From the NCBI GenBank assembly GCA_001600415.1, contig BCJX01000001.1, positions 346,365-410,364 on the forward strand: 64,000 nucleotides of DNA, in the 5' to 3' direction. Below, one piece after another: positions 1 through 64,000 of this stretch (its first letter is position 1; every line of letters starts with the position of its first letter). The notes below the pieces were generated by a model that had not been told where the DNA came from, made no database searches, and saw only the letters and a list, made by a program, of their open reading frames with translations. The translations under genes and the position numbers were made by a program. Origin of the DNA: Pascua guehoae. Lineage: Eukaryota > Basidiomycota > Tremellomycetes > Trichosporonales > Trichosporonaceae.

Positions 1-132
1 TTGTTAGCGTTGTCCTGCATGTTGAAATACGCTGCACAGGGCAGTATGTCGCGTGTGAGAGCTGCGACTATAGTCCATCGCCGCGTGCTCAGCATCATGA
101 TTGTGACGTCTCCGAATCGGACATTCACTCAC

Positions 133-237
133 CGGGTGGTGCTGCATTGCCTTCTTCTTGTAGGCGCGCTTGATCTCGACCTCGGTTGCCTCGACGCTGA
201 CCTCGAGGAGATCATAGTAGGTTGTATCGGCCACCAC
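133..237 (-). CDS. DnaJ (J-domain) co-chaperone, first exon only
   Basis: The exon starts at the ATG at 237 and encodes about 35 residues beginning MVADTTYYDLLEVS, which read into helix II of a J domain (EIKRAYKKKAMQHHP). It stops inside the HPD motif: His-Pro are here and the Asp must come from the next exon. A GTGAGT donor follows the Pro codon at 132-127, and a GCTAAC branch-point motif lies at 3-8, so the acceptor is just outside the window. J proteins stimulate the ATPase of Hsp70 through HPD. An N-terminal J domain starting M-V-x-D-T-x-Y-Y-D resembles the CAJ1/DJP1 class, but the rest is not visible, so the subfamily is open. Confidence 0.8.
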
Positions 238-1037
238 TGTTGTTAGTTTGGAAGAGGTAACTAGCTCACTGTTGGCGGTTTAGGAGAACAGAGGTAGAGA
301 GGATGATGACGCAGACGAAGTGTCGATCAAAAAGTAAACTTGGCAAACGACTCTGAAAATGGGGCGATGCGGGGACCCCACATACACGTGGCTGTGGAGC
401 TAGAACGGAGGTAAAATGACGCGTTGCTAAATGGTTTAGAGTTGGATTAGGATTTGATTAGCAAAGAGTTGTTTGGATTAGAAGATTAAGATTGGGGCTT
501 GTGCGTGTGTATTTTCCCTGAGTCCCGCTTTGGTGGATGGGTCCTGAAACGCGCTCTGGCCCAGGCCGGACAAGCTAGTGCTGCCCAGACCCGTCACGTC
601 CTCTGTCTGTCTCTCTCCCATCCCATCGACCACCACCACCTCTGTACCTTTGCCCCCATTCTCGTTCCTCTTTCTCTCTCTCTCTCTTCTACTCTTCTAC
701 TCTCGCGTCTCGTCTTTCTCTTCTCATCATCTCTTCCTTTCTCTTCTCTTCGCCAATCGACTATTTGTCTCTTCTACCCATCGTCTTGACGACCATCAAC
801 AGGCATCTTGCTCCACCCACCGCCCACCGGTCCTCTAGCATACCCGTCGTCCACATCGTCGCTGGCTCTGCTGCTGTCCTCGAACCCGAGCTCACCATCG
901 TACCCGAGCGCGAGACGAACAGGTAAAACACAGTCTGGCGCCCGCAACGCGTCCAAGTGTGCTTGTTTCATCCTGAAAACCGGCCACCACCCCATTCTAC
1001 GCCTTACATCGTCGTCCACCATCCTCTAACGATCAAC
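238..1037. promoter_or_regulatory. Divergent intergenic region with pyrimidine-rich tract
   Basis: This stretch separates the 5' ends of the DnaJ gene (-) and the TBC gene (+). From about 600 to 780 it is strongly C/T-rich (CTCTCTCTCT, TTCTACTCTT), which is typical of core promoter and 5' leader sequence in basidiomycete yeasts. I see no conserved coding region. A long open frame runs in from 957 upstream of the TBC start, but its first 27 codons show no family similarity and the ATG at 1038 has a better context. Confidence 0.45.
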
Positions 1038-4000
1038 ATGTCGTCCCCAACTGCCAGCAAGGTGCGTGGCCTCGCCGCACGCTGGGAGCAGCAGCCTCCC
1101 AGCTCCGCGTCCGGTACGGCGGGTACGAGCCCGCCCAAGCGTGGTGGTCTGGGCGGGCGCACGTCGCCACGAGGCCGCGGTGCGCGTGCCGGCGGCCCGA
1201 ACACTCCACGTAGCGTGAGCAGCCCGAGCACCATTGCCAATGGTCGCGGCTCGCCGTCACCACGCCTCACGTCACCACGCTCGTCGCTCGTCAGGACCAA
1301 CTCGAGGCCCCTGTCGCCGACCAAGATCCCCGCACCTCTCCCGGGGTCTGCTTCACCGACGAGGACTTCCGTGCAGCTCCCGGGGTCTGCTTCACCGACG
1401 AGGGCCTCCGTGCCGCTCCCACAGTCTGCTTCACCGATGAGGGCCTCCGTGCCGCTCCCGCAGTCTGCTTCACCGACCAAGACCGCCGCGCCGCTCCCTT
1501 CTGCTGCCTTCAAGAGCATCGACCCCAAGAGCGTGATTTCCAAACCGGCGACGGAAGGCAAGCCACTCGTGAGGGGTAGGGGACGATCGGGAACCGTCAC
1601 GGCCCCCCCGCCTCCCCCGCTCATCACCAAGGTCCAACCCCAGCATGAACACATTGTCGAGGCGGAAGACGATGACGATGACGACGACGTGACCTCGGAC
1701 GTCCCCCTCGAGTCTCCGGTTAGCAGCCGCAAGGGATCTCTGGCAACCGCGGAAATCGTCAACGTCGTGCCGAAAGCTTCCTCGCCACTGCCGCCGGTAG
1801 CGGCGGCTCTGCCGGTCGTGGCCCCTGCAAAGGAATCAGTGGTGGCGCCCGAGCCCGCGCTTGAGCCGGCACCGCCGCTCGAGACACCCGCTCTTGGAAA
1901 TCTGACGACGAACATTGAAGCCCCATCGCCCACCGTGCCCTCGTCTACGCTCCCTCGCTCTCTGTTGCTTTCTTCCGGGACTAGCATGCACGAGCCCATC
2001 AGCCTTTCAGCAGGCAAACAGTCGCATGTCGATGAGCGCTCGGTAACTCCTGTATCCGACTCTGGATCTGAGAACTACGCCGAGGCTGTTGAACTGTCGT
2101 CTCCACTCCCGGCTTCGCCTGTGAAGATCGCGCCTACCCTCGCAGAGCCTCCCTCGCCGGCTGGATCGAGCAAGCGCTCGCTCTCTTTCGCAAGCGAGTA
2201 CACCGAGTCTCACTACTCGTCCCCTCCAGGCTCGGTGTTCCACAAGTCCCCCGCACCCTCCCACAAGCCTCTCGCCGATGACGACAAGCCCGCTCTTCCT
2301 ACTCTGTCCCCATCGAACCCGTACAAGCTGCTTCTCGATGATGAGAAGCCCACTCTCCCGTCCTCGTCACCCGTGCTGCCACCTCAGCCCCTGCAGCCCG
2401 AGCCCGAGCCCGAGCCCACGTCCGAGCCCCAGCCTGAGCCTGAGCCTCACCTTCCTGAGCAGCCGACCCACACTCCTCAGCAATCAGAGCCCCGCATTCT
2501 CACCGACCTCCCCGCGCGGACCTCTTCGACGCTCGATCGCGCTTCCTCGCCAAATCACACGCCCACGCCCGCACAGCCGGTTCCAAAGGTCACCCCTGCG
2601 TCTCCTATTGATGACGAGACGAACCCGAGTGCCAACACGAGCGCGGACCATGCCCAGCCCACTACGCCTCCTCTCTCGGGCGACGACTTCTCCCACGTCT
2701 CCCTCTCGGCTGACCCATCACCGTCTGCAGCTCCGCGCACCTTCCCGTCCATCTTCAGCCGCGTGCTCCCAGACTACGCTGCGACTCCCAAGGACCAAAG
2801 GGACAAGGACCGTGACTCGCCGAACTCGGTGTCGTCGAACAAGAAGCCCAACTTCTTCTCGTCTGCTACTGCTGCTCTCAACAGCCTCAACAACCTCAAC
2901 CTCCCCCTGCCGTCGGTGAACCGTGAGCGGTCGGCCGAAGGCACGCCTACCCCCGAGCCCGTGCAGAACCATCACTCGCCTGGTGGGGCATCGCCGTCCA
3001 CGAATTGGCGTACGACCATGTCCAACTTCCTGACGTCTCGCGTGCCAGCCCCAGCTTCACCATCGGCAACTCCCCCTCCTGTCCCATCCACACCGACCCG
3101 CAACGGCTCGACGTCGACCGTATTCATCCTTAACCGCATCGACTCTGCGTCTGCAGCACATGACCGCCGGCAGAGCCGTGAGGGTGGTGGCGGCGAGCGT
3201 CTGCGCGAGGGCTTTGAGCGCGTCCGCAGTGAAATGGAGTGGACCGCTCGTGAAATCCGTCGCGAGGCCGCTGGCGGTGAGGACGCCAACGCTTCAGCCG
3301 TCGACTGGGCATTCTGGGGCGCGGTTGTCCAAGACTATGAGGAGGTGGCACGCACCCGGCCCAAGGACCTGTCGCGCGCCATCCAGCAGGGTATTCCGCC
3401 TGTCATCCGTGGGCCGATTTGGCAGCTCATGAGCTCGTCCAAGAGCACCGAGCTCGAGGAGACATACAAGGCGCTCCTCAAGCTCACGTCGCCGCACGAA
3501 AAGGCCATCCACAAGGACATTTCGCGCACGTTCCCGAGCCACAAGTTCTTCCAGGGCGCTGGGGCCGGACAGGAGAGCCTCTTTATGGTCGTCAAGGCTT
3601 ACTCGCTCTATGACCGTGAGGTCGGGTACACCCAGGGTCTCGCGTTCATTGTCGCTGCGCTTCTCTTAAACGTGAGTCCAGCTAAAGATAGCACCACGGT
3701 CTTAGCTGGTACTGACTACTCAGATGCCCGACGAAGAGGCATTCTGCGTCCTCGTCCGCCTCATGGACTCGTACAACCTCCGCTCGCACTACCTCGCAGA
3801 CATGCCTGGCCTCCAGCTCCGCCTTTACCAGTTTGACCGCCTCGTTGAGGAAATCCTGCCTCTGCTCCACAACCACCTCGTGCGCAAGGGCATCAAGAGC
3901 TCGATGTTTGCAAGCCAGTGGTTCATGACCTTGTTCTCGTACCGGTGAGTGAACCCTACGGCGTGTCCTTGTGCCTTCTTTACATGAAGCAACGCAACTG

Positions 4001-5005
4001 CTGCCACCCTCCTCTATCATTTGGGACACCGCTGACACCAGCTTCCCGCTTTCGCTCGTGTACCGTGTCTTCGACATTGTCCTTGCCGAGGGCATCGAGG
4101 CCATCTTCCGCTTCTCGCTCGCCCTCCTCAAGCGCTCCGAGGACGAGCTCGTCCAGCTCGACTTTGACCAGCTCCTCGTCTTCCTGCAGGGCGACCTGTT
4201 CGAGGTATACCGTGCACCGGAAGGCGAGAGCCATGGTGAAGGCAGTACCCCAGACGAAGACATGTGGCGCACCAACGACTTTGTCCGCGACGCCTACGAG
4301 ATCCGTACCACGCCGCTCATGCTGGACCAGTACGAGGCCGAGTGGAACGAGAAGTGCCGCGCGCAGACGGCGCACGTGCGCGAGATGGAGCAGCTGCGTT
4401 CGGCCAACCGGCATCTGAGTGGGCAGGTGTGAGTACCAAGACGCGAACGGAGTGTGCAGATTGTCGATGTTGAGCGGGCACGTCCCAACGGCCTGCCACC
4501 TGCATCGTCTCGTACAGTCTTGCATGTGCTTGACGTCCACTCGTGTCCCCATCCCCTTTGGTGTACGTTCACCTCTGACATTAGCAAAACCCTCGAGGCA
4601 TCCCTCGCGACCATGAACCAGGAACACGTCGAGCTCGTGCGCCAGCTCGTCCTCGCCAAGATTGCAAAGGAGGACATGGAAAACGAGCTCGTCAAGTACA
4701 AGAGCATGTGCGCGCAGCTTGCACAGCGCACGCCCGACGAGGTCGAGCACATTGCCTCGCACCCCTCGCAGAGCAGCCTGTACGGCCTCGGCGGTCCCGG
4801 TGCGGTCGGGAGCACGAGTCCCAGCGTCGTGAGCCCCGGCTTCAGTGCCGGCAGCCCGAGCGGGTTTGAACGCAGTCCTGGGGGGTTTGGCGTCAGCTCT
4901 CCTATCGCGTTCGGTTCGGGCGTCCCGGCTATGCGTGCGAGTAGCATTAGTGTCAACACCAGCACGACACACGTGAGCCACAACGGTGTGCCGCACGCCG
5001 AGTAG
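1038..5005 (+). CDS. TBC-domain Rab GTPase-activating protein, GYP5-like
   Basis: Four exons (1038-3671, 3724-3944, 4042-4428, 4585-5005) give about 1220 residues. The first ~750 residues are low-complexity Pro/Ser/Ala-rich, with a four-copy 13-residue repeat and a PEPEPE stretch. The TBC domain starts near residue 780 (IPPVIRGPIWQLM). It shows the arginine-finger motif IHKDISRTFP and the glutamine-finger motif YTQGLAFIVAALL, split by the first intron, and continues through FPLSLVYRVFDIVLAEG. A helical, probably coiled-coil segment follows (EASLATMNQEHVELVRQ), then a Gly/Ser-rich end. TBC proteins speed GTP hydrolysis on Rab GTPases in membrane traffic. The layout of disordered N-terminus, TBC and coiled coil fits GYP5/EVI5-type proteins; the Rab substrate cannot be told. 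The start is the ATG at 1038 in the context CAACATG. The introns of 52, 97 and 156 bp all have GTGAGT donors. Confidence 0.85.
1333..1495 (+). repeat. 39-bp coding tandem repeat, four copies
   Basis: Four in-frame copies of a 39-bp unit encode LPGSASPTRTSV-like 13-residue repeats (later copies LPQSASPMRASVP). They lie in the disordered N-terminal half of the TBC protein. Ser-Pro pairs recur in each copy and could be sites for proline-directed kinases; that is inference. Confidence 0.8.
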
Positions 5006-5462
5006 GGAGGAGGGGGCAGGAATGGCGACACGCTTTCCCCAGGGTCCTGTGTCGTCCAGTAGGTTTAAACTACCTTGTTCACTATCGCAAAGCTCTCTGC
5101 TTCCCCTTTTGCCCTTTGTCCCCCTCTCGTTCATCGCCCGCATACCCTCACTCGACGCTCGCCACGGCTCCCCGCGTACGTGCTCCCGCACACGCAATAC
5201 GCTCGCACACGTTCTCGCACGCAGATAGACACGACCCGCACGATATCATGAGACCCATCGGCGCGGTGCGCAGATCAGTTCTTCACTATACAATGCATGT
5301 TGTCCCTTGGACTGGTAGTACATCGCTGCAGAAGTGTTGCAGGAGGTTGTTGGATGGCCGTCGTGTGTGTCGTGTGATGTATTGACCAACTCTGTTGATG
5401 CTGCATTGGAGGGGGTGTGGCCCCTAGCAGCGAGAGTGATCGCCCGCGTCCTCGTGTCTGCT
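5006..5462. other. Convergent 3' intergenic region
   Basis: The TBC gene ends at 5005 (+) and TAF9 ends at 5463 (-), so this 457-bp stretch holds the two 3' untranslated regions. I see no further gene. Confidence 0.5.
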
Positions 5463-7452
5463 CTACGCATCATAGTCCTCATCCACCTCGCGCTCAACGG
5501 GCACGACCTCCTCCATCTCATCCTCCTCACCCTCGGCATCCGGCTCCTCTGGTGCCGCCTCGGCCTCGGCCTCTGGTGCCTCCTCGTCGCCCTCTGCATC
5601 ATCGTCGCTCTCGCTCTCGCTTTCACTCTCCCCACGGTCCATGTCGTCGTCGCTCAGCATCACCGCGGCTTCGGTTGGCACGAGGTCAAATGTGACCTCG
5701 GTTAAGCGCTGGGCTGCGGGTGGAAGGCGGACGAGCTCGTATGACTCGGGGAGGGGTGGGAGGGGAGATGAGTTGAGGTCGTGCGCAAGGGAAGCAAGGT
5801 ACTGTTGTTAGCGTGGATATTCTCGGGGTGAGGAGAAGTAATCGGGTCCCTGCGAACGTAGCAGGCTTGCGATGAAGGGCATGGTGAAGAAGATTGGCGA
5901 TGCAAGACGAATAATGGTGAACCACAGAAAGAAAATGAGACAAGAGGGGCAAGGAAGGACAGCAGCAGGGCGACTAAGGGAATGTGTTGGATGACGGGGA
6001 ACCTGAGAGAGGCCCAAGGACGAAATTGGAGGGCGTGGAGGACACGGGAAGAAGGTGAAGGACACGATCCAGAGCTTGTAGCACAGGACGAGGAGGATGC
6101 AGAGCACCAGAAGAGAGGTGAGGGACAATAGCAACAGCTTGTTGCAAACACACAGCAAGGATGATGGGGACACGAGAAGAAAGGGCACGGCAAGGAGAAT
6201 GGACGTGATGGGAGGAGGATGACACCACACGGCAACGAGAATGAGAGTCACGAGAACGTTCGAACGCGAGGAACTCGGGAATGAGGTGAAGGAACGGAGA
6301 TGGGGGGCGATTAGTGCGCCAAAGAGGAGCACGGCACGGATGAGGAGGAAAGCCGGAGCTGGCCACGTTGGATGGACACAAGACAGACTCGCATCCTCTG
6401 GAGAGATGTGACCTCCTCGCACTTCATGTTGGGCAACAGCATCTGCAACCCTCCATGCAAAATGCGAGGGAATGTGAGAGGACGATGACCTGTGAGAGCG
6501 CAATGGTCTGTAAGAGGGCGCCAGCCTGTGCTACTCATCTCAAACGATATAGCCCGGCAGCCACACTCCCAACACACGTCGCGCACAGCGCGACACGTCT
6601 GCTCAGTCACGAGTATGCCTCGGACACGTCACACGACCGATAAGGGCAGTGGCCGTCGTCCCCTGCAAGCGCACAGCTGGACAGCTATCCTCCTAAGCGA
6701 CCCGAAGGAGGAAGGACGACGACAGTGACTGTGCGTCGAGGAGGACGGGCCAGTCGCACTGCCTCAGCTGGGTCGCGCGCCAGCAATCTCCTGATCTTGG
6801 ACAGATCTTCCCCTGGGCGTGCACTCATTCGTGTGTGCTTCGCAGCATACCCGTGTACATCTCCCAAGCACGTGAAGGAAGGCGTGAAGGAATGAGGAAG
6901 GCCGGCGTCCGCCTCGACACATTCCAAGCCAAGTCACCCAGCCCAGGTGACTCACAATGCCCTCTTCGCAGCTGCGCCTCGTCTCGACAGAACCTCCAAT
7001 CATTGAACTCCCAGCAGCCCCCAGAAGCACACCTCAGAGTTGCCAGACGACTCACATCCCTGGGTGGAGCCTCGACAAACTCGTATCGCCTTCGCATCTG
7101 GATCGCGAGCTCAACGTCCTCCTTCTCGATACGACCGGCTTGTGGACCTGATCTCGCAGCGTGGTCTGCGAGAGATTGTGCTGATTGAAGAACGTCGGCG
7201 GTGTAGCCTGGATGTGAGTGGGACGACGGAAGAGTGGATGGAGGGAAGGAAGAAATGGTGGAAGGAAGGAGTTGGAAGGATTGAGAGCGAAGGAAGGGAG
7301 AAGCTCCGCTGAGAAGGAATCATGGTGGGAGTAGAGATGGCCAGTTCGCAGCCGTAGCAGCCATGTACAGATATAAGTACCTAGTCGACATCTGCAAAGC
7401 AACTACGGCCACAGGAAGTGAGGAGTTGTGAGGATTGCACAGCAGGGCCCCG

Positions 7453-7518
<66 letters not shown>

Positions 7519-7828
7519 GAGGTGGTATGGTGAGGAAGGACAAATGGACAAGGGAGCAGGATGGGAGCGGAGAAGACGTGTTGTAGCCGCGGCAACGATA
7601 GCCAGATACCATTTCCCGTAGTCGAAGCATCTGGATCGCAACCACGGCCACGACCAGGAGTCCCACTCACGATGCGCAAAGTCGAGGAGTTGGTGGATGA
7701 CGCGCTCATCTGCATCTTGGATTCCCTTGGACGCGAGGATGAGCGCGAGCAATCGCCCGTCGCGGGGTACTGTTGTCAGCTGCTTTACAGACGGGTTACA
7801 GCTCACTTGTTCGTGATGCGTTTGTCAT
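5463..7828 (-). CDS. TAF9: Transcription initiation factor TFIID/SAGA subunit 9 (TAF9)
   Basis: Four exons on the minus strand (7828-7807, 7769-7671, 7207-7056, 5801-5463) join in frame to 203 residues. The product begins MTNASRTIPRDGRLLALI, the start of the TAF9 histone fold. It continues with GIQDADERVIHQLLDFAHR, YTADVLQSAQSLADHA and EKEDVELAIQMRRRYEFV. The post-fold motif PPRD leads across the last intron into YLASLAHDLNSSPLPPLPES, matching the TAF9 pattern of PPRDFLL followed by TPLPLIKP. The last ~60 residues are very acidic. TAF9 pairs with TAF6 in TFIID and SAGA to support RNA polymerase II initiation. The gene is divergent from ELP3, with 491 bp between the two starts. Oddities: a 22-nt first exon, a 1254-bp last intron, and 64 consecutive G (C in the transcript) in the second intron. 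Exon joins were inferred from phase and family similarity. Confidence 0.88.
7454..7517. repeat. Homopolymer of 64 G (C in the TAF9 transcript)
   Basis: An uninterrupted run of G fills this interval within the second intron of TAF9. Read on the gene's strand it is poly-C, about 240-250 nt from the 3' splice site. Length may be inexact because homopolymers are hard to sequence. Confidence 0.95.
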
Positions 7829-8319
7829 GGATGGCGTTGATGGATGAGAAGAAACGAGTAACGAGATGAGTTGCGAGACGAGTATCACCGAGATCAAGAT
7901 CGGAGTGGTGAAAGGGAACAACAGCAGGGGGAATGGCCACTTGACGGAACCAAATTCGCGTGGTGTCCGCGTGAAAGCAATGGTCAGTCACGTGATCTGA
8001 GTCGTGACTCTCAGCGGGTCCAAATTTATTGTGTCCCATGAGGTAATGAACGAATCGCGTGCTGCCGATTTTTTGTCGGTGTGCGCGTGCCGCCACCCAG
8101 AGTCCAAAGTTGATGTCAAGGTCCGTCACCGATCACCGACACTCTCCACCAAGACACCGTTGAGCAACACGCACCGAGCAACGAGCACCGACTTCCGAAC
8201 AGAGGTCCCAGGTCACAAGCGCGGTAACAAGCACGTCTTCGCCTACACCTGCAATCACGTCTCAAGTACGCCTAACTACAACAACCCTCTCTCCAGTCCC
8301 TGTCCCACCTTCGTTCACC
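7829..8319. promoter_or_regulatory. Shared TAF9/ELP3 divergent promoter region
   Basis: This 491-bp stretch lies between the TAF9 start (7828, -) and the ELP3 start (8320, +), so both 5' regions must fit here. I recognise no specific factor site. Open frames crossing it have no family similarity. Confidence 0.5.
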
Positions 8320-11129
8320 ATGATCGCCGCCGACTCCGAAGCCGAGCTCTACCTCCTCTGTATCTCCTCGGTCGTGCGTGACTTGATCGCTGCGTACGAG
8401 TCTGCATCGACCTCGTCGTCCCCGCCCGCGCCGCCAAACCTGTCGCAGCTGCGCACAAAGTATGCGCGCCACTACAAGCTGAGCGGGACGCCGCGCCTCA
8501 CGGATATCCTCGCCGCGGTGCCCGACGAGTGGAAGGACCGGCTGCGCGGGTGGCTCCGTGCCAAGCCTGTGCGGACGGCCAGTGGTGTTGCGGTCGTGGC
8601 GGTCATGTGCAAGCCGCATCGGTGCCCGCACGTTGCCATGACGGGCAATATTTGTGTGTAAGTCTGCTTTGACGTTGTGGTGCTCGCGCTGGTGGGACAG
8701 TGTGTGCTGGTGGGCGGGGCGTGGCTAGGAATGGGACATGTCTTCTAAGAGGAGTACCAGCTCTTTATCGAGATTACTCCGTGTTCCCGCTGAACTGGCG
8801 CCATATGGTAGCCATAGAGTTTGAGTTGGCTGCACGCCCTCGTTCCCCTCCTCAAGTCTCGATGCCAGAGCCAACTCTCTCTTGACGAGGTCCCAACACT
8901 AACGCTCAGCTACTGCCCCGGTGGACCCGACTCGGACTTTGAGTACTCTACTCAGTCATACACCGGCTACGAGCCGACGTCGATGCGCGCGATTCGCGGC
9001 CGGTATGACCCCTACGAGCAGACGCGGAACCGTGTGGACCAGCTGCGCAGCCTGGGCCACAGCGTGGACAAGGTCGAGATTATCATCATGGGCGGCACAT
9101 TCATGTCCATGCCGGAAGATTATCGCCACGGCTTTATTGCGGGCCTGCACAATGCGCTCTCTGGCGCGACGACCGAGGACGTGGACGAGTCGGTGCGGTT
9201 CTCGGAGCAGAGCAAGACCAAGTGTGTGGGCATTACGATCGAGACGCGTCCAGACTACTGCCTCAAGCCGCACCTGAGCCAGATGCTGCGGTACGGGTGC
9301 ACCCGTCTCGAGATTGGCGTGCAGTCGGTGTACGAGGACGTAGCGCGCGACACGAACCGCGGACACACCGTGCGCGCCGTCAGCGAGTCGTTCCACATGT
9401 CCAAGGACGCCGGGTACAAGATTGTGGCCCACATGATGCCCGACCTCCCCAACTGCGGCACTGAGCGTGATATCTGGCAGTTCCAGGAGTTCTTTGAGAA
9501 CCCCGCCTTCCGCTCGGACGGCCTCAAGCTCTACCCCACGCTCGTCATCCGTGGTACCGGCCTGTACGAGCTGTGGCGCACGGGCAAGTACAAGAACTAC
9601 CCGCCAAACCAGCTCGTCGACATTGTTGCACGTATCATGGCCCTCGTACCTCCTTGGACTCGTGTGTACCGTGTTCAGCGGTGAGTTAGGATTCTGAACG
9701 ATGGCGGCCGAGTCCGCTAGGCTCCTGCAGTTTCCGTTGCAGAGATAGCAGGGAGAGTCTGCCGTCGTGTACGACGCCGCCGCTTGCACTTGTCCTGTTT
9801 CTGTGCTTGATGGTGAACGAGTGGCGGGAGTCGGTCTGCGACATTTAGCGTTCATGACAGATTACGCGCATTGATCAGACGGGTCCGTGCATCACTTGCA
9901 GCGCGCAATGCACACTCGCTACCCCTCTGCGCTTGCCCCCGGAGTGTCGACTCTCCCGCAGCCACTTCTGCCTCTGCATGAGCTAACATCAGTGACATTC
10001 CCATGCCGCTCGTGTCGTCTGGTGTGGAGAATGGCAACCTCCGCGAACTGGCACTCGCTCGCATGAAGGACTTTGGCGCCGAGTGCCGTGACGTCCGCTT
10101 CCGCGAGGTTGGCGTGAGTAACCTTGACCTGTGGAGCGGGATCAGTGCTCACCGCACAGTTGCATGAGATTCATCACCGCATTCGCCCACAGGACCTCGA
10201 GCTCCTCCGCCGCGACTACGCCGCGAATGGCGGCTGGGAGACGTTCCTGTCGTACGAGGATCCAGAGCAGGACATTCTGGTCGGTTTGCTGCGTCTGCGC
10301 AAGTGTTCAGAGGACGGTACCTTCCGCAAGGAGCTCGTCGGCATGCCGGGTGGCTGTTCTTTGGTTCGCGAGCTGGTGAGTATCTCGTTCCAGCACCCAG
10401 AACTTGTTCCACAATCCAGTACCGGTTCCACTCGCCAGAACAGGTTCCAGCTCGATAAACGTTCTAGCTGCAGAACGTTCTAGCCAGAAACCAATTCCAG
10501 ACACCTGTTCTAGCTCGAGAGCCAGTAGCAGACTCCAACACCGGTTCCAGACTCCAGAACCAGTCCCAGACTTCAACACGCTATGGCGACGCCTGTCTCG
10601 CTTGCGAGACCTAGTCACCAGATGCGTCAGCCTGTGAGACAGAGGACCTTAGCACTAAGATAAGGGGTGGAGGCACCAGTTCCACTGTCCAGAACAGGTT
10701 CCAGACTGTACGCCACTGGGAGACATGTCTCTCTTATGAGAACTACTCCGGAAGCGGCGGCGGTGTGTCACAGGTGACTGAACCTTGGGTGGCCGCATTT
10801 TGTCTATCTTCTTGTCTCACGATCGGTGTCCTACGATCGAACAGGCACGTGGCTTTGTGTCACAACCGTTGATTCTCGCCGAGGTGTAACGTGGCGCTCA
10901 CACCCCGCAGCACGTCTACGGTACGGCAGCACCGGTGCACTCGCGCGACCCAAAGAAGTTCCAGCACCAAGGCATCGGCACGCTGCTCATGGAGGAGGCG
11001 GAGCGCATTGCGCGTGACGAGCACGGATCGACACGTGTAGCCGTCATCTCTGGCGTGGGCACGCGTGACTACTACCGCCGGCTCGGATACTTCCTCGATG
11101 GGCCGTACATGGTCAAGGACCTCGACTAA
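8320..11129 (+). CDS. ELP3: Elongator complex protein 3 (tRNA U34 carboxymethyl-modifying enzyme)
   Basis: Five exons (8320-8657, 8910-9680, 9993-10113, 10160-10375, 10911-11129) give 554 residues, the usual ELP3 length. The radical-SAM part shows the Cys-rich motif [17 protein letters not shown] with [17 protein letters not shown] across intron 1, then [36 protein letters not shown] and [20 protein letters not shown]. The C-terminal GNAT acetyltransferase part shows [20 protein letters not shown] and [22 protein letters not shown]3 is the catalytic subunit of Elongator: it uses SAM and acetyl-CoA to build carboxymethyl side chains on wobble uridines of tRNA. Each join keeps phase and restores near-identical family sequence. 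Intron 4 is unusually long (535 bp) and repetitive, and the stop codon lies in a 34-bp tandem duplication. Confidence 0.97.
10395..10600 (+). repeat. TTCCAG-rich short repeat inside ELP3 intron 4
   Basis: Variants of CAGAACCGGTTCCAGACTCC recur about eight times in roughly 200 bp after the intron-4 donor. Unit spacing is irregular, about 20-30 bp. Each copy carries a CAG or CCAG that resembles a 3' splice site, yet the acceptor needed to restore the ELP3 frame is at 10,910. Confidence 0.75.
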
Positions 11130-11188
11130 GGCGGCGGCGTGAGGTGCGAGTCATCTCGACTAAGGCTGCGGCGTGAGGTGCGAGTCAT
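11121..11188 (+). repeat. 34-bp tandem duplication over the ELP3 stop codon
   Basis: Bases 11121-11154 and 11155-11188 match except for one substitution (GGCGGCGG against GGCTGCGG). The unit begins with the last two codons and the stop of ELP3 (CTCGACTAA). The second copy is therefore untranslated. Confidence 0.9.
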
Positions 11189-12599
11189 CTGGACCCGCCA
11201 CTCTGTCGATCACTGTGACTGTGAAGCTGTGTCGCCCGTTGGTGACATCCAACAACGTCCAGGCCATCATCCCAGCTCGAGATCTGGGGTGGTTGATCAA
11301 CACGCCTCTTGGGAGGCGCTCGAGGGAGTCCCCCGTCTCAACGACTGTCACCTTTTGGTAGCAATTGATGTACACCTGTATTTGTCCTCACGCTCGTATA
11401 TGCGCCACGGTTTGTCGAATGACGTGACTGTGAGAGGTTTGTCGATTGATGTGACTGCATAAAGCTTGTCGATGTCCCGGCTAAACACTCACAGTCCAGA
11501 CCAACATAATGTGGTGGCTGATATTGGGGGATGGTCGACTTCGCACCGCTGCAATTCTTGCTTTTCTCGCCCCCAGGTTTGCGTGCATAGTTGGTGCGAC
11601 TGCGAGAGGATTGCCTACACGCAATCGAGCTCCCAGCCTCCACATGACAAGTGGCGGACGCCGCCTCGTTAACATGTGTATCAGTTTAGTGTCCCGTGAC
11701 CTCTGTATTTGTAGTTGTCGACCTGGCCTGGCCTCGTCCTGATGCATCATCCTGATGTATCGGATGCGTCCAGCCTCGCAGGCTGCGAAAACCGCCACAT
11801 TCACACGACGGAAGCAATTCCGACACAATGACGCAGCCACGCCAGGTTTGCGAGGTGGAGGTGATCCACCTGGACCTCGCCTCCGTTTGCGGTTGTCGTT
11901 TTCGCACTCACTCGACCACTCTGGACACTGGACACTGCGACGACAAACCATTACATTTAGAAGGTACGCCATTGGATGCTTTCGACAGAAGCGCACGCGT
12001 GTGACTTTCAGGTTTTGGGCCTCCCACCGCGCGTCTTGTCCCGACGCCTCCAGCGCCTTCAGGGTTTCCCGAGTCCGACGCCGCCGACGCATACCCAGCC
12101 CCACCGAGGCGCTCCGAACCGTTTTCGTGACTCGGGCTTCTTAATGGCTATCTTTCACCCAGAGTCGGTCCGAGCACACCCCGCCAACGGTGCGGCCGGA
12201 GACCGGTGCCTGGAATGCCTGGCCACATGTCCGGCCGGCCCATTGTGGCCTCACGTTGTGCCTGTTCTGTCCCCTCCCTCCCCTCCCCCCCCCTTACCCC
12301 TCACCCCCAACGTCCCAACGTGGAGCGCACCCACACTTGACCCATGAATGTCCGGGGCGCAATGACTGGAAAGGGAAGATACTGAAACGTCCGAGGCGCC
12401 AAGGCTGTGCTCTTTGTCAACTCATGGTGATGGCCCCACTTGGTCACTACTGCACAGCTCAGTCCAGACCCGGTCCCCTTTGCACCGGTCGCGTTTCAGA
12501 CAGCCGTCGCGTGGACCGGACGGACGGACCTGGCATCTCTCTGAATGCACTGTAGCCTCTGTGAGAGGACAGTCGGCGGCGCCGAGACGGGCAGCTTCG

Positions 12600-13760
12600 G
12601 AATGGTTGCAGCTTCGGAATGGTTGTCACCGACATTGGCACTGTCGGCGCCGGCTGAGTGGTCGACGCTATACTGGTGCGTCGGCACATACTCTGGACCG
12701 GCCGGCTCTTTTGTGTCCTGGTATGGCCTAACCCCGGAACAACTATGGCCTACTAATCAGCCACGGTGGTGTCAATCACAACCATGGCTCAAGGCGGGTT
12801 GGGTCGGAGCCGCCGCCGCTGTCATCGGTGCCGTCAACACCGGCTGCAAGAGAGGCGTTGGCCCACTCTTGGATGGGCCATGAATGCACACCGGTGTCCT
12901 CCGGCGTCCTGTTGGCGTACCAACCCTGAATCACACCATGGCCTTGGAATCCAGCCAGGCAGGCACCCCGCTGCATCGCTCAAGAAAGACCGGGACGGAG
13001 TGGTTCTGGAGTCATCCGCACCATCGTCGCCAGTCCAGAGAGTGGCGTCGACGCCTCTTGGCGGTTGAATGGGCCGCAAACTGTTGCTCTCCGTCGTTCT
13101 CCGGGAAAACCCTGAATCACACTCACCCCGGCCTTGACCTCAGTTCGCCGCAGTCATTCTCAGCCATCAGCAAGTAACCTAGAACTCCGGATGGGTTGCA
13201 ACCGAGGTGGTTCTGGATGCCATTTGTGCCATCTGTGCCATCGTTGCCGTCGTTGTTAGTTGAGAAAGCGGCGTTGGGGCTTCGTGACGGTGACCTACGC
13301 ATGTGCCGCACAGCTGTTTCCCGTTGCACTCCGGGGCAACCCTGAACCGCACAATGACTTTAACCTCACTTAACCTCACTTAACCTCAGTCAACCTCAGC
13401 CACATGCAAATAACCTCGCCCACGATAGTCATGATGGCTGTGTGGATCTCGATGTCACAGACGCCGTCGTGGCCGGTTGGGAGAGTGGCGTTGACGCCTT
13501 TGAATTCTTGGATGTGGTGTCGACTCACACCGTGCTTCTCCGGTGTCCTGTAGGTGGCGGCCCCAAACCCTGAAATCGACTCTGACTTTAGAAATCAGTC
13601 ACGAACGAATGGCTCGTGGCGGGTCGTGACGGGTCGTGACGGGGCAGTCGTCACTGTCCTCAGTGCCCTTGAGGCCGTCGTTGCCGGTTTGGACAGTGGC
13701 GCGGACGCCTCGTGATTCTGGGGCCGTTCACGCACGCCGTTGTCTTCCGGCGTCCGAGGG
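12600..13760. repeat. Degenerate ~220-bp tandem repeat array, about six units
   Basis: A shared order of words recurs: a GCCGTCGTTGCCGGTT-like segment, then GAGAGTGGCGTTGACGCC, then CTTGG near a TGGGCC or CACACCG word, then TTCTCCGGCGTCCTGT, then AACCCTGAATC. It is seen in units starting near 12,800, 13,005, 13,209, 13,440 and 13,640, with a weaker one before 12,800. Units have drifted strongly and are not open in a common frame. Confidence 0.6.
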
Positions 13761-14194
13761 GAAGGCTGTTTGGTTTCGCTGTACCATCATGCCCTGACGG
13801 TTACTAACCTTTGGCCAAACGTCGCGGAGGCCCAGGGGACGCCAGGGGTACATCGGACGCTGTCGCTCTCGAGGCGTTCAGCCATCGCCCTCGACGCGTC
13901 TCTGTCTGCCACTCACACAGGCGCACGGGCGCCACAGCCCCCAGTTGGCAGAGTCCTACCGACGACTGCTCCCGAATTTTCAAGGCACCAACATGAGACT
14001 GCCCACTCATTTGCTCGCTACCGCCGGTACGATGGTTGTCGATGCCGATGTCACCCACACCGCTTAGGTCACGCGGTACATACCCCCCGCTGCGAGGGAC
14101 AGATACCCCGGGAGAACGCCTGATACGGGCCAACCACGCCCAAGATAGTACTCAGATTCAACCTGGACCTGCCAACACCCCACACGACCCCCTG

Positions 14195-14560
14195 TTACGT
14201 GACCCCGAGGGATTCCGTACCAACCCACGGCAGAACCAAGCTTGAACTGAGACGAGCTCCGACGCCCATGGCCATTGTACGTGTCAGTTCAAGGCCCAGA
14301 GGCGTTCCAGGCACCACCCAGCTTCTTTCTTGTCTGGCCAGTGTCGGTGATTCAGTTGGTGGGGCGCACCATTCATAGTGAGTGACCCCGGGGCGTTCCG
14401 TCCAAACCCACGCAACTCGAGAGGCCGCTCGGACAGTTGTCATGTTGTGTGTGCGTGGGCGGGCCACAGCCCTCCCAGGCTTTCCAGGCACGACACACCC
14501 CGCCTCGCGAGTCTGGACAATGATGGTGATTCAGAACGTGACCACTCAACGTTGTATGTT
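14195..14560. repeat. Two diverged ~185-bp repeat units
   Basis: The word order GTGACCCCGAGGGATTCCGT, CCAACCCACG, GTTCCAGGCAC, TCTGGCCAGTG, GGTGATTCAG near 14,201-14,355 recurs as GTGACCCCGGGGCGTTCCGT and so on near 14,385-14,535. No coding capacity is apparent. Confidence 0.6.
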
Positions 14561-15099
14561 TATGGACTGGCAACCCTCGGTTGGACCCGCCCGTTTCTGT
14601 GCACATGCCCCTGAGCCACCTGCAACCTCAAACGCCACTAGAGTTTTGCCGACGTGAACCTCCGATCCTAACCAAGCCTGAGACGCGTCCCTAATGTAGC
14701 GCCCGCCATGAAGTATGCGTCACTACCCCATCAGCCCCCATGCAAAACAAAGCGTGGTCACGGATACTGACCCGTGACCGACGACATCGGACAAGCCCAG
14801 GCACCGCCCCGGCTAGGCCGCGCCGGGCGTGCCTGCCATTGTTGACACGCAGGCCCCAGAAGGCTACCCTGGAAACTTCGCCGACCCAAGCCGGCGGTAC
14901 TGCCCTGTGCGCTGCCAAGGTGAGCGTTTCACAGTCGTCACATTCCACCAGCTTGCATGATGAAATCCCCCGCGCCTGTCCGAGGCTCGTACGACATGGT
15001 ATTCGACAGCAAATTTGCCGGTGTGGGTGCGGGTTGTCACGGACATTGAGTAAACAAGGCCACGACTACTAAAGGCCAGCCGGTTTCAGAGACATAACC

Positions 15100-15249
15100 C
15101 CCATCAACACCACCTCCTCAGCTACTACCACAGCCAGCCCAACCAACACCACCATCTCAGCGCACCACTACAACCTTGGAGCGCCACCACCAACTACCAC
15201 TACCACCATTAACGCCACACCCAAACCACCCCACCCCACCCCAACAACA
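15100..15249 (+). promoter_or_regulatory. CA-rich 5' leader of the Gag-like gene
   Basis: The 140 bases before the ATG at 15250 are almost free of G and full of CAAC, CACCA and CCACC words, ending CAACAACA directly before ATG. Such unstructured leaders suit scanning ribosomes. It resembles the CAA/CAG leaders of the kinase genes further right. Confidence 0.5.
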
Positions 15250-15843
15250 ATGCACCGCCGCGCTCTGTTCAAGACGACCTCGATGGCTACCCAGCGCACT
15301 GCCACTCACGCTCGCGCCCCTCCCCCCTCGGTCGCTGCCTCGCCCGCCCACACTGCCTCTGCCCACACTGCCGCCCACACGATGCTCCCTCCCAAGGCCA
15401 TCCCCGTCAACCTCGCCGAGGTCCCCGTCCTCCGTGGCATCACGACCTACAAGTCGTGGCGCTGGGCGGTCGAGAACCAGCTCCTCGTCGCCGACCTCAT
15501 GGGCATCATTGACGGCACCGACACTGAGCCATTTGCCGACCGCTTGACCCGCGTCGAGCGCGAGATGCGCCGCTCGCACCGTGCTGGCTTTGTCCGCCCC
15601 CAGTTCCGCGACGCCGAAGAGTCTGCCAAGTGGGCCGAGTGGCGCCACCGCGAGCACGCCGCCCAGGCTCTCCTCCGCACGACTGTCAGCCAGACCGACC
15701 AGTTTGACCTCGACCGCCTCCAGTCTGCACGCGACATGTGGATCTACCTCGAGGAGATGTACCGCTCCCGCTCGATCCGCGTCGGCTGCTCGGTCCCCAT
15801 GCCTCTCGACATGGGCCTGGCCCCGGCCACTGCCACTTTCTAA
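15250..15843 (+). CDS. Gag-like (copia/UBN2-type) single-domain protein
   Basis: A 197-residue single exon. After an Ala/Thr/Pro-rich start, residues ~50-180 follow the order of copia-type Gag (UBN2/DUF4219) domains: LRGITTYKSWRWAVENQLL, then LMGIIDGTD, a Trp-containing stretch (KWAEWRHREHAAQALLRTTV), and ARDMWIYLEEMY. In that family Trp and small hydrophobics mark the capsid-like helices. Downstream I find no zinc knuckle, protease, integrase or reverse transcriptase, and no LTRs. It is therefore either a relic of a copia element or a captured host Gag gene. The frame is clean and third positions are strongly G/C, which argues against old decay. The alternative start is Met-12 (15283). Family assignment is by pattern only. 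Confidence 0.55.
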   Translation: MHRRALFKTTSMATQRTATHARAPPPSVAASPAHTASAHTAAHTMLPPKAIPVNLAEVPVLRGITTYKSWRWAVENQLLVADLMGIIDGTDTEPFADRLTRVEREMRRSHRAGFVRPQFRDAEESAKWAEWRHREHAAQALLRTTVSQTDQFDLDRLQSARDMWIYLEEMYRSRSIRVGCSVPMPLDMGLAPATATF

Positions 15844-17190
15844 ATGGCCCCACTGCTGCCCCAGCGAAGGGGACATCAGTCTAGCGCCCCGAGCCACCAA
15901 CGGAACGCCAGCACAGCACCGCAACCAACACTGCCCGCTTGCTGCTCCCAAGTCTCGCTCGCCGCTCCATCCACATTCCAATGGCACTCCGCACGCGAAC
16001 TCCGCCGCCAGAGCCCCGCACTCCGCAGCTCCGGACAAACTCGCGCCAAATCCGTGTCAGCGCACAACAGTCCAACCCGCGTACACCAGCGCACACACCC
16101 CCGCGCACGCACCCCGCCCCCGCGCTCATGACACGTCCACGCGACCTGCGCCGTTCGCCACACCAAGACCCGCGCACACCAGTTTGCGCTCGCTCGCACT
16201 TTCTCGCATCGCGCACATACCCCGTCGCCGAATTTCCCCGGCACACATACGGCCGCGCGCCGCACCAAACCAAAGCCACCGCAGACACCCCCGTCCGCAC
16301 ACGCACACACCCCCCACATCCGCATCGGCCACCACCACTTGAGCCAATTGCAACCCGCACAACACACATCGCACGCACACCAACCCACCACATCTGCATC
16401 TGCATCTGCATTAGCAACGCCCTCACGATCATCACGACTGCCACGCACTTCATGACCTGCCCACGTCATCACGTCCCCGAGCCTACGGAGGAGAGAGATA
16501 GCAGATAGAAGAGAAGAAGAAGCATGTCATGATATATGATGAAACCAGCACACTAATCTCTGGGGCACGAGCATCTTACTCAATGACGCACAACTGACAA
16601 GATACTCAGCACGCAGGTCCACGACGATGTTTACCTGATAAACACTCACCAGTACAATCCACACTGTCCACCTTATGTAAGCCCATTAGCTCACCATGTC
16701 ATCTGCCACATCCTAATGGCGCTCTTCTTGCACCTCGCCTTACCCCAACCCAACCATCTGTCTCCAATATAATACGAAGATGCTTGAGGCAAACCATGTG
16801 GTTTCCACGTGGTCTACACACGTGGTCAAATGTGGCAGTCTCCCGTTATTCACCTTGCGTCAAGAAAAGAAAGAATTGCACGGTGGTAGACTAGATTCAG
16901 ACACACAATCCACATCCTCTGAAAGCCGCAGCCTTGGCACCCAGAAACCCCTGCAACCCAAAGACACTCCACACCCTTGTCCGGGCGCTGTGCTGATGCT
17001 GTCTTCTGTTATCCCTACCTCGGGGGGTGGGCAGGTACACTCGTGATATTATGAAGTCCTCTAACCCCCCCCCATCCCCCCTGTCCTAACCTGGCCCCTC
17101 CTAACCTGCCCGTCCTCCTGCCCTCCCCGACATACACCCCCGACCTCTCCTCTAGTCGTCGGTTCTCACCCCAACAACCCCCCCCCCCCC
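15844..17190. other. Gene-free stretch after the Gag-like gene
   Basis: The sequence to ~16,480 is C/A-rich (CACACAC, CCGCGC words) and open by composition in several frames at once, which makes those frames uninformative. The rest to 17,190 is of ordinary composition. A short poly-C run lies at ~17,178-17,192. No gene is supported. Confidence 0.45.
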
Positions 17191-17192
17191 CC

Positions 17193-17389
17193 ACCGGCCC
17201 TACTTTGAGCTGGGTCTAGTCCAAGTTGCGCATGGACACTCTCTAGACAGATACAATGGCACGGCAAGTGGACACACCACGGTTTCCTGCCTGTGGTATC
17301 CCATCTGTCCTGCGCGCCTCGCTTTCTACGGACTGTGCGCATACACGAGCTTGTTGTGGCAGTCTCACGACTTTTCGGACACACGTGTA
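17193..17389 (+). mobile_element. Tc1/mariner-type MITE relic (copy A)
   Basis: The right end GGCAGTCTCACGACTTTTCG then GACACACGTG, followed by TA, matches the terminal repeat seen in copies B and C. Interior words (CATGGACACTCTCTAGAC) match copy B. The left end runs into poly-C and is not recognisable. A second loose right-type end lies at ~17,473-17,502, also followed by TA. Confidence 0.5.
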
Positions 17390-17965
17390 TAACACAGTCA
17401 GTGTCGAGACAAACCATATGGAAGCCATGTGTTCTCCCCTGGTCACGCCAGGAGGAGGAAGTGGGGGGGAGGGGCAGTCTCAAGACCTTCCCGACGCACC
17501 TGTATTATAGATAGATGGAGAGACGGAAACTTAGGACAAGGAAGGGGTGGGGTGAGGAACGAGGGCACAAGCACCAGCATGGGGTCCAAATACATAAGGC
17601 GCTAATATACTTGGTTGACGTTGTCGCACCAGCTGACGTAGCTGAAAGGTCGTCCGCTCTTACACACCTCATGTCTATTACGAACGTCGTAACCACAGTA
17701 CCTGTCCAACAGAGCTCGTGAGGCGGGGGCTGTAGAAACTAGGGGATACAGTAACATGAAGAGTGGAGATACTAAGTTCTACCCTTATCAGGCCCCGCAC
17801 AACGGGGCACCCCCCAGGCGCGCGAGGCAGCCCAACAAGAGGGCTCTCACTAACGGTAGGGGGGGGGGGGGAGGGGGGGGGGAGAGCAGGGTGGGGTGAT
17901 GAGAGCTGTTGTTGATACCAGAGGATAGAGTAACTGAATACCGGAGATACTGATTTGTATGCTTA

Positions 17966-18175
17966 CAGGTGCATCCCAAAAGTCTTGAAAATGTCACTTC
18001 GAGCTCCGTCTGGTTGAAGTTGTTCATGGACACTCTCCAGACTAATATAACGGCAGGGTAAGGGCCCACTGATATTTCCAGCTTGTCGTTCACACATGTC
18101 CTGAGCGCCGCTCTGTATACGTGCCGGCGTACCTTAGCTTACTGTGGTAGTCTCATGACTTCTCGGAAACACCCG
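17966..18175 (+). mobile_element. Tc1/mariner-type MITE (copy B)
   Basis: A 210-bp element. The left end CAGGTGCATCCCAAAAGTCT and the right end, read in reverse complement as CGGGTGTTTCCGAGAAGTCA, form terminal inverted repeats. A TA dinucleotide flanks each side (17964-17965 and 18176-18177), as expected for Tc1/mariner target duplication. There is no transposase. Confidence 0.7.
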
Positions 18176-18718
18176 TATCTTAGTGACACGCTGACAAAGC
18201 CTTGACAAGTCTAGCACAGCCTCCTGACAGGTCTGTCGCCATTCGAGACCGAACGGGTATACATGTCGTGTATGGAGAAGCTGCAATGGGTATTCCGAGG
18301 CTGGATCGAGTGTAAACGTGTATGAGACGAATGTGAGAGCGCGCGCGTGCGGGTTTCGCTTGGGACCAGGGCGGGACGTACGACCGTTGTCGCGACGAGA
18401 CGCTCCTCGGTAAGTGCAAGGCGGCTCTCGAGGCACGCCAAGCGCAGCACCTACTAAGGGGTCGTTGGTTGGCAATCGCGGCTGTCGTTGCGCCCATTCT
18501 CGGCTCGAAGTTTGTCACCTGTACTCTGCACCTGCCCGAGACCAGCTCAGGCGACAGGTTGGGACGTTGCGAGGTGAGGAGGTGTGTCTCTGGTTGGTGG
18601 TGCGCATGGTGGTGGCGCGGCAGCGGAGCTCGGCTGTCGGGCGAGAGGTGTTGAGGTGGGTGGAGTAGGTTTCGCTTGGATGGAGCTGTCTGTTGTGGGT
18701 GGCAACGCAGACGGTATT

Positions 18719-20374
18719 CTAACCGCCGCGCTTACCGCGCCCGAAGACTGCTCCGAGAGTCTTGACGCCGCGGGCAAGGTGGTTGCGCTTGACGTTCTCG
18801 TGGCGGTAGGTGGACTTAGCAGGAGGGACCAAGTCGTTGGGCGCGCCGTGGGTGGTGATGAAGTCCACTGGCGCTGTGGGGGAAGGGGAAGGCGCGGTGG
18901 CAATGAGCGAGGGCGAGGCCGTGGTGGGGATGGTGGATGGTGTGAAAGAAGAGCCACCACAGGAGCCCGGAGACGTGAGGGGGGGAGCGATGCCGACGAG
19001 GGGGACCGAGAGGAGTTGAGATGGCATAGTCGAGGGCGAGGGCGAGGGGGCAATGGCCGTGTGGGCAGTGGCCTGCAGGTGAGACGACGCGCCCGCCGAA
19101 GAGAAAGCAATCTCGCCAGACTGTGCGGGCGAGCCCGATGTGCCTTGGGAGGCGGCGGTGGTTGACGGCTGGGCGACGGGGCAAGGGCTGGCGATGTGCT
19201 CGGTGGAACGAAAACAGGCAAGTTGCCATTCTCCTGCGGGGACGGGCGGCAGAAGCGGAGGCGGAGGCGAGACGACGCGAGCTGGCGGTGTAGCCGGGGC
19301 GACGGGTGTGACGGCAACAAGTGGACAGAGGGTGACATTGGGGGGCGAGGCTGGGCACGTAGAGTGGTCAAGGCGAGGGTGCAGTGTGGGCAGCGTAAAG
19401 TCGGGCGTCTTGACCTGGTGGAGGAGGTCGAGGAGAGCAGCCACGCGCGCACGAGCCTGGGCAACAGACAGACGATGATGCTGGCTCGTTGCGCACAGGT
19501 CGCAAATAAGTGCACGGACCATGCGCCCAAACTCTGTACCCCAAATCGGATGCTTAAACCACCGAGAGCGATTAACGCCCAGGCTTGCGACGAGGTCGGC
19601 CTCGTGTCCATACTCGTTGTTGAGGTCCACGCCATCGACGAGGAATTTAAGAAGAATGCCGAGCGACCACATATCCGCCTTGTAGCCGTGTGCCTTGCCA
19701 TGGAGAACCTCCGGGCACGTGTATCCCTGGGTGCCCCAGCCCCGGTGCTGGCCATGGCACTGGCAGTCACCGGCGAGCGCCGCGAACCCCCAATCCGCCA
19801 GGACAAAACGAGAGCCATCCTCCGACATGAGAACATTGTCCGGCTTGATGTCGTGATGGACGACAGAGTTCATCATGGCCCAACTGAGAACCACCAGAAG
19901 TTGGTCAAGCGCAACCAGTGGTTTCTCGAAACCAGCGTCCCAGGTAACCTCACTCAGACCTCCACCCTCGAAGTACTCGAGAGCAACCAAGTAGAACCCA
20001 TTTGCCTCACAGGCCCAGTATACGACGGGGATACCCCCGTGGCCCGCCAGCCGTTCAAATGCGACCATTTCCGCCTCATAGCTGGCGGTGGTCTCGCGGT
20101 TGATGGCCGACACTTTCAGAGCGGCAAGCTGTCCGTTTGCAAGCAGAATCTTGAAGACGGTACCGAAGGTACCAGCACCGAGTCGCTTGATGACCTTGAA
20201 GGTGGGGACCTCGAGTCCCCAGTACTTGCGCGAGTCGCCTCCCTTGTCGGCGACAATGTCGAGAGCCTCCTTGTGTCGACCCTCTTCACACTTCTGCTGG
20301 AACTTCTTGTCGACCTTGTCCGTCTTGAAAAGGCGGCATACGGCCGACGTAGCGATGTTCCACAGAGAGCGCAT
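18719..20374 (-). CDS. Divergent non-RD/DWG protein kinase, K1 (single exon, intact)
   Basis: 551 residues from the ATG at 20374. A short N-terminal helix region (FQQKCEEGRHKEALDIVADK) precedes the YWG signature at 51-53. The kinase fold shows a Gly loop GAGTFG (66-71), the beta-3 Lys in AALKVSA (87), catalytic-loop VVHHDIKPDN with HHD at 173-175, DWG at 194-196, CPE in place of APE (220-222) and ADMWSLG (233). Residues from ~323 are a Pro/Ser/Thr/Ala-rich tail, ending in the basic segment HLARGVKTLGAVFGRGKRGG. Lys, both Asp and Asn are kept, so catalysis is possible. The HRD arginine is His, making it a non-RD kinase. Substrate and role are unknown. Upstream are a CAA/CAG leader and the 70-bp element shared with K3, K8 and K9. 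Confidence 0.85.
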   Translation of the reverse strand: MRSLWNIATSAVCRLFKTDKVDKKFQQKCEEGRHKEALDIVADKGGDSRKYWGLEVPTFKVIKRLGAGTFGTVFKILLANGQLAALKVSAINRETTASYEAEMVAFERLAGHGGIPVVYWACEANGFYLVALEYFEGGGLSEVTWDAGFEKPLVALDQLLVVLSWAMMNSVVHHDIKPDNVLMSEDGSRFVLADWGFAALAGDCQCHGQHRGWGTQGYTCPEVLHGKAHGYKADMWSLGILLKFLVDGVDLNNEYGHEADLVASLGVNRSRWFKHPIWGTEFGRMVRALICDLCATSQHHRLSVAQARARVAALLDLLHQVKTPDFTLPTLHPRLDHSTCPASPPNVTLCPLVAVTPVAPATPPARVVSPPPPLLPPVPAGEWQLACFRSTEHIASPCPVAQPSTTAASQGTSGSPAQSGEIAFSSAGASSHLQATAHTAIAPSPSPSTMPSQLLSVPLVGIAPPLTSPGSCGGSSFTPSTIPTTASPSLIATAPSPSPTAPVDFITTHGAPNDLVPPAKSTYRHENVKRNHLARGVKTLGAVFGRGKRGG

Positions 20375-20450
20375 GTTGTTGTTGCTGTTGCTGTTGTTGT
20401 TGCTGCTGCGGTTGCTGCGGTTGTTGTTGCTGCTGTTACTGTCGTCGTGG
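20375..20450 (-). promoter_or_regulatory. CAA/CAG-rich 5' leader of K1
   Basis: On the gene strand this is repeated CAA and CAG triplets ending directly at the ATG (CAACAACATG). The same arrangement precedes K3, K8 and K9. It probably forms an unstructured leader. Confidence 0.6.
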
Positions 20451-20572
20451 TCGACGCGGATTCTTGCAGCGGTGTTGATGGTGAGTATGATGGTAACAAC
20501 GACGTGGATGAGGGAGGGGGGAGGGGGGGCTGCACGCTACGGTGGGATGGGGGGCTCTCGGACTATGCAACA

Positions 20573-20643
20573 CTCTCATTGGTTGGCAACTGGACTGCAT
20601 CGCATTGTCACATAACCCTGTACTAACGTGGAAAGAGGTAAAC
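20573..20643 (-). promoter_or_regulatory. Shared kinase upstream element (K1 copy)
   Basis: Plus-strand words CTCATTGGTTGGCAACTGGA, CTGCATCGCATTGTCACATA and CCCTGTACTAACGTGG recur almost unchanged before K3 (24656-24725) and recognisably before K8 and K9. It lies 199-269 bp upstream of the K1 ATG, so it is core promoter or early leader. Confidence 0.65.
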
Positions 20644-20864
20644 CAGCCACCTGCCAGATGGTCAACGGGTGAGCCGCCTGGGGGTGAGATGTGGAGGTTG
20701 GGAGTGGAGGGCGGGCACAGGGGAGGAGCCAGGCGAGTTGTCCAAGGTGGCGTTTTCGTTTACTCTTAATTTGTTGTAAGAACTAGAGAATAGAATAACA
20801 TGACAAACTAAATACGGCCCTCGCCCCTTAAGAACGTCGCGGCGGCGTCGCCGCCGCGTGGCTA

Positions 20865-21175
20865 CAGGTGTGACCGCAAAGTATTGGGACTGCCACCTTG
20901 AGCTCGGGCGTACCCAGGCAGGGTCTCGTACAGGAAATGCCATCTCCGACCCTTGTCTCGAGGCTGTACTGTACTGTACAGTAGCTGGGGGATTCACGCA
21001 CCCGTGTGACGGAAATATTCACGAATCTTTGGGAAAAAAATACACACGCGGCCCTCGGTACCCTAAGGCACAGCTTCCTACTGGCACCTTTAGATTAATA
21101 TACAGAGTATCCATGCTCAACGTCGCCTGCGCCCGAGCTCAAGGTGGCAGTCTCAATACTTTCCGGCCGCACCTG
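20865..21175 (+). mobile_element. Tc1/mariner-type MITE (copy C, best preserved)
   Basis: A 311-bp element with ~46-bp terminal inverted repeats that differ at about four positions. The left end begins CAGGTGTGACCGCAAAGTAT and runs to CTTGAGCTCGGGCG; the right end is CGCCCGAGCTCAAGGTGGCA to CCGCACCTG. TA flanks both ends (20863-20864, 21176-21177). There is no coding capacity. It sits directly at the broken 3' end of kinase relic K2. Confidence 0.85.
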
Positions 21176-21189
21176 TACAAGGCTGTCTC

Positions 21190-22417
21190 TATTTCAAGGG
21201 TGGTGGGGCCGGGCGAGGGGGAGATGATGGAGGGGAGGGGCGAGGGGGTGGAGGTGGAGATGGTGAGGGGATCGGAGGAGGGGGGAAGAGGACGGGGGGG
21301 GAGAGTCGACGGTTCTTGGTCGATGGGGGAAAGGTGGGCGACGTGGGAGGGCGGAGCTGGGGGGTGAGAGGGAGAAGAAGAGGTCGAGCTGTGGGTGTCA
21401 GTGAGCGTGTCAAAGAATGAACCAAGGTCGAGATCCAGATCGAGATCGAGATCCGGTAGAGACGCGAGATGGGGCGGGTACACATCGAGGGCGTCGAGGG
21501 GCACGGGTGTGGGCGCCAGGTGGAGGTGGGCCCGGAGCACCTGGACACGCCTGGAAGCTCGGGCGATCCTCTGGAAGGCGCGCACACATATCAACGACAA
21601 GAAGATAAACTTCGTGGCCAAAATCAGTCTTCCAAATCCAATGGGTAAACCAGTCATCCAAGTCGACGCCAAGGGACGCCACCTGATACTGGTCATACCC
21701 AAAGGCCACCTCGCAGAGGTCAATGCGGTCAACCAGGTACTTGGGGACCATACCAATCGACCACACGTCCATCGGGTGGCCGTGGTCTTTCCTCTCCCAG
21801 TCCAGCGCCTCGAGCGCCATGCAGCCAAGGGTGCCAAAGCAGTGACTACCGCAAGTGCAGTCAGACAGTCGTCACCACAGCCTCAGTCTCCGAGAACAAA
21901 CCGCATGACCTCCGAGTCCATAAACACATTCGCGGGCTTGATGTTCATGGTGGACAATGCCCATCATCTCAGCCCACGTCAGAACCATGAGAAGCTGGGC
22001 CACGACCATCAGAGGACGCTCAAAGCCCACGTCCCAGCTCACGTCCTCGAGGTCGCTACCCGCAAAGAATTCCATAGCCAAGAACAGAAAGCCGTTACCT
22101 TGGGCTGCCCAAAACAGTTTCGGAACACCATCGCAGCCAGCCATGTCCTCCTCGAGCATCTTCTCCTCCGCCATTTAGGACGCGCGATTGCCCTCGTCAT
22201 CAATCGCGACCTTGACGACGGCCTCATCACCGCCGTCGAGCTGGACCTTGAACACGGTCCCACACGCCCCCGCCCCAAGCTTGCCCAGAACCTTAACGTG
22301 GGGCGATGTGCCCCAGTACTGCCCCGAGTCGCCACCGTGCTGGGCGACGACATGGAGTGCCTTCAGGAGGCCATCGGTCTCAGACACGGTGGCAAACTTG
22401 TGCGCAGCCTCCTGCAC
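21190..22417 (-). pseudogene. Kinase relic K2
   Basis: The family order is clear but broken. GGDSGQYWG, then the Gly loop GAGACG and EAVVKVAIDD (beta-3 Lys) are intact. A TAA (22175-22177) falls where K1 has Tyr in the C-helix region. In the catalytic loop one extra base near 21,945-21,950 turns the expected HHDIKPAN into HHEHQAREC. The Trp codon of DWG is TGA (21883-21885). The C-lobe continues (HPMDVWSIGMVPKYLVDRID, WFTHWIWKTDFGHE), then a Pro/Ser-rich tail fades into the end of MITE copy C. No ATG is seen at the start and the family leader is missing. Kinase activity is excluded by these lesions. Confidence 0.85.
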
Positions 22418-22588
22418 GCCACCTCATCCTGGGGTCTGCGGACAAGTTGGTGGACGGGGTGGCCGAATGCAGAGTGATAACTTGCCAGACTTGGCTCTGG
22501 ATGCCATTTCACTGGTGCAACTCGAACGGGGATTTACCACTACAAATAAACTGCATGTATCGTGTATTAGAGAAACAGAAAGCGTGTA

Positions 22589-24469
22589 TCAAAGTCCTCG
22601 AGCGACGTTCATTCTCCGCCGGCTTCGGGCTTGAGGGCGCAGCGCAGGGCTTTGAGCCCGCGCGCAAACGAGTTGCCCGACTTGCCCGACTTGACCATGC
22701 TGGCGGGGAGCGGGACTGGAGCCAAGTCGGCCGGAAGGACGAGGCTGGCGTGCGACCCCAAACGCTGGTTCGGGGAGGGCGAGGGCGTGGGCGAGGGCGA
22801 GGCGGTTGTGGCGACCGACGCCGATGCCATGGTTGGCCCCGTGGACGCGCCGAACGAGACGGTAAGCGAGCGCTGCGCGCCCGAGGTTGCCGATGGTACC
22901 GCCAGCGACGACGAGGGCACCAGGATGCTCTGCGGAGCGACGAGACGGCTGGTGGCGGGTGGCGACGCTGCCGGCGAGAGACCGTTGCCCGACAGCGCAG
23001 CAACCTCGTTGCGCGCCTTCGGGAGGGCGCGCGGGACACCCTCCATAGCAGCGGCGTGCTCCTTGCGGCTGCGAGGCGGGGCGGGGCGAGACGCAGCCGG
23101 AATAGCCGACTTGGACGAGGCCGTTGGTGCCGGCGACTGGCGCTGAAAGACGGCCGGTTGGAGTCGGGGCGGGCGAAGCCACGCGTGGGCCAAGGTACGG
23201 CGCCAGATTGAGGCCGGTGGCGGCGAGCGATGGGAAGGCAGCGCTCGGAAGAACGGCCGCGGTCGACGAGATCGGTGGCGAGTTGACAATGCCCGAGCGC
23301 GGCGCGGTGTTGACAACGGGGGCGGCGGCAATGGCGGTGGCGGGGGCCGCGGCAATAGCGGTGACGGGGGCGGCGGTAATGGCGGTGACGGGCGGCGGCG
23401 GAGCAGGACGAGCAGGCGGAGACCACGGTGGCTGGCGCGCAAGGGGCGTGAGCTGGACGGGCTTGATCTTGAGCTTGCCCAAGGGTACCGGTGGGGGCGC
23501 CTCGCCCAGGCGGCTCTGCAGGTCGGCGACGATAGCGAGCGCCTCTTGCACGGTGAGTCGGTCCTTTGGCCGCTTCGCGCACATCCGAAGGATCAGGGCC
23601 CTCACGTCACGCCCATAAGCGGTGGTCCAGATCCAGTGCTCGAACAGGTCGTCGCGGTCGATGCCACGGTCGGCGACTTTGTTCTGGTCCCGGTTGCCGT
23701 AGCGCACAAACAGGTCGACTCGATCGATCATGTACTTGAAGACGAGTCCGAGCGAGAACATGTCGATCGCGTGTCCGTGTGCGTCGCCGCAAAGAATCTC
23801 GGGCACCATGTTGCCGGGTGTGCCCATCATCCTGTGGTTGCCGCGGCAGGCGCACTCGTCGGTGGGAGTCCCAAATCCCCAGTCGGCCAGGACAAAGCGG
23901 CTACCGTCAGCACTCATCAGAACATTCGCAGGCTTAATGTCTTGGTGAACGACAGAAGCCTCCACAGCCGAACCAAGCGCAGTCAGGAGCTGACGAAGGG
24001 CCTCGAGGGGGCGCTCAAACGAGACGTCCCACTTGACGCCCTCCATGTCGCCACCGTCAATGTACTCAAATGCCATAATCAAAAAGTTGCCGTTCTGGCG
24101 CGCCCAGTAGAGCTCCGGAACGCCAGCCTTGCCCGACAGCTTACGGTAAGCCTTCTTCTCACGCGCAAAGGTGCGCAAGGAAGTCTGGTCCGCAATCTGA
24201 ATCTTGACCGCCGCCCGCTTGCCATCGTTGAGCTGGGCAAGCATGACGGTGCCGAACGCGCCCTGTCCAAGCTTCTTTACCATGTTAAACTGGGGCACCC
24301 AGGTACCCCAGTACTTCTGCGAGTCTCCCCCCTTCTTTGCAATCATGGCCACTGCCTTCTTCAGCTGGCCCATCTTTACCGCCTTCTGAAACTTCTCCTG
24401 TTCGACCGCCGGGTCGGCCTTAAAAAGGCTGGCGATGGCCGAGGTCGCGCGGGTGACGAACGAGAACAT
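22589..24469 (-). CDS. Divergent non-RD/DWG protein kinase, K3 (tail frameshift)
   Basis: 626 residues as read from the ATG at 24469. N-terminal FQKAVKMGQLKKAVAMIAKK precedes YWG (53-55). Then come the Gly loop GQGAFG, beta-3 Lys 89 (RAAVKIQIAD), VVHQDIKPAN with HQD at 175-177, DWG at 196-198 and DMFSLGLVFKYM. The tail (from ~345) is Ala/Pro-rich with near-perfect VTAIAAAPA repeats. Near 23,150-23,170 the family-like reading moves to another frame. That frame ends at 22609 with SFARGLKALRCALKPEAGGE, resembling the K1 C terminus; the frame open from the ATG instead ends at 22589 with an Arg/Gly-rich stretch. Either one base was lost recently, a small intron restores the frame, or the assembly is wrong. 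K3 differs from its relatives in HQD rather than HHD. Confidence 0.75.
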   Translation of the reverse strand: MFSFVTRATSAIASLFKADPAVEQEKFQKAVKMGQLKKAVAMIAKKGGDSQKYWGTWVPQFNMVKKLGQGAFGTVMLAQLNDGKRAAVKIQIADQTSLRTFAREKKAYRKLSGKAGVPELYWARQNGNFLIMAFEYIDGGDMEGVKWDVSFERPLEALRQLLTALGSAVEASVVHQDIKPANVLMSADGSRFVLADWGFGTPTDECACRGNHRMMGTPGNMVPEILCGDAHGHAIDMFSLGLVFKYMIDRVDLFVRYGNRDQNKVADRGIDRDDLFEHWIWTTAYGRDVRALILRMCAKRPKDRLTVQEALAIVADLQSRLGEAPPPVPLGKLKIKPVQLTPLARQPPWSPPARPAPPPPVTAITAAPVTAIAAAPATAIAAAPVVNTAPRSGIVNSPPISSTAAVLPSAAFPSLAATGLNLAPYLGPRVASPAPTPTGRLSAPVAGTNGLVQVGYSGCVSPRPASQPQGARRCYGGCPARPPEGAQRGCCAVGQRSLAGSVATRHQPSRRSAEHPGALVVAGGTIGNLGRAALAYRLVRRVHGANHGIGVGRHNRLALAHALALPEPAFGVARQPRPSGRLGSSPAPRQHGQVGQVGQLVCARAQSPALRPQARSRRRMNVARGL

Positions 24470-24474
24470 CGTGC

Positions 24475-24560
24475 TTGTTATTGTTATTGTTGTTGTTGTT
24501 GTTGTTTTGTTGTTGTTTTGTTTTGTTGTTGTTGCTGCTGTTGCTGCTGTTGCTGCGGTG
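24475..24560 (-). promoter_or_regulatory. CAA-rich 5' leader of K3
   Basis: On the gene strand this is CAGCAACAGCAGCAACAACA followed by repeated CAA triplets and ACAATAACAA just before the ATG. It is equivalent to the leaders of K1 and K8. Confidence 0.6.
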
Positions 24561-24655
24561 CGGCGGTATGGTGGTGAGTACAGTGGCAACATCGACGTGG
24601 AAGGGGACGGGGGTGCATGCTACGGTGGGGTGGCTGGCTCTGGCCTCAATGCAAG

Positions 24656-24725
24656 GCTCTCATTCGCTGACAACTGGACTGCATCGCATTGTCACATAAC
24701 CCTGTACTAACATGGAAGAGGTAAA
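24656..24725 (-). promoter_or_regulatory. Shared kinase upstream element (K3 copy)
   Basis: Words CTCATTCGCTGACAACTGGA, CTGCATCGCATTGTCACATA and CCCTGTACTAACATGG align with the K1 copy almost base for base. The distance to the ATG is 187-256 bp. Similarity between the K1 and K3 flanks starts about 40 bp nearer the gene and runs a little beyond the element on the far side. Confidence 0.65.
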
Positions 24726-24759
24726 CCGGCCACCTGCCGGATGGTCGACCAGGGTGGCG

Positions 24760-26320
24760 CCTGGGTGCGGAGGCAGATGCTGGAGGCGGAGGACGGAGGC
24801 GGAGTTAGGGGGCGGACGTTGGACGGGGGCCAGGCTGAAGGGCAGGCTGAGGGGCAGGCTGAGGGCAGAGGGCAGGCAGTGTCCAGCGGCAGGCGACGGC
24901 GGGCTGCCCGAGGTTCTATTTTCGCACTCTCGTTTGTCCCAGGCATCCAGTGCTGGTTCAGGACAAAACCACACTGCCAAACCAGGGACGTCGACTTGTA
25001 TGTAAACCTCTGTCCTACCGTGGGCGAAAGTGTGGGTGAGCAGCACCCAGGGCAGGAGAGCAGCGGTCACGCGGCGATACCTCCAGGCAGTGCACAACGG
25101 AAGGCGTCTGCGCGCTGTCCAAGGTGGGGTATTCCCACTTTCCAGTGTCCTAGACATCAACCTCCGGTCCAGGTCGGTTGGGTCGCGAGGATGTAGACGG
25201 TGGTACAACTGTGAGTGAGCAGCAGCAGCATCTGGGGCTGGAGAGCAGCAGCGGCGACGAGGCACAACCAGGCAGTGTACGGCGAGGGTCATGCGCCGTG
25301 TTGGCCGCCGGATATGCGCCCTCGCTTGTCGGCTACGCAGCACCCAGTATGCCCAACATGGACGGAGGGCGGTAGGCGGGTGGCCAGACAGGTCCGGATA
25401 GCGGGCTGGACTTTGCTCGCACCCAGGTGGCTTGCGCTAGTGGGGACACAAACACCGGGGTGTTCTCTGCAGCACAACACGCGATACTCACCATTTTTGC
25501 TGCACAGCAGTGACCAACTTGAACCTACCCAACGGCTCGATGTGCAACCGCAGTGCCATTCAGCACACGAGATGCATGCAACGATGTGTGTGGTGTGGTG
25601 TTGGGCATGTGGTGTGGTGGTGAATGGCTGACGGCAACCCTCAGGGTAAGGTTTACGCTAGTGAAGCCACCAACCACTCGGTTCAGGGTCCAACATGGTT
25701 GGTTGGAATCAGCTTCCCGCCAGTTGTCCGCAGTCACCCAGCGCAGTGTGGCGCGCCGCTGGGGACCCAAGTCTGCCGGCCGGCCGCCACAACCAGAGCA
25801 TGGCACCTGGGTCTGCTCTCCATCTCACATCCTCTCTGTCGTCTTTTGTGTTCCAGGCACAAATACTGCTGGTGGTAGAGAAATGCGTTTTGGGCCACTA
25901 TCGGCCACGCAGGCACGAACAGCGCACTCTGGTAAGTTACGTCATAGAATTGGATTGACGCTGGTATACGTCATGTATCCAAGCTTACAATGGCGATTCT
26001 TGTCCACAAGACAGCATGTCAATCCGGGCATTCTCCACAAAGCGCACTGCACTATGGTCATTGCCAGCTGGATCAATGCAAGCCCACAATGACCGAACAT
26101 GTGCTTGCACGCCCACTCTACACTCTACGTCTGCAGGTGCTTACTTGAAAGATAATCATAACTTTCCGCCTTGGATCCTGTGGCACGACCTACTTTGGAG
26201 ATACAAAACAAGTTGAACGTGTAACCAAGGGCTGAGGACGACTACTGTAAGTACAAACCACTCCTCACCTTCCACATGTTGGGTTGCTATGTACCCCAGT
26301 TCGAGGTGAAGTGGCGTTGC
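24760..26320. other. Gene-free flank of K3
   Basis: Apart from the shared motif above I see no gene. Short repeats such as GGCAGGCTGAGG (~24,830-24,860) occur. Open frames are short and unrelated to known domains. Confidence 0.4.
25399..25443 (-). promoter_or_regulatory. Second shared upstream motif (K3 copy)
   Basis: The plus strand reads GGCTGGACTTTGCTCGCACC then CAGGTGGCTTGCGCTAGTGG. Close versions lie before K8 (41471-41507), K9 (46411-46440) and K11 (59168-59199). It lies ~930-970 bp from the K3 ATG. Confidence 0.5.
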
Positions 26321-26326
26321 TCAATA

Positions 26327-26857
26327 CAGGTGCGTTCGCAAAAGTATTGGGATTGCCACTCTCGGTTGCGCTCACAGCCCCTTCCCAGGGCCGTGTACAG
26401 GGAGTGCAGGACATCGCTGTCATCTGGAGGGACGTGCGGGGGAGGCTTTGCTTGGTGCCACAAAGGCAGCACTCGGTGAGTACTACCAACGCTACCGGGA
26501 CCTAACATCAGGCGAGAAAACTGCTGCAGAGTGGATCACCGCCCTCACCAAATCCTGGTTGGAGGCTCTAGGCCCTTCGCAGCCTCTACGTCGCATCGTC
26601 CGAGGACTCGCGTGGCCCGTAAGCCATACTCCCGGTCCACGCGGCCACATACGCTTCCCGCTCACCCCGCGCTGGCCCCCCGTGCGTTCTTGCGTGCGGC
26701 CAGCCACAACCAGAACCGCCAGGTCGAGCTCGAGCTCGCGCCTGGCGACATAATCGCACCGCATATATTGTACCATTGCGTTGGCCCAGAGGTCACTGTG
26801 TTCAGCCCCGGCGCCCGAGCTCAAAGTGGCAGTCTCTATACGTTCCAAACGCCGTGT
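26327..26857 (+). mobile_element. Tc1/mariner-type element relic (copy D)
   Basis: The left end CAGGTGCGTTCGCAAAAGTA (TA before it at 26325-26326) and a right-type end GCGCCCGAGCTCAAAGTGGC at 26812 face each other. The outermost right bases have decayed. The interior of ~440 bp differs from copies B and C and holds no transposase. Confidence 0.5.
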
Positions 26858-27189
26858 GCTTTCAGTGCCACTGAGTGCCCAGGTCAACGTGACAATCTGG
26901 TGAGTTTGGGAATGAACCTTTACCAACATGACTTTGAAAACGAGAACCGAACAATGGTGAGAGGTTGTCGTCTTCAGTACGATTGGTATTATGTTGACCT
27001 CACTACAGCACGATGTGGCAATGATAGAACGACGCATAGACTGAATGCGCGCGCGCCAGTACAAGTGTGTCCGGAAAGTGATACTGCCGCATTGAGCTCG
27101 CGTGCACGCACACGCAGGAAACGCAGGGCACAGTACAACGAGGAAGGAAGACCAGTGCAGTGTGGTCGCCTGACAGCCGAGAGTGCCTA

Positions 27190-27850
27190 GCCACCCTGCC
27201 CTGGCCACCCCACCGTACTTGTCTGTTGTGAACTGCCTAAGGGTGCGCTGCCTCGGCCGATCCCGCCAGCTAAAGCTCTGTGGATTTTCTCGATACGCAT
27301 CCATGACCTCGCGCCTGTACTTGAGGACCATGAGATGACGACCGATGTCATTGAAGTCTGGGTACTCAAGGATGAGGCTGTACGGCTTGCACTCGGATGT
27401 AATGAACTTCATAGAGTTCGGGGCCCGAAATACGCGCCCACCTACTCGAGGCGTGGTCTTGCAACGAAATGTACCCAGCGGGTGTCACCCAGACGCACCG
27501 GGCCATATGATCGTTTAGTCGGCATTTTCGCTTCAGGTAAAGCCCGATCTCCTTCAAAAGCTCTTCTTGCTCCTTCCAATCAGCATGCACTTGGAACTTT
27601 TACTCACCTTTATGTCAGAGAACAGATTGTTGACGTCCTCTTCATCGAGCCATTGCCGGCACGGAGTCATGTCGTCTCAAGTTTCACCCGGCGCCGCATG
27701 AGGTTGCTAATGGCCACCATTTTGCGGTCACCTGGTACGTCCTTCAGGTACAGCCCAATCTCCTTCAACAGGTCCTTTTGCTCCTTTCAATCAGCATGCA
27801 CTTGGAACTTATCCTCACCTTTATGCCGGAGAACAGAGTGTCCCACTTAA
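27190..27850 (-). pseudogene. Unrecognised gene relic with a duplicated exon
   Basis: On the minus strand two copies of an exon start (LLKEIGLYLK) are each preceded by a short intron with a GTGAG donor and GCATGCTGATTG before the acceptor. The second copy follows a frame starting MTPCRQWLDEEDVNNLFSDI and runs on to SLQDHASSRWARISGPELYE. Coding-like sequence then continues in another frame (FITSECKPYSLILEYPDFND, VLKYRREVMDAYRENPQSFS), so a frameshift lies near 27,415. I recognise no domain. Confidence 0.45.
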
Positions 27851-27877
27851 ATCTCCCATGCTCCAAATCTCACGCTT

Positions 27878-28440
27878 GTGCTGACAGCCCAGATCCCTCT
27901 GGATGAGGGTCTACCTCCACTGCCTCTCGACCTGCTGTACGTTGTGTGCGACCATCTCGGGGCGACGAACGACCGGGAGTCACGGAGGGCGTTGGTCAGC
28001 ATAATGCGCACCGTGTCGTGGGCGTATTACGCTGCCGCACGGTCCCTGTACCACACCGTCGAAGTTGGACCGGATCTACTGGGCTTGGCTGAGGACATGA
28101 GAACCCAATGGGACGACGCCAAGAGAACGTGGACTGTGCGAGTTCCCCCCAAGGCTACCCGCGATGAACGACGTTGGTGCTATGAACATGACCTATGGTG
28201 TGACGTCAAAAGTGCTTCCACATCCCCCTCCGCTATCCAGGCTCCCATTGGCAAACTCGCACTGTTCCGGTATACCCGCAAGCTAATTGTCACCGACCTG
28301 ACGATCTGCGACCATCGGATGTTTTTCAACAGGCTTCATGAGGTCTACGAAAGGACACAGCCCCACACGGCGTTCAACCCGGATGGTACAACGGAAGAGT
28401 GGACGACGACCAGACCCAGAATCTTCAGCCAAGTTCGTGC
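27878..28440 (+). pseudogene. F-box-like protein fragment
   Basis: About 185 residues open with an F-box-like segment, LPPLPLDLLYVVCDHLGATN. It is followed by RRALVSIMRTVSWAYYAAAR and SLYHTVEVGPDLL, an order common at the start of basidiomycete F-box proteins. The frame has no ATG (it opens at GTG) and similarity stops near 28,430, where it meets the end of the opposite-strand zinc-knuckle fragment. I read it as a truncated relic. F-box proteins recruit substrates to SCF ubiquitin ligases. Confidence 0.5.
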
Positions 28441-28705
28441 TTGCCGACTTTCTTGCCACGTTTGCCCCGCCGCTCCTTACACCCCCTCTGCTCCTGGCAT
28501 GCCTCACACTGCAGGGGGCCCTTGCCGACATTTGGGAGTTTGATGCAAGGGCTCAGGCCCTCCTTGCCGTAACGACGGCACCGGTCCCGCCCCCGAAGCG
28601 CCACCGAATGCTCCTCATCGAGCGCAGCCTCCTCCATGTCCATGGTCACGTCGATGCCCACTTCCTCGTCAAAGTCGCCGATGCCGTCAAAGTCGCCCAC
28701 ATGTC
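28425..28705 (-). pseudogene. Cys-rich (zinc-knuckle-like) protein, C-terminal fragment
   Basis: About 90 residues: an acidic stretch (GDFDGIGDFDEEVGIDVT), then CRRYGKEGLSPCIKLPN, GPLQCEACQEQRGCKER and a basic end. The cysteine order C-x11-C-x12-C-x2-C-x5-C resembles small zinc-binding segments of fungal proteins. The upstream part is cut by the MITE-type end at 28,754, so the 5' half is missing. Confidence 0.45.
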
Positions 28706-29218
28706 GTTGGCCCGAGCGCAACGTTGTAGCCTCATGACTTTGGGGACGCACCTGTATAAGTAGATAACACGCCGCGGCTCGAGCATAGGTGCGACGGCGC
28801 GTGCGGGGCATGTGCGCGTGTCCTCACGTTTCGGAGTGGACCGATTCAGCAACAATCAGCGAATGCGGGCGACTGAGGCGGTCACGACGACCTTGGACGT
28901 GCCCACAACTATTTACCAAGACCAGAGCAGGATAGTTACACGACAGACAGTCTTCCTGACGCTCGTGTAATGTCTCCTGCATTGAAGGGGTTGCGCCGAC
29001 TCGAACTCTGTATCACCTGTTGCCAGACTGAGTACGTATTCGTGGCTCCGACGCCATGGCTGCGCTATGGTCGCTATGTGGCAGCTCGGATGTGAGAGGG
29101 TGGATAGGTGCCACTTCGGCACACCAACACTCAAAACGACAGTCTCCCACACCCCAGCCCCATCTCATATCCGGCACACTAACCTCCCAAGCCTCGAGCT
29201 AGCCTCCGGATACCATAA

Positions 29219-29344
29219 CGATCACGACCGGGCTCGAACCCGCGACCTTTTGATTACTGTGGCGTTGGAGACCGACGATGGGATCCAGACTCGATGAGGA
29301 CGTATTGGTCGTAGTCAAGCGCTGTACCATTTGGCCACGCGACC
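29219..29344 (-). tRNA. tRNA-Arg(ACG) with long intron
   Basis: Acceptor strands GGTCGCG (29344-29338) and CGTGATC (29226-29220) pair through all seven positions with two G-U pairs, and the discriminator is G. The anticodon arm reads TTGACTACGA, placing ACG after T33. An intron of ~50 nt follows before ATCAA closes the stem. The T arm GCGGGTTCGAGCCCG is well formed. The D stem has a mismatch, so the gene may be weakened. Confidence 0.7.
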
Positions 29345-29926
29345 TCTGGGGAATTGGGGGAGTAACAGAGGTGGGCCCCGGGTGCTTTGGCGAAATGGGG
29401 ATATTATTGATAATTGTTCTGGAGAGATGCGGCGTTGTGCTTGGCTGAACATAATCGACACCTGTGAGGTCCACCACTGTGACCAGGGTGTTCACGAAAA
29501 TTCACTCAGCTTTGGTGAGGCAACATAGTGGGCTGGGACCTTTCAACTATCGAAGTACCGTTGTGGGGATTGGTGTAGCTATGTTGATTTCTTGCCAGGA
29601 CTGTCAAACGTCCAAAGGGTTGCAATGGGCCATAAAGCGATGTGAACATCCAGCGTCCGCATGGAAAGCACGCCACGACTTCCCCGTGCACAAACACCAC
29701 TTGTGCCTTATAGGCCCCGGCGCTTACAACTCGATAAAACCTATGTAATATAGGACCTACAAGCTCGGCCACCACCGCAGTCAACGAGCCCCTGTGCCGT
29801 CTCGTAGACAACTCACCAATTCTCGTCGTAACATCCATAGTTTCTCTAGTAATAGCAATATTTACCCACACCATTGCAGGCCAAACTTGGTAGCTCACCA
29901 CCCTAACGCGTGCTCGATGAAGGTCA
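29345..29926. other. Gene-free stretch
   Basis: I see no supported gene. Open frames are short and lack domains. Confidence 0.35.
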
Positions 29927-30046
29927 CATGAGTAGAGGAAGACATGAGTAGAGGAAGACATGAGTAGAGGAAGACATGAGTAGAGGAAGACATGAGTAGA
30001 GGAAGACATGAGTAGAGGAAGACATGAGTAGAGGAAGACATGCAAA
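29927..30046 (+). repeat. 16-bp minisatellite, about seven copies
   Basis: The unit CATGAGTAGAGGAAGA repeats with almost no variation through about 115 bp. Perfect copies suggest recent expansion or gene conversion. Confidence 0.9.
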
Positions 30047-30134
30047 TGGAGGCATATCAAGAAACAATAGATGCATGAGTTCTCGTGTATTGTTTTGCGC
30101 ATCTGTCACTATTGGTACAGTCTATGGTTCAGAA

Positions 30135-30136
<2 letters not shown>

Positions 30137-30167
<31 letters not shown>
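30137..30167 (+). repeat. Run of 31 A
   Basis: It is preceded by CAGAAAT. It could be a simple homopolymer or the poly-A end of a retroposed transcript. No recognisable retroposed gene lies just before it. Confidence 0.9.
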
Positions 30168-30168
<1 letters not shown>

Positions 30169-30287
30169 GAGAGGAGGTCGGGGATGTGGCTGGTATACGA
30201 GCACAGTCGACAACGTTCCCCACGGATGGTACAATAGGCGGCAGGTGAGGGGCAACTTGAGTCCCCTCTATGTAGTTCTGTTGCCCA

Positions 30288-31440
30288 TCAGAATCCATGC
30301 AGCGACGACGCGTATCCCACACTTGGTCGAAAGCCGAACGTGTTTGAGGCACTAGCGAGATTTGCTCGCGCGGCCGGGGGGTTGGGGATGGTGATGGTGG
30401 ACGTGGCACCACCGTTCGTGATCGAATCGCCAGAGAGAGTGTCAATGGCGCTCGAGGGTTGGGTAATTTGATGCGCTGGTTTGGACGCGCGGGGAAGGTT
30501 GGTGGTGGGAGCGATGGGCGTCATAGCCTCGGACATGCACGTCATAGCCGTCACGCCGGGAGGTGGCACGCTGCGCGGCGGTGTCGAACCAGATTCTGGC
30601 ATGGGGACAGCTGGCAGTGCCGAAAGGACAAACCAGCATGGAGCTGGCGACCTTGGGAGCCACAGGTCGAAGGGGCGCGACGTCGATCGAGGCGGAGGGT
30701 GCAGGGGTGCGGGCGAGAATATCCAAGCTCGAGGACGCTGGGCAAGTTTTCTCCCCAGCTGGGGCCTCCAAAGAACTGCTCTGCCACCTTGGCAATGCCT
30801 GCGTCGGCACGAACCGTCTCCGTACCAGTGGTGGGCACGTGAGTGGACGCGGTGGTGTGGCCGTCCGCTGGCGCGAGGTTGGAAGGGGCGGTGGTGGTGT
30901 TCAGCGAGGTCCAGATAGACCAGTAATCGTCCATAATGTCGCCAGTGTCGTCCTCGATGGGCTCATCCCGTGGCTGAGACTGGACGCAGATCAACTCGTA
31001 CAGGCTCCAGTAATTCTCCAGAATATCACCAGAGGTCGGTTCCTCCGCCTCGCATGCAGTTGTTGCAGACGTGGCGCTCTCATCACGCGCGTCGGCGGTA
31101 CCAGTATGCGACGCGGGCCAGTTGGCGCACTTCTGGCCACCCGCGCCAGGCCCAGAAACAGTGTTGGCAACAGGAGGCGATGAGGGGCATGGGGGGAGGC
31201 TGCCAGAGCGAGTAACCGGCGTGTTAGCCGTTGCGGCAGATGTGGACGGCGCGACAGGTACGTCGCCGACAGCGGAGTGGGCGGTTGCCGGGCGGGAGGA
31301 GTCACTCATGACCGACCAAGTAAAGCTTGGTGTCGAGGCGCTGGACACGGACACGGATGAGTCGTACTCCGAGTCGGCCGAGGGCGAGAGGTTGACCCAC
31401 ACGTCATACGGGCGCAGAGGAGGAGAAGCGCTCATGGGAC
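30288..31440 (-). pseudogene. Displaced tail of kinase K4 (frameshifted)
   Basis: Coding-like tail sequence continues beyond the K4 stop in a second frame: ASPPLRPYDVWVNLSPSADS, then two copies of the YW module, SGDILENYWSLYEL and TGDIMDDYWSIWTSLN. It then moves into a third frame (SLDILARTPAPSASIDVAPL, then PNPPAARANLASASNTFGF) and stops at 30288. The family's basic C terminus is not found. Conserved tail motifs after the K4 stop imply a longer ancestral protein. Confidence 0.6.
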
Positions 31441-32666
31441 GAGGACGAGCGAGACGCGGAAGAGAGCGAGCGGGTGTGCGAGAACGCGCATTCCGACGAA
31501 GAGCACCAGCATGTCGACGACGAGCTCGGGCGCTCCGAAGAGGAGCGAGAGGGCACGGAGGAGCGGGAGTGATCCGAGACCGAGCGAGAGGGTGCGAAGC
31601 GCGAAGCGGACGGGGACTGCGCCGAGGAGACGGGGCGAGCGGAGGAAGACGACGAGCCGGCAGAGTTGTCGCACGTCGAGGGCGTCGAGTCCAGGGAGTC
31701 AACACGGGACATTGGCCGCTCAACGAAAGGGACGGGAGGGGGTGCCTCGTGCAGGCGCTGCTCGAGCTGCAGGATCCGCTCCCACACCTGCTCCACGTCC
31801 GGACGCGCCTCGAGGATGGCGTCGCACATCTCGACGATGAGCTGCTTGACGTCCATCGCAAACTTGCTCCGCCAAATGTAATGCTCAAAAAAGTCCTCCC
31901 GGTTGACTCCCGTGAGCGCCACATGGTTTGCGCCCCTGGCTCCGCGGTACCTAACCCACAAGTCCTCGCGGTCAATGAGGAACTTGAGGATGATCCCCAA
32001 GCCGAAGACATCCCTCCCCTCGTCGTGCGGCTCGGCGCAGAGCGACTCTGGCGCCAGGTAGCCGTCCGTGCCGCCGCCGCCGCAGCCCTCGCGGCATGCC
32101 TCACTGCTGACGCAAGACGACTGACCCCAATCCCCGACCACAACGCTGCCATCCTCCCTGATAAAGAGGTTGCCAGGTTTCAGGTCGTGGTGGACGAGGC
32201 CTTCGGCGTGCGCTGCTGGCACTCCCGCCAAGATGTCCTTGAATGCGTGAAAGGCGCACGCAAACCCAACCTCCCAGGTGATCCCCTCGACGTCGCCGAG
32301 GGCACAAAACTCGAGCTCGACACACAGGTGCGTCCGAGTCGCCTTCCTGTCCGACATGTAGAGCACGGCGTGGCGTCCCCTGAGCTTGCAGAGCGCGTTA
32401 ACCTCGCGGTTGAACGCGTCCACGGACACCTCGCCGTCGCGCGCGCTGACCTTGAGAACGGCCACTTTGTCCTGGGCTTTCTTCACCAGGAAAGCGCTTC
32501 CCGATGCCCCGCTGCCAAGACGGCGGACGACCGTGCACTGTGGGGCGTCGGTGCCCCAGTACACCCGCGACTCGCGACCCTGGTACTCCGCGACCTTCTC
32601 GACGGTGCTCCCCTTGTCCGTCTCCCAGGCGTCACCGAAAATCTTGGCCACCTCCTGGTCAGTCAT
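31404..32666 (-). CDS. Divergent non-RD/DWG protein kinase, K4 (tail truncated by frameshift)
   Basis: About 420 residues from the ATG at 32666 (MTDQEVAKIFGDAW). I prefer this start because the 17 in-frame residues before it are leftover C-lobe of the upstream relic K5. YWG is at 36-38, Gly loop GSGASG, beta-3 Lys 72 (VAVLKVSARD), VHHDLKPGN with HHD at 159-161 and DWG at 179-181. A Cys-rich activation segment (CVSSEACREGC) leads to APESL and DVFGLGIILKFLID. The tail is Ser-rich (SRSVSDHSRSSVPSRSSSE) and ends early at 31404, while motif-bearing tail sequence continues in other frames. No CAA leader or shared upstream element lies directly upstream; the K5 relic abuts it. Confidence 0.7.
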   Translation of the reverse strand: MTDQEVAKIFGDAWETDKGSTVEKVAEYQGRESRVYWGTDAPQCTVVRRLGSGASGSAFLVKKAQDKVAVLKVSARDGEVSVDAFNREVNALCKLRGRHAVLYMSDRKATRTHLCVELEFCALGDVEGITWEVGFACAFHAFKDILAGVPAAHAEGLVHHDLKPGNLFIREDGSVVVGDWGQSSCVSSEACREGCGGGGTDGYLAPESLCAEPHDEGRDVFGLGIILKFLIDREDLWVRYRGARGANHVALTGVNREDFFEHYIWRSKFAMDVKQLIVEMCDAILEARPDVEQVWERILQLEQRLHEAPPPVPFVERPMSRVDSLDSTPSTCDNSAGSSSSSARPVSSAQSPSASRFAPSRSVSDHSRSSVPSRSSSERPSSSSTCWCSSSECAFSHTRSLSSASRSSSSHERFSSSAPV

Positions 32667-33690
32667 GCTCGACGTCGCCTCGAGGATGGCGTCACACATC
32701 TCGACGATCAGATTCAAGCTTCCTTACCTCCATGGCCAACTTGCGCCCTCAGATGTAATGCTCAAAGAAGTCATGGCGGTTGACTTCAGGGGGCGCGACA
32801 CGGTTCGCGCCCTTACTTTCGCATCACGGAGCCCACAAATCCTCGGGGTCAACGAGGAACTTGAGGATGATGATCCCCAAGCCGAAGACGTCACTCTTCT
32901 CGTCGTGCGGCTCCATGCATAGCGCCTCTCGCGCAAGGGAGCCGTCCGTTCTGGGCGTCGCAATGGCGCTGTATCCCCACAAACTACCTGTGGGCTCTCT
33001 GCACGGCCTGGTCGTCGGCTGGGCGCAAGTACTCCCGGAGCTGTCAACTGAGATCGCAATGTTGATCACAATTGCCAGAACGGAATAGGCTGATGGTGAG
33101 CGTTCATTGTGGATAGGTTCGCCCCGTAGTCTTCGACCTTCTTCGCGAGGGATGCGCTCCCCCATGCACCCCTACCAAGAGCGGGACAAATGTACACTGG
33201 GGAGCGTCGGCGCCCCAGTACACCCGCGACGGGTGACGATGGTACTCTGCAACCCTCTCGACTGTGCTCACCTTGTCCGTATCAGACAACCATCGGCACA
33301 TCGTTGGCGGACGTGCTCGACGTCGCCTGCTGGTTAGTCATAGGGCTGGCTGGAAAAGGGAGGCAAAGGAGGGATTGAGCACAAGAGGCTAGCACAAGTT
33401 CAAACCAACCTTGGGACGAGGTGAGTCTAGGCGGAAGAGAGTCGACTGCGCCATCTTGGTGGTGCTGTTGTTGATGTTGGTGGTGACCGTGTTGATGCCG
33501 TTGGCGTTGCTGATGTTGCGGGCCCTGCACTATACTGCGGGTGCTGGTTGTGACTGAAGTCGCTCTCATGGTGGTCAGTGGCGGTGTCCAGCGCGGAGCT
33601 GGTGTACGTACTGGTGCAGGTGGATTTAGTGATACCCCGCAAAGAGGGTAAACACAGAGAAAACCCAAGGTGGCAGCAGCACCAGAGCTC
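32667..33690 (-). pseudogene. Kinase relic K5, fused head-to-tail with K4
   Basis: The remains are a CAA/CAT-rich leader (33,458-33,520), SDTKDKVS-like N terminus (TDKVSTVERVAEYH), PSRVYWGADAPQCTF, a damaged Gly loop and ASLAKKVEDYG. A deletion then removes beta-3 to DWG. The C-lobe resumes with EALCMEPHDEKSDVFGLGII, DLWAP and VNRHDFFEHYI, where the next Trp codon is TGA. It ends in NLIVEMCDAILEA, directly joined to the K4 start. No functional product is expected, but its leader could drive K4. Confidence 0.8.
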
Positions 33691-33699
33691 ATGGTCCGT

Positions 33700-34145
33700 A
33701 GCTCTGTTGGTTATGGTATTCAACTATGTGAGTGAGCGAACTTGCCCTGCCCGACACTACAGCACCTACCATGCCTCAAGCTTGTGACGAAAATCTCATT
33801 CTGTCAGATTAGCAGTTGCCATCGCACTACGCAAGTGATGAATATGAATCTCTCACTGAGATGTCGCACGTTCTTATGTAATGGCGGTGTTGACCTCATT
33901 TTAGGAATCCGAGCCTCGGTGCTAGCAGTCTCATGATCTTTGGAAGTTTCTCCTGGCCTGTTCGGAAATGGGCTGCGACCAGGGTGTCGTAGTCGGTCGG
34001 CTCAAGCTCAGCGTTATTTACGCACCCACCATTTGCTGCTCGCAGACGTTTTCGGCGAGGGTGTCGGTCCAACCACTGTATTTGGTACTGCGGGCTGCTC
34101 GACGCGCTCGCCGCTACGCTTGTCGTAAGGCCCGCTTCTGTCCGT
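33700..34145. other. Gene-free stretch with MITE-end trace
   Basis: Near 33,917-33,950 a decayed right-type MITE end (GCAGTCTCATGATCTTTGGA) is visible. No gene is supported. Confidence 0.35.
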
Positions 34146-34313
34146 CAGTTACCGCAAGCCGAAGACCGCCCCGGCCAAGACCACCCAGGGCGCGTCCCCG
34201 TCGATGGTGTGCGAGACCACCCCGCCTACCGCGCCGGCTGCCAATACGGAGGAGTGGATGCGTTCAGGGTTGAGCGCTGTTACCCGCAAGCGCCTCCGGG
34301 CCCGCCTGGCTTA
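34146..34313 (+). other. Possible terminal exon of an unknown gene
   Basis: After a plausible acceptor (TCTGTCCGTCAG) an open stretch has strong coding composition: YRKPKTAPAKTTQGASPS, then MVCETTPPTAPAANTEEW, ending RSGLSAVTRKRLRARLA. The basic end recalls the kinase-family C terminus but lies on the opposite strand. No upstream exons were found. It may be a relic. Confidence 0.3.
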
Positions 34314-36270
34314 AGGTAGAAAACGACAACAAGAAGAGGAAAGAGCAAGACGGAGAACAAGAAGACCAAGAATGAGGACAGGACCATACAAATAGGAACA
34401 AGAAGAAGGAGTGTAGAGAAGGCACCGCCAGCGTCGGCATCGACAGACTTCACAGAGCACGCCTCACACCTGTGATGTGAGAACCACTGTCTACATTCTC
34501 ACGCCCCAGACTCTTGCCATTGTGTTGGCCTGGAAGGTATTCCATATCCGCCCCGTGTGCACGCTTGGACACGCATTGGCGTTAAGGGGTGGATTCGTTT
34601 GCGGTCCCCTGGAAATGCACTTCTCGACATCTTGAGTACGCCTAGAAATGGTGGCAGAAGAGAGCGCCTCCACAGCTGTATCGTAAGAGAGGGGGCGGGT
34701 CTCTCTACCCACCTCTTGCGGCCAGACTAGGACAGTGATCCGTTGCCCCGGATCTACCACCATTACCCCAAGGTCGATAGGGCAACGGGGCACGTGCTGC
34801 GCTTGATAGATACCGGAGTCCGTGAGCAGAGCGAAGAGGGCGGAGCTGAAGGCAGCTACAAGTATCTGTGCTCTTCAATTTACTCTCTCAGTTGAAAGAA
34901 CATGCCCCCACGTCGTATTGAACCTACCTGAATTTATCCACAGATGCGACCAATCAGGAGACGCTGGAGTTGTAGAGCCATGCGACAATGTTACGAGAAC
35001 AGTAGATGTGCGGCAGCTCCGGTCTACTGCAAAATGAGAAACGAGAAGTGGGTCCGACGCTCTGTCCAATGGGCCTTCGGTTCCACGCACCAACGTGGAC
35101 TTTTGTTTTGAAGACGTGGAAAAGGTGAGGTACGCCTCGGCGTGCGCTCCAGCCCCCAGAGTGTATTTCGAGGGCGCTCTGTGGTTCAAGATTGGAGCAC
35201 GTCACTGTGTGTCTGGCAACAGGTGGGAGGGTAGGGGCACACACACAATTGAGGCAAATATTCTGGGCAGCCGTACCACCCCCACCTACAGCCGGCTAGA
35301 GGACGCAATTTGCCCTGGGAGCGTTGTAAACCGCCAAAGCGGGCAAGTAGAGCTTGTGTGTGAAAGGGCGAAAGGGAGATGAGGCGTTCTCGGGATCTTG
35401 GAGCAGAGACGGCGTGGTACGGGGGGTAAGCGGCGGTAGTGGCCCAGACCAAGTGAGAAATGGCCCCCGTGTGTGTGTCCATGTGTGCGGGTGCGCAAGG
35501 TATGATGTCAGTGGCAGAATATTCCACAGAGACCAGGACACCAAACTGCATCTCTTCTAGCTCATTTACACAGGCGCCCTTGGCATCTGTGCGCCCTCGA
35601 GAATCATGAGCATCATTGGCTGCGGACCGGTGTGGTCGATCATCAATATGTGAGATTGAGATTGGGAATAAACGTCGCGAGCAGCAGAAACGGCTCCGAC
35701 ATTGGGAATGGGGGCGCACACTGGGATGTGTGAGATGAGTCAGCCGAGATCAGCATGCGCATCAACGGTGGGAGGGGGGAATCATTCGAGAACTGACGAT
35801 GGGGGCTGCACATAAGTGAGGGCTGGCTATGAGGTCAACGACAGATGATTCCTCAACCCAGTTCTGCATTATCCAATACCGCTCAAGACCTTCACGACAG
35901 TTCTCCGCCGCATTCGGCGGGTAGCGACCATATGCGGAAGAGGTCGCAAAAAACCAGTTGTCAGCCTGAGTGTCACACAGCTTCCCTTCCTCTCTGCCTC
36001 AGCCAGTTGTCGATAACTCGTTTCCCCCACTTGTGTTCGGAGGACTGGACAGGGGTTGGAGAGCAAGTTAGCCTGCACTGTGAGTTACTCGAGGCGGCAA
36101 GCAAGCGGGTTATGCTCGTATGGACAGTGGGTCGGTCACAACCAGTCTGCCACGCCGCATGGGAAGGGCTGGCACGGAAAGAGTCCTGATCAGTACGGGA
36201 CGAACAACTCCGAAGATGGCATTTGACCACGCAGGTAGACCTGTGAACTAGGCCGACCGACCCCGAGTAC
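34314..36270. other. Gene-free stretch
   Basis: Purine-rich sequence (AAGAAGAGGAAAGAGCAAG) at 34,318-34,400 is followed by sequence without recognisable genes or repeats. Confidence 0.35.
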
Positions 36271-36279
36271 TTTGGACAG

Positions 36280-36585
36280 ATGGGTCTTTACCTACACTCG
36301 CTTATGCACAATGGCGCACTCGATCCACTGTGCGACGACCCCGACGCGAGCTCCTTGTGGGAGCTCCTCCAGAGCTACTTCGGCTACTCCCTCGTCATTC
36401 AAACTCGCGGGCAGCGACACGTACGAAAGGAGTCTGGTGGTCCATCCACGCCGTGCGTCACAAGCCTCATTACCAACGAGGTGCTGCTCGAGCTGCCCCA
36501 GTGCGCCAACCCCATCAAGAACACGCGTTCATCCGGCCTCACCAAGTCTTTCGCGCGAGCATACGTCGCCGAGCGTCCCTCGTAA
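36280..36585 (+). CDS. Small hypothetical protein, 101 residues
   Basis: The open frame starts MGLYLHSLMHNGALDPLC and ends ARAYVAERPS. Its G/C-rich third positions, lack of internal ATGs in other frames and even composition look coding. The ATG follows GGACAG, so it could be the first in-frame Met of a last exon rather than a true start. I recognise no domain. Fifteen bases after the stop lie only AT- and C-rich sequence, then a tRNA on the other strand. Confidence 0.45.
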   Translation: MGLYLHSLMHNGALDPLCDDPDASSLWELLQSYFGYSLVIQTRGQRHVRKESGGPSTPCVTSLITNEVLLELPQCANPIKNTRSSGLTKSFARAYVAERPS

Positions 36586-36677
36586 TATTTTGGAACGTAC
36601 GGCGGGGAAAGGCCCCATCCCCCTTTTTCACTTTACAGCTTCGGCTTGCGCTGCGCGAGCTCTATAAAGACGTAAAG

Positions 36678-36763
36678 TGGACGAGTTAGGAATCGAACCA
36701 AAGACCTCGTCAATTAGACAAGACGCTGCTAATGACGCGCTCTACCAACTGAGCTACACGCCC
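36678..36763 (-). tRNA. tRNA-Ala(AGC) with 13-nt intron
   Basis: It begins GGGCGTGTAGCTCAGTTGG and ends CTCGTCCA. The anticodon stem CGTCA/TGACG encloses TTAGCA, a 13-nt intron (GCGTCTTGTCTAA) at the canonical 37/38 site, and T. Acceptor, D and T arms fold, with one U-U mismatch in the acceptor. The 5' and 3' ends match classic fungal tRNA-Ala. Confidence 0.9.
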
Positions 36764-36931
36764 CACGCTGGTGCTCTCTGAGCGCCGATGACCGCGCCGG
36801 CGTCGGTGTGGGGAGCAACGTTGGAGAGAGATGGTGAGTACGCAAGACACAAGACTCCTCACGACACTGCCCGACAATGCAAACGTGCAAGACTGCCACA
36901 GCGCCTGCTCGCTGACAGAAAAAGGAAGGAC

Positions 36932-37020
36932 GACCCCGGCCCGAATCGAACGGACAACCTTGAGGAAGAATAGGACATTCCACGTTGGAATCTCACGCGC
37001 TACCATTACGCCACGGGGTC
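36932..37020 (-). tRNA. tRNA-Trp(CCA) with intron
   Basis: The acceptor GACCCCG pairs perfectly with CGGGGTC. The D arm is GCGTAATGGTAGCGC and the T arm GTCCGTTCGATTCGGGC. The anticodon loop reads TTCCAA, giving CCA, and an intron of ~18 nt follows. Fungal tRNA-Trp genes commonly carry an intron here. It lies 168 bp upstream of tRNA-Ala on the same strand. Confidence 0.88.
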
Positions 37021-37800
37021 GCTTGAATGCTTGGACAGACGATGGGGAAGCGCCGCCGGTGGGAATGGCTGGGGGTAGGAGGATGAGCTTGACGAGTGAG
37101 GCAGACGACGAACGGAAAGCTGACGGCGTTGCGTGAGGAGCCTGCGGAGATCGACGCGCTCGAGAAGCGTAACTGTTGGAGGTGGAGGGGGCAGCAAAGT
37201 GGAAGTCCGGACCATGGGTCTTGGACATGAGAGTGACAGAGCAGGCGGAAGAAGTGCTTGGCCCGCTTCTCCCAAGCTGACATGCACAGGTAGTCCCACC
37301 AGTTATTTTTGGGAGGTCGTTGACATCCTGGTCGAGAACGTCCTCGGCGGTGTGTGGATTGGTTACCACGACTCGCGGTTTGTTGCCCGACGTCTTTGAG
37401 AGGGCGTTTCCGCCATATCCGTTATCCATGTGTCCCCAATATTCCGCCACTGCCTGTCGGACCCGCGCGCGTCGACTGCTCGTGAGTGAGCGGTACGTGG
37501 GGAGCTAGAGGAACAGGATGTTCTCAGCACACGGGTGGGCAAGGTTGACACGAATCTTGGGGTGAGGTAAGTCCAGGTGGAAGTCTTGTTGTTGCTCGAG
37601 ATGCTCCTGTCCTCGCTGCTGACGGTCTTGTTTGGGGGCTGGGCCCGCTAGCGTTGCTGGTGTTGCGGGCGTTGCTGGTGTTTCTGCTGCAGGCACTGCT
37701 GGTGTTGTTGGCGCTGCTGGCACTGCTGGTACTGCAGGAGATGCTGATTCTGGTGCGAGAGTGAGTGTTTGTGGTAGTCTTCGTGCTGGAGGTGTCACCA
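37021..37800 (-). pseudogene. Kinase-family remnant K6 (leader and short head)
   Basis: Bases 37,585-37,745 on the minus strand are CAA/CAG/CAC-rich repeats like the family leaders. About 150 bp further, VAEYWGHMDNG resembles the YWG head. What follows (SGNKPRVVVTNPHTAEDVLD) has no kinase fold and is lost before the tRNA pair. I regard it as a remnant, with weak support. Confidence 0.35.
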
Positions 37801-37849
37801 TTTATGCGGAACGAGTGATGCGGAACGAGCAATGTGTGTGCGGTGGTGT

Positions 37850-38579
37850 TGCGTAACTGGTGAGCGCACAGCCGCCATCATGTCGGCAGCCTGGCAGAGG
37901 CTCGCAACGGGCTCGTGTTGGATGGACGGCGAGAGACGAAGAATGAATCCAGCTTGGCCGAAACTTGGAGTGAGGGGGTACTCGCGCGGTTGTTGGCGAC
38001 CAAGAGAGTCCTCAGCGACATTGAACTGCCCCAAGGACGGAGTTGTCAAAAACTCTGGCCCAAAAGCGGGTTCGGGGACAACAAGCTCGCCCCCAGTATC
38101 ATGAGCGATTGACCCTCTTGGCGTGGTGGTTGCCGACGATGCAGGGCGGACGCGGGAACCGGGACAGGGGTTTGGACCGGGCTAGGCGAAGCTCCGAGCT
38201 CGGGTGGTGTGCTTGGCGCGGTGTGCTCGGCAGCACTCAACGTGGCGTCAGGACGCACAGTGTCGGTGGCGGACTGAGCCGACTGCACGGTCGAGAGCGG
38301 AGTAATTGGCGCGCAAGTCGTGGCGCTCGAGGTACTTGTCTGTGCGACGCTGACAGTCGCACCGGCATGTTCACCTTGGGTCTCGTCCTCTGTGCTCTGG
38401 TCGGCGTCCGTCTCGGTGGCGACGGTCTCCTCACCTGGTATGGATGCTGATGTCGTTGCTTGTGGATAGGATCTTGTGTTGATGGTGTTCGTTATATTGA
38501 TCGCGCTGTTGGCGCTAATGGTGCTCTTGTTGTTGGTGGCGTTGGTGGTGTTGCCCGGACTGCTGGTGTCACCTGCCAT
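37850..38579 (-). pseudogene. Kinase-family remnant K7: leader joined to tail, no kinase domain
   Basis: An open frame from the ATG at 38579 starts in translated leader-type repeat (NTTNATNNKSTISANSAINI). It passes directly into tail sequence similar to K8: ETDADQSTEDETQG against ETDADDDANGHSQG, then TVSVAQTSTSSATTCAPITP. After a frame change, SFGQAGFILRLSPSIQHEPV (37,910-37,980) matches K8 SFGQAGFILRLSAPHHEPIP. The whole kinase domain is missing, so a deletion joined the 5' leader to the tail. Confidence 0.65.
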
Positions 38580-38932
38580 ACTGGATGTGGTGTGAGTGTG
38601 AGTGCGGGCTGGTGGTCGTAGTGTCACGTGCTCCTGGACAAGTGTTGAGTGAGCGCGTGTTGTTGTTGTCACAGCTATTGGTGTTAGTGACTGTTGGTGT
38701 ATGGTGTGTACATGCTGAAGTACATACTGAGCAAAGTGGCCCTCAAGTTGGTCGTTGTGGAGAGAGAAACAGATGAACGTCAATAGGACTGACTGCTGGG
38801 GTATGTGACAGACTTATTCCCCAAAGATTTTCAGTAGCTCAAGTGGCCCCGACCCCGGTTACTCTAATGAAACTCATCTGCATCCCCAACAAGGAACTGA
38901 CATAGTCTAGAACAAGTAACTAAAAGGACATG

Positions 38933-40579
38933 CTACGCCTTAATGACACGACGCCAAACCCCCCGGACCTTGTTGACGACCCGCGTCAAGCGACGGGTTT
39001 TGGGGAGTGCGTTGGCGGCATCGCTGACCTTGCCAGGTTGGTCGTCGTGGAGAGGCATGGTGGACTCGGCGACAGATGGTTGTTCCGCATACTTCTCGGC
39101 AGAATCGGGTGTCGGTGGCGGGCTCGAGCCCTCAGTGCGCACAGTAGTCATTGTGTCCGCCACTTGCCCCCAGCTAGGGATGGGCTCGTGGTGGGGCGCG
39201 GAGAGGCGAAGGATGAATCCAGCTTGCCCAAAACTTTGAATGGCCGCGCTCGAGCTAGCGACCGGATCGATGACGTCGGCTGCAGAGACGACAGAGTGCA
39301 CGGGGGTGTGTGGCTCAACAGGCGAAGAAGTGGCGGTGCTCGAGGTGGCGACAGCTGTGACACTAACGGTGGGGGCGATGGGTTCACCCTGGCTGTGGCC
39401 GTTGGCGTCGTCGTCGGCATCCGTCTCGGCATTGGCGTCCTCGTCCTCAGAGCCGTCATTGCTCTCACTCATGCTAACACCGTCCCCCTGGATCGCGCTC
39501 GCAGAGCCGTCCACTTGGGGGCCTCCGATGCTTGCGCTCGCGCTGCCCTGGATCGCGCTCTCAGAGCCGTCCACTTGGGCCTCCACAGACTCCGGCGGCG
39601 AGTCGGGCAAGGGCTCGAGGGCCGGGAAGACAATCCGCTCCAAGTCGCGCTTCACGTACGGCACCTCGGCCGGCGCGAGGTGGAGGTCGGCGATGAGCTC
39701 GTCGACCTCACCGATGAGGGCCCGAGCCGTGGGCCGGTTGCGAGCGACGGGGTCGACCATGCGCGAAAAGAGCCGGCGCGCGCGCTTGCCATACGGGGTC
39801 TGCCACGCGGGGTGGCAGAAGAAGTCGTCGCGGTCGAGCCCGCTCCACGCGACGTAGTGGGCGACGCGCCCGCGGCCATACCTCACCGCCGCGTCCTCGC
39901 GATCGACCATTGCCTTAAAGGCATGGCCGATCGCGAAGACGTCGCAGGCCGGGCCATGCTCCTTCTCGTCGAGCACCTCGGGCGGAATGTACCCGGGCGT
40001 GCCGCGGCGCCCGTGCCCGCGGCGGCAAACGTGCGCGTCCTCGGCAAGGCCCCAGTCGGCGATGACCACCGACCCGTCGGCGCGGCGCAGGAGGTTGTCG
40101 GCTTTGATGTCGTGATGCACGACCCCCTTTTCGTGCGCCGCCGCCAGCCCCGGCAGCACATCACGCATGGCGCGGAGGGCGTTGCCGAAACCCACCGGCC
40201 AGTCCGCGCTCGCAACGTCACCGACACACAGCTCGAGACCCAGGACGAGGAAGCGCAGCGTCCGCGTCCACATCCACGACTGAATGATGCCGGGCGTGCC
40301 GGCGAGCCTGCGGATCGTGTCGCGCTCCATCATAAAGGCCGCGCGAGTGCCCCGCCTGGTGGTGTCCGCGCACACCTTCATCGCCTTCTGCTCCCCCGAG
40401 GGGAGCTCGACGCGGTATACGCAACCAAAGCCGCCGCGTCCCAGGCGCTGCCGGACCGTGCACGCGCGCACCCCCATTCCCCAGTACACCGAGCCCTGGC
40501 GGTCCAGGTCAGCGGCGGGGATGTCGAGGAGGCCGTACCGGCGGCGGTCGGCGGCTGTGCTGTCCTCTTCGTCGTCGTC

Positions 40580-40610
<31 letters not shown>

Positions 40611-40873
40611 GCGTATTCTTCGCCGTGTCCTTCTTCTTCTTCTTGTCCTTCTTCTCGTTCTTCTTGTCCTTCTTCTTGTCCTTCTTGTCCTTCTTCTTCT
40701 CCTTCTTGTCCTTGTCCTTCTTCTTCTTCTTCTGCTTGGCAGTCGTCGGCCGCGAGTCCCGGGACAGGCGCAGTGGGCGCGTGGGCGGGCGGCTGAGCGA
40801 TAATGTCGGCGAGCTGGCGGGTCAGCTCGTCGACGGCGGCAACACGGCGGCGAAGAGACGAGAGGCCGGGCAT
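38933..40873 (-). CDS. Divergent non-RD/DWG protein kinase, K8 (single exon, intact)
   Basis: 646 residues from the ATG at 40873. The N-terminus carries an acidic stretch (residues ~46-104) rich in EEEGQ and ending in a run of Asp. YWG is at 130-132, Gly loop GRGGFG (145-150), beta-3 Lys 166 (QKAMKVCAD), VVHHDIKADN with HHD at 253-255, DWGLAE from 273, PPEVL and DVFAIGHAFKAM. The tail holds repeats (QVDGSASAIQGDG, ESAIQGSASASIG), SFGQAGFILRLS, and the basic end LTRVVNKVRGVWRRVIKA. The C-lobe contains DRDDFFCHPAWQTPYG, matching NREDFFEHYIWRSKF of K4. Catalytic Lys, Asp and Asn are present. A long CAA/CAG leader and the shared upstream element precede it. Function unknown. Confidence 0.85.
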
Positions 40874-40874
40874 G

Positions 40875-40896
40875 GTGGTGGTGATGGTGGTGGTGG

Positions 40897-40973
<77 letters not shown>

Positions 40974-40985
40974 TTGCGGCAGGAG
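40875..40985 (-). promoter_or_regulatory. CAACAG-repeat 5' leader of K8
   Basis: On the gene strand, CAACAG hexamers repeat for about 70 bp, then come CACCAC triplets and the ATG. It is the purest of the family leaders and may vary in length. Confidence 0.65.
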
Positions 40986-41148
40986 CGGTGGGTGGTTGTG
41001 GTTGTGGTTGTGGTGGTGGGGTGGTGGGTGGTGGAAGAGTTTTGTATGGAAAGTGATGGCTGGGGGGAAAAAAAGATGGGTGCCCGGGGGGTCTGGTATA
41101 TCTGACAGACGGACCTGCTGTGCTGGGCATCTGGGACGGTCGTGCAAT

Positions 41149-41222
41149 GCTCTCATTCGCTGACACTGGACTGCACTGCATTGTCACATTGCCCTATACT
41201 AAAGTCGACGACAGAGGTAAAC
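41149..41222 (-). promoter_or_regulatory. Shared kinase upstream element (K8 copy)
   Basis: CTCATTCGCTGACACTGGAC, TGCACTGCATTGTCACATTG and CCCTATACTAAAG align with the K1 and K3 copies with a few changes. It lies 276-349 bp from the ATG. Confidence 0.6.
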
Positions 41223-41470
41223 AACTCGTGGTGAGTAGGGTTCAAGGCGGAAGAGCAGAGGGTTGACGGAGGTTGGGGTCAGGCGGAGACGGAGGGTGGA
41301 GCCAGGCGGGGTGGATTTGGACGGAGCCACACCGGTGGACAAGCAAGGCGGAAGAGCAGAGGCAACGGGGACCTGGAGGGGCAGTGTTCAGCGGCAGGTA
41401 TACGCAGCGGCTGCATTCTGGCCAAGTACTTGCGCGTTGTAGGCAGCTCCGTTGCCCGATGGATGGGTGG

Positions 41471-41507
41471 CTGGACCTTGCTCGCACCACAGTGGCGCAC
41501 GCTAGTG
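41471..41507 (-). promoter_or_regulatory. Second shared upstream motif (K8 copy)
   Basis: GGCTGGACCTTGCTCGCACC then ACAGTGGCGCACGCTAGTG matches the K3 copy in order and spacing. It lies about 600 bp from the K8 ATG. Confidence 0.5.
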
Positions 41508-41509
41508 AC

Positions 41510-42640
41510 GATGTAAACGGCGCAGTATCCACCGGGCTGCACTGCCATCACCGCTGCCATCAATATACCTCATCCCTAGTCATCGCACCCATGCGCATCG
41601 GCCTGTGTCGACACGCACCTGGAACGGGGATAACAAAACGGTGCGAAAAGCTTGCAGTGCATGTAGCAAGTCGTGGTGTGGCTTTGGATGTGAGTGTCGC
41701 GTCGGCCTGGATGACGCTAAGGAACTGGGTTCAGGGACCAAAACCCGGCGCGCTTTGTTTACTTCCAGGCTGGACCACGTGGTGACAAGTGTGGCACTTT
41801 TTTTTTCATTTTCGATTCCAATGCCACTTTTCAGCCAGAGTATCGGCTACTCGTCCCGCACTGCAGTACGGTGGTCATCGCGAGTATTCCAATGGTAACT
41901 ACGCATTCAGAGCAATCAGGTCGGTCATTAGACGGTGTTCGAACAGTGTGGGATCTACACAGTGAATATTGACTGTAGGAAGGACAGGCACCAGACACCA
42001 GTTCGAACAAGGTTTGGGAACTGATGTTTCCAGTACTGCGGGATTGGTCTTGCCGTAAGGTGCCGTCACTGTTGTACGTACGTCCCAGAGCTTGCTGGCG
42101 TGCAGCCATGGTGGTGCCACAAGCAGTGGTGGTTGGCCGACACAACCACGTGGTGGGTGCAACCTCAGTGGTGCAATCTTGACTATGTTGGAAAGGCACG
42201 AAGACGTTGTAAGAAGAGGCGAAACCTTGTTTGCCCGTTGCATCTTGTTTGGAAGCTACCACAGCCGAGGCCTCTGGAGATCGGTCCCACCACATATCTT
42301 CAGGGGATCGAGCCTCGCACAAGTACGCTCGAGCCTCCCCACTCGCTCTACCTCGGCCCGTGGCCTGGATCCCTGCACCCCCCTATCGATCAGTACAACA
42401 CCAAGTCGCACCACTTCTGTTCTGCGTTTCTGTGTTTGTCAACTGACTACTCGCAAACAACCTTGCTACCACTCGAGAATGCACTGGGGCAGAATGGTGA
42501 GTTTGTGCTACTATTCTTCTCATCCAGAGCATGCGTTGCGAACTTGGCAGCTATACCATGAGACAAGGTGGGGTATCCAGCTTTGATTGGAATTGTGAGT
42601 TGGCCGTGTATACCGAGCTGTCGTTACTGTCTTCTCAGAA
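41510..42640. other. Gene-free stretch
   Basis: I see no supported gene. A phrase near 42,305 (GATCGAGCCTCGCACAAGTA) recurs in altered form at 47,162 and 47,750. Confidence 0.35.
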
Positions 42641-42848
42641 GGCGACATGGCACCTCCTGTACCAAACCGCGACTGCAGAACTCGTTAAGTGAATACTCAA
42701 CGATCGATGTATGTTCATGTATGCAATTACATTCAAACAGAAACAAAACAGCCTCATTCTACGAAAACGCGCTTGCCATCACAAGGAGTGAGTGCGCCTG
42801 GGTGTGCTCGTGTATGCACAAATAATGGGGACAACGAGAGAGACCGAT

Positions 42849-43345
42849 CTAGGTCCGAGCAGTGAGACGGCGGAGGACACCGCGCACCTTCTTGAGGGTG
42901 CGTCCGAAGCGCCCAGGGTTCCGAGTCTCCGCACGGGGGTGGTCCATGGCGGCGCGCGGTACTGGGGTTGGCGCTGGGGTTGGCGCTGGCGGTGGGCCCG
43001 CGGGATCGGCAACGAGCATGGGCGTCGGCGTCGGAGCGGGTGGCACAGAGGCGGCGGGCGGAGACAGCGCGGCAGCTTGGGCAGTGGGGAGGGGCGCACT
43101 CTGCTCTTGGTGCTCGAGGGCGACGGCAATGGCCCAGTAGTCGGCGAGAATGTCACCAACGTTTTGAGGGACGGCGAGGGGCGGCACGTACGCGGTCGGC
43201 ACGACGATGGGGACTGCTACTGCAGTCGGCTGGGCAGCTGTCGCTGCGGTGGGGGGCGGCGCTGCTGCTGCTCCTGGTGCTGGTCCTCCTGCTGGCGCTC
43301 CTGGTGCTGCCGGTGCTGCTGCCGGTGCTGCTACTCGTGTTTACA
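42849..43345 (-). pseudogene. Duplicated 3' end of kinase K9 (tail only)
   Basis: The frame reads PTAYVPPLAVPQNVGDILAD, YWAIAVALEHQEQSAPLPTA and ends RFGRTLKKVRGVLRRLTART. It parallels the K9 tail (PVAYVPPPVVPQNVGDILAD to RFGRTLKKVRGVLRRLL) along its whole length. About 100 bp of 3' flank is duplicated too (42,668-42,770 against 43,394-43,495). There is no kinase domain and no start. The reading frame remains open, so it may be recent or may serve as an alternative last exon. Confidence 0.75.
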
Positions 43346-43489
43346 GAGTTGTCGTTACTATCTTGCTTCAGAACGCGAAATGGCACCTATCCCAAACTAC
43401 GAATGCAGAACTTGCGAAGTGAAGACTCAACGATCGATGTGCGCTCAAGTATGCAGCTACATTCAAAACAGAAACAAAACTACATCATT

Positions 43490-46010
43490 CTACAAGAGAC
43501 GGCGGAGGACGCCCCGCACCTTCTTGAGGGTGCGCCCGAAGCGGCCACGGTTACGAGCTTCCGCGCCTGGGTTGCCCATGGCGGCGCGCGGTACTGGGGC
43601 TGGGGCGGGGGTTGGGGGCGGCGTTGGGCCCGAGACCTCGGCAACGAGAGTGGGCGCGGGCGTCGCGACTGCCGGCGGGTTGGCGGCGGGCGGAGGCAGC
43701 GCGGGCGCAATGACGTCTCCAGTGGCTTGGGCAGTGGGGACGGGCGCACTCTGGTGCTGCGGGTCGAGGGCGGCGGCGATCCCCCAGTAGTCCGCGAGAA
43801 TGTCGCCAACGTTTTGGGGGACGACGGGCGGCGGAACGTATGCGACCGGTACGACCTTAGTTGCGGTGGCCTGGGGCGCTGTTGCGTCTGCCGTTGCCGT
43901 CGTCGCGAAACTGCTCAGTACGCCCAAGAGAGACGCATACCCATCGGGCAAGGCATGCTCAATCACACCCTCGACGATGTCGGTTGGCGGCACAGGCATG
44001 GCGACAGGCGGCGGCGCTTGGACGGCTGGCTCGAACGACGGCGGGAGCGCGATCTCGGCGGGCTCGGGCGACGGCGGGAGCGCGATGGCGGCCGGCTCGG
44101 GCGACGGCGGCAACTCGATCTCGGCTGGCTCGGGCGACGGCGGCAGCGCGATCTCGGCGGGCTCCGGCGACGGCGGCAAAGCGATCTCCGCGGGCTCGGG
44201 CGACGGCGGGAGGGCGATGGCGGCGGGCGAGGGCGGCGAGCGGGCCACGGGAGGCGGCTGCAGAGCCGGAGGAGGCGTCGGTCCGCGAGGCGGGGTTGCG
44301 GGGCAAGGCGGGGGCGCTGGCGAGGCGGTTGCCGACGACGCGTGGCGGTGGGCGAGGCTGGCGGGGGGCGAGACGGGGCGAGAGGCGGCGGCGACGGACG
44401 AGGTGGGGGAGGGGGGCGGTTGGCGGCGAGGGAGGTTCATGCCCCCGAGGCTCTGGTGCTCGGTCCAGATTGCCTACTTTGTCAGAATATGGTCCAAGAC
44501 GGTCGAGAACATCAGGTCAATTGGTAGTCTGTACTCACCTCGAGGGCCTGAAGCGCCCCCTCCGCCGTGGGGCGCTCCTGGGGCTGCGAGGCGCACAACG
44601 ACTCGACCAGCGAGCGCGCTATACTGTCAGCATTGCACCGTCATCGAGTAGCTAACAATCATGCAGCTACCGTGTACTCACTTGGGCGTCCCGCAGGGGA
44701 TTCCCAGAACTCCCCTGCGAAGAACCCCACATCCTTGCGGATGTCCCACCCCCCCATCACCAGCTGACCATTCTCGTCGTCGTAGGCGGTCCTCATGTCC
44801 CACCCGTCGAGGAGCCACTTGGCGACCATCCCGATGCTCCAAACGTCAGCAGGCTTACCGTGGGCCTTCAGGTCCCAGACCTCGGGCGCAATAAAACCGG
44901 CAGTCCCGAAGAAGATCCCGCCGGCCGCACACTCCGACTCCGTCATCGCCGCCCCCCAGTCCCCGAGGACGGCGTCTCCCGAGGCGCGCACGAAAATGTT
45001 GTCGTGCTTAATGTCGTGGTGCACGATACCACGACGGTGCGCCTCCACCAAACCACCAAGCACGCCCCGCAGCAGCCTCACCGCCGAGGCGAACGACAGC
45101 GGCGCATCACGCTCCACCACGTTCCGGAGATTGCCCTGCTCGCAGTTCTCCAAGACCACAAACATGTACTTGTGGTTGGTGGTCGCGTCTTCCACCATCC
45201 TCACGATACCGTCACAGCCCTCGAGGGCCTTGAGCGCCTCCTTCTCCCTCTCCCACTCGTCCCGGTCCTCTCGCACAGACACCCTGTATTCCATTAGCAC
45301 CCTGTGAGTCTACTGCAGCCGACTACTTACTTCACAACATACTCCTGCCCCCCCTTGTCGACCGCGAGGAATGCCGAACCCTTGGAACCGGCACCCAGGG
45401 AACGCACGACACTGTAAGCTGGCGCACGGTCGCCCCAGTAGAAGCTGCCGGGCTTGCCGAGGTGCCCCGGGTCGATCGACAGGGCCACGCGCGGCTGGCG
45501 GCACCGTGCACGCGTAAGGTCCTTCTTCACCTTCTTCCAGAAGGCATCGTCTTTCACGACCGGCGTCTCGGTGGCGCCGTCGGTTCCCGTGGCCACGTTA
45601 CCTGGGGAGTTAGCACCCTTGCTCTCGCTCTCCCCTGCAGAGGGCCCCTTGTTGGTGGCACACTCGGCCGGGGTCGCTCCTTCCATCTCTCCCGCCTCCA
45701 TCTTTGCCGTCGTGCCTGCGGAGTTAGCGACGTCTTTGCACTGCCCAGCGCTACCAATCTTACCTTTACCCTTGGAGGCAGTCACCCCCATCTCAAGCCC
45801 ATTGCTTGAGCTGGTCTTGCCTGTAGAGTTAGCGCCTCCCTCGCAAGCCCAAGTCCCTCCACTCTGAACCTCGCCCTCTCCTCCCGACGACACGCCATTG
45901 GTGGCGCAAACGGTAGCCAAGCCGTTGGTGCTTGTGCGCGCGAGCTGGCGAGACCCGGCGTTGTTGTTGTTGCGGTCCGAAGATCCGAGTTGAAAAGCGT
46001 TGATGCTCAT
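43490..46010 (-). CDS. Divergent non-RD/DWG protein kinase, K9 (four exons, intact)
   Basis: Exons 46010-45331, 45283-44682, 44618-44539 and 44473-43490 join in phase to 781 residues. The N-terminal ~190 residues are Gly/Ser/Thr/Asn-rich. Then PGSFYWGDRAPAY, Gly loop GAGSKG and EYVVK, with the beta-3 Lys (227) split by intron 1. Exon 2 carries IVHHDIKHDN (HHD 315-317), DWG 335-337, APEVW and DVWSIGMVAKWLLDG. Exon 3 is exactly 80 nt and encodes RSLVESLCASQPQERPTAEG plus ALQALE. Exon 4 is the tail, with LPPSPEPAEIA repeats, the module NVGDILADYWGI and the basic end RFGRTLKKVRGVLRRLL. The exon-3 acceptor is TAG at 44619-44621, chosen because the nearby CAG would give a stop. A partial copy of its 3' end lies downstream. 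Confidence 0.82.
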
Positions 46011-46060
46011 GTTGATAGTGGTGGTGGTGGCTGTGGTGGTAGCGATGGTGGATGTGTTTA
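46011..46060 (-). promoter_or_regulatory. CAC/CAA-rich 5' leader of K9
   Basis: The gene strand reads CCACCACCACTATCAACATG at the start codon, with ACC and CAC triplets before. It is a shorter version of the family leader. Confidence 0.45.
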
Positions 46061-46179
46061 TGGAAGTAAAGATAAAGCTGACCACAACAGTACAAGACCG
46101 AGTAGCAACTGGGTGGGGGCCAGCCTGCTCGCGTGGCCAACCCACGTGCTGTGGAGCCTCTGGGACCCTGCCGCGTGCC

Positions 46180-46253
46180 CATTGGCTCAATCCTGAGATG
46201 GCTGTATCGCATTGCCACATATCCCTGCACTAAACGCGAAAACGAGGTAAGGG
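46180..46253 (-). promoter_or_regulatory. Shared kinase upstream element (K9 copy)
   Basis: ATTGGCTCAATCCTGAGATG, GCTGTATCGCATTGCCACAT and CCCTGCACTAAACGCG form a diverged version of the element before K1, K3 and K8. It lies 170-243 bp from the ATG. Confidence 0.55.
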
Positions 46254-46410
46254 TAAGCAGCACTCGGTGAACCAGATTCAAGGCAGACAGCCTGCGGACG
46301 GTCTGCGGGCGGAGTATGGCGTGAGATTGCGCGGCCAAGCTGCGTATCTTGGCAGGCGAAACCGCTCACGCGTCCTTGGAGAGCTCGGGCGTCTCGTACG
46401 AACGGCCGGA

Positions 46411-46440
46411 GTGTTTGCTCAAGTGGCTTGCGCTATCGTG
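46411..46440 (-). promoter_or_regulatory. Second shared upstream motif (K9 copy)
   Basis: GTGTTTGCTCAAGTGGCTTG then CGCTATCGTG. It lies about 400-430 bp from the K9 ATG. Confidence 0.45.
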
Positions 46441-46499
46441 TTTGTGAGACTGCAAAACGTCGAGTTTGGGAGTGTTTTGTCGATTTCGCGGTTGATTAC

Positions 46500-48900
46500 A
46501 ATTTTTCGCGCCAGATTTAGACGGCAAATATTTCAGAATTAGGCCGTTCCTAATCTTACAATTTGCCAAACACCAAGGCCAAGAATCACGATCAAGTGCA
46601 CCACACAACCTGGGCAGTAATCACAATACGTATCAGCAGAAACCAACGGTGCAGAGTAGTGTGGCAACCGCAGCCTTGGTGGGCCGTCCGATATCTTCGC
46701 TGTTTACGCTAAAATAGGTCAATTCATTTCTGAGTCTACAACTACTAATTGTCGGAACCTTTTGCTAGCATGGCACCCGCTCTGTGCGGCCGAGAGACAG
46801 TCTAGAATGTGATTCCAGATGCCCTCCAGGTCATCTCACTCTAATGGCGGCCTACAATAGGTGTTGGAATTATTTAATAATTCGCCACTCTAGGGCTCGA
46901 ATGCGCGACGTTATCGAGTAGTGGCAGAAGTCAGCCAGAAGGATGAGCGTCAGCCTGTGTACATATGCGAAGCGCAGTTGTCCAGCGCTCTTGGTCTTTG
47001 CCGTCCAGATCTTCCACAACCACACAAACTCGTTCGACCAAACGTTTTTCGCAGCTAACACGCTGGAAGTGGCGAGCGTTGTGCGGTTTGCGTGACCCAC
47101 TCTGCCACACTTGCACTGAAGCGGACCGTGCCCACGCCCGTCAGGGAGACTTCTGTTGCAGGGACTCGAGCCTCGCACGTGCAGTGGGCGCACACTCGAA
47201 ACGTGGCACGTACCGTGAGTACACTCGCGCGCGCGCATATATTCCTACATCGCTCTATCGTTCACTACAACAACTTCCGCATTGACATCAAGACTGGGAA
47301 TAGGGCCAACGAACAATTGAATACGCGCGAGCAGTATTGTGTAGAACATACGATCTCCAGCGCACGTGCGACGACATGTCCACCTCATTGGTTCGAGTCC
47401 TCACAATATCTCGCAGATGCCGTGGACCAAACCCTTGTAGAGTGTGGTGCCCGGGTTCTAGGTTCGAGAACGTCAGTATCGCAGCATAGCTCCTGTAACC
47501 GTTGCCGTTGTTCTGTTATGCTCTCGGCCCAAGCAGAAGGTCGTGACACCCACCAAACACTGTGCAACCGGAAAGGATTGCGAATGTCACATTGAGCTTG
47601 GACGCACGCGGCATTGAGCATGGGCACAATTTACATCAATCTGATTGTACGAGTAGGAAGCCCTGCATCAGGCTAACCGGAAAATATCCTGCCCAATGCA
47701 ATCTTGGAGTTGTGCTATATTCACCATATGTTGTAGATGTACAGGGGCTCGATCTTCGCACGCCGGGATACGCCCTCGCAAGTACGCTCAAGCCGCCACC
47801 GTGCGCTACAGATACTCGCGCACGCACATTCATTCTATGCATCGCTCTATCGCTCACCACAACACCATACACTTTGAGGACCATGATCTCTACACAAGGG
47901 TGGGAGTGGGAGCAGCCGCCTAGTTATCTCCTGTCATAGATATCCTTGTCAGCATAGAGTGGAGGATTGCGGCGGTCCAGAGCTCAGGTGGTGACCACAG
48001 TTCCCACTAAATATACATATGAACTAGAAGGTACAACAGGCGCAATGTTCAGTAGTGGCGCAAGGCGTAACGGCGGAACTGCAAGTCGTATTGGTGGTCG
48101 CCACATTTTACTTCCCTTTAGGTTCTGCATCTCCTGTACGAGGTTTCGAATTTGCGCCGTGAGCGTGCCCAAACTCAGCGCGCCAATCTCAATATTTTGC
48201 GGTCGCACCGGTACCATTGTGGATATTGTGGCAGATCGAGCATGAGTCCGTGCGTGGTGTTGCCCCTCGCACCACGTTCATGGCAGGCAATATTTCGCCT
48301 CAAGCACCAGGGGCTGCTTGGGGAGAGTGTATGGTGGGCCTGCTGCGTACTCGAGGTACGATCTTGAAGGTTTGTACCCGGCCCCAAGGGCTCTAGCTTG
48401 ATGGGAGTTTTGTGGCATGCATGCGCTTTGAGTAGTACTTTGGTCTTTGCCAGGTTTTTGGGACGTCGCGTACTTGTCGACTTTGTGTTGTCACGCGTGC
48501 CTCCGACCATCCTTTCTTATTTGCGGTCGCTCGCGTAGCATCAAGTAGTTGACTTAGTTTTTTTCTGCGAGCTCGTTTTTCAGCCTCTGGCACGAACCGA
48601 CCTTCTGTTGCGTTAAGGGCGCATCTGAAGCTTTCGTGTCTCTTGTGTTCGCATAAGAGGTTCATCTCGAATCTCCATCCATAGCTCATGTTTCTATCTC
48701 TGTCATGCACGAACCTCGTGAGGGCCAGCCTCGCAACTTTCTTCTCTTCCACGATATTGCTGTCCATGGGGAATTGATGTTGTATGTGTTTTTTTTTTCA
48801 TGTTGCGTTGTTTTTTTTCCTGGCCCTCGCCTTCCCAACTACAGGTCGATCGTCGAAACATTTTTTATTCGAACGGAAGCTGGGGTGCTTGGCGATCACA
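46500..48900. other. Gene-free stretch with duplications
   Basis: An AT-richer patch lies at 46,490-46,560. A ~130-bp phrase is duplicated: 47,162-47,290 and 47,748-47,880 share CTCGCRC words and CATCGCTCTATCG then CACCACAACAC/CACTACAACAAC. No gene is supported. Confidence 0.4.
47561..48211 (+). mobile_element. Degenerate Tc1/mariner-type element relic
   Basis: A left-type end (GTGCAACCGGAAAGGATTGC, GTCACATTGAGCTTGG) and a right-type end (GCCAATCTCAATATTTTGCG, GTCGCACCGG, then TA) face each other over ~650 bp. Both are diverged and the pairing is tentative. Confidence 0.35.
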
Positions 48901-48905
48901 CGACC

Positions 48906-51530
48906 TTACTTGCGCCTCATGCGCCGGAAGACGTTGCCGACCCGATCGGCGGCGCGCTCGAGAACATTGCGGCGCTTTGGGAGGGGTGGTGGCGGCGGTG
49001 ATGGATCAATGGGGACCCACTCCGTGATGATGCCCTCGAGGTTTGTCTCCACCGAAGTGATGTGGTCATTGCTAGACTTGAGCTCTGCTCTAACCGTGCC
49101 GAGCTGCTTGTCCTTGTCCTCGAGCTCCGAGGTTGCGCGCGCCTTGGTGTTGGCCACGGCATCGGTGCGCTCGGTGACCAGAGCGGCCAGAGTGCACAGC
49201 GTGTCGATCGGCCTTGGGAGGGCGCTCCATGATTGCCTCGCGCGTCCCTGCTTGCCTGCCAACGTCCACAACTTCACTACCAGCAGAACTCTCGCCAGCA
49301 TGCGAGAGGGTGGGGGCGAGTGCGAGGGCCGCGTGGATAGAAATCACAGAGGATTCCAGACTGCCACCGCAATTGCTCTCGTCGTCGACGGGGGGTAGCG
49401 GGCCGTCCGCGGCGCTGGGCTTGACAACGTTGCCCGAGATTGACGAGGAGGAGCTCGCGCATCTGGGGATCGAAGACTCTGCCTGGGTTGGAGAGGCCGG
49501 GCAGAATGTCTGCCCTGCTGGCGTTGGCCGGGGTGATGCGGGTGCTGGGGTGAGGTTGTCACCAGTGTTGTCATGCACATCTTGTACCGAGGCTCCGACA
49601 GATTGAGCAGGTGCAGCGGGGGATTCCGGCTCAGTTGGCGCAGTGGTGTCGCTCACGCCTTCCCGAATGTCAGTAGCCTCAGTGGTGGGGCTGTCGTGCC
49701 GCGGACCAAGAGGTAGGACGGGCGTGCGGAGCTCGGCAGGCCCAGGGCTCGCACCGACAGTGAGCGTGGGCGCGACGGGGCCCGCCAGCAATTCGTGCTC
49801 CTCGTCGAACGCATCGATCGGGGTGATCGGCGCCGACGGTCCCGGGAGAGAATTGGACGGGTGAGCCGCGTCGTTGTCGGTGGTGGGGGCCGGCGAAGCA
49901 CCGAAGGTGAGCGCGGCGGGTGGAGTGGCAGCAGGAGCAGGCTCAACGGGTGCGGCAGGAGCGTCAAGTGGAGCTAGGCCAGGAGCAACGGGGGCGTCGG
50001 CTACGGGAACCGCAGCCGTCCTTGCCTCACGGTGGGAGAGAATTCCAGCGAGGTAATCGAACTGGGCCCGGATTTCCTGTGTTGTTAGAACATTCCAAAG
50101 TACTGTGGAGATTCGAGCACGAGGTTGCGGAGGACAATGCGCAATGTGCGATCAAAGGTCACGTGCAAGTGTGGATTAAAGGGGAGAAGTGATTCTGTAC
50201 TGATGCGCGTCACACCTCGTTCCACACATAAGGTGTGCCCAATTGACCAAACTCCATGTTCCTCGACAACTACTGAAAAACGTCACTGAGCACTCACACT
50301 GAGCCGCCTGGCCGCCTCCAAAGCCGTGGGACGCCGCGAGGGGTTGTACGCGCACATGGACATGATGAGGTCCATGACTGGGCTTGTCAGTATTTGGTAA
50401 CATGCTTCTAACTTCTTCACTCACATTGAACACCCGGTGGTGTCTTCCAGATGGCACCCACAAAAAAGTCCTCGGCGTGTTCGACGTCCCAGCCCGTCTT
50501 CACCTTGGCGCCGATCCGGTCCCGGAAGACGCCACAGCGGTCGCTGTCGTCGAGAAGTGACCTAAACACCATGCCGATGCTATACATGTCGGCTCGTGGG
50601 CCGTGCGGCTTCTCCAACCACACCTCCGGGGCGATGAAACCGGGCGTGCCCGTCGAAAACCCTCCCTCGGCGCAGTCGTCCATGTCGGACGCAACCCCCC
50701 AATCGCCAACCGCCACCTCCCCGTTTCCACGCAAAAAGAGATTCTCTGGCTTGAGATCGTGATGAATGAGGCCACGGCTGTGAGCCTCACCCATCGTCGC
50801 CAGAATCTCTCCCATGGCCTTTACGGCCGCTCCCAGGTTAAAGTCGGCCGCTTTGGCGCGGCCCTCCAGAGTTCCACCCGGGCACAGCTCTTGAATGAGA
50901 AACGCATACGGCGCCCCCTCTGCGACTTCTGGTGCCGTGACCATTCCCGCCACGCCCGGGGAGCCGCGCATGTGGACGAGGTTGCGGCACTCGTCTTCCC
51001 ACTCGACCATGCCGTCGTCCGCCGTGGCAAATACTCTGTTTCCATTAGCATGGCACGTGACACTAACGCAATACTCACTCGCTTTTGTGCTCGCCGCTCG
51101 CGGCTCGCGGCTCTTGTGGCTCTCGCCGCTCGTGCGGCATCGTTGCGTCAGCACCTACTCGTTTGCTCGTGGTCAATCTTGTCATTGTTTTCTCCATCCT
51201 CCATCCTCCACTATCTCCCATTCTCATCTCCACTCTTTAATCCTGGTTCGGTCGGTCGGTCCGACCTCGCGACTACACTCGCCATCGGTCCTCACACCGG
51301 TACACACTCTTTTACGACTTTCATTTCAGAGCGCAGTGCTCTCCAGTCTCGGGCATGATAACCCTGTAGACTGCGCCAAAGCTCCCACTGCCCAGACGCT
51401 CCACCACATTGCACTCGGGCGCCCCCTCGCGCCAGTACCCCCGGGTGGTCCGGCCCAGTAGTCTGTGAGGCACGACGAGGGCGGATTTCGTGTCGGAAGC
51501 ACGTTTTCTGCGCCAACGCCTACCTCCGGT
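48906..51530 (-). pseudogene. Divergent non-RD/DWG protein kinase, K10 (disrupted)
   Basis: The four-exon plan of K9 and K11 is recognisable. Exon 1 ends GYWREGAPECNVVERLGS, then GSFGAVYRV and CALK at 51,326. Exon 2 (51035-50425) has LIHHDLKPEN, GDWG and APEVW. Exon 3 (50377-50298) is 80 nt (DLIMSMCAYNPSRRPTALEA). Exon 4 (50076-48906) is the tail. Three defects are seen. About 245 bp is inserted between the beta-3 Lys codon and the exon-1 donor, putting TGA right after the Lys. The tail shifts frame near 49,230; only the second frame reaches the family end (LERAADRVGNVFRRMRRK), after a coiled-coil-like stretch ELEDKDKQLGTVRAELKSSN. No clear ATG was found. Kinase residues are otherwise kept, so loss may be recent or rescued by splicing. 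Confidence 0.7.
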
Positions 51531-51864
51531 CGGAAGAGTTGCTTATAGGTTGGGGTGCCCTCGATCCCCATCCGCCAGCCGAGCCCGCACGCATGGGCGC
51601 CGTCCCGTGGGTCGAGTTGTCTTGCGGTGTAGCCTCGAGCAGCGTGCCGCAGAAGCCGTCGCCCGGCCAATGGTTGGACCGTGGGTCAGGGGGGAGATGT
51701 GACTACCACGAACCGTCGCGTTGCTCGATGCGAGATGGTCCAGGACGGTTGGGGACAAAAGCCCCGAGGTTGAAAATCGCCTTCACCCTGAGTTGGACGC
51801 GGGCGATGCAGTCACAAATCGGGAGGCACGCAGACGTGGTCGGGACGGGCTTGTGTCCAATGCG

Positions 51865-51955
51865 GGGACGAGGACGCCGGCTCGAGGACGAGGACGCAGG
51901 CGCGAGGACGCAGGCGCGAGGACGCAGGCGCGAGGACGCAGTCGCGAGCAGGACG
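51865..51955 (+). repeat. 15-bp minisatellite
   Basis: GCGCGAGGACGCAGG repeats about four times with variants on both sides. It lies upstream of K10. Confidence 0.8.
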
Positions 51956-52084
51956 CCCAAAGCGGCCGCAGGCGCGCGAGACGACAGCCTGCAGGAGACT
52001 GCTGGGCGAACGGAGGTCGTAGGGCCGCAGGGTAGCGGCGCTAGCGACGCGAGCGGAGCGGTGAAGATTGTCGCGAGTACGCGG

Positions 52085-52135
52085 GGGGCACACTAGTGCT
52101 TGTTGGTGGTGTTGTTGTGGTTGTTGACAACCAAA
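52085..52135 (-). promoter_or_regulatory. CAA/CAC-rich leader-like tract upstream of K10
   Basis: The minus strand reads CAACAACCACAACAACACCA then CCAACAAGCA. By position and composition it matches the family's 5' leaders, about 600 bp before the visible kinase sequence. Confidence 0.4.
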
Positions 52136-52139
52136 CATG

Positions 52140-53240
52140 TTCTACCGCGTCCTCGCGCCCGCGTTCTCATGCCCGCCTCCTCGTGCCCTCGAGGCTCTTT
52201 CCGTTGGTCATCCTGATCGGTATGTGTGATACTGTAACACTGGGGATAGATGATACCCATTATTAGAGTACAACTACCTTGATGGGTGACAGAGGCACGA
52301 TATCATCGTTCTCGCAGTCGAGCATCCTGGTGGGTCCCTCAGCGTCCTTGATGTCGCCTTAACCTCGCGATGGGACGGAACAAGCCACGAGAAGAACTCA
52401 CGCCAACCTTGTCTTGAGCGTCGAAGACGCCGAGTCGCGTACCGGCCAACCTGGACGGTCCCAGAGCGCCCTAATCGAGGGACGTTGTGCGCGCACGAGT
52501 GGGATCTGCTCGGCGCAAGTGTTCTTGAGGGTCGAGGACACAGAGACACCTGCTGGTAGAAGGCATTATACATGGTGTTGGTGATGCCTGATGGATTGTT
52601 CGTGAGCAAAAAGCAAATTGGACGGGAGAGCATCTAGTTATCCATCTGACGGCGGTACACAGTTGACAGTGAGGCAGGCTTGCAGTTGGGGCTTTGCCGT
52701 CGCCTTGGAGTGTGCAGCTCTAGGTATGGCTCAGTCGACTCGGGGATCCTCCTGGTTGGAGGAGAAATAAGATGGTCATCGACGACCGTATCCAGGGTTT
52801 GTGGCTTGTTATCAGCATTTCGTATCCTGATGCACAGGCCGCACCTATGCTTAACTATTTCCTCAAGATCAAACTCGCCAGTCTCGATGCTCTGTGGAGC
52901 TTACCCTCTCAATTGCATGGAGTGATATGTTTTCTGAAAGTGTCAGTTCGGGCTAGATGCGGATTGTGCTGTCCATCTGGATTGTTGGTGTGGAGCGGGC
53001 CGAGTTCGTGCTGGTAGTTGATGTTGTTTTGCCTCTCTCCGAACGTCGAGCACCGTCCATTTTGGTCCTGGTACTCTGCTCGTGACTTCTGCTGGTTAGT
53101 TTTTCAGCGGTTGATACTGACTTGCTACTCACCACTGATTCCTGTGTTTTTGCTTTCGTTCCTACACTCCGCCAATATTCGTGTCAATAGGCCCCTTAAT
53201 TCCAATAACAATGGCAACCTATTGTCGGAACCTTTTTATT
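52140..53240. other. Gene-free stretch
   Basis: No gene or clear repeat is supported. Confidence 0.35.
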
Positions 53241-53241
53241 A

Positions 53242-53340
53242 GCAGTGCACCTTTTGGCTGCTGATGGTCGAGAATTGCGGTCGGCCTGCCAGGTGCTAAA
53301 AGCCATTTCAGGTGTTCAAAGAAGCGTATTGCCACATCAG
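53242..53340 (+). pseudogene. BTB/POZ-like fragment
   Basis: HLLAADGRELRSACQVLKAI followed by SGV resembles the start of a BTB domain, where a surface-exposed D-G pair precedes a conserved helix ending S-x-V-F. After this point the match needs a frame change. Flanking exons were not found. I treat it as a relic. Confidence 0.3.
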
Positions 53341-54455
53341 TGGGACGGCGCAGCAGCAGTTCTGGAACTTCTCCGCAAATATGGTCTGGCCTGCGCCGTG
53401 GTCGGGCAGAGTACACAGCTGATCATTGATACTGTCATGGGAAATTTCCACGTCAGGTCGGCGACTTGGAGTCGAAATTTTGTGTGTCACGTGGAGCACA
53501 CGCGGTTAAAAATTAATTTTTCAAGCCCATCAATGCTCGTTTGCTTCCGCTTCAGCGCTGCAGCGCGCACGGTCAAGTTGGACTCAACCCTCTCCAACGA
53601 GCTCGAGAGGTTGCAGCCAGGTGTGGGGAAGGGGATGACAGTGATTCCTAGGTATGGGTGGTAGAACAGTCTGGTATTTTGTTAGAGACACTTCCATTCC
53701 TACCCATGTTTGTTTGTTTACATGTTTAGATGGATAGTACAGCTTGAGCATGTCCGCAGCCTCGAGGAGTATTGGAAAGTTTGGGGCAAATGGTAGTCGT
53801 TAACGATTTATCCAGGGCTTATCACCTGTGGCGTGACGTGAGCTTCTGCTGTTCTTGTGCTTGGGCACAGACCTTGCCCATGCTTAAATGTCCCTTCAGG
53901 CTCAAAGGTGGCAGTCTGAATACCAGGTGGTCCGAGCTGTGAATCGCACCGCCTCTTCGCCAAAGTGTATTACAGGAACGGCATAACTGTTTCGAGCTTG
54001 GAAGCACTGTAGATATGACAGCATTGGACTCAACGGTGTGAGGGAAGCGCTAGTGGCATTGCAGGGCTATCGTGTATGAACCTCCAGTATACAGACTTGG
54101 CTACATCTCTCCAACCCCGTCTCTTGGGCATGTGCTCTCCTCGTCTATCATGTAGTCCTACAACCCGGAAGATGCACGCGTGTTCGTAATGTCAGTATCT
54201 CGTGGTAATGGTTTACAAGGACTGTTGTCAGCTGTGTCCTTGCTTTGACTTGCTACTCACAAATGACTTCTGTCCTACCTTCACACCCCTTTCGTTCTTG
54301 TCGGGCTTGTCACTGCGAGAGTTCGTCATGTGTGTCGTGTATTTCTTAGGTTCGTTCTGTTCTGTCAATGTCTCATCCACACCTTTCCATTCTAGAGCGC
54401 CTCCCATCCATGTTGACCATTTCCCGCGGCCCCCGGCTAGTTTGTTGTTTGTATT
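53341..54455. other. Gene-free stretch with MITE-end trace
   Basis: A partial right-type MITE end (GGCTCAAAGGTGGCAGTCTG) lies at 53,900. No gene is supported. Confidence 0.35.
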
Positions 54456-54459
54456 ATGA

Positions 54460-55810
54460 AGAACGTTAGCGTTGATTCATGGAGTAGGCACTCACGGTTC
54501 TCCGTCTTGAGGGATCTCCAACGCGTTCTCAACACGCAACTCCAGGTTGCAATTCAACGTGATGATAGTTTTGTCGGTTAGCGTTACTATCTTGTGGTCC
54601 AACTTCAACTCACAAGGCCCGAGGGCCGGCCTGTCAAGTCTCAATGCGCAATACGCACTGCAGATGGTCGTACTCGTGCGTCCACAACGTTGCTCGTTAG
54701 CGATGCTCTGGTGTGTGCTGTCGTCTAGCTGAAAGAAACTCACAAGGCCCGAGGGCCCGCCTGTCTAGCCTCAACACGCAATACGCAATGTAGATGGTCA
54801 TACTCGTGTGTGCACAACGTTGGTCGTTAGCGATGCTCTGGCGTGTGCTGTGGTCTAGCTGAAAGAAAAAACTCACCAGGCCCGAGGGCCCGCCTCAGCC
54901 GTCTCAATACCCATTCGCGCCTCCACAATGATGCGCGTTAGCGATACTGTGGTGCGTGCTGTAGCCTAGCTGAAAATAAAACTCACAAGGCCCGAGGGCC
55001 CACTTATATCGTCTCCAAACGCACACTCCTCTCGTATCAAAACGCAATACCAGATTGTCGTATCCGCCGCCACAATGGTTGCTCGTTAGCCATGCTCTGT
55101 GTGTGCCGTGGTCTAGCTGCAAAAAGAACTCACCAGGCCCGAGGGCCCATGTCTCTCGTCTCAAAACGCAATGCCAGATTGTCGTTTTCGCGCGTTCACA
55201 ATGTTGCTCATGTTGCTCGTTAGCGATACTGTGTGTGGGGTGATGTCAAGCTGCAAAAGAAAGAACTCACCAGGCCCGAGGGCCCACTCCTCTCGTCTCA
55301 ATACGCACTGCCAGACTATCGTATTCGCGCGTCCACAACGTTGCTCATGTTGCTCGTTAGCGATACTCTGTGTGTGTTGGGGTCAAGATGAATAAAAGAG
55401 AACTCACCAGGCCCGAGGGCCCGCCTTAGTCGTCCCATTCGACGCCCACGTGCTCAACACGCAATGCCGAATCCTCGCGATTTCAATTCTGCACGTTAGC
55501 GTTGTGGTTTTGCATGACGTGTCGTTGAAACTCACATGTTAAGAGGGCCAGCCTCGGTGGTACGTTCGAACTGGCACGAGCCCAGTATCCAATGCCGGAT
55601 TGTCGTCCTGGTACGTCCTAGTTTGATTATAGTGCTGCTGGTTAGTCTTGTTCTGGGGGGTGTTGTGGTCTAGCTGCAACTCACATTGTAAGAGGTCCAG
55701 CCCCAATAGTTCCTCGATACGCAACGCCAGGTTGTCGAAGTCGCACTCGCAAGTCGCCGTGATTATACTGCTTGTTAGCATTACTACTCGGCGTACAACG
55801 AATGAGTGTC
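54460..55810 (-). repeat. Tandem array of mini-exon/intron units, array 1 (about 11 units)
   Basis: Units of ~110-150 bp repeat about eleven times. On the minus strand each holds a GTGAGT(T) donor, 30-50 nt, a CGCTAAC branch-point-like word and then 60-95 nt of exon-like sequence ending in GGGCCCTCGGGCCTG or GGCTGGCCCTCTTAACAT. Several exons read DNLALRIEELLGLDLLQ or DSLAVRIETRGVGPRAW. Lengths are not multiples of three and some units contain stops in any one frame. The array begins ~230 bp downstream of the K11 stop codon. It could be a decaying leucine-rich-repeat-type gene, a multi-intron non-coding transcript, or an alternative 3' extension. Confidence 0.6.
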
Positions 55811-56036
55811 AACTTACGAAGTAGGAGGTCCAGCCCCCCATGTAGTCGTTTGCCCCGAAGAGCATTTTAATTTTTGACTCCAACAAACCGGCTCGAGGTT
55901 GACGAGCGAAGCCGATTTGATGAAGGTTGCCGCACGGTGCTGGGCAAACGTCGCATGTCGGGTTGGTTGATGTCGTAAAAGAGCCGACATGCGAAGCACC
56001 GCGCAGCGGTGGGAGCGGAAGCCGGCCAAACAGGCT

Positions 56037-58809
56037 TTAGCGGCGCTGGAAGCGCTTGATCGCCTTACCGACCTTGCCGAAGAAGCGCTTCACCGGGTTG
56101 CGCTTCTCCTTGGCGGGCGCAAGGGGCGCTTCCGCCTCCACGGGGCTCAAGCTTGCGATGGACGGCAAGCTCGAGTGCGACGATCCAGCGAGCACGTACT
56201 TGCTCGCGGTGTCGCTCACGTCGTCTTCACCGCCCTGGTTCGGGTTGGCGAGAGCGGTGTTGGCCGGGCCCTGGACGGGGTTGACGGGGCCGGGGCCGGC
56301 GTTGGCGACGTTGCCGTCCTGTGCTTCCATGAACAGCACATAGACGGCGGCGACCTCTTCCTCCGGGGCGAGAACGAGGTCGGCAAGAGGAGCAGGGACG
56401 GGTGCGGCGAAAGGCACGGGGTCGACGGTGGGCATCTCGACCACGGGCTCGCGGGCACCGGCGAAGAGGGCAATGGCCTCACGGATGTCCCTGCGCCCAT
56501 CGCTGATGACTGGTGCGACGGGGCTTTGCACGACGGCGGTGGCGGTGGTAGGCGTGGCGCCGGTACCGGTCGTGTTGCTCGGGCCTGCGGGGGGCGCGGA
56601 GCTGGTCACCTCCACCTGCGCTTGGGTAGCGGAGGTGTCGGTGGTGTCGTCGTCGGGACCCGAGGTTGACGTAGCGGGTGCGTCCGACGAAGATGGCGTT
56701 CCGGTGCCGCCGACAGCTTGCTCGTCGTGGGCCGAGCTGTTGTCGGACTGGGGCGACACTGGCGCAATTGACGACGTGCTGGACGAGGCGGTGGGTTCCG
56801 GCTCGACAGCGTCGTTCTGTGCCTCTGCCGTGAGGTTGACGTGCGGCGGGGCGGTTTGGACCTCGGTGGTGGCGTCCGAGGTTGCGCCCTGAGTTGGGTC
56901 GAGGGGCGCGAGCTGCTCCTGGCCGTCGTTGTTGAGGGCGTCGACAAGGGCAATCGACGAAGACGGGCCCGGGTCAGCTGGGGCAGCGGCAGGCGAGACA
57001 GGGCCTGCGGTCGTCGCGGGGGCCGGGAGAGTCGAGGGTCCGGCCATGGCAGGAGCGTCTGCGGGCATCGGCGAGGAGGGCTGGTCATCTTCGGCAAAGT
57101 ACGTTGCCTCAATCCGCTGATGTGTCAGACTAGAGTCGCTGACGAGGATAATCATGTTGCGCGAGACACTCACCTCGAGAAGACGGATTGCCTCCACCGC
57201 CGTGATGCGCGCGGCCGGGTTGGGCAGGCACATGCGCACCACGACACCCGCCACTAGAATTTGTCAGTACAGTATCTTTACAGTATCACAAGGCTCTTTC
57301 CCTTATACTCACGGTCGGGGCCAAGTCCCTCACACGTCCACGGATAACCGCGGAAGCATTTTGGGTCGGTACGGATGTCCCATCCCCGCACCATCATCCC
57401 CATGCAGTCGTCCTCGTACAGGACGTAGACGTCCCGGTCGCACAGAATGCGCATGAACAACATGCCCGCGCCGAACATGTCCGCCGCGATACCATGCGGC
57501 ACCTGGAGGATCACCTCGGTGGGCATGAAGCCTTGTGTACCCGGGTGGCTCACAGGCTCCTCCTGGCACTCGGCGATCGTGTGGGACCTGCCCCAATCCC
57601 CCACAACCACCTCACCGTTCCCGCGCAAGAACAGATTGTCGGGCTTGAGGTCGTGATGGACAAGCCCATGGCGGTGAGCTTGGTCCAGGCCAACGAGAAT
57701 CTGCTTCATAATGCCCACGCGGGCCTCCAGGTCGAGTTCCGGGTTCTTCTCCAAAAAGTCGCAGAGGTCGCCATTGGTGCAGTCCTCCATGACGATGAAG
57801 CGGTAAAAGGGGTTTTGCTCCCCCTCCTCGGCTTCGACCTTTTGAACAATGCCAGGGCAGCCCTGGAGCATGCCCATCGCGCGGAGCTCGAGTTCCCACT
57901 CGACCTCGTCCTCGTCCTCGTACGGTGCCAGCGAGACCCTGATGACATTAGCAATGTACTGACCGTTTGCCACAATACTTACTTAAGAACAAAGCGCTCG
58001 CCGGTAACCGGGTCCTCGACACGGTAAGCGGCGCCCGCGGCTCCACTTGCCAGGTACTCGACGACGTTGAGGTGAGGCGAGCGAGGTCCCCAGTAGAAGT
58101 CGGCGCGACGACCGAAAATGTCGTCGTCGTCGTCCTCGAGGTTGAGGAGAGCCGCCGGGTCGCGCGCGCACTTCCTACGAAGGGCGAAGCGCTTCTGCGT
58201 CCACCAGCTCTCGTCGCGGGCCTCGCCCTGGGTGTTGTCGTTCGGGGCGGGTCCATCCTCGGCGCGGGCCCTACCTTTGCCCTTGTCAGTGCTGGCGGCG
58301 GGTGGCGAGCCAGCGTCGTTGTCAGTAATGCCCCCGGCGTAGTCGTTGGGGGCGGGCTCCTCGGCCGGGGCCTTACCCTTGCCCTTGTTGAGGCGAGGAG
58401 CCGCCGAATCGCCGGAGCCATCGCGCTGCTCGGCGCGAGAGGGCCCGACACTGTTGTCGTCGCGCTGGGGGCTGTCTGTCAGCGCAACATCACCGTTCTC
58501 GCCGGCAGAGGTCTCGGCGGTTACTGTAGTTTGCGTCCCGGACGGGCCGGGAACGCGGTCCTTAATGTTCTGGTCGACAACGGCCTCGTTGTCGTACCCG
58601 GCAACGTTGTTGTCGCTCGGGGAGGCCGCCGTCAGAGCCGTCCACCGACCGTTCACCTGCACCCACCCGTAAGGGAAGGGAGGGCTCGGGCCGGCGACAG
58701 CTTCTTGCCCGCCAGAAGTCTCGGGCAAACCTTGGTTGGGCGCGAGGGCGATGCCGTTCGTGCCGGAGTTGTTGTAGGTCGAGGACCCGGAGCGCTTGTG
58801 CTGAGTCAT
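56037..58809 (-). CDS. Divergent non-RD/DWG protein kinase, K11 (four exons, intact)
   Basis: Exons 58809-57983, 57938-57313, 57253-57174 and 57116-56037 join in phase to 870 residues. The N-terminal ~230 residues are disordered (KGKGKAPAEEPAPNDYAG repeats). Then ADFYWGPRSPHLN, an atypical Gly loop ASGAAGAAY and the beta-3 Lys (276) split by intron 1. Exon 2 has LVHHDLKPDN (HHD 370-372), DWG 390-392 and PTEVI where others have APE. Exon 3 is again 80 nt (VVVRMCLPNPAARITAVEAI). Exon 4 is a 360-residue Pro/Ala/Thr tail with RRDIREAIALFAGARE and VYVLFMEAQDGN, ending RNPVKRFFGKVGKAIKRFQRR minus its first residue. The first Gly of the Gly loop is Ala-Ser, so ATP binding may be altered. Mini-exon array 1 follows the gene. 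Confidence 0.82.
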
Positions 58810-59167
58810 TTTGTTTTTAAAACAATGATGAGAGTATGTTAGAGAGCAAAAGAAGATGTCGACGTGGAAGGCATTTGTAGTGGTGGGTCGGACGGTGGCT
58901 GGTCGCATACTGGGGCCAGGGTAGACTGCTGAACCTACTGACAGACTCCTTGCCTGCTCCAATCATATAATCTCATTTGCCTCCAGCAGCACGCCATGTG
59001 GCCCACAGCCAGGCGCCGCCACACCGTCAAGCAGCCATGGCAGAGCCAGACAGGACGATAGGCCGGCAGCGGAACATAATGCATACTGGGAGGCCTTCTT
59101 GACGTTGGACGGTGAGTGTGGCCTTGGCTGTACTGCAGTAGGCATGTCCTGCCCCGTGGACACCCGG
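58810..59167. other. 5' flank of K11
   Basis: The start region lacks a CAA leader; the bases before ATG are A/T-rich on the plus strand (TTTTGTTTTTAAAACAATGA). No copy of the 70-bp shared element was found here. Confidence 0.4.
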
Positions 59168-59199
59168 GTTTGCGCTCCGAGGTGGCTTGCGCTAGTGGC
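59168..59199 (-). promoter_or_regulatory. Second shared upstream motif (K11 copy)
   Basis: GGTTTGCGCTCCGAGGTGGC then TTGCGCTAGTGG matches the K3 copy (AGGTGGCTTGCGCTAGTGG) without change over 19 bases. It lies 360-390 bp from the K11 ATG. Confidence 0.5.
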
Positions 59200-61610
59200 G
59201 GGTAACTTGACATTGCAGTGCTGGCCCCATCCCCCACAGTCACAACGGCGACCCACAGTGTGCTCGCATGACCACAAGTCCACGATACGACGTGCGCACG
59301 TTAGACGATAGCTAAACATGATACAGATACATCCTTGGGTGTATCTGTGTATGGCAGGCAGCACCCAGCTTGACCTTGGCGTCGGAATTGCCAGCGCCGC
59401 CGTTGAAATTCGCCTCGCATGGAAGACCCTGAACCGATATTCAGGGTTCAGGTCCACAACGTCACGGGATCAAAAGTGGCACTTGAACTTGACGAGGGCT
59501 GCCACATGCACTGTGGCCATTTCTTGTCGACTCTATCCATACTCGTGAACAGCGCTGTCGGTGACGTGGTGTCGTCTATAAACGCACAGAGATGAAGATG
59601 GATGGATATACCGTCCGGGTGGCAGGTATTTTGGGACGAATTCGAATTTTGAAATTTTGCTCCCGTTGTGGGGGCCATCATGTCCCTCGTTGTCGTCATC
59701 GATGATGACGACAAGGCAGTTTTCGGCCTGTAGTGGTCGTTGGGCTGGTAGTACACGTTCCAGCGTTGCGTGTACATACTTTTTCTGGGCATCCATGATC
59801 GGCTTCCCCTGCTGGGCGAGCTTGATCGCATCCTGACTCGGGTGTCCTTGATCCCATTCTCTGCATACTCCTGCGCTCGCCGTCCTGTGTGAAGCAAGCT
59901 CTAGATGTACCCGGGCACTGCCACATCTCTCTATATTCAGTGTTCAGCGTACCAGTGTGCTCCCCTGCTTACGCCTCCTGCATGAGTATGTGGTACATGC
60001 TGTTGGGCGAGTAAGCTCTGGTATCCTCCCGGGTCGTCTCGTTCTTCTGGGGATGTTGTATCGTTTTCACGAGCTCGCACAAGTTCAAGGCTATTGTTCA
60101 CCTTGGTCATGTTACTCCAGTAGCAGGTAACTAGTGACGGGCAGTGGCAAAGTCATAGTACCTCGTGGAAAGGCGGCTTCGCTACTGCACGGTTGCCAGT
60201 CAATATAGACGTTATGGCGTGGCGGAAGAGGGGATCGCTGTCAGGGGGCGTGGAAGCCCGTTGGTCTCATTTTGTCATGGGGGCCGGGGAACACCGTTTC
60301 AAGAGCCCGGATCTAGAAAGTGTGTCGACCAGAGGGCTTGATCTCCCTTGGTCCATCCCCTCACGTGTCGGTGTGCGCCTGAGTGCGCTGCTGGTGTGTG
60401 TCGTGTGGTTCGTTCGGCCGAATACATCTCTGGGGATCAATGGGTACACTCATTGGCAAGCCGAACTTGAATCAGCGTGTGGACGACAATGTGGGGCACT
60501 GGGAGGTGCTGCTGGGGAGATCGCTTGGCACGCTTGTCAAGTGGAGGGCGGATCATCAAGAAGCCGTGTGTGGACAGTAACAGTCACATGGTAGAGAGCG
60601 TGTGAGCAATCCGGGTTACACTGGCAAGTGTGATGTACAACACCCGGTTCAAGCTCAATGTGTGGGGTGTGTGCAAGAGTGTGTGGGGCGGAATGGCCAA
60701 ATACCACCAAGGTGTGGGCCATAGTGCTGTCTATGTCGTGTCAGAAGTCCGTTGGGAGTGTGTCTTGGCTGCTTTCCTTCGTAGATTCTCGCCACTGATA
60801 ATCACTGACTCGTGCGTGGTCTGGTTGTCGGAAGCGCTCTCGCTATACTGCGAACTGCACCACGTGTGCTTCCAGATTTGGGGCTGCTCTCGTCTGTTAC
60901 ATATCTTAGTCCACCGCAATTCGTGCAGCACTGATGGTGGCAGCATAACGGTCAAGCCGGTGAATCTGGCCTAGGCCTACGATGTTGCCAGGGATGGGGT
61001 TGGGAGCGGGGCGCCGTGTGTGACGTGGGGCTGTATGGTGCGGTGTGGTGGGTTGGTACATCAACGGGAGTGGGTGGACCGTGTCGCCACTGGACCGGAA
61101 GTTGCAAGACCATGCGGCTTGCGAGTCAAGTTCAGTGGATCACATTGAGACGTATCAGGTGGGGTGTCGATCAAGGTCGGGGGACGTAAAGTGACAGCAG
61201 CCATAGTGCAAGAACGCCAGTCTGAACGGCTGCTTGATTTACGAATGTGCGGGAAGGAGGTTGGAGCCACCCCAAACTGCTCCCAGTAAGAACGATCCAA
61301 GAAACTATTCATCTATTCGTACGTGTATACAATATTTGACTTCTTCTTCTTCCCACATCAATGTTCGCGAGGGGAGACGGCCGCGCCCTCGCTGCACGTG
61401 GTCCGTCACACACCTCGTGTCTTCCCTCTCTCGCCTCACAGCCCCTCTGTATCTGTTGTCTATTTATCTCTATCGTTCTCGCACGTCCTTGCTGTGGATC
61501 CTTACTCTGACCCTCTCCCTCTTCTCTCTCCTAGCTCTTCGCTCTCGTTCACGCTCTGGCGGCAACATGCAACTGTAGGTTAGCATTTTCAATGTTCACG
61601 AGAACACTCA
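59200..61610. other. Gene-free stretch
   Basis: No gene is supported. From 61,320 to 61,560 the plus strand is pyrimidine-rich, as in promoters of this genome, but no open frame of quality follows. Confidence 0.35.
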
Positions 61611-61619
61611 CCATTGTGA

Positions 61620-62310
61620 TCCGCGATTGATGCGACTGGTATCTCGTTGGAAGGCGCTCTGGCCGCTGTGTTCACGCTCGAGCTGGTGTTGATGATGGGC
61701 GTTTTTGTACAAGTGGTGGGAGCGGGTTTCGCAATGTTTTGGGTGGTTGAGGTTTGATGAGGTTGGGTGGTATCACTGTGTCGTAGTCGGCACGTCAGCT
61801 CGCGAGCTCTGCTCAAGCGATGAAATGTGGTGTGTGCGTGTGGTATCTCATGTTTGCGGTCGTGGTATGTATCTCGTGGTCTGGCGGTAACGGTATGATG
61901 AGGTTTGGAGGTGTCGCTTGAATGTTGCTTGTTGAAGAATGAATGACGAACCGGCTCGCGAGGCCTGCTCGAGCGAGGATGCAATGGGTATCTCGTAGTG
62001 TGTTGAAATGTTTGAATGCTGATGCTGTAAACGGCTGGCTACTAGCTCTCGGGGCGTGGTCTCTCGGCGGGATGTTCTGGTGTGGTGGTGTCTTGTTTAG
62101 AGGGGTGGGTGTCTCGATGCCATTGTAGGTGGGGTAGGTGTCTGGGTGCCACGTTTGTCGTGTGGGTATTTCTATGTTTATGTATTTCTCTCTACCGTGG
62201 TTGGCAAGGTGGGTGTCTCGATGAGGTGGGAGGATGATGGGTGTCTCGATGCCATGGGAGGCGGAAGGGCGTCTCGATATTGTGGGTGGCGGGATGGGTC
62301 TCTCGTTGCA
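61620..62310 (+). repeat. Degenerate GGTGTCTCGATG minisatellite
   Basis: Words such as GGTGTCTCGATGCCATGGGA, GGTATCTCGTTGG and GTATCTCGTGGTCTGG recur at irregular 25-60 bp spacing across ~700 bp. It lies just beyond mini-exon array 2. Confidence 0.55.
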
Positions 62311-62410
62311 TGGCGGCGTGCTACTGCGCACTCTCCGCCCGAAGGTAGTCGTTACTCATCTCTCCCAAGCCAGCTCGAGGAGGCATTGTCCGTTGCATTA
62401 TAAGACTAAT

Positions 62411-63291
62411 GGTCAGCGTTGGGGTAATCTTCAATCGCCTGGTCGCTCACATGTAATGGGGCCAGCCCAGCACCCAAGTCCCGCTTGGGCGTCCGATGTT
62501 GGTGATTATAGAGTACTGCTGGTCAGCGAGGCTACTTCAACGCGTCATTCAACGACTCACTTGTATTGAGGGCCAGCCTTACATCCGAGTCCAGCTTGAA
62601 CCACATGATCATACGACACTGCTGGTCAGCGAGGCCGCTTCTACACGCCGTTCAGCGACTCACATGTAAAGAGGGCCAGCCTCACAACCAAGTCCAGCTT
62701 GGGGGTCCAGTGTTAATGATTATAATGTACTGTTGGTCAGCGACAATGCTTCACTCTCATCCAGCGACTCACAAGTAAAGAGGCCCAGCCTCGCACAAGC
62801 CCAGCTTGCGTCTCGGTGATTATTACGTGCTGCTTGTTAGCGGGGCTGCTGTCACGCACAATCTAGTCGCTCACAAGTAAAGACGACCAGCCTCGCACCC
62901 TTCGAGCCCAGCTCGCACGTCGGTGATTATGATGTGCTGCTGGTCAGCCAGGATACTTCAATATCTAATCCAGCGACTCACATGTAAAGAGGACCAGCCT
63001 CGCACCCTCCAAGCCCAGCTTGTACGTCGGTAATTGTAATGCGCTGTTGTTAGCACGGTTGCTGTTGCGCACGATCCAATCGGACAACTCACGTGTATAG
63101 AGAACCAGCCTCTCACCCTCCAAGCCCAGCTTGCACCTCGGTAATTATAATGTGCTGCCTGTTAGCAGGGTTGCTACTGCGCACGATCCAGTCCAGCAAC
63201 TCACAAGTATAGAGGACCGGCCTCACACCCTCCAAGCCCAGCTTGCACAACGCTGATCGTAATGAGCTGCTTGTTAGCGGGGCTGCTGTTG
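62411..63291 (-). repeat. Tandem array of mini-exon/intron units, array 2 (about 9 units)
   Basis: Nine units of ~100-110 bp. On the minus strand: GTGAGT donor, ~45 nt, GCTAAC or GCTGACC branch word with CAG, then a ~62-nt exon-like block. That block contains CAAGCTGGGCTTGGAGGGT and ends GGCTGGTCCTCTTTACAT before the next GTGAGT. One frame reads KLGLEGARLVLFT, another VQAGLGGCEAGPLYM. Shared words (GAGGCTGG-CCTCTT-ACAT) tie it to array 1. The array starts ~430 bp downstream of the K12 stop. Confidence 0.65.
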
Positions 63292-63364
63292 AACATGATC
63301 GAGTCACTCACTCGTAACACCCTCGTCCTTTTTTTGGTGCCCTCGCGGGCTTTTCTTGTTTTCT

Positions 63365-63367
<3 letters not shown>

Positions 63368-63419
<52 letters not shown>
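63368..63419 (+). repeat. Run of 52 T
   Basis: A pure homopolymer between array 2 and K12. On the K12 strand it is poly-A ~300 nt after the stop codon. Confidence 0.95.
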
Positions 63420-63420
<1 letters not shown>

Positions 63421-63717
63421 TTCCCTTCCTGCTCTAGGACGAGCTGCAAGACGTCCTCAAGCCTGGGTGCCCAAGCCAAGCGAGAGTAGTCGAGCAGCGC
63501 CAAAGGTGGGTGGTCGGCCTGGTGAAAGCCGAGCACAGCCACAGAGCAGGAATCCTACGCATCCGCGGCCGGGGTTGAAGGTAAATGGCCGAATGGTCGG
63601 ATACGCAAGACGGTACGGGGTAAATGGCGACATGTCTACCGAGGTTCAAGGTGGGGTAGACGATGCCGCGGTACCGGGGAGGAGGGGGTGTGGACGGGAG
63701 AGGCGCGTCGCAAAAGT

Positions 63718-64000
63718 CTAACCGCGCTTGAAGCCGCGGAAGACCTTGCGGACGCGGTCCACTGCACCGCGGAAGCCCGTGCGCTTGCCCTTGCGCACGG
63801 CGTCGGCGGCCTCCGGGTGCGTGTTGCCGTCCACCAAGACCCATGACTGGACAATGTTCGTCGCAGCCAGGGCAATGAGGTCGGCAGGTGACAGTGCCTC
63901 GGCCTGGGAGGTTGTCGTTGAGAGTGCCACCAGACTCTCGTTCCCAGTGCCAGCGTCAGCCACGACGGTCGAGACGCTGGCGTTGCCGAAATGCTCCCAA
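63718..64000 (-). CDS. Kinase-family member K12, C-terminal tail only
   Basis: The frame is open from the window edge to a TAG at 63718-63720. It reads SLVALSTTTSQAEALSPADL, then IALAATNIVQSWVLVDGN and the end RGAVDRVRKVFRGFKRG. The basic amphipathic C terminus and the Ala/Thr-rich run before it match K8-K11, so I place it in the kinase family. The kinase domain is beyond the window. Position relative to array 2 mirrors K11 and array 1, which suggests a four-exon gene. Confidence 0.6.
   Translation of the reverse strand, partial: WEHFGNASVSTVVADAGTGNESLVALSTTTSQAEALSPADLIALAATNIVQSWVLVDGNTHPEAADAVRKGKRTGFRGAVDRVRKVFRGFKRG

Follow-up and report, generated by a model that had tools for sequence, protein, structure and literature searches.

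The kinase array and its gene models

The window analyzed here is a stretch of 64,000 nucleotides on contig C1 of a Trichosporonales yeast with a 33.6-Mb genome. Between 18.7 and 64 kb it holds twelve pieces of one kinase family, identified with a family profile, tblastn and a tail profile, and all twelve lie on the minus strand (Table 1). In order, they are A, A2, B, C, C2, D2, D, E2, E, F, G and the 3' end of H. Four are genes whose kinase domain is uninterrupted, two more are split by introns, one is damaged, and of an eighth only the 3' end falls in the window; the rest are two pseudogenes and two tail fragments. A preliminary description had reported about twelve minus-strand members or relics in 45 kb, and this matches what we found inside the window; the array, however, continues past 64 kb with members H to M, which are minus-strand genes too and reach about C1:451.1 kb (window-equivalent 104.7 kb). 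As a whole it contains 13 members in about 86 kb, plus broken copies.

Table 1. Kinase genes, relics and fragments in the window (window positions unless marked C1).
Feature	Position	Strand	Description
Gene A	18719..20374	-	uninterrupted kinase ORF, 551 aa; PF00069 104 bits; AlphaFold2 model; structured N-terminal extension, HHDIKPDN / ADWG, disordered linker, C-terminal basic helix
Basic amphipathic C-terminal tail of A	18722..18811	-	tail profile; low-confidence model helix 523-546
A2 pseudogene	21457..22414	-	stops, frame changes; closest to B and A
Gene B	22589..24469	-	open kinase domain (HQD, ADWG); PF00069 110 bits; tail-like end in a different frame, stop at about 22609, chosen by eye
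Gene C	31404..32666	-	uninterrupted kinase domain (HHD, GDWG); tail helix not found; start ATG uncertain, alternative ATG at 32699
C2, decayed partial copy of C	32665..33283	-	57% aa, 77-85% DNA in blocks; abuts C, running directly into its start
D2 fragment	37861..37965	-	matches D tail residues 547-580 only, 63% aa
Gene D	38933..40873	-	uninterrupted kinase ORF, 646 aa (HHD, ADWG); basic C-terminal helix 38936-39016
E2, duplicated 3' end of E	42864..43205	-	81-83% DNA; tail motif retained at 42864-42938
Gene E	43490..46010	-	four-exon model; introns 45330-45284, 44681-44619, 44538-44474; basic C-terminal helix 43493-43573; start ATG 46010, one of five upstream ATGs
Gene F	48906..51479	-	N-lobe 51324-51437; kinase exon 50429-51019 (HHD, GDWG); tail helix 48909-48980
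Gene G	56037..58908	-	introns 57982-57939, 57312-57254; HHD, GDWG; tail helix 56040-56123; start ATG 58809 or 58908
Gene H, 3' end	63718..64000	-	tail helix 63721-63807; kinase outside the window, C1:411609-412487

No further family member was found outside the array when the 33.6-Mb genome was searched. In one search the best outside match reached 42.4 bits against 47.7 for the weakest of the 13 members, a narrow margin, and in a second one 47.2 against 77.7. The placement of 13/13 members on one strand has a p of 2.4e-4, which stays naive because copies made in tandem lack independence. The agreement of gene order in the array with tree distance is a better test (rho 0.43, with 5 of 5000 permutations as high). 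Chance or mirror ORFs were rejected as an explanation, given that all array profile matches with E under 0.5 are on the minus strand, and the plus-strand ORFs across the kinases are presumably mirrors in GC-rich DNA. Of ten other window ORFs scanned (seven inside the array, three left of it), none matched a Pfam family at E 0.01. The same holds for three non-kinase ORFs (26495-27412, 3983-5197 and 43493-44440), the last of which is the tail frame of gene E, and the fourth non-kinase ORF given to Pfam is a TBC gene at 960-3833.

The gene models are based on homology and splice sites, without RNA, and their starts are uncertain. For E and G, the N-lobe sits in an upstream exon, joined through an intron whose donor is AA|GTAAGT and which interrupts the codon of the catalytic lysine; intron 1 falls in this same codon in eight of the nine intron-type members. 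The earlier reading of some copies as headless relics is thus ruled out for E and G, both of them genes split by introns at conserved positions, and part of the apparent decay signal is introns. It stands in part for F, where an N-lobe piece is present and no intron-1 candidate passed; because of this, and of a frame change in its tail, F is probably damaged. The third intron of K and L was placed by eye only. We infer an ancestor with several introns, whose copies spread by local unequal crossing-over, and sub-clade A-D probably lost introns 1 and 2 together, once.

Kinase domain and classification

The clear order of kinase motifs noted previously is borne out here. All six window members scanned (A, B, C, D, F and G, with E left out) match PF00069, scoring 83-110 bits where the cut-off is 31.7, which together with the catalytic residues places them in the eukaryotic protein kinase (ePK) superfamily. 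HxDxKxxN and DxG are present in 13/13 members, and the catalytic Lys is kept in all 12 whose N-lobe was in the set (that of F was not joined); in gene G the glycine loop is missing its first glycine. HHD replaces HRD in nine of the 13 members and DWG replaces DFG in 12, with the HRD arginine absent in 11. The retention of the catalytic residues is well supported, and judging from it the members look catalytically competent. The AlphaFold2 model of A has a generic ePK fold, its kinase part being modelled with high confidence, and comparison of structure and profile with the PDB gave only ties between classes. The overall architecture consists of a variable N-terminus, a short lead-in carrying a [YF]WG motif, the kinase domain, a long linker and a basic tail. 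The linker spans at least some 200 residues and is disordered in the A model.

In the kinase tree, a branch with support 97/95 separates 13/13 array members from the 18 ordinary kinases that this genome contributed and from the nine database kinases; two plus-strand neighbours also fall on the array side. The tree included 18 of 20 own kinase stretches (L049 and L051 were left out) and nine of the 213 listed database matches; some end branches are long, and the class labels of the own ordinary kinases are those we take them to have from motifs read by eye. The array members did not group with any one named ePK class (AGC, CAMK, CMGC, STE, CK1). With canonical ePKs (CAMK, AGC, STE, CMGC, CK1, Aurora, PLK, ULK, GCN2) they share the fold and the catalytic residues.

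A close comparison by description is FunK1 (PF17667), a fungal kinase family with lineage-specific expansions through duplication (PMC3203195), and both are fungal kinase families expanded through duplication. According to the legend of figure 5 in PMC3203195, active-site position 8 of FunK1 is a serine; in our reading of that legend it equals the lysine position of HxDxK, where 13/13 array kinases carry lysine. In addition, FunK1 is given as sharing 35% of the PF00069 length (PMC3203195), whereas A-D match nearly all of it. Only B of six members scanned matched PF17667, with 17.6 bits, below the cut-off of 24.1, and in the genome search only M (26.6) and H (24.0, or 24.5 with neighbours) just exceed it, both with 104 bits for PF00069. 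The serine position and the separate side of the tree agree with the preliminary view of a divergent family outside FunK1 and outside the classes sampled. Experiments to establish FunK1 function are called for in PMC3203195. In Fusarium, unclassified kinases have expanded, a part of them on lineage-specific chromosomes (PMC6001611). This is again a case of expanded kinases outside the named groups in one fungal lineage, likened by description, and the word "tandem" occurs 0 times in the text available for PMC6001611. Lineage-expanded fungal kinases are known, and the array adds a compact single-locus family with a shared terminal basic helix.

The C-terminal basic tail

At the stop codon, after the long linker, a basic amphipathic stretch of ~20 residues was found by profile in 11 of the 13 members and by eye in a twelfth; the B tail in the tail set was picked by eye after frame reading, and in gene C a tail helix was looked for and not found. 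This shared stretch is new here. A profile built from seven tails finds five more places, and all 12 are on the minus strand, 0-4 residues from the stop. When each tail was left out in turn, nine of 12 came back among the first five of 7149 frames (ranks 1-5), with E-values from 1.2e-8 to 0.4. Recovery was weak for A (0.12) and for H (0.4), where frames outside the family ranked ahead, and those of B, D and G were not recovered. The tails have a net charge of +2 to +10, and their helical moment is over the shuffle mean in 12/12, with a shuffled fraction under 0.05 in 10/12. In the model of A the C-terminal helix is predicted with low confidence (pLDDT 48-64), about 200 residues from the kinase and not adjoining it.

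A C-terminal amphipathic membrane helix is found in GRK4/5/6-type kinases, and the likeness lies in the idea of a kinase held at the membrane through such a basic helix; an RGS-homology domain was not listed by Pfam in the six array members scanned. Tethering through the tail would work as follows. The C-terminal helix would hold the kinase on acidic membrane and the linker would give it reach, while partner choice would be set by the fast-changing N-terminus and linker, with kinase and tail constant. The link between the non-RD state and kinase regulation is general kinase knowledge, and because most members are without the HRD arginine, the usual activation-loop switch is presumably not used; the kinases may instead be switched on by recruitment or release of the tail. 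We give about an even chance to this explanation as a whole, that is, a tandem family of competent-looking, mostly non-RD kinases, in no tested class, with a tail holding the kinase at the membrane. Equally well, the basic helix could serve in docking or autoinhibition, or act as a signal for the nucleus or for nucleic acid. As a shared element it offers a testable handle on the family, next to the distinctive catalytic signature.

The likeliest of the alternatives, at clearly lower probability than the explanation above, takes the tail as a calmodulin-binding, nuclear-localisation or autoinhibitory element and the kinases as soluble sensors of stress or environment. Calmodulin-regulated kinases typically carry a basic amphipathic helix after the kinase domain, and CaMKII is among the best PDB profile and fold matches; it is, however, tied with other classes, and the helix in A is at the distance from the kinase given above. 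Canonical calmodulin spacings (1-10, 1-14, 1-5-10, 1-8-14) occur in three of 12 tails (A, D and M), no more than in shuffles, which leaves calmodulin binding unsupported, although it may be of a non-canonical kind. Somewhat less probable is that the family is an ordinary one of Trichosporonales, whose relatives would have one-to-one orthologues, and that its orphan look is due to divergence only. A protein search with B returned 93 proteins at 22-33% identity, a level that any orphan ePK may show. The named ones are mostly bacterial kinases, for which horizontal transfer from bacteria was considered. An eight-member profile returned 257 proteins, of which 120 were listed and 10 of those examined, with general kinases only among the matches listed. 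No Trichosporonales name appears among the matches listed for either query (most rows are without an organism name), yet the collection contains proteins from this order (RPB2 matches at 91-92%). On the other hand, these searches are word-limited: B shares 0-5 exact 5-mers with ten of the 11 other modelled members, the exception being A with 11, and the word filter would miss most relatives at 30-40% identity, which leaves the family a candidate for lineage-specificity. For a viral origin, a scan of viral contigs kept 80 loci at identities of 21-40%, with confirmation of 135 of 272 stretches. The literature search, judged on titles and abstract starts, found no description of this array. Trichosporonales includes saprotrophs and opportunistic pathogens (PMC12820176), and "kinase" has 0 occurrences in the main text of that paper.

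Birth, decay and possible roles

The birth-and-death pattern proposed earlier is upheld by tandem duplication with pseudogenes and tail fragments beside intact genes, and the array appears to have been made in this way, the duplication being well supported. Four copies are relics (A2, C2, D2 and E2, with stops and frame changes in A2 and C2), F and J look damaged, and B and C have irregular tails. All of these would fit a dispensable locus with little function, where most copies are decaying pseudogenes. Against this, nine of the 13 members (A, D, E, G, H, I, K, L and M) have open kinase frames, splice sites where there are introns and tails at the stop, and dN is below dS in 9/9 kinase-domain pairs, eight of the nine dS estimates exceeding 1.3 and being saturated; we consider general decay improbable. 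Transposon-driven spread was rejected, with 55 reverse-transcriptase matches genome-wide and 0 on contig C1.

The tandem array, the relics next to intact genes and the strong divergence could also point to a recognition, conflict or incompatibility locus, where mismatched partners among diversified paralogues trigger rejection or death. RCD-1, a fungal cell-death protein, serves as an analogy only, its plasma-membrane affinity being reported to come from positively charged amphipathic helices (PMC12881547). A search confined to NACHT (PF05729) in the genome, in six frames and exon by exon, gave 0 matches at E 0.001, and the NACHT-type receptor of NLR-linked incompatibility was thus not seen. 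Moreover, the kinase domains look constrained by the same mostly saturated comparison, and many families without a recognition role evolve by birth and death, which makes such a locus unlikely. A stronger version is very doubtful, namely that an array of membrane-tethered non-RD kinases serves to sense parasites or tell self from non-self, as a polymorphic locus in which a sensor part changes fast while kinase and tail stay constant; plant immune kinases are likewise without the HRD arginine. Strain comparison would reveal directly if the locus has the polymorphism of recognition loci, and a single deletion of about 86 kb would take out every member found in the genome.

Extent of the kinase array

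The window corresponds to bases 346365-410364 of contig C1. Its source is probably a Trichosporonales yeast as judged by RPB2: among the 120 matches listed of 7228, identity peaks at 93% (two metagenome proteins), 92% (Cutaneotrichosporon oleaginosum) and 91% (Cryptotrichosporon argae), whereas two entries of higher bit score, from Puccinia and Marasmius, reach just 78%. The genome (33.6 Mb in 28 contigs, of which contig C1 accounts for 3.97 Mb; haploid genomes of the Trichosporonales are given as spanning 17.22-33.70 Mb, PMC12820176) was scanned with the general protein kinase profile PF00069, which gave 148 matches, including a same-strand run on C1 (see table). A family profile was built from the array matches and, with tblastn and a profile of the C-terminal tail added, 13 members (A to M) plus relics were obtained, every piece lying on the minus strand. 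The preliminary description had counted about twelve pieces, and the number found in the window agrees with this at twelve (A, pseudogene A2, B, C, pseudogene C2, tail fragment D2, D, tail fragment E2, E, F, G and the 3' end of H); past the window end follow the kinase of H and then I, J, K, L and M.

Genome searches with B and L returned 36 and 48 matches, respectively, and in both all 13 members fell inside the array. Thus, the detected family of this genome is confined to ~86 kb. The best matches outside it (42.4 bits with B, 47.2 bits with L) are ordinary kinases, since PF00069 gives these places 218 and 83 bits; the lowest-scoring member reached 77.7 bits with L and 47.7 bits with B, the latter a narrow margin over the outside matches. 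Reverse transcriptase had 55 matches across the genome and none on C1, the contig bearing the array.

Coordinates of the kinase run and of other features in and around it
Feature	Position	Strand	Remarks
PF00069 run	C1:365818-450766	minus	
Two tRNA genes	window 36677-37021	same as kinases	inside array; one read as Arg-ACG, other anticodon ambiguous
Third tRNA match, marginal	window 29219-29344		
Degenerate tandem repeats, ~107-137 nt	window 54607-55396 and 62503-63317		between kinase genes; one of the two sets contains GGCCCGAGGGCCC
69-nt block, 91% identical	window 20565-20633 and 24649-24717		upstream of A and of B
Three divergent kinase pieces	C1:471808, 473875, 478057	plus	~20 kb past array; HRD arginine absent too (HAD, HMD, HKD)
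Lone kinase piece	C1:608551-609573		~160 kb past array; HND for HRD
RPB2 frame	C6:1754656-1755753 plus flank		

A divergent and unclassified kinase domain

The catalytic lysine is present in all 12 members of the set having an N-lobe. HxDxKxxN, DxG and the glutamates of alpha-C and of the APE motif are retained too; the glycine loop is intact in 11 of 12, the first glycine being absent from G. At the HRD position, nine of the 13 members have HHD, two HRD (H and M), B has HQD and J has HND, while the DFG position reads DWG in all members except M, which has DFG. Among the 213 database kinases in the matches listed, HHD and DWG occur in one each and never together. In the kinase tree, the 13 members group apart from 18 ordinary kinases of their own genome (branch 97/95), which bears out the earlier proposal of a divergent family. 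Only two of the plus-strand pieces beyond the array (C1:471808 and 478057) entered this tree; both are on the family side, weakly placed and with less than half of the columns filled.

The closest known kind is FunK1, described as a lineage-expanded fungal family (PMC3203195). However, all 13 members carry a lysine in place of the FunK1 active-site serine, and by this residue they fall outside FunK1, in line with the earlier suggestion that their signatures differ; the FunK1 profile PF17667 scored them below its cut-off or marginally. In an AlphaFold2 model computed for A from a 7-sequence alignment, the kinase fold is confident at residues ~20 to 320; residues 326-526 form a disordered linker, and a terminal helix is predicted with low confidence at 523-546. 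Foldseek and VIA-align gave tied matches over CaMKII, DAPK, Aurora, MST3, PAK and WEE1, and the profile-to-PDB comparison near-equal scores for GCN2, CaMKII, StkP, PLK4 and ULK. The domain is a generic ePK and unclassified. The protein profile search scored 7997 candidates, with the best 120 of 257 matches listed; a protein-search word filter from B would reach A (11 shared 5-mers) and hardly D, G, I and K (0 shared). Fusarium likewise has expanded unclassified kinases (PMC6001611), and no description of the present array was found in the literature, as judged on titles and the beginnings of abstracts.

Introns and damaged copies

Gene models were obtained from homology and splice-site modelling and are predictions without RNA support. 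Among E to M, eight of nine members have intron 1 in common, with an AA|GTRAGT donor that splits the catalytic-lysine codon; E and G, which look headless in the window, are accordingly modelled as intron-split genes. In F, no candidate for this intron was found, though an N-lobe piece is present. Seven of eight members (H excepted) also have a modelled intron 2 in the C-lobe, which raises the score by 2 to 24 bits. A third intron, 3' of the kinase domain, was modelled in E, H and M; in K and L its placement is purely visual, from a change of frame accompanied by plausible splice sites, and the models of G and I run to the tail without it. The kinase domains of A to D are uninterrupted. Since these four form one clade (90/98, below the star threshold of the tree program), the simplest reading would be that introns 1 and 2 were lost jointly, once.

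Damage is present as well: A2 and C2 are plainly broken, the F tail has a frame change, and J combines an altered catalytic-loop run (EHND) with frame changes in its tail. C2 directly abuts the start of gene C, and the 3' end of E is duplicated (81-83% DNA identity), scars expected of local unequal crossing-over. Gene order along the array correlates with tree distance (rho 0.43, equalled or exceeded in 5 of 5000 permutations). The 69-nt block upstream of A and B is possibly a shared promoter piece.

The C-terminal tail and possible function

A similar basic stretch closes seven gene models. A profile of these ends, run on six-frame open stretches (234 kb), returned its seven sources and five more places (E 2.3e-7 to 0.011), four of them the ends of F, J, K and L, the fifth the duplicated E end; the match after these has an E of 1.3. 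The twelve share the minus strand and finish 0-4 residues ahead of a stop, and since one is the duplicated E end, 11 of 13 members carry the tail by profile. The end of B, picked by eye, resembles that of A but is out of frame with the B kinase, and no tail was found in C. In leave-one-out runs, nine of twelve tails were regained at ranks 1-5 of 7149 frames (E from 1.2e-8 for I to 0.4 for H), rank 1 being mostly the duplicated E end; those of B, D and G were missed. A genome search with the I tail matched I, L and F only.

Across 22 residues, net charge is +2 to +10. The helical moment is higher than the shuffle mean in 12/12 (equalled by <5% of shuffles in 10/12), and a mostly charge-driven membrane-binding score is over threshold in all twelve; calmodulin spacings occur in three. 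The helix chemistry suggests membrane tethering, and our best reading is that the members may be active kinases whose tails keep them at a membrane. The tail would anchor a predicted-active kinase, the linker would provide a long flexible reach, and N-termini and linkers would be the fast-changing parts. The conflict or incompatibility locus envisaged in the preliminary description finds little support: dN is below dS (dS mostly saturated), and NACHT had no match in the genome. Reviews describe yeast genomes as lacking NLR genes (PMC10197012, PMC12881547), so the missing NACHT is not peculiar to the present yeast.

On contig C6, the RPB2 frame stays open past the conserved GEMERD motif into an insertion (CLHGDTPVTL...) that is presumably intein-like.
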